A stretch of 38,188 nucleotides of DNA from a virus: positions 1 to 38,188 of the IMG/VR virus record IMGVR_UViG_3300042892_003360; one strand, given 5' to 3'. Of the stretch, positions 1 to 38,188 are shown in pieces (positions within the stretch are counted from its first letter, which is position 1; each line of letters starts with the position of its first letter). Both the position numbers and the translations under genes were made by a program. The notes beneath the pieces are model-generated. The model ran no database searches and was not told where the DNA came from. It saw nothing but the letters and a program-made list of their open reading frames with translations.

Positions 1-1433
1 AATAAAATGACAGAGAATGGGTTATTTTTAACTTTCTCAGTTAATTGACCCCCTTCATCATAACCAACATAACCAGGAGGAGAACCGATTAATCTCGATA
101 CACTGTGTTTTTCCATGAACTCACTCATGTCAACCCTAATAACGTTTTCTTCCGAACCGAATAATGTACCTGCAATTGTTTTAGCAAGAAATGTTTTACC
201 CACACCTGTTGAACCTAAAAAGATAAATGAACCAATAGGTCTTGAGGTATCTTTTATACCGACTCTACTTCTTCTTATTGATTTTGAAATGATTGAGACC
301 GCATTTTCCTGTCCAATAACCTTTTCACCTAAAATATTTTCTAATTCAAGTAATTTTTGTGTTTCGTTAACATCCAATTTGGTAATAGGTACTCCCGTCA
401 TTTCAGATACGATATTATACACATCATCGATGACAACTGGTACCTTATTATCTTTTTGATTTATTATCCAATTTTCTTTTTCCTCCTCTAATTTTTTCTG
501 AACTTTTTTCTCATCATCTCTTAATTTAGCAGCCAATTCGTAGTTCTGATTTTTTACAACCAATATCTTTTTTTCCTTAATAGTGTCAACCTCTTTTTTA
601 AGTTGTTCAATTATTTCGGGAATTTTAGTTGAGACTTTTTTCTCTGAACCCAATTCATCTAAAATATCAATAGCCTTATCGGGAAACTGTCTATCAGTGA
701 TATATCTCGAAGATAATAGAACAATTGTATCCACAACACCTTCACCATATGAAACTTTATGAAATTCTTCATATGATGGTTTTAAATTATTTAAAATTTC
801 AGTGGTTTCACTTGCTGTTGGTTCTTTTAATGTGATTTTTTGAAATCTCCTAACAAGTGCACTATCCTTTTCTATATGTTTTTTATATTCGTCAAACGTT
901 GTTGCACCTATACATTGCATTTCTCCTCTCGCTAATGCAGGTTTCAATATATTGGCAGCGTCCATCGCTCCACTCGCATTACCTGCACCAACCATGGTAT
1001 GTAATTCATCAATGAATACAATAACATTTGGATTTTCCTGTAATTCATTTAAGATTGCCTTAATACGTTCCTCAAATTGACCTCTATATTTTGTACCTGC
1101 AACCAATGACGTTAAATCTAAAGAGACTAAACGTTTATCTAAAAGATTGTTTGGACAATTTCCTTTATGTATCATTATGGCTAATTTTTCAACTAATGCA
1201 GATTTTCCCACACCGGCGTCTCCCACAATTACTACGTTATTTTTCTTTTTTCGAGATAATATCTGTGATATTCTTTTAACTTCCTTATCTCTACCCACAA
1301 CTGGGTCAATTTTACCTTCTTCGGCCATTTTGATTAAGTCCCTTGAGAAATTATCTAAAATTGGTGTCGATGAGCTAGTTCTTCTACTCTTTTGATTTTG
1401 TCTTGGTCCTTCTTCAAAGAAATCTACTGCCAT
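1..1433 (-). CDS. ClpC-like AAA+ unfoldase, partial (C-terminus beyond left edge)
   Basis: This is the first 477 residues of a two-ring Hsp100 ATPase of the ClpA/ClpC class, which unfolds proteins and normally feeds them to ClpP. The first ATPase module has Walker A GDAGVGKS (about residue 70), pore loop KYRGQFEER and Walker [11 protein letters not shown] ClpC/UvrB-type helical insert follows, with the UVR-like stretch [14 protein letters not shown]. The second module starts with Walker A GSTGVGKT (about residue 404) and continues through [20 protein letters not shown]. Only about 30 residues precede the first ATPase module, so the usual double Clp_N adaptor-binding domain (about 140 residues) is absent. 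ATG at 1433 is the first in-frame start and lies 24 nt below a good host-type promoter. The part that would show a ClpP-docking loop is not in the window. Family assignment is firm; the role in infection is unknown. Confidence 0.93.
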
Positions 1434-1457
1434 ATCTAATATTTTTTTAGTTCAATA

Positions 1458-1489
1458 CAAATGTAACATAAATTATTCTAAAAAACAAA
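1458..1489 (-). promoter_or_regulatory. Bacteroidota vegetative-type promoter for the clp gene
   Basis: Reading on the - strand, TTTG (1489-1486) is followed after exactly 20 nt by TACATTTG (1465-1458). This matches the Bacteroidota primary-sigma pattern of TTTG near -33 and TAnnTTTG near -7. A start near 1453 would leave a leader of about 20 nt. It implies early transcription by unmodified host polymerase. Confidence 0.7.
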
Positions 1490-1517
1490 CACATGTCAAA
1501 ATGTCAAAAAATTGATG

Positions 1518-1548
1518 TTGATATTTATTAAAAAAAATCGTATATTGT
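1518..1548 (+). promoter_or_regulatory. Weak candidate promoter for the KTSC/nucleotidyltransferase pair
   Basis: TTG (1518-1520), 20 nt, then TATATTGT (1541-1548), a near match to the host-type -7 box. TATTTATT (1522-1529), one base off the phage late octamer, lies in the same 132-bp divergent gap. Either element could drive 1566-2599. Nothing else is evident in the gap. Confidence 0.3.
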
Positions 1549-1565
1549 ATCATAAATAAAATATT

Positions 1566-1811
1566 ATGGGAATTATATCAGAACAAATTAACGGTAAAAT
1601 TATTAACGTTGACATCACGTCATCAAACATCAAATCAGCTCAGTACGACACTGAAACTGAAACATTAACCATCACTTTCAATAATGGCGGTATTTATGAG
1701 TATTATAAGTTCCCTTGGTCTCATTTCACCAAATTTAGAATGGCGGAATCCCAAGGTAAGTTCTTTAATACGAATATAAATGGTAAATATAAATTCCAAA
1801 AAATAAAATGA
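1566..1811 (+). CDS. KTSC-domain protein
   Basis: An 81-residue protein that is essentially one KTSC domain. The signature is the N-terminal SSNI with a following YD (residues 20-29), a central strand pair ending GGIYEYYKFP (about 41-50), and the late block SQGKFFNTNINGKY (about 63-76), which matches the family's G-x-FFN-x-xI-x-G-x-Y ending. The domain is common as a stand-alone small protein in phages and bacteria and is also found fused to lysyl-tRNA synthetase-like proteins. No biochemical function is established. Its stop overlaps the next start (ATGA at 1808-1811), so it is translationally coupled to the nucleotidyltransferase. Confidence 0.85.
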   Translation: MGIISEQINGKIINVDITSSNIKSAQYDTETETLTITFNNGGIYEYYKFPWSHFTKFRMAESQGKFFNTNINGKYKFQKIK

Positions 1812-2599
1812 TAGGTAAGTCCTTAGTTGATGAACTTTTTGAAGATAGTGAATTAGATAATAAAATTTTAAAGTCGTTTTCGGCTAAAGATGAGTTAGAT
1901 AGTAACATTTTTAAAAAAGTTAAAGATTCATATAAAATGGATGATAAAGTTAGAGAGACTTTATTGAAGATTACCGATGAGTTCATTGATTTCATAGGAG
2001 TTGAATTTTTTGTTCATGATATCGTATTAACCGGGTCCTTATCAAATTACAATTGGTCTGAGTTCTCCGATGTTGATTTACACATATTGGTAGACATGGA
2101 TGAGAATGGTAAAAGTAAAAAGATTAACAATGATACCTACCATCACTTAGTAAAAGAGTTTTTGGATGCAAAGAAGAACATTTGGAATGAAAAACATGAT
2201 ATCAAAATAAAAGGATATGATGTTGAGTTATATGTTCAGGATGTTGACGAAAAACACGTGTCTTCGGGTGTCTATTCAGTATTAAACAATAAGTGGATAG
2301 TTGAACCTCAGAAGACTAAGGAGTTCATCGATGACCGAAAAATAATCGAAAAAGGTGAAGAATATATGAAGTTAATTGATAGGTTAATTGAGAAATCAAA
2401 AACAAACTTAGACCTATCTGACCAAATTGAATCCTTAAAATCGAAGATTAAACGTTTCAGACAAAGTGGTTTAGAACAGGGTGGGGAATACTCTTACGAG
2501 AACTTAACCTTCAAATTATTAAGGAGAAACGGCTACATTCATAAGTTATTAACACTAAAAACGGATATAACAGATAAAAAATTGTCTATAACACAATAA
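1808..2599 (+). CDS. Predicted nucleotidyltransferase (Pol beta/MNT-like fold)
   Basis: A 263-residue protein with the nucleotidyltransferase active-site signature: G76-S77 in LTGSLSN, then D88 and D90 in SDVDLHIL. E140 in DVELYVQD is a candidate third metal ligand. Residues 1-65 are helical and acidic; residues 180-250 form a charged helical tail (IEKSKTNLDLSDQIESLKSK). Enzymes of this fold transfer a nucleotide to a protein, RNA or small molecule; the substrate cannot be read from sequence. Related stand-alone proteins occur in environmental T4-like phages. It overlaps the KTSC gene by 4 nt (ATGA), so the two may act together. Fold and catalytic residues are well supported; the target is unknown. 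Confidence 0.75.
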   Translation: MIGKSLVDELFEDSELDNKILKSFSAKDELDSNIFKKVKDSYKMDDKVRETLLKITDEFIDFIGVEFFVHDIVLTGSLSNYNWSEFSDVDLHILVDMDENGKSKKINNDTYHHLVKEFLDAKKNIWNEKHDIKIKGYDVELYVQDVDEKHVSSGVYSVLNNKWIVEPQKTKEFIDDRKIIEKGEEYMKLIDRLIEKSKTNLDLSDQIESLKSKIKRFRQSGLEQGGEYSYENLTFKLLRRNGYIHKLLTLKTDITDKKLSITQ

Positions 2600-2615
2600 C
2601 AAGAGTTATTTTTTT
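2595..2615 (+). terminator. Weak intrinsic terminator after the nucleotidyltransferase
   Basis: AATAAC (2595-2600), loop AAGA, GTTATT (2605-2610), then a run of T. The stem is only A/U-rich and contains the stop codon of the upstream gene. A late octamer follows immediately, consistent with a transcription unit boundary. Confidence 0.4.
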
Positions 2616-2628
2616 CCGTATATCAATG

Positions 2629-2636
2629 TATTTATA
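2629..2636 (+). promoter_or_regulatory. Late-promoter octamer TATTTATA
   Basis: Exact TATTTATA preceded by G, ending 32 nt before the ATG at 2669, the longest spacing of the set. It heads the four-gene block 2669-6198. Confidence 0.6.
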
Positions 2637-2668
2637 GGATAAGAATAACTTCATTTAACAACACAAAA

Positions 2669-3835
2669 ATGGGAGATTTAAAACCAATCGGTAGTGAGAA
2701 ATTAAAAGGCGAGGATAAATTAAAAAGAATCCTTGAACTCACATACTTTAATGAAAATAAAAATACACCGACTAACCCTCGTGCGGAGATTATTAAAGAG
2801 TCTACAACAGGGGGTATTTACGGAATTGTCAAAGAAAAAGACAGTTACTATGTTAAAAGAGGTTTGAATGAAAGTTCTCTTGATTACATTGGTGGAATGT
2901 TTATGAAAAATAAGAATAGATTTTCATCATATTCAGAAGCGCTTAAGAGACTTGAACTATTAAAGGGACAAGAAGAATTACAAGAAGCAACAAAATATGT
3001 TCTAAAACAAAACAAACCTGTAGATATGCCAGCACCGTCTGTTGAGGCTCCAATGGCTCCTCCATCAGAAGTTGCAGCTGAGGCTCCATTAGCATTACCA
3101 CCTGCTGAAGGTGATATGCCAATGTCTGACGCGGGTGTGGAAGAATTACCACCAAGTGGTGAGGAATTACCTCCAGCACCTGAAGAAGGTGAAGGTGGAG
3201 ACGATTCTGACCCATTGAAGTTGATTCAAAAATTAACAGGTAAACTTGGTCAAAGATTAAGAGATGCTCAGGAAGACATGGAAAGTGATGACATTAAATA
3301 TGTTATTAATTCAGTTGTATCTGCATTGAATTTAGATAAGTTAGATTCGGAAGATAAAGAAGAAATTCTTACACAATTCGAAGATGAAGATTCATATGAG
3401 GGTGAAGAATCACCTGAAATGGGAGACGAAATGCCAGCAGCACCTGAAACTGAAGATAGTGAATTAGGTGAAGAGAATGATTTCGCAATGGACGCATTAG
3501 AAAACTTAATCAACACATCATTTGGTGATGATGAGGATGAAGTTGATGAACCATTTGTTGTGTCTAAACCACAAGATACTGACGATTACAAAATGAAAAT
3601 CAGTCCGGGTGGTGAAGAAGATGAGTACTTTAGAAGTACTTCAAGAGATTTTAATTCTGACTTTGATTTAGATGATGAGGATGATGAAGATTATTTCAGT
3701 TTTGATATCAAAGAAGAAGACCCAATTGGTGATGAACAAGGAATGACAGATGAAACTGTTGAATTAGATATTAACGAATTAACGGATGTTATTAACCAAA
3801 GTGTTAAAGAAGCGTTAGGAAAATACTTAAAATAA
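2669..3835 (+). CDS. Acidic Pro/Glu-rich protein of unknown function, probable virion or assembly protein
   Basis: A 388-residue protein. Residues 1-115 look folded (STTGGIYGIVKEKDSYYVKRG and NRFSSYSEALKRLELLK). Residues 118-180 are a Pro/Ala/Glu-rich linker. Residues 185-235 are predicted helical, and the remainder is extremely acidic with many Asp-Glu runs, ending in a short helix (VNELDIN-type segment into INQSVKEALGKYL). The N-terminal pattern resembles proteins I associate with environmental T4-like phages, but I cannot name a function. Acidic, linker-rich composition would suit a scaffold or head-core component, a T4-type theme also seen in the 12145 gene. It is first in a block with 1-2 nt spacing to the next gene and has a late octamer upstream. 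The Asp/Glu runs are similar to those of the scaffold. Confidence 0.8.
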   Translation: MGDLKPIGSEKLKGEDKLKRILELTYFNENKNTPTNPRAEIIKESTTGGIYGIVKEKDSYYVKRGLNESSLDYIGGMFMKNKNRFSSYSEALKRLELLKGQEELQEATKYVLKQNKPVDMPAPSVEAPMAPPSEVAAEAPLALPPAEGDMPMSDAGVEELPPSGEELPPAPEEGEGGDDSDPLKLIQKLTGKLGQRLRDAQEDMESDDIKYVINSVVSALNLDKLDSEDKEEILTQFEDEDSYEGEESPEMGDEMPAAPETEDSELGEENDFAMDALENLINTSFGDDEDEVDEPFVVSKPQDTDDYKMKISPGGEEDEYFRSTSRDFNSDFDLDDEDDEDYFSFDIKEEDPIGDEQGMTDETVELDINELTDVINQSVKEALGKYLK

Positions 3836-3836
3836 A

Positions 3837-4229
3837 ATGTTTTTATTATACATCAATGAACTTGGAAGGGACTATAAAGGTCAACGACAATATGAGTTTA
3901 TTTTCGGAAACGACATTGAGGTATTGGAAGACGAATGGTTTATAATTCCATCATCGGGTAGAGCAGTTCCACCTCAGATTGAGTTTATTGATTTAGTTGG
4001 GTTATTAAAAAACTCAGATTTAGAACTTGAACTTGTACAAAACTCTGATTATTTTGGAATGATTGACGCGGTTGATGGAATTGTTGCATTAGGGTGGGAA
4101 GATTTTGATAAGGAATCAGAAGAAAGACCAATTAGAGTTTCTTTTCATTTTGGTGAAGAATATGAGACGGTTGTTGAAAAATTAGAATCTAAAGGTTTGG
4201 AATTAATAAACGAAGAAATTAAAGAATAA
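3837..4229 (+). CDS. Conserved-looking phage protein of unknown function
   Basis: A 130-residue acidic alpha/beta protein that starts 1 nt after the preceding stop. It opens with a strand-like FLLYINELG and has FIFGNDIEVLEDEWFIIPSSGRA (split here as two adjacent strands with a turn) followed by an I-D-L-V-G-L-L helix. No catalytic or binding motif is recognisable. Its tight packing in the 2669-6198 block suggests a shared late role with its neighbours. Not assigned to a family. Confidence 0.75.
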   Translation: MFLLYINELGRDYKGQRQYEFIFGNDIEVLEDEWFIIPSSGRAVPPQIEFIDLVGLLKNSDLELELVQNSDYFGMIDAVDGIVALGWEDFDKESEERPIRVSFHFGEEYETVVEKLESKGLELINEEIKE

Positions 4230-4231
4230 TT

Positions 4232-4903
4232 TTGATGAAAAGAAATGAAATAGTACAAAGATTAATGGTGGAGGGGTTTTCTCCAAAAACATTAGTTAAT
4301 ATGACTGACAAACAATTAAACATGTTATCAGTAAGAATACTTTCTGAGGGAACAGTTATGATTCCAAAAGATAGTCCTACCTATGTTGCTGATGTCGAAG
4401 CAGCAAAAAAATCTAAAAAAACAATTGAAACTTACGAAGGTGAAGTTAAAGAAGATTTAAAGGGAAACCAAAAAAAGTTAGATAAAAACCATAACGGTAA
4501 AATTGATGCTCAAGATTTTAAAATACTAAAAGGTAAAAAGAAAGAAGTAAAAGAAGGTCGTTGTGGGAAGTGTGATTGTGAAGAATGTGAGTGTGAAAAG
4601 AAAGAAGTTAACGAATGGGTTGATTCTTTGGTAGAAAATCAGTATTATTCATTTACAAGTAAAAATGAAATTATGGAAATGATTAGTACAAAATTAAATG
4701 AACAAGGTCCTGCAATTGCTGAACCGGATATCGATGTTGAACCAGATATTAGAGAACCAAAAGTAAATCCTGACCAAGACCCCTTTATCGACCCATGGGA
4801 AAACCCTAATGAAGGTCCCGACCCAAGTCCTAAGTTTAAAAAAGATAGCTCAGAATTACCTGACTTTATGAGATTCAAAGACATTATAAATTCATTCAAC
4901 TAA
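4232..4903 (+). CDS. Protein with EF-hand-like calcium loop and a Cys cluster, unknown function
   Basis: A 223-residue protein in four parts. Residues 3-40 are a helical head (RNEIVQRLMVEGFSPKTL, then MTDKQLNMLSVRIL). Residues 84-95 (DKNHNGKIDAQD) fit a 12-residue EF-hand/dockerin-type loop, with D84, N86, N88, G89, D92 and D95 in ligand positions. Residues 111-121 hold five cysteines (C111, C114, C116, C119, C121) in an acidic context, a plausible metal site. Residues 160-212 are a Pro/Asp-rich low-complexity tail before a short final helix. The stop overlaps the next ATG (TAATG at 4901-4905), so translation is coupled. No family is recognised; calcium binding is inferred from the loop alone. 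Confidence 0.78.
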   Translation: MMKRNEIVQRLMVEGFSPKTLVNMTDKQLNMLSVRILSEGTVMIPKDSPTYVADVEAAKKSKKTIETYEGEVKEDLKGNQKKLDKNHNGKIDAQDFKILKGKKKEVKEGRCGKCDCEECECEKKEVNEWVDSLVENQYYSFTSKNEIMEMISTKLNEQGPAIAEPDIDVEPDIREPKVNPDQDPFIDPWENPNEGPDPSPKFKKDSSELPDFMRFKDIINSFN

Positions 4904-6198
4904 TGGCCAAAGATAAAGTAACAAACAAAGAGAAGAAACCACTCATATTGGGTCAAAAAGAAGAACCGAAAGAACAAATGACGTTTGATGACGACAGTAG
5001 ACCTAGTCCTGACGTTCAAACCGATTTATCAAATAAGGAAACTCCATTTGATAAGGTTGACTTCCCTGAAGCACCAGAGCAACATAGTAACTATGAAGAA
5101 TTATTAGCTTCTGAAGAATATAAACACGCTTTAGATAAATTAGCAGAATATACGGGAGTTAGAAACATTGGTACAGGTATTAATGGTCAGTACGCTCAGT
5201 TATCGAATCAGGCGGCAAGAATATTACAAGAAGTAATGAGAGCCGAAACTTCACATGAGGAAGAATTGGAACAGCTGTGTGAAAGAATTATTAGAAATTA
5301 TTTTAAAATACCTGAGAATAAGATTCAATTTGATTTTAAATTGGTTAAACAAGCAATAAAATTAAATAAAAGTCAAACTAAACAAGAGTTACAACAAAAA
5401 GAAGAAGAGTTAGCGGATGACGTTAATGAATTAAATCCTGAAAGAGCAAAAAGAAGAATAATTAACGCAATGACTCAAGGTCATGCTGTTGATGGTTCAT
5501 ATCTTTATGAGACGGTATCTACTGAATTAGAAGCTATTATGGGTGTTGAGGGAATTGTTGAGAAGTACTCAATATTTGTTTCAACAATGATGTTAGGATA
5601 TTGGCAAATTCCAAATGAGATGATGGCGGCCGCTGGCGGTGGTGAAGGTGAAGGTGGTGCAGGTAAAACAAGAATAGACACATCAACAAATCCTCCAACA
5701 ATTTACGCTGAGGCGATGATATTCCCTTTTTTAATACATGAGGCAATAAAAGGAGTTATGGAGTTTTTAGGTAAAGAAAGAAAACCTGAAAATCCTGAGA
5801 ATTATGAAAAGGCCAAAGATTTAGAGGACCAAATACAACATGAAATATGGGACATTAGATTAGGTAGAGCAATTTGGAAAAGATTAACAAATCTTTATCC
5901 TAATGCAATTGTAACAGATGAAGAAAAAAAGAAAATACAATACTATATCTACGTAAACATTGCCAATTTACCCGTTAAAGAGTTTTTATTATTGTTTAAA
6001 GAAATAATGGAAGGTACCGAAATGGGTAGAACCTTAATCGGAGCCATATATTATGATTTATCAAGAAAGGTCGACAATGAAACAGTCACTAAATCTGAAT
6101 CCGAGTTTAGGAGATTAATGGATGAACTGATGGAAAAAAATAAAGACGAGAATTTTACGGACTTTCTCTCACAAATGGGAATAGGGTTATCAAAATAA
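4903..6198 (+). CDS. Unassigned late protein immediately upstream of terminase
   Basis: A 431-residue, mostly helical protein. Residues 1-65 are charged and probably disordered. Residues 70-190 are helical (EEYKHALDKLAEYTG, LSNQAARILQEVMRAE). A Gly/Ala-rich loop (MMAAAGGGEGEGGAGK, about residues 240-256) interrupts a helical body, and a long helical C-terminal half follows. It closes a translationally coupled block and is followed by a strong terminator. Its position just before terminase and its late octamer-driven operon fit a neck, connector or packaging accessory protein; no T4 counterpart can be identified by eye. The small terminase subunit was not recognised anywhere in the window. Confidence 0.8.
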   Translation: MAKDKVTNKEKKPLILGQKEEPKEQMTFDDDSRPSPDVQTDLSNKETPFDKVDFPEAPEQHSNYEELLASEEYKHALDKLAEYTGVRNIGTGINGQYAQLSNQAARILQEVMRAETSHEEELEQLCERIIRNYFKIPENKIQFDFKLVKQAIKLNKSQTKQELQQKEEELADDVNELNPERAKRRIINAMTQGHAVDGSYLYETVSTELEAIMGVEGIVEKYSIFVSTMMLGYWQIPNEMMAAAGGGEGEGGAGKTRIDTSTNPPTIYAEAMIFPFLIHEAIKGVMEFLGKERKPENPENYEKAKDLEDQIQHEIWDIRLGRAIWKRLTNLYPNAIVTDEEKKKIQYYIYVNIANLPVKEFLLLFKEIMEGTEMGRTLIGAIYYDLSRKVDNETVTKSESEFRRLMDELMEKNKDENFTDFLSQMGIGLSK

Positions 6199-6202
6199 AA
6201 TG

Positions 6203-6232
6203 AAGGTCTCAATTCGAGACCTTTAATTTTTA
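6203..6232 (+). terminator. Intrinsic terminator closing the 2669-6198 operon
   Basis: AAGGTCTC (6203-6210), loop AATTC, GAGACCTT (6216-6223), then TAATTTTTAT. This is a perfect 8-bp stem starting a few bases after the stop codon. A late octamer follows directly, so terminase has its own transcription start. Confidence 0.8.
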
Positions 6233-6240
6233 TATTTATT
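6233..6240 (+). promoter_or_regulatory. Late-promoter octamer variant TATTTATT, 3 nt before the terminase ATG
   Basis: One mismatch (last base) to TATTTATA. It lies between the terminator and the terminase start and ends exactly 3 nt before ATG 6244, the same spacing as at 8057, 17388 and 22800. Confidence 0.5.
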
Positions 6241-6243
6241 AGT

Positions 6244-8013
6244 ATGAGTAGAATAGAACAATTACATGAATATGCTCGAATAATTAAAGATGCACCATAT
6301 GCGTTAAAGACGTATTTGCAAACATACGATAATACTCAAAAAAAATATGTTCCATTAGAACTGTTTCCTGACCAAATTCAATTGATTAAGGATTATGAAA
6401 CTTATAATGAGAATATCACAAGAAAATATAGACAAGCGGGGGTTACTACGGTAACTGCAGCTTGGATTTCAAAAAAACTACAAACAGCAAAAAATACGGA
6501 ACCTGAAAGGGTGTTGATAATTGCGAACAAACGTGATACCGCAATTGAGATGGCTAATAAAGTTAGAAACTTTTTAGAACAATGGCCAGAGTGGATTAAC
6601 GTTGGGTTTTCACCCGATAAAAACTCAGAAAGTAGATTTAGATTAAATAACGGTTGTGAGGTTAAGGCAGTTGCAACCTCACCTGATGCGTTACGTGGTT
6701 TTACACCCACAATACTTGTATTTGATGAGGCCGCGTATATCGATGCGGGTGAGGATTTTTGGGCGGCATCTATGGCGTCCCTATCTACGGGTGGTAAGAT
6801 TATTCTTATCTCAACCCCAAATGGATATGACCCAATTTACTACGGTGTTTATGACCAAGCGTTACGTGGTATTAATGACTTCCACATTACCGATTTAAGG
6901 TGGTTTAAAGACCCACGTTACACTAAAGATTTAAGATGGATAAAGTGTACTGATATTGTACATTATATGTTAAATAGGGAACAGTACAACGATGATGAGA
7001 TTGTAATGTCTGATTTTGATATTGAGAAATATACAGAATACTTAGATGATGGTTATAAACCACTATCGTCGTGGTTCGAGTCTATGTCTAAAAAGTTTAA
7101 ATACGATAGACGTATGATTTCTCAGGAATTGGAATGTGATTTCTTAGGTTCAGGAGATTCTGTTATTCCTGGTGATATTCAAGAAAATATTGCTAAAAAC
7201 ATGATTCGTATTCCAAATGAAAAATATATGCAGGGTACGTTTTGGCATTGGAAAGAACCAATACAAGGTCACAGATACATTATGGGTGTCGACGTTAGTA
7301 GAGGAGATAGTGAAGATTTTTCATCCATCAATATAGTTGATTTTGATGATAGAGAACAAGTGGCCGAATATATCGGTAAGATACCTCCAGATGATTTAGC
7401 CGCAGTTGCATATAAATGGGGACTATTATATGGTGCATTTATAGTAATTGATATTACAGGAGGTATGGGAGTTGCAACATCAAGAAAGTTGCAAGAAATG
7501 AATTATAAAAATTTATACATAGATGGTATCAATACTCAAAATATTTGGGAGTATAATAAGAAAGCAACGGAAAAAATACCCGGTATAAATTTTAACAACA
7601 AAAGAACACAAATAGTTGCCGCATTTGAAGAACAATTAAGAAAAGGATTCATTGTTAGGTCTAATAGATTATTAGGTGAATTGAATACTTTTGTTTATCT
7701 TAACGGTCGACCTGACCACATGAAAGGACAACACGATGACTCAATTATGAGTATGTCCATGGCATTGTATGCTGGTGACATGTGTTTCAATCAATTGGAA
7801 AGGAATGAGAACGCGAATAAAGCGATGTTAGAATCGTGGACTGTATCTGAAAGAACGTATGAACCAAATAAATCATTTTATTCTTATGGAACGTCATTTG
7901 ACCCAATAGGATTAATGGCGACAGACGATAATTTATTTCACGGTGATAACCCATCAAACGTCTCAAAAGATACTTATAGAGAAAACTCATGGTTATTCGG
8001 TAAACGAAGATAA
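6244..8013 (+). CDS. Terminase large subunit (T4 gp17-like)
   Basis: This 589-residue protein is the DNA-packaging motor, an N-terminal ATPase joined to a C-terminal RNase H-like nuclease. The ATPase has a deviant P-loop at residues 61-69 (KYRQAGVTT) in which the usual Lys of GKT/GKS is Val, the Walker B TILVFDEAAY at 156-165, and the coupling motif ISTPNG at 189-194. The linker segment SQELECDFLGSG (about 293-304) is typical of the family. In the nuclease, D350 in MGVDVSRGD, D403 in VIDITGG and the HDDS near residue 497 are the expected metal-binding acids. Length is close to T4 gp17 (610). It stands alone between a terminator and the portal's own octamer. Confidence 0.95.
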   Translation: MSRIEQLHEYARIIKDAPYALKTYLQTYDNTQKKYVPLELFPDQIQLIKDYETYNENITRKYRQAGVTTVTAAWISKKLQTAKNTEPERVLIIANKRDTAIEMANKVRNFLEQWPEWINVGFSPDKNSESRFRLNNGCEVKAVATSPDALRGFTPTILVFDEAAYIDAGEDFWAASMASLSTGGKIILISTPNGYDPIYYGVYDQALRGINDFHITDLRWFKDPRYTKDLRWIKCTDIVHYMLNREQYNDDEIVMSDFDIEKYTEYLDDGYKPLSSWFESMSKKFKYDRRMISQELECDFLGSGDSVIPGDIQENIAKNMIRIPNEKYMQGTFWHWKEPIQGHRYIMGVDVSRGDSEDFSSINIVDFDDREQVAEYIGKIPPDDLAAVAYKWGLLYGAFIVIDITGGMGVATSRKLQEMNYKNLYIDGINTQNIWEYNKKATEKIPGINFNNKRTQIVAAFEEQLRKGFIVRSNRLLGELNTFVYLNGRPDHMKGQHDDSIMSMSMALYAGDMCFNQLERNENANKAMLESWTVSERTYEPNKSFYSYGTSFDPIGLMATDDNLFHGDNPSNVSKDTYRENSWLFGKRR

Positions 8014-8047
8014 CCATTGATTATTAGAGAAAAATAACTTAGATTGT

Positions 8048-8064
8048 TATAAATAGTATTTATA
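8048..8064 (+). promoter_or_regulatory. Palindromic late-promoter element before the portal gene
   Basis: TATAAATA (8048-8055), G, TATTTATA (8057-8064): a perfect 17-nt palindrome containing both the T4 late consensus and its reverse complement. The TATTTATA half ends 3 nt before ATG 8068. It is the only site in which both orientations occur together. Confidence 0.65.
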
Positions 8065-8067
8065 GAT

Positions 8068-9891
8068 ATGGCAAAACAAAATTTAACGATATTTCAAAAG
8101 TTAACTAAAACATTTGGTTTTCAAGGTCCTAATGTAGAGGCACCACCATCTTTTCAATTTTCAAAAGATGAGTTATTAAAAACCGACAGTAAAGAAGATT
8201 TTGAAAATGCGTTATTACAAGCACAACAGAATCAATATGTTGCCGATAAATGGGCAAAAATTGACCAATCGTTATATAACCAATCGGTATATTACGAACC
8301 AAATAGATTATCAGCTTATTATGATTATGAATCTATGGAGTTTACTCCTGAAGTTTCTGCTTCATTAGACATCTACGCGGAAGAATCGACAACGATGTCG
8401 GAGAAGGGTGAGATATTAACGATATATTCTGAATCTAAAAGAATTGAAAACATTTTAACAGATTTATTCAACAATGTCTTGGACATTAATACTAACCTAC
8501 AAATGTGGGCGAGAGGTATGTGTAAGTATGGTGATGATTTTGTTTATTTAAAAGTAGACCCAGATAAGGGTGTAATTGGTTGTCAACAATTACCAAACAT
8601 TGAAGTTGAGAGAATTGAGGGTGCGGTTCAGAAGGTACCAAATCAAACGGGGTTTAATACTAATACTAAATTACCATCTAGAGAATTAAGATTCGCATGG
8701 AAAAATAAAGATTTAGAATTTCAAGCTTGGGAAATTGCTCACTTTAGATTATTAGGTGACGATAGAAAGTTACCGTATGGTACATCTATGTTAGATAAGA
8801 TTAGAAGAATTTGGAAACAACTTTTACTTGCTGAAGATGCGATGTTAATTTATAGAACATCAAGAGCTCCTGAAAGACGTGTGTTTAAAGTGTTCGTCGG
8901 TAATATGGATGATAAGGACATTGAACCTTACGTACAACGTGTTGCTAATAAATTTAAAAGAGACCAAGTTGTTGACCAAAAGAACGGTCAAGTGGATATG
9001 AGATATAATCAAATGGCGGTAGACCAAGATTATTTTATTCCTGTTCGTGACCCGGCACAAACAAGTCCGATTGAAACATTACCAGGCGCTGCGAATTTAG
9101 GTGAGATTGCCGATATTGAATACATCCAAAAGAAATTATTGGCGGCATTACGTATTCCTAAAGCATTCTTAGGTTTTGAAGAAGTTGTTGGTGATGGTAA
9201 GAACCTTGCTTTAATGGATATTCGTTTCGCAAGAACTATCAATAGAATACAGAAATCATTAATTCAGGAATTAAATAAAATTGCATTAGTTCACTTATAC
9301 CTTTTAGGTTTAGAAGATGAACTACACAATTTCACATTATCCTTAACAAACCCATCTGCTCAATCTGATTTATTACGTATCGAACAGTGGAAAGAAAAGA
9401 TTACCTTATATAAGGATGCAACATCTGACCAATCACAAATGGGTATTTTACCTGTATCACATACTTGGGCTAAAAAGAATATCCTTGGTTTAAGTGATAA
9501 CGACATCGTATTAGATTTACAACAACAACGTCTTGAGCGTGCATTAGGTGCTGAACTTATGATAACTAACACAATCATAAAACGTTCTGGTGTGTTTGAT
9601 GAAGTCGATAAGAAGTATGGTATCTCTGAAGATGAAAGAACTAAATTAGAATCCGCGGGTGCGGGAGGAGCGGCAGGAGCTGACGCAGGAATGGGTGGTG
9701 ATATGGGTATGCCACCAGCAGCGGAAGCCGCACCAATGGATGCAGCAGCACCGTTGAGTGAGAGTAGAAAAAATAAAATATTAGGAATGTTAGGTGAAGG
9801 TGATGAAATTGCTGACTTATTTGATATTAATAAGGCCCAACAGAATATTTATGAAATAGAGAATAAATTAAAAGATATCTTAAACGATTAA
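8068..9891 (+). CDS. Portal protein (T4 gp20-like)
   Basis: A 607-residue protein forming the dodecameric portal vertex through which DNA is packaged and to which the tail joins. The family is recognised from the succession SLDIYAEESTTMSEKGEILTIYS (as two adjacent blocks, about residues 99-120), YGTSMLDKIRRIWKQL (about 237-252), the ARTI-rich helix after VGDGKNLALMDIRF (about 373-386), and the WKEKITLY region, in the order expected for gp20 proteins. It is longer than T4 gp20 (524) because of a Gly/Ala/Met/Pro-rich linker at about 528-563 and an acidic helical tail containing PLSESRKNKILGML. LSE in that tail fits the (I/L)xE cleavage rule of gp21 proteases. It is followed 2 nt later by the 9894 gene. 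Confidence 0.92.
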   Translation: MAKQNLTIFQKLTKTFGFQGPNVEAPPSFQFSKDELLKTDSKEDFENALLQAQQNQYVADKWAKIDQSLYNQSVYYEPNRLSAYYDYESMEFTPEVSASLDIYAEESTTMSEKGEILTIYSESKRIENILTDLFNNVLDINTNLQMWARGMCKYGDDFVYLKVDPDKGVIGCQQLPNIEVERIEGAVQKVPNQTGFNTNTKLPSRELRFAWKNKDLEFQAWEIAHFRLLGDDRKLPYGTSMLDKIRRIWKQLLLAEDAMLIYRTSRAPERRVFKVFVGNMDDKDIEPYVQRVANKFKRDQVVDQKNGQVDMRYNQMAVDQDYFIPVRDPAQTSPIETLPGAANLGEIADIEYIQKKLLAALRIPKAFLGFEEVVGDGKNLALMDIRFARTINRIQKSLIQELNKIALVHLYLLGLEDELHNFTLSLTNPSAQSDLLRIEQWKEKITLYKDATSDQSQMGILPVSHTWAKKNILGLSDNDIVLDLQQQRLERALGAELMITNTIIKRSGVFDEVDKKYGISEDERTKLESAGAGGAAGADAGMGGDMGMPPAAEAAPMDAAAPLSESRKNKILGMLGEGDEIADLFDINKAQQNIYEIENKLKDILND

Positions 9892-9893
9892 AA

Positions 9894-10631
9894 ATGACAA
9901 AATTTGGAACACTAAAAACTAAAATGTTAAGTAAATTAACTGAAGCTTATACTAAACAGAATAAGGCGGAAATGAAAGACATTTTAAACACAATTAAAGA
10001 AAACAAAGATTTCAAAGAAATGTATTTGTTTTATGAAGATATCGAAACCAAGTATTTCGATAATAAAGAAAACGCAAGACAATACGTTGATGGGATTGGT
10101 TCCATTTTAAAAAATCATATGGTAACATTACAAGAATTTTGTAATACTTTAGATAAGAAAATAGATATTAGTGACATCAATGAAAATGAGGTGTATGCTG
10201 CTCTTGACCATTTATGTGAAAGAGACATGTTAGGTAACGTAGAGAAGAAGGTTGCAGCTAAGAATAGACTTATGGAACATCTTACAACTAAAAGAGAACC
10301 GGTGGTATCTGAAGACACAACTTATACATCTAACGAGAATTTACTACACGCAGTGTTAGCAAATAACTTTAATGTATTATACAACAACAATCTAACTGAA
10401 GAACAAAAAGAAGAACTTAAATCAATTCTATCATTATCCAATGAAGAAATTGAAACTAAGACTGTAGATTTAAAAGAAAGTATTTTAAGTTCGGTGTCCA
10501 CATTATTGAATGAGGCTAACGATTCCAATCTAACTAAAAAACTAAATGACGTTAAGGATGAAGTATCCCAAATGTCACCATCAAGGTATAATGTATATAG
10601 ATTAACAGAATTGAAAAACGGTCTTATTTAA
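9894..10631 (+). CDS. Helical protein after portal, possible prohead core component
   Basis: A 245-residue, almost wholly helical charged protein. Its place directly behind the portal matches that of T4 genes 67/68, which encode prohead core proteins lying between gp20 and gp21. KLTE followed by Ala near residue 15-18 fits an (I/L)xE maturation cleavage site. No sequence similarity to gp67 or gp68 can be claimed by eye, and it is larger than either. Its last codons and stop lie in a 12-bp terminator stem that also holds the end of the convergent bS21 gene. Confidence 0.8.
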   Translation: MTKFGTLKTKMLSKLTEAYTKQNKAEMKDILNTIKENKDFKEMYLFYEDIETKYFDNKENARQYVDGIGSILKNHMVTLQEFCNTLDKKIDISDINENEVYAALDHLCERDMLGNVEKKVAAKNRLMEHLTTKREPVVSEDTTYTSNENLLHAVLANNFNVLYNNNLTEEQKEELKSILSLSNEEIETKTVDLKESILSSVSTLLNEANDSNLTKKLNDVKDEVSQMSPSRYNVYRLTELKNGLI

Positions 10632-10641
10632 GACCGTTTTT
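10614..10641. terminator. Bidirectional terminator shared by two convergent genes
   Basis: AAAAACGGTCTT (10614-10625), loop ATTT, AAGACCGTTTTT (10630-10641): a perfect 12-bp stem that ends in a T run on both strands. The + strand stop (10629-10631) and the - strand bS21 stop (10626-10624) both lie inside it. Confidence 0.88.
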
Positions 10642-10815
10642 TATTTGTTCAACGTATATTGCATTTAATACTTCTTTCCTTCTTACTACTGAAGGTTTAA
10701 CAAATTCTTTCCTTTCTCTCAAATTTTGAATTTGTTTAGTTTTATGAACTTTATTTTTATAACTCTTTAGAGCTGTTTCAAGGTTCTTTTCCTTACTTAA
10801 ATCGATAATAATCAT
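10624..10815 (-). CDS. rpsU: Phage-encoded ribosomal protein bS21
   Basis: A 63-residue protein with the full bS21 pattern: an N-terminal strand MIIIDLS, helix ETALKSYKNKV, then LRERKEFVKPSVVRRKEVLNA. The KPSVxRR core and a Tyr at position 54 match Bacteroidota bS21, in which that aromatic residue is reported to help hold the 3' end of 16S rRNA (the anti-Shine-Dalgarno) out of use. bS21 sits on the small-subunit platform and affects initiation. Phage copies of bS21 are known in several aquatic phages and are thought to replace or top up the host protein. Here it is a single - strand gene inside the + strand head block, convergent with 9894-10631 and sharing its terminator, so it is probably expressed at a different time from the head genes. 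Confidence 0.9.
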   Translation of the reverse strand: MIIIDLSKEKNLETALKSYKNKVHKTKQIQNLRERKEFVKPSVVRRKEVLNAIYVEQIKNGLK

Positions 10816-10843
10816 TATATTCTAGTTTATTTATTAATATTTT

Positions 10844-10874
10844 TTTGATTTACCAAATATTTTGGTTATATTTT
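10844..10874 (+). promoter_or_regulatory. Host-type promoter before the 10912 gene
   Basis: TTTG (10844-10847), 19 nt, TATATTTT (10867-10874): close to TTTG-N19-TAnnTTTG with the last base changed. It points to 10912-11337, giving a leader of about 30 nt. No clear promoter for bS21 was found in the same 96-bp divergent gap. Confidence 0.45.
10852..10866. promoter_or_regulatory. Operator-like palindrome
   Basis: ACCAAA-TAT-TTTGGT is a perfect 6-bp inverted repeat filling the spacer between the -33-like and -7-like boxes of the promoter at 10844-10874, in the divergent gap upstream of bS21. That is a common position for a repressor site. No candidate regulator is visible. Confidence 0.4.
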
Positions 10875-10911
10875 ATGTATCACCATAATAAAATAAATAT
10901 GAACAAAATTA

Positions 10912-11337
10912 ATGAAAACAGGGAAATTTTTACCCTTGGGACACCATCATAACGTTAAAATAGGATATGGTACTGTGGATTACAAAAATCTAAAGACAAT
11001 ATACTTGAAATTTAACTCATGGTTACTTCCAAACAACGACACAACCGATTATGAATCTGTAATCGCAAAAACAAGAAGAACAATAAAATCGAGAATTTAC
11101 GATTTAAACAATCAATACTTCAAAAGAGAATGTATTGTTGATTTAGATGTAAGAACCAAAGGAATTAAATTGGATAAAAAATCATTCATGAACTTAGAGA
11201 TAACGTTTTATGTTGAAAAGACATTCGATATTAAATCAAAAGAAATTAAAAATTTAATGAAAGAAATATGTGAAACTATTATTGTTAATGATTTAAATGA
11301 TAGGAATATATTTAATTTTTTCAAAAACAAAGATTAA
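10912..11337 (+). CDS. Unassigned protein between portal and protease genes
   Basis: A 141-residue basic alpha/beta protein. Residues 1-30 include a HHH run (about 11-13). The middle contains KTRRTIKSRIYDLNNQYF, a likely amphipathic helix, and the segment LDVRTKGIKLDKKSF before a strand LEITFYVEKTF. The last 30 residues are helical. Nothing identifies a function. T4 has gp68 in the corresponding slot, but composition is not alike. An ATG at 10899 is out of frame, so ATG 10912 is the only plausible start. It has a host-type promoter and an operator-like palindrome upstream, unlike the head genes around it. Confidence 0.7.
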   Translation: MKTGKFLPLGHHHNVKIGYGTVDYKNLKTIYLKFNSWLLPNNDTTDYESVIAKTRRTIKSRIYDLNNQYFKRECIVDLDVRTKGIKLDKKSFMNLEITFYVEKTFDIKSKEIKNLMKEICETIIVNDLNDRNIFNFFKNKD

Positions 11338-11352
11338 CTCTCGATATTGATG

Positions 11353-11360
11353 TATTTATA
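11353..11360 (+). promoter_or_regulatory. Late-promoter octamer TATTTATA before the protease gene
   Basis: Exact octamer preceded by G, ending 16 nt before ATG 11377. It forms one arm of the inverted repeat at 11354-11378. Confidence 0.6.
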
Positions 11361-11378
11361 GTAATAAAAACTATAAAT
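11354..11378 (+). promoter_or_regulatory. Hairpin able to mask the protease start codon
   Basis: ATTTATAGT (11354-11362) pairs perfectly with ACTATAAAT (11370-11378) across a 7-nt loop; the second arm covers the first two bases of ATG 11377. RNA read through from upstream could fold and hide the start, while RNA begun at the octamer would lack most of the first arm. Confidence 0.45.
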
Positions 11379-12060
11379 GAAGGTACTAGGAGCAAACGAA
11401 ACGGGAAGAGGAATATTAATTGAATATGACGCTGGTCATGTATCTCCCGACGACAATAAGAAGATTATAGCAGAAATGAAGGATATGGACTTTTCACAAG
11501 ACCTTATCCTTTATGCTGTTTTACAGAAGTACGACACACCAAATAAAAACGGGAGAATCTATCCCGAATCTCTTTTAAAGAGAGAAAACGACAAATACCA
11601 AACACTTATACAAAAAGGTGGTGCTCTTAACGAGTTAAACCACCCCTCATCTTCACTTATCGATTTAGATAGAGTTTCACATTCTATTTTAGAAACGTGG
11701 TGGGATGGTAGAATCCTTATGGGTAAGATAAAATTATTCACTTCTCCAGGTTGGAAGAAAATGGGTATAGTATCCACTAAGGGTGACCAAGCTGCAATGT
11801 TAATTATGAATGGGGCAACTTTAGGTATTTCCTCACGTGGTGTTGGTTCATTAAAAAGTATTAAAGGTCAAAATATCGTTCAAGAAGATTTTGAATTGGT
11901 ATGTTTTGATTTAGTGTCGTCTCCATCAACACCCGGAGCGTATGTTTTCCAAGATTTAGGTGATAGAGACAAATTCCAAGAATCTGTTGAAGAAGAACCT
12001 AAAGATATGGACAAAATGAAATCACTAATGGGGAAACTTGATAGTTTTTTATCGAAATAG
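11377..12060 (+). CDS. Prohead core protease (T4 gp21-like)
   Basis: A 227-residue serine protease of the phage prohead protease group, which cuts scaffold, core and capsid proteins during head maturation. The catalytic His is H89 in ELNHP, and the catalytic Ser lies in LGISSRG (S152/S153); DLVSSPSTPGA (about 179-189) is the familiar block after the active site. Length is close to T4 gp21 (212). The C-terminal 30 residues (MDKMKSLMGKLDSFL) form a helix probably used for core assembly. Gene order portal-core-protease-scaffold-capsid is exactly that of T4. A hairpin overlapping its start may restrict translation to transcripts from its own late octamer. Confidence 0.93.
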   Translation: MKVLGANETGRGILIEYDAGHVSPDDNKKIIAEMKDMDFSQDLILYAVLQKYDTPNKNGRIYPESLLKRENDKYQTLIQKGGALNELNHPSSSLIDLDRVSHSILETWWDGRILMGKIKLFTSPGWKKMGIVSTKGDQAAMLIMNGATLGISSRGVGSLKSIKGQNIVQEDFELVCFDLVSSPSTPGAYVFQDLGDRDKFQESVEEEPKDMDKMKSLMGKLDSFLSK

Positions 12061-12113
12061 TAATTTTTATTAGTATATCGATATTGAAAACGAAATTTTC
12101 CATAAAACCGTAG

Positions 12114-12121
12114 TATTTATA
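12114..12121 (+). promoter_or_regulatory. Late-promoter octamer TATTTATA before the scaffold gene
   Basis: Exact octamer preceded by G, ending 23 nt before ATG 12145. It would drive both scaffold and major capsid protein, as no octamer lies in the 38-bp gap between them. Confidence 0.6.
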
Positions 12122-12144
12122 AGATAACAAAACAAATAATTAGA

Positions 12145-13302
12145 ATGAGTCAAAAATCCGTTTTAGAACAAGCGTTACTTCAAGTTAATACACTTGAAGA
12201 AGCCGTAAAGCAAAATGCAAAGGGTATACTTTCTTCAGTAATGAAGCAAGAACTAAATGATTTGCTTAAAGAACAAGCAGAAGACGAGGACCTACCAATG
12301 GTTCCTGATGAAGAAGAACAAGATGTTACAGGTGATGAACCTGGAGATGATGAAACTTCGATAAGCGACGAAACCGCAGATGACACCGATTCAGAAGATG
12401 AAGAGGCTCCATCTTTAGATGACGAAGCATCCGACGAAATGGCAGATGAACCAGCCGATGACGATTCAGAAGACGTACTTGATATGACTAGTGCATCTGA
12501 TGAGGAAGTATTGAAAGTGTTTAAAGCTATGAAACCTGAAGATGGTATTGTTGTTAAAAAAGATGGTGACACTATTAGCTTCTCTGATGAAGATGATGAA
12601 TACATCATCAAATTAGATTCAGAAGGATTCGACGATGAAATGGCAGAAGGTGATGTTGAAGCCCCTATGGCTGAAACTGACGGTATAATGCCAGATGATA
12701 TCAACGAAGAGTTTGATGAAGAAGGTGACGAAACTATCTATGAAATCACACTTGACGAGGAAGAACCTGAATTATCTGATGAAGAAATTTCTGAAGAAGA
12801 TGAAGAAGAAGAACCCGCTAAGGAAGTTGAGGCAACTGAAGCAGCAAGAACATTTGCAAACGACGCAAGAAAGCCGGCTACACAAGGTAAAAAATTCCAA
12901 GCTGGTCGTCATGAAATGAACGAAGAAGTTGAAAAGTTGAAGAAACAAAATTCTGAATACAAAAAAGCTTTAATTCTTTTCAAAGACAAACTTAACGAAG
13001 TTGCAGTATTCAACGCTAATTTAGCATACGCTACAAGATTGTTCACTGAACATTCAACAACAAAAAATGAGAAATTGAATATTTTGAAGAGATTTGATAC
13101 AATTTCTACAATAAAAGAATCAAAAAATCTTTACTCTTCTATTAAATCTGAATTAGACACTAAAAAACCAATGACTGAGTCAGTAGTAGAAAAGTTAATT
13201 TCAACTCCAACAACATCTTCAACTGAAGTTTTATCTGAAGCGAAAGCTTACGAGAATCCACAGTTTAAGAGAATGAAGGATTTGATGAGTAAAATGAAAT
13301 AA
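12145..13302 (+). CDS. Prohead scaffold/core protein (T4 gp22-like)
   Basis: A 385-residue protein located between protease and major capsid genes. Residues 1-48 are helical (SVLEQALLQVNTLEEAVKQN). Residues 50-235 are dominated by Asp, Glu, Ser and Pro with repeated DDE/DEE runs. Residues 255-350 form a coiled-coil-prone helix (EEVEKLKKQNSEYKKALILF). The tail contains VLSEAKAYENPQ and a basic helix FKRMKDLMSKMK, comparable to the basic capsid-binding tail of other scaffolds. LSE is a candidate gp21 cut. T4 gp22 is shorter (269). Assignment rests on position, acidity and architecture rather than clear similarity. Confidence 0.8.
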   Translation: MSQKSVLEQALLQVNTLEEAVKQNAKGILSSVMKQELNDLLKEQAEDEDLPMVPDEEEQDVTGDEPGDDETSISDETADDTDSEDEEAPSLDDEASDEMADEPADDDSEDVLDMTSASDEEVLKVFKAMKPEDGIVVKKDGDTISFSDEDDEYIIKLDSEGFDDEMAEGDVEAPMAETDGIMPDDINEEFDEEGDETIYEITLDEEEPELSDEEISEEDEEEEPAKEVEATEAARTFANDARKPATQGKKFQAGRHEMNEEVEKLKKQNSEYKKALILFKDKLNEVAVFNANLAYATRLFTEHSTTKNEKLNILKRFDTISTIKESKNLYSSIKSELDTKKPMTESVVEKLISTPTTSSTEVLSEAKAYENPQFKRMKDLMSKMK

Positions 13303-13340
13303 AATAATAAAAATAAAACCAAAAAACAAAATATTTTAAA

Positions 13341-15074
13341 ATGGGAGCATTATTAGAATCAGGTATGGTCGGTAACATAGGTCTTAAGCACCTTAGAGTT
13401 ATCAAAGAAGATACCATCAAAAAATGGGACGAATTAGGATTCTTAGAGGGTCTTGGTGGTCACCAAAAAGATAACATCGCGCAATTGTATGAAAACCAAG
13501 CGTCTTATTTAATCAACGAAGCAGCAGTTTCTGATGCTAGTGGTTCTTTCGAGACAGTAGTTTTCCCAATTATCCGTCGTGTGTTCTCTAAATTATTAGC
13601 TAACGATATCGTATCTGTACAAGCTATGAACTTACCAATCGGTAAATTATTCTACTTCATTCCTAAAATTCAGGAAAGAAACAGTGGAGACCATTACGCA
13701 CCTTACGGTGGAGCAAATGGTGTAACTGCAAATACTGACGTAGATGCTGGTTATGGTACAAATTCAAGAAATCTTTATGACCGTTTCTACGAAGCGGGAG
13801 ATGGTAACAGCCCTGATACAGGATTGTTCGATTACTCTAAAGGTTCTTACGATGATGTTACTTTAAGTGGTGCTGCGATTGTTGCATTCTCTGACGGAGT
13901 TGCTGCTGACGTAGCTGTATCAGGTTTAACTGGAACTTCTCAATCTTCATTGGTTGTTAAATTCTCAGGTTTCACTAAAGATGGTCAAGGTAAATTAATC
14001 GGACCAAACGGTTCTGTTATGGATACTGAAGAGTTCTTAGCTTCTGCTGTAGTTAATTTCGGTGGTGAGTCTAAAAACTTTAACATCGTAACTCAAAAAT
14101 ACGGTAAAGGTATTATCGAGTACGGTAAAAAATCAACTTCTACTTACCCAGGTGGTAAATACAATGACCTTTGTGATGAAGAAGGTACAATCTACGTTAA
14201 CGTTGATTTACAAACTTACAGTTCAACTGCAGGTTTTGCAAACGTAACTTTAGCTTCAGGTTTTACTCCAAGTAACATCTCATTGGCTTTCAGAGTTTAC
14301 TCTGATATGGAATTTGAAGATAACATCGGTGAAGTTTCTTTTGATTTACAATCTGTAACTGTTTCTGTTACTGAAAGAAAATTAAGAGCTTCTTGGTCTC
14401 CTGAATTGGCTCAAGACGTTAGTGCATTCCACAACATCGATGCTGAAGCTGAATTAACAGCTTTATTATCTGAGCAAATCGCAGCAGAGGTTGACCGTGA
14501 AATCTTACGTGATTTACGTAAAGGTGCAGCTTGGTCAGCTAAATGGGATTACAATGAGTGGAAATACGGTAACGGTGGTTCATCTTACGCAGGTTACACT
14601 CAAAAAGATTGGAACCAAACATTGGTTACAAAAATCAACCAATTATCAGCTCAAATCCACAAATCTACCTTAAGAGGTGGAGCAAACTGGATTGTTGTAT
14701 CTTCTGAAGTTTCTGCAGTATTTGATGACTTGGAATATTTCCACGTTTCAAACGCAGGTGCTGAGCAAGACCAATACAACATGGGTATTGAGAAAGTTGG
14801 TACATTAGCAGGTAGATACCAAGTTTACCGTGACCCTTACTTCCCAGCTAATAAAATATTAGTAGGACACAAAGGTAAGTCATTGTTAGACGCAGGTTAT
14901 GTATACGCACCATACGTGCCGTTACAATTAACTCCAACAATGTACAATCCTTTTAACATGACACCGATTAAAGGTATCATGACAAGATACGCTAAGAAAA
15001 TGGTTAATAACCGTTTCTTCGGTACTATCACAGTAAGAGGATTACAATCTTTCAGTTTAGATACTTTAAGATAA
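13341..15074 (+). CDS. Major capsid protein (T4 gp23-like, HK97 fold)
   Basis: A 577-residue protein, somewhat longer than T4 gp23 (521). The N-terminal propeptide (about 1-60) contains LYENQASYLINE, and the bond after INE60 before A61 fits the gp21 (I/L)xE rule, as does LTE in T4 gp23. The mature protein opens with FPIIRRVFSKLLANDIVSVQAMN (two adjacent blocks, about 75-97), the counterpart of the T4 VRRAIPNLIAFDI region. A large insertion at about 110-300 is Gly/Ser/Thr rich. The C-terminal part has RDPYFPANKILVGHKG, DAGYVYAPYVPL and IKGIMTRYAKKM, aligning with the end of gp23. Strong terminator downstream. Synonymous codons look more uniform than in neighbours, as expected for a very highly expressed gene. 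Confidence 0.95.
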   Translation: MGALLESGMVGNIGLKHLRVIKEDTIKKWDELGFLEGLGGHQKDNIAQLYENQASYLINEAAVSDASGSFETVVFPIIRRVFSKLLANDIVSVQAMNLPIGKLFYFIPKIQERNSGDHYAPYGGANGVTANTDVDAGYGTNSRNLYDRFYEAGDGNSPDTGLFDYSKGSYDDVTLSGAAIVAFSDGVAADVAVSGLTGTSQSSLVVKFSGFTKDGQGKLIGPNGSVMDTEEFLASAVVNFGGESKNFNIVTQKYGKGIIEYGKKSTSTYPGGKYNDLCDEEGTIYVNVDLQTYSSTAGFANVTLASGFTPSNISLAFRVYSDMEFEDNIGEVSFDLQSVTVSVTERKLRASWSPELAQDVSAFHNIDAEAELTALLSEQIAAEVDREILRDLRKGAAWSAKWDYNEWKYGNGGSSYAGYTQKDWNQTLVTKINQLSAQIHKSTLRGGANWIVVSSEVSAVFDDLEYFHVSNAGAEQDQYNMGIEKVGTLAGRYQVYRDPYFPANKILVGHKGKSLLDAGYVYAPYVPLQLTPTMYNPFNMTPIKGIMTRYAKKMVNNRFFGTITVRGLQSFSLDTLR

Positions 15075-15091
15075 TCTTAATGGATATTAAT

Positions 15092-15124
15092 AAAAAAACC
15101 CTCGAAGAAATTCGGGGGTTTTTT
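15092..15124 (+). terminator. Strong terminator after the major capsid gene
   Basis: AAACCCTCGAA, loop GAAA, TTCGGGGGTTT with one G-T pair, flanked by A and T runs. The T run also supplies part of the next promoter's -33-like box. Confidence 0.88.
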
Positions 15125-15149
15125 GTTTCAATTATTTTTACTATATTTG
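15122..15149 (+). promoter_or_regulatory. Host-type promoter giving a near-leaderless transcript
   Basis: TATATTTG (15142-15149) is a perfect TAnnTTTG box and ends 4 nt before ATG 15154. TTTG (15122-15125) lies 16 nt upstream of it, shorter than the usual 19-20. It serves the SAP-like protein and dCMP deaminase genes. Confidence 0.55.
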
Positions 15150-15153
15150 TACA

Positions 15154-15468
15154 ATGGGTGATGTCGATTACAATAAATTAAGATTAGACGTTTTAGAGAA
15201 AATGATATATTCGAGAAGTATCGAATGTAAAATGAGGAAAGACGAGATGGTTAAGATGTTGAAATTAGACGATGAGGGAAAGTATAAACCACCCATGAAG
15301 GAGACAACATACGAAAAATCAGATGGTGGGTATCTTGTTAGTATAGATTTAAGTAATCAACCTCACTTAATACAAATGGGTAATTTAGTTTTTAAAAAAG
15401 AAGCTAAAAATCTACATAGATTCTCCAATGGTATGTTACACTATTGGTCAAAACAAAAATTAATGTAA
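15154..15468 (+). CDS. Small protein with SAP-like helical motif
   Basis: A 104-residue protein. Residues 6-40 (KLRLDVLEKMIYSRSIECK followed by RKDEMVKMLKLDD) match the helix-extended loop-helix layout of SAP modules, which bind DNA in many proteins. The rest (YLVSIDLSNQPHLIQMGNLV, HRFSNGMLHYW) is beta-rich and not recognised. It sits 1 nt before dCMP deaminase under a host-type promoter, so an early or middle role in DNA metabolism or regulation is likely. The promoter box is only 4 nt from the start codon, suggesting a leaderless mRNA. SAP assignment is by pattern only. Confidence 0.65.
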   Translation: MGDVDYNKLRLDVLEKMIYSRSIECKMRKDEMVKMLKLDDEGKYKPPMKETTYEKSDGGYLVSIDLSNQPHLIQMGNLVFKKEAKNLHRFSNGMLHYWSKQKLM

Positions 15469-15469
15469 T

Positions 15470-15910
15470 ATGAATTGGACTGAATATTTTTTAAACATCG
15501 CAGAACAGGTTAAACTGAAATCTAAGGACCAATCTACACAGATAGGTGCAGTTATCGTTGGGGAGGACAAAGAGGTCCTTTCTACGGGTTATAATTCATT
15601 TCCGAGGGGATTGGACGATTCTTTACAAGAACGTCAGGAAAGACCTGAAAAGTACTTTTGGATGGAACACGCAGAACGTAATGCAATTTATAATGCTGCT
15701 CGTATTGGAGTGTCTCTAAAAAATTCAACAATTTATCTTACTTCGGGATTACCTTGTATGGATTGCGCAAGAGGTATTGTTAATTCAGGAGTTAAAATTG
15801 TTTACTGTAAACAGGTGTGTACAACTAAGAATAAAGATAAATGGGAAGAATCCCAACAGAAAAGTCTTGAGTTACTTGGTGAGTGTGGTGTTGATGTAAT
15901 TTACTATTAA
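15470..15910 (+). CDS. dCMP deaminase
   Basis: A 146-residue zinc enzyme converting dCMP to dUMP, the precursor for dTMP. The active site is complete: H67-A-E69 in WMEHAERNAIYNAA and P95-C96-x-x-C99 in GLPCMDCARG. The N-terminal TQIGAVIV and GYNSFPRG blocks are typical. T4 carries a counterpart (cd); with the dUTPase at 27027, this phage supplies dUMP by two routes. Its stop at 15910 abuts the stop of the convergent gene at 15911 with no spacer and no visible terminator, so the two transcription blocks probably run into each other. Confidence 0.93.
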   Translation: MNWTEYFLNIAEQVKLKSKDQSTQIGAVIVGEDKEVLSTGYNSFPRGLDDSLQERQERPEKYFWMEHAERNAIYNAARIGVSLKNSTIYLTSGLPCMDCARGIVNSGVKIVYCKQVCTTKNKDKWEESQQKSLELLGECGVDVIYY

Positions 15911-16939
15911 TTACCAAGTTTTACAAGCCCAATATCTAGGTTTCCAACGTGGACCCGGTGAATCACATTTCATTCTAGCTCTAAAGGATTTTCTTCTTTT
16001 TGGGTTATTCTTTTTAATAACCATTCGTTTACCCTTTGCAGACTTACCACCAAACCCAAAGTTTACCTTTACAACCTTACCACTATCGTTCTTAACGTAG
16101 ACTTTAAATTTCTTAATATCTCCTTGCATGATTTTACCTAATTGAACTTTACGACCTTGGTATTCAGCCTCCATTAGAGTTTCATCAAAAATAATGTCAC
16201 TATCCTCAACTGTACCTAACTCATCTTCATAGATTAAATCGATATCATCTCCGAATAAATCTAAGTCTTCATTCTCATAAAGTTCTCTACATTCGTCGAT
16301 TAATTTATTATATCCTTCAGTTCCAATTTTGTATATGTTTTCAACAAGAGTCTTTTTTGATGATAATTGATATCTTAATGCGTTAGAAATGTCAACAGAC
16401 TCGTTAATAAGTTTAGGTGATAATTTTTCTAAATTAAGTCTAATATATTGAGTTTCAGTTATTTTCACTTTAATACCACTATTTTTTGGTTCATTATTGT
16501 GTCCACATTTATGGCACACATATGGGTCATCTCCACCTTCAGACAATTTCCAAGACCAATCACAACCACTACAATTAACTTTATTTAATTTTTTATTTTC
16601 GTCGAAATGTGTCATAGTTGGTTTATTACCTTTACCAACTTTTGGGTCTTTCTTTTCCGCTCTTCTTTTTTGTGATGTCATTGCTTCCTTTTCTTTTTTA
16701 TCATAAGATGAGGCAACTTTTGGTGTTTCTTTAGATACTTTCTTAGATGGTCTACATTTAGGATATGATTTACCATCCGCGTCTTTTCGACCACATGGTG
16801 GGTGTTTTCCGTCAACTTTTTTGCTTACGTCAACCCATTTTTCCTTAAACCATCTTCTAAGGTCTTCTTGTAAGACCTCTCCCGATTTTAACGATTCTTC
16901 TATATATTCCTTATCTTCTTTGGATACTATAATATTCAT
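15911..16939 (-). CDS. Multi-domain zinc-ribbon protein with conserved basic phage C-terminal domain
   Basis: A 342-residue protein in at least three parts. Residues 20-70 have WVDVSKKVDGKHPPCGRKD and YPKC (C49, C62), a short module seen in many environmental phages. Residues 120-150 are a zinc ribbon with C123-x2-C126 and C142-x2-C145 (NCSGCDWSW, VCHKCGH). The last 70 residues (KFKVYVKNDSGKVVKVNFGF, then KKNNPKRRKSFRARMKCD and RYWACKTW) form a strongly basic domain recurrent in T4-like phages of aquatic bacteria. No function is known. ATG 16939 is preferred over an in-frame start at 17026, because the latter would overlap the upstream gene by 86 nt and add a stretch coding poorly. Translation is nearly coupled to the gene at 16941. 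Confidence 0.8.
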   Translation of the reverse strand: MNIIVSKEDKEYIEESLKSGEVLQEDLRRWFKEKWVDVSKKVDGKHPPCGRKDADGKSYPKCRPSKKVSKETPKVASSYDKKEKEAMTSQKRRAEKKDPKVGKGNKPTMTHFDENKKLNKVNCSGCDWSWKLSEGGDDPYVCHKCGHNNEPKNSGIKVKITETQYIRLNLEKLSPKLINESVDISNALRYQLSSKKTLVENIYKIGTEGYNKLIDECRELYENEDLDLFGDDIDLIYEDELGTVEDSDIIFDETLMEAEYQGRKVQLGKIMQGDIKKFKVYVKNDSGKVVKVNFGFGGKSAKGKRMVIKKNNPKRRKSFRARMKCDSPGPRWKPRYWACKTW

Positions 16940-16940
16940 A

Positions 16941-17384
16941 TTATTTACATTTTTTCCAACCACCACCTTTAGCCTTGTAATTTTTTGCCGCCCAACCATT
17001 TGCATATGCACTTGGGTAAACATCAAATTTAGATTTAGCTGCCGCTTTAGATGCTGACCATTTTGCTGGGTCCGTTGGACAATTTTTACTTTCGTCTATT
17101 TCACCATATGATTCGTTAATGTCATCTTCTTTCTTTGTTTCATTCATAAAGAAATCAAAAACTTGGTCCATATTGTTCTTAGCTTCAGACACGTGGTCAT
17201 CAGCCCAATCGTGACCGTTTTTTATAATCGAATCTAATTGATTAGGGTCCATTTTCAATAACATTTCACATTGTCTTTGAATTTGTTGTAAATTACTGAA
17301 GAACATATAATTTTCAGTCATTTTACGTTCGTTCTCTAAAATCGTTTCGTTTAGATGTTTTCTAATTGATTGTTGTAAATTCAT
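16941..17384 (-). CDS. Small late protein with DVYPSAYAN-type C-terminal motif
   Basis: A 147-residue protein. The N-terminal half is helical (MNLQQSIRKHLNETILENER, FFSNLQQIQRQCEMLLKMD). The last 50 residues carry WSASKAAAKSKFDVYPSAY and WAAKNYKAKGGGWKK, a short motif widespread in phage proteins and often found beside the KVNFGF-type domain, as here. ATG 17384 is chosen over an in-frame start at 17420 because the octamer TATTTATA ends exactly 3 nt before it and because the longer form overlaps the upstream gene. LNE followed by Thr near residue 13 fits an (I/L)xE maturation cut, which would suggest packaging inside the head. Function unknown. Confidence 0.78.
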   Translation of the reverse strand: MNLQQSIRKHLNETILENERKMTENYMFFSNLQQIQRQCEMLLKMDPNQLDSIIKNGHDWADDHVSEAKNNMDQVFDFFMNETKKEDDINESYGEIDESKNCPTDPAKWSASKAAAKSKFDVYPSAYANGWAAKNYKAKGGGWKKCK

Positions 17385-17387
17385 TTC

Positions 17388-17395
17388 TATAAATA
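17388..17395 (-). promoter_or_regulatory. Late-promoter octamer TATTTATA, 3 nt before ATG 17384
   Basis: On the - strand the order is TATTTATA-GAA-ATG. It lies in the 13-nt gap between two genes and decides the start of 16941-17384. Confidence 0.65.
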
Positions 17396-17397
17396 TT

Positions 17398-18771
17398 TTA
17401 TTTTTCTGAAATAATTTCAAATTTTATCTCATCTTTATAATATATTTCTTCACTATGTGTTTTGGCCTTAATCTCAACAAAATATTCTCTTGGGATTAAA
17501 TAACTTGTATCTAACATAAATGAATTTTCATTCGTTCTATCTAATTTAGTCCAATCAAATACAGTGACGTTAGTTTTACCTTCTTTAATGTAAATTCTGT
17601 AGAATACATCATCAAATAACACAGACATTGGTTGATTTATTGACCTAAAGGTCACCACCACTTTTTTGTTGTCACCTCTTTTAATCTTTTCATTCATTTT
17701 GACACCAAAAAATTGAACACTATATCTCTCTAATTCTGTTTGATTAGCACCGATGGTAAATAATGATGTATGTTGTTTAGGTACGAATTTTTGAATAACA
17801 TCACTAAAATCAACGCCGTCTAATTTTATGTTTTTCCATTTATCAAAATAGAACCTTTTACCGTCACAAAGTACCCCTGTTAATCCGAAAGTTACTTTAT
17901 AAACACCTTTTCTAATTTTAGTAGTTGTAAGACCCGTTAGACTTGGTATCGGGTTACTTGATGAATCTAATATATCAACAATTGGTAATTCATCTAAATC
18001 ATAACTATTGGTTCCTTTAGTGACATATAGGTAAAGGTTTCTATTGATTTCCGCAATAAAATTCTCTCTATTGTCTTCAATCGTATCTTCAAACACCGTT
18101 TCAACAAAAGGTTCAAAGAACGTTTGTGTATATTTTGTGAAAAATGCAACTGATTGGTCGACAGGATTAGTAATATCCATGTATGCCGGTGAAAACGCCA
18201 CACCCATACCGTAATTTGGTGTTGTTCCTGTTATGATTTCATTTATAAAATCTGTAACATCCACATGTAAATCTTCATTTCCATTATCGAAATGTGCGGT
18301 TGCAATTGTTTGTGATGGTGTGGTTGAATAAACACCCTCTTGTGACCAACTATCTAAGGTTGTTCTATTGAACCAGTTGGAAGGTCTCTCATCGAACGTT
18401 TCGTTACCCGTAGTAAAGTCGTAAGCTTGTTCGTAGTCAAATCCTACACCCTCATCCCAAAACTCCGTCACGGGGAAGATAACAAGGTTAAAAGAGGTAG
18501 TTCTTTCTCTACCTGTACTTCTTTTTAATCCCATCAATCCCTCATCACCGAAAATGGTGTTAGTTAAATGTAGGTAATGTTTTGTGGTTCCATCAAGAAC
18601 CAACTCACCGTTATCGATTTTAGATTTCAAATCGGTAAAGTCCACTCTAAAAATAAACTTAGAAAACCCTGAACCGTAAAATATCTCAGTATTTGGGTTT
18701 TTCGCAGTGTTTATCTGTGAGTCCTTAATTAACGTGTTGTTTTTGTTGAAGTATGAACGGAAATATGACAT
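17398..18771 (-). CDS. Beta-rich virion protein of unknown role
   Basis: A 457-residue protein with alternating strand patterns. Residues 30-215 (FSKFIFRVDFTDLKSKI, FPVTEFWDEGVGFDYEQ, LHVDVTDFINEIITG, YGMGVAFSPAYMD) resemble the DNRLRE-type beta-sandwich found in surface-binding proteins: paired terms for a span of the ligand-binding sheet and a conserved VTDFIN strand. Residues 230-457 hold further beta repeats (LYLYVTKG, KIRKGVYKVTFGL, KVVVTFRS). No enzyme motif is seen. Next to the baseplate hub candidate, it is likely a baseplate, fibre or collar component. Confidence 0.75.
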   Translation of the reverse strand: MSYFRSYFNKNNTLIKDSQINTAKNPNTEIFYGSGFSKFIFRVDFTDLKSKIDNGELVLDGTTKHYLHLTNTIFGDEGLMGLKRSTGRERTTSFNLVIFPVTEFWDEGVGFDYEQAYDFTTGNETFDERPSNWFNRTTLDSWSQEGVYSTTPSQTIATAHFDNGNEDLHVDVTDFINEIITGTTPNYGMGVAFSPAYMDITNPVDQSVAFFTKYTQTFFEPFVETVFEDTIEDNRENFIAEINRNLYLYVTKGTNSYDLDELPIVDILDSSSNPIPSLTGLTTTKIRKGVYKVTFGLTGVLCDGKRFYFDKWKNIKLDGVDFSDVIQKFVPKQHTSLFTIGANQTELERYSVQFFGVKMNEKIKRGDNKKVVVTFRSINQPMSVLFDDVFYRIYIKEGKTNVTVFDWTKLDRTNENSFMLDTSYLIPREYFVEIKAKTHSEEIYYKDEIKFEIISEK

Positions 18772-18781
18772 CTTTTTATTT

Positions 18782-18789
18782 AATAAATA
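18782..18789 (-). promoter_or_regulatory. Late-promoter octamer variant TATTTATT
   Basis: One mismatch to TATTTATA, preceded by A, in the gap between 18794 and 18771. It ends 10 nt before ATG 18771. Confidence 0.45.
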
Positions 18790-18793
18790 TCAA

Positions 18794-20329
18794 TTAGTTA
18801 ATTCTAATTGAATCATTTAAAAGGTCATTTCGTAAAGTTGATATTAAATCGTCTAATTTTAACCAATTTGGGTCACCTTTCTCTAATGGTTCGTTAATAT
18901 TATGTATATGACTATCCATAATATTTTTAAATGCAACTATTATATTATATAGATTTTCACCCCTAACAGTTGCATATGTTTTAGGGTCAATATTTTTAAT
19001 ATAGTTCTCTTGGGTTAATTCATATTCATTTAATTCGTTAAAGTTAATTGATTCAACGTTTACCCCTATATTTGGACTTGTGGACATTAAATACAATTTA
19101 TCCGCACTTAACGATGCAAATGATTGTTCACCACCACCCTTAATTTGTTTTAATTTCTGAATTTTTTTTACCTCATCAATAAATGGTGCATAAAGACTTG
19201 TTTTCGAATAGACTAATCCATTATCACCAATTCTATTTCTAACTTGTATTTTAGAAACTATGGTTGTTTTGTTTTCTTTACCTTGAGTTGTTAATGGTGT
19301 GGTTAATAAAAACGTTGGGGTTGGTCTATAGTAAAATGGATGACAGTCTGCAGGTTCGAAAGCTGGGTCTAAATCCCCAATTCCCCTTTGGTCAATAATG
19401 TGTAAAATTTCTCTTATGTTCACATAAACACTTTTAATTTTATCAGTGTTGGTTGCTCCCGAAATTACTTTAGAAACCGTTGGTGTAGTTAGTGTATTAT
19501 CAGTATTAATTAACTTAACACTTTTTCCGTCATTAACATTAATTATAGTATTTTGACCAAAATTAATTGTAGTAAATTTACTACCATATTCTTCTAAAAC
19601 TTTATAGATAAAAAAATCTAACTTTGTTGGAGATGTAAAACTATCTAAATTAAATTCAACAAGGTATTTTAATTTGGATACAACCATTTTTGGTATCTTA
19701 ACTTTCTCTTCAGTTAATTCCATTGTATGTGGGAATTTTTTTAATGAGAACCTACCCATTTTTTTTGCAACTTGTGGAAAATCTAAAAGACTTTGTCTAA
19801 AGTTACTATTGTTACCGGCATCTTTATTGATTAATGCCCCACCTCTAATTTGAACACCATTCTCTGTGAATATCACGTCAGAACCGTAATCACCATTGAT
19901 ACTAATATCGTTTAATTTGGCAAAGGAACCTTCAGTAAGTGGAGGTAATAATTTACCGTCTTTATTTTTTAAATCTTTTCTATCTGTTACAATAACACCA
20001 CCGTAAGTTGTGTATTTGTTTTGTGATGTAAATGATTCACTACCGTAATCATGTGGTGAACTAAACGGACCCGTAACATACTCAACATTTTGAGTGTCTT
20101 TATCGGTATCATATTTAATTAATTTAATTGACGATTGTATCTTTGGTATAATATTAATATGTGCAGGTAAAAATGGTAAAGCAATAAGTGGGTCATTTTC
20201 ATCCCAATCTTGATACTTAATTCCACCCTCAATTTCACTAATATATAAACCATATGGTCTGTAACGAACTCTACCAATACCCTTTGGGTCAATATTGTTT
20301 ACACATACCGCAATGTCAATTATTTTCAT
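18794..20329 (-). CDS. Baseplate hub protein with OB-fold (gp5-like N-terminus), putative
   Basis: A 511-residue protein. The N-terminal 75 residues, IDPKGIGRVRYRPYG and DPLIALPFLPAHINIIPKI, fit the OB-fold of T4 gp5 and VgrG-like spike proteins: a GxGRVR strand followed by a DP-LPxLP turn and a late KxxxSxKLI strand. No lysozyme domain and no beta-helix repeat are present, so the peptidoglycan-cutting function of gp5 must lie elsewhere if present. The central part (about 160-330) is beta-rich; the C-terminus (YNIIVAFKNIMDSHIHNIN) is helical. It sits 1 nt after a 65-residue coiled-coil gene and next to the membrane-active-looking gene. Hub assignment rests mainly on the OB pattern. Confidence 0.65.
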   Translation of the reverse strand: MKIIDIAVCVNNIDPKGIGRVRYRPYGLYISEIEGGIKYQDWDENDPLIALPFLPAHINIIPKIQSSIKLIKYDTDKDTQNVEYVTGPFSSPHDYGSESFTSQNKYTTYGGVIVTDRKDLKNKDGKLLPPLTEGSFAKLNDISINGDYGSDVIFTENGVQIRGGALINKDAGNNSNFRQSLLDFPQVAKKMGRFSLKKFPHTMELTEEKVKIPKMVVSKLKYLVEFNLDSFTSPTKLDFFIYKVLEEYGSKFTTINFGQNTIINVNDGKSVKLINTDNTLTTPTVSKVISGATNTDKIKSVYVNIREILHIIDQRGIGDLDPAFEPADCHPFYYRPTPTFLLTTPLTTQGKENKTTIVSKIQVRNRIGDNGLVYSKTSLYAPFIDEVKKIQKLKQIKGGGEQSFASLSADKLYLMSTSPNIGVNVESINFNELNEYELTQENYIKNIDPKTYATVRGENLYNIIVAFKNIMDSHIHNINEPLEKGDPNWLKLDDLISTLRNDLLNDSIRIN

Positions 20330-20330
20330 A

Positions 20331-20528
20331 TTATGTCATTCTATTTCCTACTTCATTATTCACTGTGTTGTAATGCTCTTCAACAATTTCTAAATGTCTT
20401 GTTAAATCGACAATAAGTGTTTTTGTTTTTTCATATTCATCAGCAAGAACGTTACGACTCTCAATTAAATCTTTATTTGATTTATCTTTAACGTTTTGTA
20501 CTATTTCTATAATTTTATCTTTATCCAT
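20331..20528 (-). CDS. Small coiled-coil protein
   Basis: A 65-residue protein that is one long charged helix with heptad spacing of Ile, Leu and Val (IIEIVQNVKDKSNKDLIESR, then LIVDLTRHLEIVEEHY). It is separated by 1 nt from each neighbour (20329 and 20530), so it is part of the same translational unit as the hub and the 627-residue protein. It could be a chaperone or a spacer subunit for one of them. No family recognised. Confidence 0.65.
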   Translation of the reverse strand: MDKDKIIEIVQNVKDKSNKDLIESRNVLADEYEKTKTLIVDLTRHLEIVEEHYNTVNNEVGNRMT

Positions 20529-20529
20529 T

Positions 20530-22413
20530 TTAGAACATTTTACCTACTCCCGTTACTAACGGTGAAATTACCGCCGCGGTTGGTCCTGCGGGAATTACTG
20601 CTGGTTTTAGTGCAATCTTTATAAATGAATTTGCATCCATTTCTTCACTATGACCATCAATAATTCCTTTTATTATTGAATTTAATTTATTTTCACTACC
20701 ATATAATGGTCCCATGTTAACTCCCATTGCTGTTAGTCTTTCATTGGCGTTCATAAATGCCCTATCACTACTATAACCTGGTAATAAATCTGAGAAGACT
20801 AATAATAACCCCGGTATGGGTAGTTTAATTGGGACATTTAATGCTCCTTGTATTGTTTGTAATATTAAATTAAAAATCGCCTCACAACTTTCAAGTTGTT
20901 CCGTTAGAATTTTTACCAATAACGCAATTAATGCCAATATAATACCCTTCCATCTTTTTAATTTATTTTTAAAGATTTTAATTGCAATTTTTTTAATAAA
21001 TTCTAATAAGTCTTTCTTAATGAATTTCCAAAATTCAGCTAAAAAACGCCAAAATAACGCCTTAACCATATTAACAAATAATTTAGCCAATTTCTTCATA
21101 ATTTCCTTTGCGGTTAATACCACATTTTGAAATTGTTTATAAAGAATAACAATTGGTAAGAATATTTTAGGTGATAACACACTACTAACTAACGCCTTCG
21201 GTAGTTGTAAAATAAAAGTGTTTAAAAGAGATAGTTGTAAATTATCAATGCCTAATCCACCTTGTTCACTGGCATCGGATGATGTTTTTGTTAACGTATC
21301 GTCAATATTTTGGTCTAAGTTTTTAGAATTTAATAAAAATACAAAGTCCTCCATGTGATTTGAGTTTATTGGAACTTCAAAATTATCACAATCTCTAAAT
21401 TTCAAAACTCTTCTTTTTCTATTTACTTCATCATCTAAATCTATACCTTCAACATCATCAAAATCAAAATAGGAAGAAATATCTTCGTCGTCCTCATTGA
21501 ATTGGTCTGAGGTGTCGGATTTAAGTGGATTCTTTTTTGGCGGACTACCACAAAGTGCAAATAACTTTTGTAGTAACCTATCTAAGTCATTCATACCCGC
21601 ACTAAAAGAACTTGGTTCACCACCATCTCCTTGTAATGTCATTAACATTGCGGTTTTAACAACATGCTCAATATCAGGAAATTCAATACCATTATAATAG
21701 TTGGTTAAAAAATCACCAACTTGAGTTTGTCCCGTTACTCCTTGTAATCCAGCAATATTATATTCCTGACCGTTTGGGTCCCATTGAACTGAAAATAACG
21801 TATTATAATCTTTTGTTTGGAAAAAATATGGGTTCGGGTTATCAAAGGTTTCGTATAACTTTCGATTGAATTTAACATTACCTTGATTTGTTGCTTGATT
21901 CTCGTACATTATTTGTCCCGACATCGATTCTGGGTCCAATTTTAATACGTTCATGAAATCAAATTCTTTAGGTGATAACGTTACGGTATTTGATGGGAAA
22001 ACACTATTTCCTCCACACACACCGTCTCCACCGAATAACGTTTGTTTTACAGAATTTAATACGATGTTTTTTGAATCTTGTAAAGTTATGTGCGCGGATT
22101 CCTTTGCGTATTTTTTTAATTTACCTTTAATTAATGGTTTCTTTTTGAGGTTGGTATTGTCTTGTGTATCGGTACCTAAAAATCCTTCTGCTGTTTTAAT
22201 TAATTCCCCAAATACATCCTTTTTGTTTTTTGTTTTACCTTTAACTTTTGAAGTAATATCGGTAATACGTTTGTTCATGAAACCACCAACATCGGGAAGG
22301 TCTTCTTTGAAGGAATTAAAAATATCATCAAGCATACCGGGGTCATTATTAATCGCTTTAATGGCGTCTAATTTTGACCTAATTTTCTTTCTTGCTGTAT
22401 CTATTTTAGACAT
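20530..22413 (-). CDS. Large baseplate-region protein with a membrane-active-looking helical core
   Basis: A 627-residue protein. Residues 1-115 are basic and helical. Residues 150-290 are mixed alpha/beta (SNTVTLSPKEFDFMNVLKLD, FFQTKDYNTLFSVQWDPNG). Residues 300-340 are acidic. Residues about 385-545 are an unusual run of hydrophobic, aromatic and Lys-rich helices (FLPIVILYKQFQNVVLTAKE, KALFWRFLAEFWKFIKK, GIILALIALLVKILTEQLE), followed by PIPGLLLVFSDLLPGYSSD. The C-terminus is Gly/Pro/Val-rich. The core is too polar on one face for simple transmembrane spans, which suggests amphipathic helices that could insert into a membrane, as in a tape-measure or ejected protein. It starts 1 nt from 22413's stop region and is coupled to the hub gene. 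Confidence 0.75.
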   Translation of the reverse strand: MSKIDTARKKIRSKLDAIKAINNDPGMLDDIFNSFKEDLPDVGGFMNKRITDITSKVKGKTKNKKDVFGELIKTAEGFLGTDTQDNTNLKKKPLIKGKLKKYAKESAHITLQDSKNIVLNSVKQTLFGGDGVCGGNSVFPSNTVTLSPKEFDFMNVLKLDPESMSGQIMYENQATNQGNVKFNRKLYETFDNPNPYFFQTKDYNTLFSVQWDPNGQEYNIAGLQGVTGQTQVGDFLTNYYNGIEFPDIEHVVKTAMLMTLQGDGGEPSSFSAGMNDLDRLLQKLFALCGSPPKKNPLKSDTSDQFNEDDEDISSYFDFDDVEGIDLDDEVNRKRRVLKFRDCDNFEVPINSNHMEDFVFLLNSKNLDQNIDDTLTKTSSDASEQGGLGIDNLQLSLLNTFILQLPKALVSSVLSPKIFLPIVILYKQFQNVVLTAKEIMKKLAKLFVNMVKALFWRFLAEFWKFIKKDLLEFIKKIAIKIFKNKLKRWKGIILALIALLVKILTEQLESCEAIFNLILQTIQGALNVPIKLPIPGLLLVFSDLLPGYSSDRAFMNANERLTAMGVNMGPLYGSENKLNSIIKGIIDGHSEEMDANSFIKIALKPAVIPAGPTAAVISPLVTGVGKMF

Positions 22414-22796
22414 TATAGTGTGTAATTACCTGTTTTTGTTTCATTATCTTGGTCGTTAACCAATTTCTCAAGTAGGTCTCTATCATCGTCAGATAAGGTT
22501 AATTTACCAAATCCTTTATCTCCACTACCACCTGTACTTCCAGACTGTTTTAACAATACTCCCTGTAGTTTTACTAATGATATCTTTTTTTCAGTACAAT
22601 CATTAAGTATCTTTTGTTGTTCCTTAATGACTGGTCCAATTACACTCATATCTTCAGCGTCTTTCATGAAAGTTAACATCTTCTTTGTAATCAAAGAAGC
22701 CGTATTCTTTTGTTCTACGATGTCATTATAGATTTCCTGCATTAAAGCTAACGCGGAATCCATCTCTAATGATATTAAATTTTTTCTAGGTCTCAT
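22413..22796 (-). CDS. Small helical late protein, first gene of the baseplate unit
   Basis: A 127-residue protein. Residues 10-85 form two long helices (ALALMQEIYNDIVEQ, VIGPVIKEQQKILND). A Gly/Ser-rich stretch (QSGSTGGSGDKGFG, about 86-99) precedes a short acidic tail. The start follows TATTTATA-TAG, so this gene heads the 22796-18794 unit; its stop overlaps the next start by one base. The short Gly-rich arm and helical hairpin recall head-tail or baseplate adaptor proteins, but this is only a shape analogy. Confidence 0.72.
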   Translation of the reverse strand: MRPRKNLISLEMDSALALMQEIYNDIVEQKNTASLITKKMLTFMKDAEDMSVIGPVIKEQQKILNDCTEKKISLVKLQGVLLKQSGSTGGSGDKGFGKLTLSDDDRDLLEKLVNDQDNETKTGNYTL

Positions 22797-22799
22797 CTA

Positions 22800-22807
22800 T
22801 ATAAATA
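22800..22807 (-). promoter_or_regulatory. Late-promoter octamer TATTTATA, 3 nt before ATG 22796
   Basis: The - strand order is TATTTATA-TAG-ATG, between the sigma gene and the baseplate unit. Fourth case of the 3-nt spacing. Confidence 0.65.
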
Positions 22808-22816
22808 GAGTTTTTA

Positions 22817-23515
22817 TTAATTTATGAAATTAAAAAGTATACCATCGTACATTTTTTTAAATTTCTTAATTGCAACCCTAATTTCTTTAGTTGATAATGA
22901 TGTCATTTCTCTCAATGACAGGAGGATTAGATTTTTATTAAACTTATTACCTTCTCCAACTTCAAATATTTTGTCAAAATTACTGAAAATCTCAAGTAAC
23001 GCATACCCGAGCTTTTGTTCGTTTACGTTCAAATCCTCCTTTTCCATGAACTCCTCCAAATTAGTTGTAAGTTTAATGATAACATCCTTATAATCTAAGG
23101 GTGTGTGGTCAATAACATACGTTAAATCGGGTCTCTCTTCGATATCCGAGGATATGTCATCATAGGACACCGTTCTATTCTGGTCTTTTTGGTCTTTCTG
23201 TATCGCTCCCATAAGGTAGTTTTTACAGATGGTTCCAAAATAAGAATAAGCTTTGTAGTTCTTAGTATGGTCGAATTTATTAATTTTAGTAATAAGAAAG
23301 GACATTGTATCTGTATGTAAATCTATAAATTCAAAGTCTTTTCTATATAGTTTGTATCTTCTTATGATACTTTCAACCATGATTGTGAGAGGTTCTCTTA
23401 AATATTCATTGAATATCTTGTTGCGTTCCGCGTCGTCAGTACTTTCTAAGTAATTAACTACCGCCTTTTCTTGGTCCTCCCCAAAATAGATTTTTTGGGT
23501 TCTGGGTCTTGGCAT
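22817..23515 (-). CDS. Late transcription sigma factor (T4 gp55-like)
   Basis: A 232-residue protein with a reduced sigma region 2: EFIDLHTDTMSFLITKINKFD (about 62-82, as two adjacent blocks), NYKAYSYFGTICKNYLMGAIQ (86-106), then QKDQKDQNRTVSYDD (106-120). This is the order helix, FDxxK-NxxAY-xxF, basic recognition helix seen in T4 gp55, which directs host polymerase to late promoters. Like gp55 it lacks an obvious region 4; the C-terminal half is helical. The last residues, YDGILFNFIN, are hydrophobic and aromatic, comparable to the gp55 tail that binds the sliding clamp. T4 gp55 is 185 residues. Overlaps the glycosyltransferase stop (TAATG). It is the natural reader of the TATTTATA octamers. 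Confidence 0.8.
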   Translation of the reverse strand: MPRPRTQKIYFGEDQEKAVVNYLESTDDAERNKIFNEYLREPLTIMVESIIRRYKLYRKDFEFIDLHTDTMSFLITKINKFDHTKNYKAYSYFGTICKNYLMGAIQKDQKDQNRTVSYDDISSDIEERPDLTYVIDHTPLDYKDVIIKLTTNLEEFMEKEDLNVNEQKLGYALLEIFSNFDKIFEVGEGNKFNKNLILLSLREMTSLSTKEIRVAIKKFKKMYDGILFNFIN

Positions 23516-24303
23516 TAAGCTTTAGTATATAATATCTCACGTTTATTTTTAAAGAAAAATTCTTTCTTTGCAGTATCCAACCAAAATTTTACCTCATCTT
23601 CATCTAACTTAATTTTGTCATCATTTTTATATGACCAAAATAATGAATTCTCTCTAAAGTTAACGTGTTGATATCCGATTTTAGGGATACCCATAACTTT
23701 AACTCCATTATGTGTTAATCTTAATAATAACTCATAACTGAATGTCAATTTAAGGTTATCCTTAAATGAACCGTTTTCTTTAATCACTTCAGTTTTATAT
23801 AGTCCACCACTTGTTTGGTAATTTTGATATTCTAAAAGAACTTCATTGTCTAAGTAACCTTGAGTTTCGGTAAATCCATAAGCCCATACAGATTCATTCG
23901 TAAAACTTAAAAACGAACCCTCAACATTTACGTCCTTAACAATTGGTAAGAATACGTCAACGTCTTTATAGTTATGTGCATATTCACTAACGGCAGTTAA
24001 CCAAACTTTAGTGTATTCGTCATCCATCTCTAAAATTGAAAACCATTCGGTGTCACATTTTGTGATACCTAAATTAACTTGACTTGTAAAATCAGTTTGA
24101 TTTGTGGTATTTTCAATAAAGTTAATCTCTAACTTATCACTCAATCCTAAATCAACTAATTGAGATTTTAATTTTTTTGGGGATACAATTGATAGTTTTA
24201 CGTCATTATGGAAATCTTCAACAGAATCAACTGCATTTTTCAACATAATAATGTCGTCCTCATCTAATTTATGTACGGGTAAAAGTATTGTTATTTTTTT
24301 CAT
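23515..24303 (-). CDS. Family 2-like glycosyltransferase (GT-A fold)
   Basis: A 262-residue protein. It opens with ITILLPVHKLDEDDI, the usual GT2 nucleotide-sugar strand and first helix (as in LPVYN), and the DxD-type metal/donor site is in SILEMDDEY (D94, D95). TSGGLYKTEVIKENGSF (about 163-179) and LTFSYELLLRL (about 184-194) match the acceptor-side GG and ED/YE regions. No membrane segment, so the reaction is cytosolic. It is between the sigma factor and a second glycosyltransferase, with 1-nt spacing to the latter, so the two probably act on the same acceptor. Sugar and acceptor unknown. Confidence 0.78.
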   Translation of the reverse strand: MKKITILLPVHKLDEDDIIMLKNAVDSVEDFHNDVKLSIVSPKKLKSQLVDLGLSDKLEINFIENTTNQTDFTSQVNLGITKCDTEWFSILEMDDEYTKVWLTAVSEYAHNYKDVDVFLPIVKDVNVEGSFLSFTNESVWAYGFTETQGYLDNEVLLEYQNYQTSGGLYKTEVIKENGSFKDNLKLTFSYELLLRLTHNGVKVMGIPKIGYQHVNFRENSLFWSYKNDDKIKLDEDEVKFWLDTAKKEFFFKNKREILYTKA

Positions 24304-24304
24304 G

Positions 24305-25372
24305 TTATACAGTTTCTTCTTGTTTTAAATTTGTTAATGCGGTTTTTATTGATTCCGTTCTAATTGAAATTAATGAACTAAACACCGATAGTGTTTTACT
24401 GTTATGATTTTCTTTTGAATACGGAATAACAGTTGATTTCATTTTATCTTTAACCTCTTCAGTTAATTCAACACCTTCCAACCAAGCTAAAATGTATGTT
24501 GCTAAAATGTCAACTAATTTATTAATGTCATAGGTCCATAATCCATTTTCGTCCATCCAATCTGGTTCTGAATTAGGTATTTTACCAACAACTGGAACAC
24601 CACATTTCATTGATTCTAACGGAAAGGTTCCGAAAGTACTTTCATCGTCAACCCAAACGGATACCATACATTCTTTTAACGCATCTGAAAATTCAGTATA
24701 TGTCATTTGAACCATGTCTCTAAAAGTTATCCAACGTAATTGTGGGTATTTTAAATAAAATTCTGAAATTAATTTTCTGTGAATTAATCTGTCTCTGCAA
24801 CTAATTGCAACAAACGGTTTAATTGTATTTTCACTTGGAGTAAAATTCTCACCAATAAATGGTGGAATGATATGAACTAAACTTTCAGGGAAATATTCTA
24901 AGATATATTTCTTAGATTCTTCGGTTGTGGTAATTGCTTTATCAAAACCATAGTCACTCCATTTACTACCAATCGATAACGTTTCAAAAATATAGTCTTT
25001 TTGTTGTACTAAAATTACTTTAACAGACTTAACGTTTGTTAATTGTGGTAAAACATTTGAATAGTGTTCTGGCACTACGATGACATCGTCAACCATAATC
25101 TCAATTTTATCATCCTTAATTGAAACTACATCCAATTTAAGATATTCTTCAGTCAACCAATTTTGTACACCTGTGTACGTTTTATCTTCAACTAAGATTT
25201 TGGCGTTATATCCATTTTCTTTCAATACAAGGGCCATGTCATAAATATTTTTTACGGATGCTCTTGGATTGTTCTTAGTGTCATAAGTTAGAAAGTAAAT
25301 TATACTTTCCTTATTTTCGAGTCTACCTAATGCCGACTCTAATTTTTCAATGTTTGTTTGATTTTTGCTCAT
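24305..25372 (-). CDS. Family 4-like glycosyltransferase (GT-B fold)
   Basis: A 355-residue protein of two Rossmann-like halves. The donor half is identified by KPFVAISCRDRLIHRKLI (about 183-200) and FGTFPLESMKCGVPVVG (about 245-261), the GT-B E-x-M-xx-G-x-PVVG signature contacting the nucleotide sugar. The N-terminal half (IIYFLTYDTKNNP, NIYDMALVLKENGYNAKILV) would hold the acceptor. Overlaps the 25369 gene by 4 nt. Lies in one unit with the GT2 enzyme. Confidence 0.78.
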   Translation of the reverse strand: MSKNQTNIEKLESALGRLENKESIIYFLTYDTKNNPRASVKNIYDMALVLKENGYNAKILVEDKTYTGVQNWLTEEYLKLDVVSIKDDKIEIMVDDVIVVPEHYSNVLPQLTNVKSVKVILVQQKDYIFETLSIGSKWSDYGFDKAITTTEESKKYILEYFPESLVHIIPPFIGENFTPSENTIKPFVAISCRDRLIHRKLISEFYLKYPQLRWITFRDMVQMTYTEFSDALKECMVSVWVDDESTFGTFPLESMKCGVPVVGKIPNSEPDWMDENGLWTYDINKLVDILATYILAWLEGVELTEEVKDKMKSTVIPYSKENHNSKTLSVFSSLISIRTESIKTALTNLKQEETV

Positions 25373-25644
25373 TCTTCGATTAAGATTTCGTTTTTTAATA
25401 GTGTATTAAATGCCAATTTAAAAGATAGTGACATTTCATTGGTGGCAAACGCCCCCATCTGTTCGTCAATTTCTTGATATTCTGACAATATTCTTTCTAA
25501 ACACATTTTTATTATTTCATACTTGAATATGTTTATTTCAGTTGCTTGGGTTCCGTCTTCGTCAATGACAGTTTCATTTGTTTTACATTTCTCAGTAATT
25601 GAGTCAATGTCGACGTAATAATATTTTCCGAGGATTTCAACCAT
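25369..25644 (-). CDS. Small protein overlapping two neighbours, unknown function
   Basis: A 91-residue protein with an N-terminal strand pair (VEILGKYYYVDIDSI) and a helical remainder (KYEIIKMCLERILSEYQEID, EMSLSFKLAFNTLL). Its first 112 nt overlap the end of the upstream gene in another frame, and its last 4 nt overlap the next glycosyltransferase. The N-terminal residues look like a genuine strand, so the long start is preferred; an internal Met at residue 47 would remove the overlap. No family recognised. Confidence 0.6.
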   Translation of the reverse strand: MVEILGKYYYVDIDSITEKCKTNETVIDEDGTQATEINIFKYEIIKMCLERILSEYQEIDEQMGAFATNEMSLSFKLAFNTLLKNEILIEE

Positions 25645-26216
25645 GATGTTTCTATTTCAGTTAATTTATTAATTTCTAATGGATTAGTAAAGTGTTCATT
25701 ATACTTGGTGTTAAATTTCACCACTTTTTTATTCTTTGGACATGATTGGATTATGTTTAAACTATCGGTAATCCATAAATCACAATTTTTCCAAGCAGAA
25801 TCTAAGTTTTCTGTTTTTACAAATTTAATATTATCACCTAAATAACCATTTTTGGAAAGAAAAAATAAAGTTGCGGGTTTCGCTTTACCTAACTCGTCCA
25901 AACCAACAAGAGTTATGTTATGTTCTTTATTTTCGTACAATAATTTGTTTAAATCGGTAAAAGTTGTGGAGTAACTAATCCCCGCATGTCCAAATATTTC
26001 TATTGGATATTCCATAAACAAAAAAAACTCATACTCGTCCCTTGATTGGAACTTGTAGGAGTTTAATAAGTTATTATTTAATATAGGTTTAGTTACCCCA
26101 TATTCAAAATCGGTTTCATTTTCAGTTTCCGATACGATAAATGATTCACCGTAGTGATAGTCAAATTTTTGTATTGTGTTTCTTAAAACACCATCAATAC
26201 TAATGTATACTTCCAT
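25533..26216 (-). CDS. HAD-like protein lacking the catalytic nucleophile, tentative
   Basis: A 227-residue protein. EVYISIDGVLRN at the N-terminus resembles HAD motif I (hhhDxDGxL), but the first Asp, the nucleophile, is Ser6. PATLFFLSKNG (about 113-123) could be motif II, and CDLWITDSLNII (about 149-160) the motif IV region, with a downstream KFNTKYNEHF like the C-terminal part of 5'(3')-deoxyribonucleotidase relatives. If the fold is right, it is probably inactive as a phosphatase and may bind nucleotides or proteins. ATG 26216 is preferred over a TTG start at 26231. It overlaps the next gene by 112 nt. Confidence 0.5.
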   Translation of the reverse strand: MEVYISIDGVLRNTIQKFDYHYGESFIVSETENETDFEYGVTKPILNNNLLNSYKFQSRDEYEFFLFMEYPIEIFGHAGISYSTTFTDLNKLLYENKEHNITLVGLDELGKAKPATLFFLSKNGYLGDNIKFVKTENLDSAWKNCDLWITDSLNIIQSCPKNKKVVKFNTKYNEHFTNPLEINKLTEIETSWLKSSENIITSTLTQLLRNVKQMKLSLTKTEPKQLK

Positions 26217-26253
26217 AAAAGAAATATACAATCAAATATGTTATAAGTAAACC

Positions 26254-26982
26254 CTAATCGTATCTATTAAGGATTTCCGATATGATTGGATTTCTGACGA
26301 TGTCTTCCATACCAAATTCAAATACTCCAATACCTCTAACGTCACCTAATCTTTTCTTAGCATCGTACAAACCTGATTTCGTTTTATCTTTATATTTGTC
26401 AGATTGTTCTAAATCTCCCGAAAGGAAAAACTTTGAATTATAACCAATACGAGTCAATAATAATTTAATCTGAGATGGTGTTGCATTTTGTGCTTCTTCG
26501 AAAACAAGAATAGTGTTATCCACATTCCATCCTCTCATGTACGCCAATGCCGCGACTTCAATATATCCCTCATCTTTCAATTGCTCTCTCGCCTCTTTAC
26601 CGATTATCTTATTTAACAAATAATACGATGGGTATATGTAAGGGTCTAATTTTTCTTCTAAACCACCTGGTAATGAACCTAATTTTTCTTCAGCTTCTAC
26701 TGCAGGTCTAACGATTATTATTTTTTCATATTTGTTATCGTTATCATGTAATAAATCTACTGCTCTTTTCATTGCTATGTATGATTTACCAACCCCGGCA
26801 GGTCCAAAACATAATGTAATTTGATTTTCACCTAAAATGTTCCAATATTTTTCTTGGTTACTAGTTAAGAATTTCTCTTTTGGTTTTTTAATGATTTCTC
26901 TAATTCTGTCCTTATGTGAAATCTTTCTTTCTTCAACAACCACTGTGGGTTTTTGTCTACTAACTTTAGGTTTTACGCTCAA
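26254..26982 (-). CDS. PhoH-like ATPase
   Basis: A 242-residue P-loop ATPase of the PhoH family, common in aquatic phages. Walker A is GPAGVGKS (60-67), Walker B TILVFEEAQN (157-166), and the sensor region KFFLSGDLEQSD (184-195) is characteristic. Family members are linked to RNA metabolism, but the phage role is unsettled. There is no in-frame ATG at the N-terminus: the frame opens at 27000 after a stop and the first plausible start is TTG at 26982, preceded by ATT. The next Met is beyond the P-loop. A late octamer lies 33 nt upstream. Confidence 0.9.
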   Translation of the reverse strand: MSVKPKVSRQKPTVVVEERKISHKDRIREIIKKPKEKFLTSNQEKYWNILGENQITLCFGPAGVGKSYIAMKRAVDLLHDNDNKYEKIIIVRPAVEAEEKLGSLPGGLEEKLDPYIYPSYYLLNKIIGKEAREQLKDEGYIEVAALAYMRGWNVDNTILVFEEAQNATPSQIKLLLTRIGYNSKFFLSGDLEQSDKYKDKTKSGLYDAKKRLGDVRGIGVFEFGMEDIVRNPIISEILNRYD

Positions 26983-27015
26983 AATGTGTTTTTTAGTTTC
27001 TTATTATTATTAACC

Positions 27016-27023
27016 TATAAATA
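27016..27023 (-). promoter_or_regulatory. Late-promoter octamer TATTTATA before the PhoH gene
   Basis: Exact octamer preceded by A, between the dUTPase stop (27027) and the PhoH start (26982); it ends 33 nt before the TTG start. Confidence 0.55.
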
Positions 27024-27026
27024 TCA

Positions 27027-27644
27027 TCAATTACCGGTTGAGCCGAACCCACCATCACCTCTTTCTGTGTCTGATAGTTCCTCACTTTCAACCATACTGA
27101 CTTTAGGGTAAGGTAAAATAATGATTTGAGACCCTCTATCCCCAACTACATATTTATCTGAAGAATCACCTTTCAACCAACTTGTTTTTTTGAATGTTGC
27201 TTGTATTTCCCCTCTATATCCACTATCGATTACTCCCACACAATTAGTTAATGATAGGTCATATTTTCTAACGGATGAACGAGGAAAAACTAATCCAACA
27301 TAATTTTTAGGTATTTCTAATGCAATACCAAAACCGTATGTAACATCGGTGGTGGTTTCCGAAATAATACTTGTTATTGTTAAATCCATTCCAGCATCTC
27401 CATCTTTTGAATATGTTGGGATGACTGCGTTTGCGTCTAACTTTTTAACTTTAACTTTTAATAAACCACCTAAAGCGACTTCATTATTTTTAACTAATTC
27501 AGATTGAACATCATTTGATAATCCTCCCAATACTTTATTTAATTGAGTCATAAAATCTGACTCGTCAATGTCATCATCATCACTTAATTGTTCATCTAAA
27601 TCTTGTAGTTTTTTCAAATAGTTTTCGATATCACCTTTATCCAT
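27027..27644 (-). CDS. dut: dUTPase with N-terminal extension
   Basis: A 205-residue trimeric-type dUTPase, which converts dUTP to dUMP. All five motifs are present: DAGMDL (83-88), PRSS (121-124), GVIDSGYRGEIQ (137-148), GDRGSQIIIL (168-177) and RGDGGFGSTG (195-204). The first 58 residues are an acidic helical addition (ENYLKKLQDLDEQLSDDDD) not found in standard enzymes of about 145-150 residues; it may mediate a protein contact. It overlaps the upstream 74-residue gene by 8 nt. Confidence 0.95.
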   Translation of the reverse strand: MDKGDIENYLKKLQDLDEQLSDDDDIDESDFMTQLNKVLGGLSNDVQSELVKNNEVALGGLLKVKVKKLDANAVIPTYSKDGDAGMDLTITSIISETTTDVTYGFGIALEIPKNYVGLVFPRSSVRKYDLSLTNCVGVIDSGYRGEIQATFKKTSWLKGDSSDKYVVGDRGSQIIILPYPKVSMVESEELSDTERGDGGFGSTGN

Positions 27645-27861
27645 TTTGACTAACTTTTTTTTCTATAATCCATTTATCTAACTTCTTAATTCTGTCTTTT
27701 AAGTCGTTATCTTGAGGTCTTAAACAACACTCCACGAATATGTCCGTTACTCGTTGTAATTCCTCAAATGTAACCATGACACCAACCGTACTAAGGTACT
27801 CTAATGCCATTTTACTTTGTGATTGACGCATAATTTGTATGTCTCTACTGTGAAATTCCAT
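27637..27861 (-). CDS. Small helical protein before dUTPase, unknown
   Basis: A 74-residue basic helical protein (QIMRQSQSKMALEYLSTVGV, FEELQRVTDIFVECC). It overlaps the dUTPase start by 8 nt, so the two are coupled. No motif is recognisable. Confidence 0.6.
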   Translation of the reverse strand: MEFHSRDIQIMRQSQSKMALEYLSTVGVMVTFEELQRVTDIFVECCLRPQDNDLKDRIKKLDKWIIEKKVSQNG

Positions 27862-27885
27862 AATACGGTTGGTGTTTAGGGTTTA

Positions 27886-28119
27886 TTAATTTTTGTAATA
27901 CTCTGGTGTGTTTTTACTATCGATAACACATTCGATGGCCATTTTGCCGACGGAAATACTTTCACTTGAGCGTGTATCTCCTGCTCTGTACTTAGATGCC
28001 ACTATTGTTGCTTCTTCTACTGATTCAGCTTCGATAATGTATTTGTACTTTTTAACTCGTGGGTTACCTTCTCTGTCCAATTGTTCTGACTCGTAACCGA
28101 TTGTAACTAAATAATGCAT
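27886..28119 (-). CDS. Small Bacteroidota-type alpha/beta protein, unknown function
   Basis: A 77-residue protein: MHYLVTIGYESEQ, then KKYKYIIEAESVEEATIVAS, a strand-helix pattern with the acidic SVEEA turn resembling small uncharacterised Bacteroidota proteins of the DUF4494 kind (resemblance by eye, low certainty). It lies between a glycosyltransferase and the dUTPase group, in the same direction. Confidence 0.6.
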   Translation of the reverse strand: MHYLVTIGYESEQLDREGNPRVKKYKYIIEAESVEEATIVASKYRAGDTRSSESISVGKMAIECVIDSKNTPEYYKN

Positions 28120-28130
28120 AATTGTTTGTT

Positions 28131-29357
28131 TTAATTGTTAATAATTGATTTAATAAATTCTACTCTATCTTTACATACTTTTTTCATTGAGTATGTGTCT
28201 TTTACTGTTTCATATAATCGATTTCCTAAATCTTCAATCATGTTTGGATTATCGACTAACTTCTTCATGTGTTTTGCCCATTCTTTATGGTTTCTATTTT
28301 TGTCCACCAATAGTCCATTACCGTTATCGTTAAATTTACCTTCATTAACGGCACTTATAATGTCCATAGTATATGGGTCAGATTCACTTGCAATTACCGC
28401 TTTTTTATGGAACCCTGCCTCGATAATTTTTAATTGTGATTTATTACCATTGAAGGTTGAGGGAACCAACGGAGCCAAAGATACATCAAAATGATTATAA
28501 TTCAATGCGTATTTTGAAATTGGCATTGTCCATCTTCTTCTATATGGTAAATCAATGTCATTATATTCCTCTTCTTTAAATGAACTAAGAAATTTTAAAT
28601 ATTCTTCGTCTATTGCTCTGTAATTGTCGGTGAAGATTTTTTCATATTGAAACCAAACTGTTTCATGTGGTTTAATGTCTCTTTGTCGTCTTTGACCTTG
28701 TTCATTAACTTCCGTTACAGTACCTCTTAAGTCAAACCCACATAAAACAAATTGAACCTTGTCTTTATGTGAAGAATATACTGAATTGATTCCACTTGTC
28801 ATCAAATCTAAATCATGAAAATGGGAAGAACCTCCTAACCAACCAAATCTAACTTTATCGGATTTTGTGGGATTAGGTTTGTATTGCGATTCAGTTTCAT
28901 CGATAGCGTTTGGAAAAACGTGAACATTGTTTAACCCGAGTCTTGATTTGATTGTGTTTCTGAATATTGGTGTGGTTACGGTAATGTAATCGGCAGATTT
29001 TAATAGTTGAACTTTTTTCTTTGGTGTTCCCGATTTAACAATTTGTACGTGCATTGGGTGTCTGAAATCAGGTTCCCAATAGTCATCATTATCTACTATT
29101 GTTATAATTCCTTTTTTCTTTAACCATTCAATTCTTTCGATATTTCTTTCGAACTCAGAACTTGAATGTATAAAGCTATGAAAAACTACAATGTCGTAAT
29201 TTTCAAACTCCTTATCATCATCGGGTACATTGGATTTTATATCTATGTGAAAATCTTCACCATAGTTTTCCTGAATAAACGTGTACGGACCTAAAATTCT
29301 AAATTTACCAACTCCATGTGAATCGGAGGGTATTGCTAATATTCGTATTTTTGACAT
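28131..29357 (-). CDS. Family 4-like glycosyltransferase (GT-B fold)
   Basis: A 408-residue protein. The N-terminal half has RILAIPSDSHGVGKFRI with a Gly-rich turn and DIVVFHSFIH; the C-terminal donor half has VRFGWLGGSSHF (about 168-179), YNHFDVSLAPLVPS (about 290-303), and KIIEAGFHKKAVIAS (about 311-325), matching the E-x-G and donor-loop pattern of GT4 enzymes. Third glycosyltransferase of the block; it is separate from the 23515-25372 pair and has its own host-type promoter, so it may act earlier. No signal peptide or membrane helix. Confidence 0.78.
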   Translation of the reverse strand: MSKIRILAIPSDSHGVGKFRILGPYTFIQENYGEDFHIDIKSNVPDDDKEFENYDIVVFHSFIHSSSEFERNIERIEWLKKKGIITIVDNDDYWEPDFRHPMHVQIVKSGTPKKKVQLLKSADYITVTTPIFRNTIKSRLGLNNVHVFPNAIDETESQYKPNPTKSDKVRFGWLGGSSHFHDLDLMTSGINSVYSSHKDKVQFVLCGFDLRGTVTEVNEQGQRRQRDIKPHETVWFQYEKIFTDNYRAIDEEYLKFLSSFKEEEYNDIDLPYRRRWTMPISKYALNYNHFDVSLAPLVPSTFNGNKSQLKIIEAGFHKKAVIASESDPYTMDIISAVNEGKFNDNGNGLLVDKNRNHKEWAKHMKKLVDNPNMIEDLGNRLYETVKDTYSMKKVCKDRVEFIKSIINN

Positions 29358-29375
29358 ATAATTCTTTATCTAATT

Positions 29376-29407
29376 AAAATATAGACAAAAAATTCCATTA
29401 AATCAAA
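29376..29407 (-). promoter_or_regulatory. Host-type promoter for the 28131-29357 glycosyltransferase
   Basis: On the - strand TTTG (29407-29404), 20 nt, TATATTTT (29383-29376). One base differs from TAnnTTTG. The box ends 18 nt before ATG 29357. Confidence 0.5.
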
Positions 29408-29409
29408 TA

Positions 29410-30009
29410 TTATTTAGATTTATTTACACCAGTAATTTTACCTTTAAAGATTGAATCTCCAACCTTTAGTACTAAATTTTCGTTGATTGATTGTGTTGTA
29501 GACGCGGATAAAATCTGATTTAACTTTTCATCCATAACCTTTCTAACGGTATTTTCAATTAGGGTGGCAATTGCGTTCATGTCAATATTACCACTAACTT
29601 GTTGAGTTGATTTTTTAGGTTGTGGAGGTCTTGCGGCAGCATTTTCAGCTTCCATTAATCTTTTTGCTCCTTTAACGAAATCCATGTCTAATGTATCACT
29701 AAGGGATATTTGTGATATTGGGTTTTCCATCATTGCTTTTTTAATTGCGTCGGGTAATTTAGAATTTTGAATTCTATCAGCATTCATCGGTTGACTAACT
29801 GACCTCATATTTGGGGTAGACTGTGTTGATGGGACTTGTACTGGAATTTCATCATAATCGTCATAATCATCATTACGATTAATCATACTTTCATCTATGT
29901 TTCCTTTCTGATAATTACCAGAATCAACTTTATTTAATACCTTTTTTGCCTGTACTAATCTTTGCATCAAGTCATTTGATGTAATTGGGCCGTTATTTAA
30001 TTGTGACAT
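29410..30009 (-). CDS. Acidic low-complexity protein with helical C-terminus, unknown
   Basis: A 199-residue protein. Residues 10-30 form a helix (NDLMQRLVQAKKVLNK). Residues 31-80 are Asn/Asp/Gln/Ser/Pro-rich and probably disordered. The rest is helical (DAIKKAMMENPISQISLSD, AIATLIENTVRKVMDEKLNQ) and ends in a small beta hairpin (LVLKVGDSIFKGKITGVN). It is 20 nt from its upstream neighbour and belongs to the run 32856-29410 that follows the octamer at 32872. Likely a virion protein; no T4 equivalent recognised. Confidence 0.7.
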   Translation of the reverse strand: MSQLNNGPITSNDLMQRLVQAKKVLNKVDSGNYQKGNIDESMINRNDDYDDYDEIPVQVPSTQSTPNMRSVSQPMNADRIQNSKLPDAIKKAMMENPISQISLSDTLDMDFVKGAKRLMEAENAAARPPQPKKSTQQVSGNIDMNAIATLIENTVRKVMDEKLNQILSASTTQSINENLVLKVGDSIFKGKITGVNKSK

Positions 30010-30029
30010 ATTCTAAATATATTTTAAAA

Positions 30030-30926
30030 TTATGAATTAATCAACTGTTTAAATCTAATTTGTATTTTATATCTTTCAGATAACGTTTCAGGACTTAAGT
30101 CGCTTACTGTTATGTTATCATTAGAAAGAAGTGAATCTATTTGTGTTTTTGAGGTTTTTTGAAATCTATTTCTTGTTCCTTCACCTGGTCTATCATTACC
30201 TGAAACCTTTCTTTGGTAATTTTTCCACTCATCTTCTTGTTTTCTATACAAATCACTTAAAGCGTCTTGATAATCTTTAGTTGTTATTGTTTTTTGTCCG
30301 TTAGTATCAACAATCTTGGATTTAAGACCATTATATATTTCACCTGAATAATCTTTATTTGATGTTTCAGGATTCTCAATTGTTTTTGGTTCCGATGGTT
30401 CGGGAGTAACTTCTGGTTTAATTGGGGTAACTTCAGGTTTAATCGGTGCAACTTCGGGTTTGGTTGCTGTTGGTTTTTTAACCGTTGGTTTAGTGATTGG
30501 GGATTTTGTATACCTCTTGTCATCCTCAAACCAATATGGTGACATGATATCAACACTTGATAATGATTTCATTGCTCCGGGTGCTTTACCTTTAACAAAC
30601 CCCGGTATGTCAATTAATTTAAATGGTTGTGCACCTAAATTAAATTTAACTTCGGTAACTCTATCAACCCTAAACATTTTCCAATTAGGTAATCCTTTTT
30701 TAGAAACACCTTTACTGACAAACGCCCAAAATACTAAATTTCCACTTTTGGCATTTTTACCTAATATTACGGGTTGTATGTCAATTCTCTTACCTGATTT
30801 AACCTCATCCGAAGGACCACCATAGTTAATTGTAATTGGCAAACGATTACTAATCGATTTCCTCAATAAATCTAATTTACTATCTTGTTCAAGAATTAAA
30901 GTTGCTATTTCTGTAATTTGAAACAT
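30030..30926 (-). CDS. Protein with WYL-like domain and Pro-rich repeats
   Basis: A 298-residue protein. Residues 20-105 (LRKSISNRLPITINYGGPS, RIDIQPVILGKNAKSG, LPNWKMFRVDRVTEVKF) follow the WYL-domain plan: an R-positioned Y strand, a R-x-I-x-P strand and a final FRVDRV strand. WYL domains bind ligands or nucleic acids in bacterial regulators and defence proteins. No DNA-binding HTH is present. Residues 135-190 hold Pro-rich repeats with I-K-P-E-V-T-P units, three nearly identical. The C-terminal third is charged and helical. Overlaps the 30926 gene by one base. WYL assignment is by pattern only. Confidence 0.55.
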   Translation of the reverse strand: MFQITEIATLILEQDSKLDLLRKSISNRLPITINYGGPSDEVKSGKRIDIQPVILGKNAKSGNLVFWAFVSKGVSKKGLPNWKMFRVDRVTEVKFNLGAQPFKLIDIPGFVKGKAPGAMKSLSSVDIMSPYWFEDDKRYTKSPITKPTVKKPTATKPEVAPIKPEVTPIKPEVTPEPSEPKTIENPETSNKDYSGEIYNGLKSKIVDTNGQKTITTKDYQDALSDLYRKQEDEWKNYQRKVSGNDRPGEGTRNRFQKTSKTQIDSLLSNDNITVSDLSPETLSERYKIQIRFKQLINS

Positions 30927-31585
30927 TAAAAATCTGGATATGTGTTGTTCAACTTAAATTTATTTATTCCTGTAACTTGTGTTCTTGTATTAATATCGGT
31001 TAACGAACCAATACTTTCATTGTATTCACCTTTACCCTTTTCATCATTATTTGACAATGCGTTCGGATGTGTAAGACCGTATCCATTATCCTTATTATAA
31101 GGATTTCTACCAACGTTATCAAGTCTATTTTGAATGTCCGAAGAAGAACCTATGTTGTCATTATTTTCACCCTTACCTTTTTCATCTCCGTCAGACAATG
31201 CGTTTACATTTGTAACTCCATATTGATTTTGTTGTTGGTAAATGTTTCTTGACAAGCTCTCGTTTCTACTTAAAATATCGGTTCTTGAACCAATACTACT
31301 ATTATAATCTCCTTTACCTTTTTCATCTCCGTCAGACAATGCGTTGATATTCGCTTCAGAATATCCATTACTTAGATTGTATGTGTTTCTTCCTAAACTT
31401 TCATTTCTATTTAAAATATCCACAGACGAACCTATGTTACCTGAAATTTCACCCTTACCTTTTTCGTCTCCGTCAGATAAAGCGTTTATGTGGCTTGAAT
31501 TGTATGCTCCGTCAGTTGTGTAAGAATTACGTGCTAAACTTGCAACTCTTTCTTTTTCTGCTAATTGTTCTAATAATGTTGCCAT
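30926..31585 (-). CDS. Four-repeat protein with exact 47-residue period
   Basis: A 219-residue protein made almost entirely of four consecutive 47-residue units (17-63, 64-110, 111-157, 158-204). Each unit has LxRNxY, NGY or GAY, then NALSDGDEKGKG at unit position 18, IGS at about 34, and a DI-x-N/S-R-NES stretch at the end. NALSDGDEKGKG or a close variant begins at residues 34, 81, 128 and 175, each exactly 47 apart. The units are polar, almost without hydrophobic core, so they are more likely extended segments that dock on a repeating surface than a folded repeat solenoid. No known family. It is in the virion-type block before the adhesin. A short helix precedes the first unit. Confidence 0.85.
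   Translation of the reverse strand: MATLLEQLAEKERVASLARNSYTTDGAYNSSHINALSDGDEKGKGEISGNIGSSVDILNRNESLGRNTYNLSNGYSEANINALSDGDEKGKGDYNSSIGSRTDILSRNESLSRNIYQQQNQYGVTNVNALSDGDEKGKGENNDNIGSSSDIQNRLDNVGRNPYNKDNGYGLTHPNALSNNDEKGKGEYNESIGSLTDINTRTQVTGINKFKLNNTYPDF
30974..31537 (-). repeat. 4 x 141-bp in-frame tandem repeat
   Basis: Codes for the four 47-residue units of the gene at 30926-31585. The core (plus-strand ATTTTCACCTTTACC- or similar, e.g. around 31163 and 31444) is strongly conserved while the intervening parts differ, which points to an old duplication kept by selection on the protein. Confidence 0.8.
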
Positions 31586-31586
31586 A

Positions 31587-32078
31587 TTATTTCTTTAATT
31601 TTTTACTTTTTGTTAATTCCTCAAATAGTTTTGAAAGTGATAATGAAGAGACTGATGTCTTTTCTGAATTACTTTTCATTGTATTGATTGGTGTTTTATA
31701 ACTATCTTTCTTTGTGTGTGAACTTAAATGTGAATTTTTTCTCATTCCATTAATTGCACCAATATTATCGGCTCTTTGTCTTGAATCTTTTCTATTTGAA
31801 ACTTGACCTCTTTCCAAATGTAAAATTTGATTACCCCACTTTTCCATTAACTCACCTCCACATAATTCATATTTTACACCTTCATTGGTTTTATCCATGT
31901 ACTTCATGTCGTGTAAAATTCTTTTAAGTTGGTTGTAATTAACTTTTTTTGTTTGTAGTAAATTTTTTGTACGCATAGTACCATCCGTGTCTGAACTATT
32001 TTGAGATAGTTTAGTTGCCAAATATTGTATGATATTTTCAGGTAGGTTAAACTCTCTACCCATTAATTCTTTATTCAT
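31587..32078 (-). CDS. Basic protein of unknown function
   Basis: A 163-residue Lys/Ser/Asn-rich protein. Residues 10-80 are helical with a conserved-looking patch (LKRILHDMKYMDKTNEGVKY, then ELCGGELMEKWGNQIL). The C-terminal 60 residues are Ser/Lys-rich and probably disordered, ending in KLFEELTKSKKLKK. It ends 1 nt before the repeat protein's start and overlaps 32071 by 8 nt, so the three genes are translated together. No family recognised. Confidence 0.7.
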   Translation of the reverse strand: MNKELMGREFNLPENIIQYLATKLSQNSSDTDGTMRTKNLLQTKKVNYNQLKRILHDMKYMDKTNEGVKYELCGGELMEKWGNQILHLERGQVSNRKDSRQRADNIGAINGMRKNSHLSSHTKKDSYKTPINTMKSNSEKTSVSSLSLSKLFEELTKSKKLKK

Positions 32079-32856
32079 TGTCGTTTAGATAGTCTAATAT
32101 GTCTTTTACTGTTAAATCATTATCTTTTAAAGAACTCTTTAAAGATTTTAATTGTCTCATTAAAATTGGGTTAATTTTTTTTTCGTCTATTTCAGTTTGG
32201 TCGTTTTTAACCAAATCATCTGATTTTGTTTTTTTCTTTAAGATACTTTCGATATATTCTTCAATGAATTTTTTAGAAGTTTCAATAAGTCTAACTTTAT
32301 CTTCGGGTAGTTTTTCATCGTAACCCATTTTCGCCATTCTTTCTTTTGCTTCTTCGTCTGAAAGACCTAATTCATCCTCAAAATGACTTTTAGCATCTTC
32401 AATGTCCTCATCGTTTCCTAACGTGTCTTCATATCCCAATGCCTTACTCATATCAGACTCTCCCCAATATCTCATTGTTGTAGCACCTTTTCTTGTTCCA
32501 CCCGCAATACCGAATGTTCCCATTTGTCCCATCGCTGACCTAACAACGTCATCACTTGTTGATTTTGATGTAATACCTTTAGTATTAGCGTTTGCAGGTT
32601 TTGAACCTGTCATGATGTTACCATCAGCATCAACAATCTCATCAAATTGTAACTCTTCTTGACTTGGGTCGGTTTCATCAACCTTATTTGGTATTTTTTT
32701 ATAGTCAGTCTTGTCTGATAACTCTTTTGCCATCTTACCCCACTTTTCTTTTTCTTTCTTAGTTGCACCCTTCTCGTTGGCCTTAGCATAGAAGAAACGT
32801 TGTTGCGATTTTGACGCAAATTTCTCTTCAATTACCTGTTTAATAAAATTATTCAT
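32071..32856 (-). CDS. Phage protein with SKSQQRFF motif, unknown function
   Basis: A 261-residue protein, first gene of the - strand block. Residues 10-45 carry EEKFASKSQQRFFYAKANEK and KWGKMAKEL, a short motif found at the start of many phage proteins associated with capsids and structural lattices. Residues 90-140 are Gly/Ser/Thr-rich (AMGQMGTFGIAGGTRKG). The C-terminal 100 residues are acidic helices. EFE-type patches suggest an assembly role; no catalytic site is seen. Late octamer 15 nt upstream, divergent from the adhesin gene. Confidence 0.75.
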   Translation of the reverse strand: MNNFIKQVIEEKFASKSQQRFFYAKANEKGATKKEKEKWGKMAKELSDKTDYKKIPNKVDETDPSQEELQFDEIVDADGNIMTGSKPANANTKGITSKSTSDDVVRSAMGQMGTFGIAGGTRKGATTMRYWGESDMSKALGYEDTLGNDEDIEDAKSHFEDELGLSDEEAKERMAKMGYDEKLPEDKVRLIETSKKFIEEYIESILKKKTKSDDLVKNDQTEIDEKKINPILMRQLKSLKSSLKDNDLTVKDILDYLNDNE

Positions 32857-32871
32857 CTAAATCAGTTTTAT

Positions 32872-32879
32872 TATAAATA
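32872..32879 (-). promoter_or_regulatory. Late-promoter octamer TATTTATA for the - strand block
   Basis: Exact octamer on the - strand, preceded by A, ending 15 nt before ATG 32856. It is 17 nt from the divergent octamer at 32897. Confidence 0.6.
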
Positions 32880-32896
32880 TCAAACGAAGGGAAAGA

Positions 32897-32904
32897 TATT
32901 TATA
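32897..32904 (+). promoter_or_regulatory. Late-promoter octamer TATTTATA for the adhesin gene
   Basis: Exact octamer, preceded by A, ending 5 nt before ATG 32910. It forms a back-to-back pair with 32872-32879 in a 53-bp divergent gap; each faces its own gene. Confidence 0.65.
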
Positions 32905-32909
32905 ATAAC

Positions 32910-35900
32910 ATGAATAACCAAAATATTTTAAAGTTTTACGGTACCAAGTTGGATATAAAGTTAGATAGTTCAGAATTATATGACTATGAATTATCCAAGG
33001 TTCAAGGTGATTACAACGTAGATGTGCTAGATTTAGGTACGCAAATCAACTATTCTGGATTAACAATTAATGATTCTTTAGGTGGATTTAGTTGTCAAAG
33101 ACAAACTATTACCCTAAAAGAAGTTGATAATAGAGTCAATAATGTAGATTACAACTACCTTGATGTCATTATGACGGTAGATTATTCCCAATTTGTTAGT
33201 CATTTTGGGGTGGGGTTTATACATACGATACTTAATAATAATATTTTTAGTTTAATTTTAAGTGACGATAATGTTCATTATTTTAAAATTGTTGCATTTA
33301 ATAGACCGTTGGAGGACCCAAGGAATGACGAAAATGGTATTTTAAACGTAACTGACAACTCACTTATTACATCTTTAGATGGATTTAATATATCATATAC
33401 CGAATCGATATTATCAAAAGATGACGTTCCTTTAACCTTTAATAGTGTAATTGACGATTTTTCAACCGAAGTTATTGAATGTGAAGAAAAATTAGAAAGT
33501 TTAACTAAATGTTGTTCACAACCTTTAAAGTTATCTAATAAACCTTGGGCTTATAAATTTAATACGGGTGACGGTATAGATAATTGTGACCCAATTATTA
33601 AAAGAAGAACTGAAAAAGGTTGGACTTTAGATTTTATTTTTAATAGAGAATCGTTACCGTGGTCAGCTGGCGGTGTTTTTTATTATATTGGTGTTAGGGG
33701 GGATGATGACGTAAGAAATTATGCGGATAATAATTTATCTTTTCGATTTACTCCCGATAAAAAAATAAAATGGAATTCTTTTCATTATTCAGGTTATTGT
33801 GGTACAAATGGTTACGGTGAGGATTTTTATCTTGCAAGTGGTGAAACACCTCAATTGTGTGTTAACGATGAAGATAAGGATTTTAACATAACAATTGTTT
33901 TTGATAGAAATAAAAGATTAACTGATTGTAATATTGAGAATGACGGTGGGTGGAACGATATGGTCGGTTTAAAAACTATAGACTACGTTAACACCGAAGT
34001 TACCGCAGTAACTTCAACAACAACCACAATCTACAGTACTACCGAAGAATTAAATAAAAAGTGGGCAGATGAAAGACAAGATAGGTTAGGTACGTTAAAA
34101 ATCTATCTAAATGGTAGACCAATTTATAAATTAAAAAATTGGGAGGAGATAATAACGTCAGATAGAGGGGTGCAACCACATGTTCAATCGTGGGGTGGCG
34201 GTACAGGATTAATGAATAATGTACACAATGGGGTTTCTTGTTTTAACATTAAGTCAATAAAATATTATGAGGACCCATTAGACTTTGTACATGTTAGACA
34301 TAATTTCTTAACGAGATTAAATCAATATGATTTTTCAATATGTGGAATTAATTGTGATGATGATATTTCAGGTCTTCCTATTCCTACACCAACTCCAACA
34401 CCTACCCAAACTAATACTCCAACACCGACATCAACGAGTACTCCAACACCTACACCCACACCTACACCCACAGTTGAACCAATTAGTTTTGATTTAGAAA
34501 TTGAAGTGTCTTCTGGGTCGATTATTGTTGATTTTACCGTTATTAGTAGTAAGTTAATAAATCAGGAAATAACAATACCTGTTATTTCGTATCTAAATCT
34601 ATTATCATCTGAGGTATTAACGGTTCAAGCTGACGTTGTTATTTTATCTGGCCAAACATCCGGCACAACTAGAGTTGAATTTGTCGATAGATTATTTAGT
34701 GAATTAGATTTAAGTGGTGACATTAATGTTGGACAAATATTAATAGATGGTTATGAATATGAAGTGTTTGCACAATTAGTGTTTAATACACCTACACCTA
34801 CAAGTACTCCGGTACCTACAGATACTCCAACTCCAACTGAAACTCCTACCCCGACTCCAACATTCACTAGTGCCCCAACTGTAACGCCTACACCTACACC
34901 AACGGCAACAGAGACAAGTACACCTACGCCGACACCAACGTTAGAACCAACACCAACTCCAACATCAACACCTATTATACCTAATAACGACTTTACATAT
35001 GTGATTATTCCCGGTAATGATATACTATATGTGATTATTCCAAATAATGATTTTACTTATAGATTAATACCAACTAACGATTTAAATAGTACAATAATAC
35101 CTAGTAGTGATTTAGAGTATTTGGTACTACCGTTAAACGACATTAATTACACATTAATACCAAACACAGATTTATCATATACATTAATTCCAAATAATGA
35201 TATACAATATAATTTATTAAACCCGTCAACAAATTTTTATGGTTTAATATCAATAGGGGAGGGTCCTGATGTTTGTGACTGTCCAGAGGGTGAATGTCCA
35301 AGATTTTATGTGACAGGAGATGGATTAACGTTTTGTGAATCAAATATTTTTGTTTCAAACGAATTTACAGGATTTAACGGTTATGGATATATCACATATG
35401 GTGGTTATTTTAAATCTATTAATTTAGATGGCACTAATACCGCAACATATAGAGATGCGTGTGCACCTTGCCCAACAACACCGACACCAACTCCTATACC
35501 AACGGAAACTCCAACACCAACACCTACGGAAACAAGTACCCCAACCCCAACGGCAACAAGTACACCAACACCAACAATGGTTCCATATAACAAAATTGTT
35601 GACTTAAACATAAATGATTCAATATCATATTCTGGAAGTGGAACAACGGTTACGGACATTTTGGGTAACACTAATGCTTATTTAAGTAATGTATCAACAC
35701 ATCAAAATGATGGATGTACTTCATCGATTGTCCTAAACGGTAATGACCAATTTATTATTACCACAACATCAATTGAATCATTTTATGATACTACAGATAC
35801 ATCTATATTCCTTTGGGTTTATTTAACCGATAATGGTGTAATATTGAGTGAACAAGGTGGAGGTGGGTTAAACTTTGATTGGCACGATTCACAAATTGAG

Positions 35901-37691
35901 TTGGTTAATGGAACATTGAAGTTTAGTGTTTGGCCATATGATGGTATAATAACATCATCAATATCAACACCTCTTAATAATTGGTACTATATTGGATTTA
36001 TACAGAATGGTACAACTTTAACCGCATATGTAAATGGTCAAAGTGCTGGTTCATCAACAGTTGTTAGACAGGTACCTCAACAAATAGGTGGTAATGGTTT
36101 ATATTATGCAATAGGTGCACCAGATAGTACAAACTTAGGTGATGGTTCATATTCTGCATTGAAATTTGGTAGATTAGAAATATGGGATGGTGCAATTTTA
36201 TCTTCAGATGTTTTACAGAACTATAATGATTCAGTAACCACTTGGATTTGTCCTACCCCAACACCAACTTCTACAAGTACACCGACACCAACACCTACAC
36301 CAACACCTACACCAACACCTACACAAGTTTGTGATACATTTACATTTAATAATGTTAATTCAACTACAACTTATAATAGTGCAACCGGAGGGTCAGATGG
36401 TGGATGGATTTCGTCGGCATATTCTACAGAAACGTATAGTAATCCTGTATCTGTAACATTTCAAACTTCATCAAATGGTAACTATCTTATGGGTGGTTTT
36501 TCTACTAACCCAACTTCATATGAAGATACATATCAAAATATAAGATATGGACTTTATGTACAAAATGGCTTCTTAGAGATTTATGAAAATGGTGGTCAGG
36601 CAACCGTTCCGGGTAGTATGACTAACTTATCAACTGACATATGGAAAGTAGAATATGATGGAACAAATGTTAAGTATTATAAAAATAGTAGTTTAATTTA
36701 TACATCACCAAACCCTGTAACACAACCATTACATATATTCTTTGCTCTTTTAACACCTAATGAAGGGGTTACCGATGTTTGTGTTATCGGGACACCAGAC
36801 CCTTTACCAACTCCTACACCGACACCGACCGCAACAAGTACACCAACACCGACTCCAACAGAAAGTCCTTTAGATTTTGAAATTTCAGGTACTTGTGTTG
36901 ATGACGGTGCGGTTAGTACACATCACTACACTGGTGGTTCAGGTTTTTATGATAGAGGTAATGGATTATATGATACCGAATTGGAGGCATTGAATGAAAC
37001 GCAATGGTCAACAGTTTTGAATCCTAATGGTTATGTTGGTTACGGTCTTCCAATATCCAACATTACGAAAACATATTGGGTTGCGATGAGAGATAGAAAC
37101 AACCAATCAAATATCATTGCAAAATCAATATTAGTTGATTGTGCACCAACACCTACTCCGACGAGTACACCCACACCTACTCCGACGAGTACACCCACAC
37201 CAACACCTACTCCGACGAGTACACCCACACCAACCCCAACACCAACGGCAGAACCGTCAGGTCTTATAGTTACAATTTTAGAGGTTGGTTCTAACGTTAT
37301 CATGTCAGGTTCGGGTTCACTTAATGTTACGGGACTAATTGAGGGTTCGGTACAAACGGCCGGAGGTGTTAACGGTACGTTGGGTTATTGGGTGATTGGT
37401 CAATCCAATCTATTTTTTGCTAGGAAATTTTTTGGAAATAATCTAAATGTTTACCCTAATAGTTTCGGTTCAGGATATACGGCACCAACATCATACTCAG
37501 GACAAACATTTGGTATTCAGGATGGGTCACTAGGTAAAGATATTATTTTACCAATTGGTTACACTTCAGGTAGTCCATTAAGTGGAACTGCAACGTTTGC
37601 AAATAAAACAATATCAAGTATGGGATTAACTCCTGGTACTTATCTGTATGATTGGGGAAGTGATTCGATAACATTACAAATCGGTTCTTAA
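32910..37691 (+). CDS. Giant modular adhesin or tail-fibre protein
   Basis: A 1593-residue protein of seven beta-rich or Cys-rich regions separated by six Thr-Pro linkers. Residues 1-491: N-terminal region with a concanavalin-like half ([29 protein letters not shown]). 522-626: beta domain. 689-768: eight 10-residue repeats. 769-853: Cys-rich. 890-1114: LamG-like lectin domain ([33 protein letters not shown]). 1139-1298: second lectin-like domain ([37 protein letters not shown]). 1318-1411 and 1447-1593: further beta domains. No signal peptide and no enzyme motif. Modules of this type recognise host surface sugars, so it is most likely the receptor-binding or head-decorating protein. Driven by its own octamer. 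Confidence 0.85.
34383..37248 (+). repeat. Six Thr-Pro linker blocks within the adhesin
   Basis: Low-complexity ACA/CCA/CCT codon runs at about 34383-34472, 34788-34973, 35471-35576, 36252-36324, 36806-36860 and 37145-37248. They encode alternating Thr-Pro with Ser, Glu and Ala replacements (protein residues 492-521, 627-688, 854-889, 1115-1138, 1299-1317, 1412-1446). Such stretches are stiff, extended spacers and are likely sites for unequal recombination between fibre modules. Confidence 0.9.
34974..35213 (+). repeat. 8 x 30-bp repeat coding for decapeptide units
   Basis: Eight exact-length 10-residue units: [80 protein letters not shown]. The consensus is [ILV][IL]P-x-[NST]-D-[FIL]-x-[YS]-x. 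Unlike the Thr-Pro blocks, these are hydrophobic with strict spacing, as in a beta-roll or prism. Confidence 0.9.
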
Positions 37692-37733
37692 AAATAAAAA
37701 GTAACAAATAATAAAAGATACAACAGAATAAAG

Positions 37734-37741
37734 TATTTATA
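37734..37741 (+). promoter_or_regulatory. Late-promoter octamer TATTTATA before the last gene
   Basis: Exact octamer preceded by G, ending 20 nt before ATG 37762. No hairpin terminator is seen between the adhesin stop (37691) and this octamer. Confidence 0.6.
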
Positions 37742-37761
37742 ATAGACAAAATTAACAAACT

Positions 37762-38188
37762 ATGGCAGTAGGAGCAAGAATAACAAGTACAAACTTAAGT
37801 GGTAAGACAGCAACAGTAACGTTTATACCATATACAGGGGCAACATCAGGTACCACGGTAAACCTTGGAACTAAAACAATCCCTTTCAATAACATCAATA
37901 CACACCCGTATGGTGTTTATAATCTATACTTTGCTGAGTATGATTACACATACTCATTAACTGTAGACCAACCAGCCACAAGTGTTCAATCTTTTGTTTA
38001 TCAAAATGAAATGATTAATTCTGACAACTATGGTGCTGCGTTTTTGAATTTTAACGACTTTACCGCAGAAATTATTGACTTAGGTGTTGATACTAATGTA
38101 TGGAATAATCAGAATATATATGTGTTAGATAATTCAGGTTATATGCACTATTTCACAGGTGTTGACGATGGTGATGATAGATTAGTGA
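37762..38188 (+). CDS. Probable virion protein, partial (3' end beyond right edge)
   Basis: The first 142 residues of a protein with no stop before the window end. It begins MAVGARITSTNLSGKTATVT and continues with short strands and Thr/Ser-rich turns (GTTVNLGTKTIPFNNI, GVYNLYFAEYDYTYSLTVDQ, FTAEIIDLGVDT). The all-beta, low-charge make-up suits a fibre, whisker or decoration protein placed beside the adhesin. Late octamer 20 nt upstream. No family recognised. Confidence 0.78.
   Translation, partial: MAVGARITSTNLSGKTATVTFIPYTGATSGTTVNLGTKTIPFNNINTHPYGVYNLYFAEYDYTYSLTVDQPATSVQSFVYQNEMINSDNYGAAFLNFNDFTAEIIDLGVDTNVWNNQNIYVLDNSGYMHYFTGVDDGDDRLV

Follow-up and report, generated by a model that had tools for sequence, protein, structure and literature searches.

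Late transcription in bacteriophage T4 is a textbook system, and the question raised by this locus is whether an octamer that recurs before the genes of a virus, TATTTATA, is a promoter element of the same kind and, if so, which protein would read it.

Octamers in the window

The window is the whole stretch of DNA analysed, positions 1–38,188 (38,188 nt) of the virus record IMGVR_UViG_3300042892_003360. Counted on both strands, it holds 11 exact copies of TATTTATA and six of the variant TATTTATT. The original prediction had ten and two, respectively; all 12 of its positions were correct and both totals were wrong. The sites that it listed, the exact copy that it missed and the sigma factor discussed below are as follows.

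2629–2636, + strand: octamer TATTTATA, 32 nt before a 388-aa gene at 2669; conserved in relatives
6233–6240, + strand: variant TATTTATT, 3 nt before the TerL ATG (6244); conserved in relatives
8048–8055, − strand: exact octamer TATTTATA, facing the end of TerL and no start
8057–8064, + strand: octamer TATTTATA, 3 nt before the portal gene ATG (8068); conserved in relatives
11353–11360, + strand: octamer TATTTATA, 16 nt before the head maturation protease (11377); conserved in relatives
12114–12121, + strand: octamer TATTTATA, 23 nt before a scaffold-like gene (12145); conserved in relatives
17388–17395, − strand: octamer TATTTATA, 3 nt before the ATG at 17384 of a 147-aa gene; mostly kept in relatives
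18782–18789, − strand: variant TATTTATT, 10 nt before a 457-aa gene (start 18771); conserved in relatives
22800–22807, − strand: octamer TATTTATA, 3 nt before the ATG of a 127-aa gene (start 22796); conserved in relatives
22817–23515, − strand: gp55-related sigma factor, 232 aa, from profile and fold comparison; proposed reader of the octamer
27016–27023, − strand: octamer TATTTATA, 33 nt before the TTG start of a PhoH-like gene (26982)
32872–32879, − strand: octamer TATTTATA, forming one arm of a divergent pair, 15 nt before a 261-aa gene (start 32856); conserved in relatives
32897–32904, + strand: octamer TATTTATA, 5 nt before the ATG of a 1593-aa gene (32910), the other arm of the divergent pair; conserved in relatives
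37734–37741, + strand: octamer TATTTATA, 20 nt before a gene at 37762

Further copies of TATTTATT are at 1522 (+), 10828 (+), 10892 (−) and 30961 (+); of the six copies, four face a start, one is coding and one lies in noncoding sequence but faces no start.

In a hand-made gene table of the window, which leaves 1,184 bases noncoding, all 11 exact copies are noncoding, as predicted, and ten are oriented toward the next start, which lies 3–33 nt downstream of each. That every octamer is intergenic and faces the downstream gene held for all listed sites; the missed copy at 8048–8055 is also noncoding and faces no start. This copy is missing upstream of the portal gene in two relatives (L006 and L008), is present in a third (L002) and is probably a chance match. 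According to the original prediction, 11 of the 12 listed sites have G or A before the octamer, and a recount gave the same; in relatives it is A in 51%, G in 26%, C in 20% and T in 3% of cases, and the rule is rather 'not T'.

The original prediction had also proposed a comparison with shuffled sequence, which bore out the upstream enrichment and orientation but not the raw count. The whole-window count of TATTTATA is ordinary (11 seen, 7.27 expected, at least 11 in 13 of 100 shuffles) and was rejected as evidence. The position and orientation of the octamers are unusual: with an automatic gene caller, sense copies of TATTTATA lie in seven of 23 noncoding upstream stretches, against an expectation of 0.60 and a maximum of three in 200 shuffles that preserve the dinucleotides of each stretch. 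Shuffles of this kind give the same picture for two large relatives, in which 58 of 219 (G002; 7.1 expected) and 35 of 126 (G001; 3.3 expected) upstream stretches carry the octamer, and for Flavobacterium phage immuto, in which it recurs in 25 of 109 (2.4 expected). Chance matches in AT-rich DNA would agree with the non-significant count in the window, but these excesses, together with the orientation bias and conservation described below, leave that explanation a negligible probability.

Orientation, conservation and gene class in relatives

An orientation bias, on which the promoter assignment had been made to depend, is strong in the large relatives: G002 has 107 octamers, 65 facing a start and three noncoding and not facing one, and G001 has 57, divided 38 and three. 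The 55 dereplicated loci of the window's family (at least 8 kb each, from 135 of 161 sequences including the window) contain 320 copies of TATTTATA, 221 of them facing a start, 13 noncoding and not facing and 25 at contig edges; these related loci are non-independent, and the 'facing' counts are approximate, since the gene caller places every start at the first ATG of the ORF and overlooks small genes as well as starts at other codons. The T4 consensus TATAAATA is not the octamer of this family, only 39 copies facing starts in the same 55 loci. Orthologous starts keep the octamer, with a spacer length that is specific to the gene. Among immuto-like loci (at least 4 kb, 81 of 82 sequences, dereplicated to 67 and reduced to 66 by excluding L280, a relative of LR756508 lacking TATTTATA) the orientation is weaker, with 129 copies facing a start and 67 not. 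A 40.6-kb piece of LR756508 and two related loci gave no octamer signal.

The claim that the genes behind the octamers are of late type was also supported. The octamer favours virion genes over replication genes, preceding ten of 25 virion genes against one of 25 others in immuto, seven of 12 against one of eight in G001 and seven of 11 against one of nine in G002, on lists hand-picked from product names; many virion genes on these lists, the capsid gene among them, have no octamer. The 30 bases upstream of it contain no conserved word except a T-rich stretch 12–19 bases before.

The octamer and its putative reader

TATTTATA differs from the T4 late octamer TATAAATA in its two central bases and is otherwise identical. 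The original prediction had described it as the T4 element used in the opposite strand sense. This is not supported, because the flanks are self-complementary: TAT..ATA is its own reverse complement, so that taking the reverse complement and replacing AA by TT at positions 4–5 amount to the same thing, and TATTTATA corresponds to TATAAATA read the same way, TT replacing AA at −10/−9. In the T4 geometry it is the non-template strand that reads TATTTATA.

The predicted gp55-like sigma factor was confirmed as a distant relative of gp55. The single sequence matched nothing in Pfam or PHROG at 1e-3, so relatives and profiles were needed. A 15-row profile searched against the PDB gave gp55 as its best match (E 1.7e-5) and a profile–profile comparison matched two gp55s (E 1.2e-6), while a broader profile reached gp55 at E 0.049 only; the homology is to sigma region 2 and nearest to gp55. 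The fold match (Z 10.4, r.m.s.d. 3.3 over 106 residues) ties with other sigma factors and lies within the helical-bundle range. A Foldseek search with the whole model gave nothing at E ≤ 0.001, the top 14 entries all containing sigma factors. The window protein is longer than T4 gp55, with an extra helical C-terminal domain, for which two SigA region-4 chains scored Z 4.9 and 4.8, tied with unrelated chains, and Foldseek gave no match below E 1. The adjoining 127-aa gene has no convincing family.

Relatives of this sigma factor occur in the lineages with the octamer (gp118 in immuto) and also in LR756508; none was confirmed in IMG/VR for that of Mel-JY01. No RNA polymerase β′ domain was found in seven records, with 14 of 14 controls positive, and a sliding-clamp search (PF02916) was silent here as in its controls. 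The tyrosine that stacks on A−12 in T4 (Tyr97) corresponds to Tyr92 and is kept in 22 of 22 cases, and Asn13, His95 and Thr99 of gp55 are replaced in all 22. The replacements include the residues facing −9 and −8; Thr99 is replaced while A−8 of the octamer stays, and the gp55 of Bellamy likewise has Phe at His95.

We consider it likely that TATTTATA is a −10-like late-promoter element that is read by this gp55-family sigma factor with the host core polymerase. The sigma factor would most likely bind the core and read TATTTATA on the non-template strand, in the orientation in which T4 gp55 reads TATAAATA. A−12 is kept and is probably still read by the invariant tyrosine; at −10/−9 AA has given way to TT, and there are substitutions in the pockets that face these bases. 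A transcription start 4–5 nt past the octamer is probable.

ATG spacing and possible leaderless messages

An ATG stands 3–5 nt behind TATTTAT[AT] at 37 of 178 sites in G002 and 24 of 101 in G001; those that open an ORF of at least 30 aa belong to 34 and 19 distinct genes, respectively. T4 and Mel-JY01 have no such concentration, the ATG lying at least 14 nt from the late octamer in the T4 stretch examined. The excess is small in immuto (two, four and three of 86 sites at 3, 4 and 5 nt, and two each at 1 and 2 nt), and in the immuto-like set two gene families account for most of it (51 and 20 of 79). Given a start 4–5 nt after the octamer, an ATG 3–5 nt behind it would leave a leaderless mRNA or a leader of one or two bases, and the spacing suggests that late mRNAs are leaderless or nearly so. 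For genes with a 3-nt spacer the usual start base, the fifth after the octamer, would fall on the U of AUG, and initiation would have to move by one base.

Excerpts from published work put leaderless mRNAs at 5.5% in F. psychrophilum (PMC9723704) and describe phage transcripts as often leaderless (the AR9 paper, PMC5312081). The messages proposed here would likewise start at or near the AUG; the difference is that they are predicted for gp55-type late promoters with host polymerase.

Alternative readings

The strong concentration of ATG 3–5 nt past the octamer, in phages from which Shine–Dalgarno-like sites are absent, could also mean that the octamer is a translation-initiation element beside the start codon and no promoter. 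This is improbable: spacers range from 3 to more than 30 nt according to the gene, only 58 of the 219 upstream stretches of G002 have the octamer, virion genes are preferred, and at TerL of several relatives the octamer follows a terminator-like hairpin and T-run.

Somewhat less improbable, although still unlikely, is a true late promoter read by an altered host sigma factor or a second phage factor and not by the gp55 relative. According to excerpts from two papers (PMC6847099, PMC9723704), the element recognised by Bacteroidota sigmaA is likewise 8 bp long and begins with TA (TAHHTTTG), with the start a few nucleotides downstream, and LR756508 combines a sigma relative with a 40.6-kb piece in which the motif is not evident. 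However, the late octamer ends in TATA and lacks TTTG, no −33 TTTG is in view or conserved in the 30 bases upstream, the gp55 relative occurs in motif-bearing lineages, and T4 provides the precedent for recognition by gp55, which remains our preferred reading.

Comparison with known systems

T4 late promoters, as described in passages from PMC2988020 and PMC7892883, have no conserved −35 and need the gp55 sigma factor, gp33 and the sliding clamp. The family of the window shares with them an 8-bp −10-like element oriented to late genes, the lack of a conserved −35, a gp55-related sigma factor and the failure to find a phage RNA polymerase; it differs in having TATTTATA for TATAAATA, in the replacement of Asn13 and Thr99, and in ATGs that are often 3–5 nt away. 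Excerpts of a review of T4 late transcription mention phages of E. coli, Vibrio, Aeromonas and marine cyanobacteria that have matching octamers. Aeromonas phage Aeh1 likewise has a T4-family octamer with a two-base change, at −13/−12 and not −10/−9 (PMC2988020). Searches of the open-licence PMC literature listed no paper that describes TATTTATA as a late promoter of phages. The family would keep the design of the T4-type late promoter and change its two central bases, together with the sigma residues that face them.

The phages concerned are large and T4-related, and their hosts are probably Bacteroidota. We advance more tentatively the broader proposal, quite possible yet just short of probable, that in the window's family of jumbo T4-superfamily phages of Bacteroidota, and perhaps in part in immuto-like ones, gp55 has been respecified at −10/−9 and the promoter placed so near the AUG that many late mRNAs, a sizeable share, would be leaderless, fitting hosts without Shine–Dalgarno use. 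Such a distant branch, probably in Bacteroidota, would show, as a natural experiment, how the specificity of a minimal sigma factor can change, and the tight promoter–AUG spacing predicts that late mRNAs are leaderless, in a phylum in which leaderless mRNAs are a minority. Late genes could also be recognised by this octamer across a large group of phages that have not been cultured.

Host sigmaA-type elements were considered as a sense-biased feature across the relatives and rejected, the sense and antisense counts being 27 and 14 in G002, seven and nine in G001 and one and six in immuto. In G002, where the bias is toward sense, elements of this type stand before other genes.

Octamer distribution and placement

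The octamer TATTTATA had been predicted at ten sites in the window and its variant TATTTATT at two; every one of these coordinates matches, but both totals were too low, since 11 exact octamers (8048-8055 on the minus strand had been overlooked) and six variants are present. The additional site faces no gene start (facing denotes a noncoding octamer oriented towards the next start; automatic gene calls took the first ATG of each ORF as the start, so that counts based on them are approximate), and its counterpart upstream of the portal gene is found in the related IMG/VR locus L002 but is lacking in both L006 and L008. The octamers are not unusually numerous for the base composition (11 vs 7.27 expected, with 13 of 100 shuffles reaching 11), whereas their placement is remarkable: all 11 are noncoding and ten face the next start, with spacers of 3, 3, 3, 5, 15, 16, 20, 23, 32 and 33 nt. 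When each upstream stretch was shuffled singly, 0.60 of the 23 stretches in the window were expected to contain an octamer (maximum 3 over 200 shuffles) vs seven observed.

Principal genes of the window
6244: TerL, T4-type head gene
8068: portal, T4-type head gene
11377: protease, T4-type head gene
13341: gp23 capsid, T4-type head gene
3-1433, minus strand: Clp-type AAA ATPase gene, incomplete, running off the window end
22413-22796, minus strand: 127-aa gene adjoining the sigma gene
22817-23515, minus strand: gp55-related sigma, 232 aa
32910-37691, plus strand: 1593-aa protein with many PTPTPT-type linkers

The window is an IMG/VR virus record of 38,188 bases. Relatives of the window phage are found on contigs of up to 335 kb, and the orientation bias anticipated genome-wide holds in the two large ones: the 107 octamers of G002 (335,630 bases, 7.8% noncoding) comprise 65 facing, three that are noncoding without a start ahead of them, 38 coding and one boundary site, and the 57 of G001 (202,894 bases; TerL 92% identical to that of the window) comprise 38 facing, three not facing and 16 coding or boundary sites. 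Of 320 octamers in 55 dereplicated loci, 221 face a start, 13 do not, 25 lie at contig edges and 61 are coding or on boundaries. Owing to common descent the loci cannot be treated as independent: 260 TATTTAT[AT] sites (covering both forms) within 60 nt of a start represent 25 orthologue clusters. Gene-by-gene comparison showed that the octamer or TATTTATT is kept in most listed relatives while the flanks vary, with a gene-specific spacer (mostly 3 nt for TerL, 3-5 for portal, near 16 for protease and near 23 for scaffold); no listed relative has an octamer directly upstream of the capsid gene. The divergent octamers at 32872-32904 are exactly 17 bases apart, a gap that recurs with varying middle bases in 58 of 160 related loci (L001-L160, not independent). 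The pair is a putative bidirectional late promoter whose geometry is fixed.

Flavobacterium phage immuto, an isolated phage of Flavobacterium sp. LMO8, contains 45 octamers (28 facing, six not, 11 coding), and its genes with TATTTAT[AT] upstream include TerL, portal, sheath, tube, hub and tape-measure. The bias is weaker in 66 immuto-like IMG/VR loci (129 facing, 67 not, 13 edge, 85 coding or boundary). Microcystis phage Mel-JY01 (100 of 190 kb examined) gave ten facing, four not and 22 coding or boundary. The 40.6-kb piece of LR756508 and two related loci gave no signal, with four octamers, one of them facing (67 nt off), despite the presence of a sigma relative in LR756508. As a control, 50 kb of the T4 late region has TATAAATA, the T4 consensus, ten times facing and once not, and TATTTATA six times facing and five not; in 50 kb of cyanophage Bellamy (two facing TATAAATA, no TATTTATA) the numbers are too small for judgement.

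Gene classes were compared using TATTTAT[AT] within 60 nt upstream and lists that we picked from product names with the immuto annotation as a guide. The motif precedes 10/25 virion-list genes vs 1/25 replication, metabolism and other genes in immuto, 7/12 vs 1/8 in G001, 7/11 vs 1/9 in G002, 4/15 vs 0/2 in Mel-JY01 and 3/4 vs 0/1 in the window. Many virion genes lack an octamer of their own; some are probably operon-internal. We conclude that, both in the window's family and in immuto, the octamer is a genuine late-promoter-like motif. Octamer-less genes in immuto and loci L161-L163 are preceded by another motif that recurs upstream (words TATTTAGG, TTTAGGTA and TCAATAATTAA), perhaps a further promoter class.

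Relation to the T4 late promoter

The original prediction invoked an opposite strand sense, which is unneeded: because TAT..ATA is its own reverse complement, that of TATAAATA differs only in its central AA becoming TT. In T4 numbering, where the first octamer base is -13 (PMC2988020), TATTTATA is changed at -10 and -9, the two bases that set this variant apart from the T4 type. Altered T4-family octamers are already known, as described for Aeh1 (PMC2988020); searches of open-licence PMC listed no paper that describes a phage late promoter of sequence TATTTATA.

Start-codon spacing and probable leaderless messages

Counting over all TATTTAT[AT] sites, independently of any gene caller, places ATG 3/4/5 nt after the motif in 14/5/5 of the 101 G001 sites, 13/17/7 of the 178 G002 sites and 82/38/31 of the 532 sites from the 55 loci, and 0/1/2 nt after it in 0/2/0, 1/2/4 and 3/5/1, respectively. 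GTG and TTG show no 3-5 nt peak. The close ATGs open ORFs of at least 30 aa in 34 distinct genes of G002 and 19 of G001. Mel-JY01 has none (0/0/0 of 84), nor does the T4 stretch after TATAAATA (0/0/0 of 18; commonest distance 24-28 nt). The immuto-like loci gave 58/18/9 of 472, but the case for tight spacing in this lineage is weak, because two gene families account for 71 of the 79 close ATGs with an ORF and immuto itself shows few (2/4/3 of 86).

At 112 long-leader sites, which are not independent, A occupies the fifth position past the octamer in 88%, and this base is the likely transcription start; in genes with a 3-nt spacer the A of the ATG falls one base upstream of it. This distance resembles the geometry in Bacteroidota, in which transcription starts 4-5 nt past the -7 element (PMC6847099). 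From the ATG spacing and the likely start position we infer that the window's family probably uses leaderless or near-leaderless late mRNAs. Phage transcripts without a leader have precedent, since the AR9 paper describes them as frequent (PMC5312081); the leaderless share of mRNAs reported for F. psychrophilum is 5.5% (PMC9723704).

The sigma and its probable reading of the octamer

The single sigma protein matched no Pfam or PHROG family at 1e-3; looser limits gave PHROG 'late sigma' (0.0018) and Pfam Sigma70_r2 (0.0016, under its curated cut-off). T4 gp55 (PDB code 7d7c) was the top PDB match of a 15-relative profile (E = 1.7e-5) and the first of two for a broader 22-relative profile (E = 0.049). 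Against a two-sequence gp55 profile, these gave probabilities of 90.8 (E = 1.2e-6) and 65.6 (E = 5.8e-5), respectively. PHROG late sigma matched 13 of the 15 members (E up to 1, best 3.4e-5) and Sigma70_r2 15 of the 22 relatives (E up to 5, best 7.1e-5). The predicted model (mean pLDDT 72.5, pTM 0.45) superposes on 7d7c with a Z of 10.4 (rmsd 3.3 over 106 residues), which is similar to that for other sigmas and within the chance range for helical bundles. The helical C-terminal domain (22817-23104, minus strand), outside the gp55-aligned part, may adopt a region-4 fold.

In T4 gp55, Y97 stacks on A-12, N13 and H95 touch A-9 and T99 bonds A-8 (PMC7892883). All 22 sigma relatives compared retain Y97; in place of N13 they have G/T/D, in place of H95 Y/F and in place of T99 G/Q/S. 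A kept -12 reader with altered -9/-8 pockets would fit an octamer with A-12 kept and -10/-9 changed; this match is only suggestive, since A-8 is kept although T99 is replaced, Bellamy gp55 also has F at H95 and just two gp55s were compared. No polymerase beta' domain (PF00623) was detected in seven records, possibly fragments (controls positive, 14/14), and host polymerase is the likely partner. A divergent gp55 is the probable reader of the octamer.

A family search with the adjoining 127-aa protein found none; a gp33-like role may be considered. In immuto, Mel-JY01 and LR756508 a similar-sized gene (19-22% identical) adjoins the relative of the sigma.

Host

Shine-Dalgarno-like sites are few in the window (0/34), G001 (3/170), G002 (10/342) and immuto (6/175), each below its own shuffled value, vs 27/48 in T4, 28/89 in Mel-JY01 and 8/30 in Bellamy. 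The Bacteroidota sigmaA element TAHHTTTG lies in sense orientation in 27 upstream stretches of G002 and in antisense orientation in 14 (14 and 4, respectively, with TTG 17-23 bases upstream); neither G001 (7 vs 9) nor immuto (1 vs 6) has this sense bias. By title, seven of the eight cellular loci nearest to the window dCMP deaminase (61-64%) are Flammeovirgaceae or Marinoscillum, both members of Bacteroidota, and one is Rhodothermaeota. Taken together with the host of immuto, these observations make a Bacteroidota host probable, although not proven. In G002 (L172-L188), TAHHTTTG, often as TATCTTTG, precedes 28 genes whose products have a median of 138.5 aa, vs 280 for octamer genes; these elements are probably early promoters.
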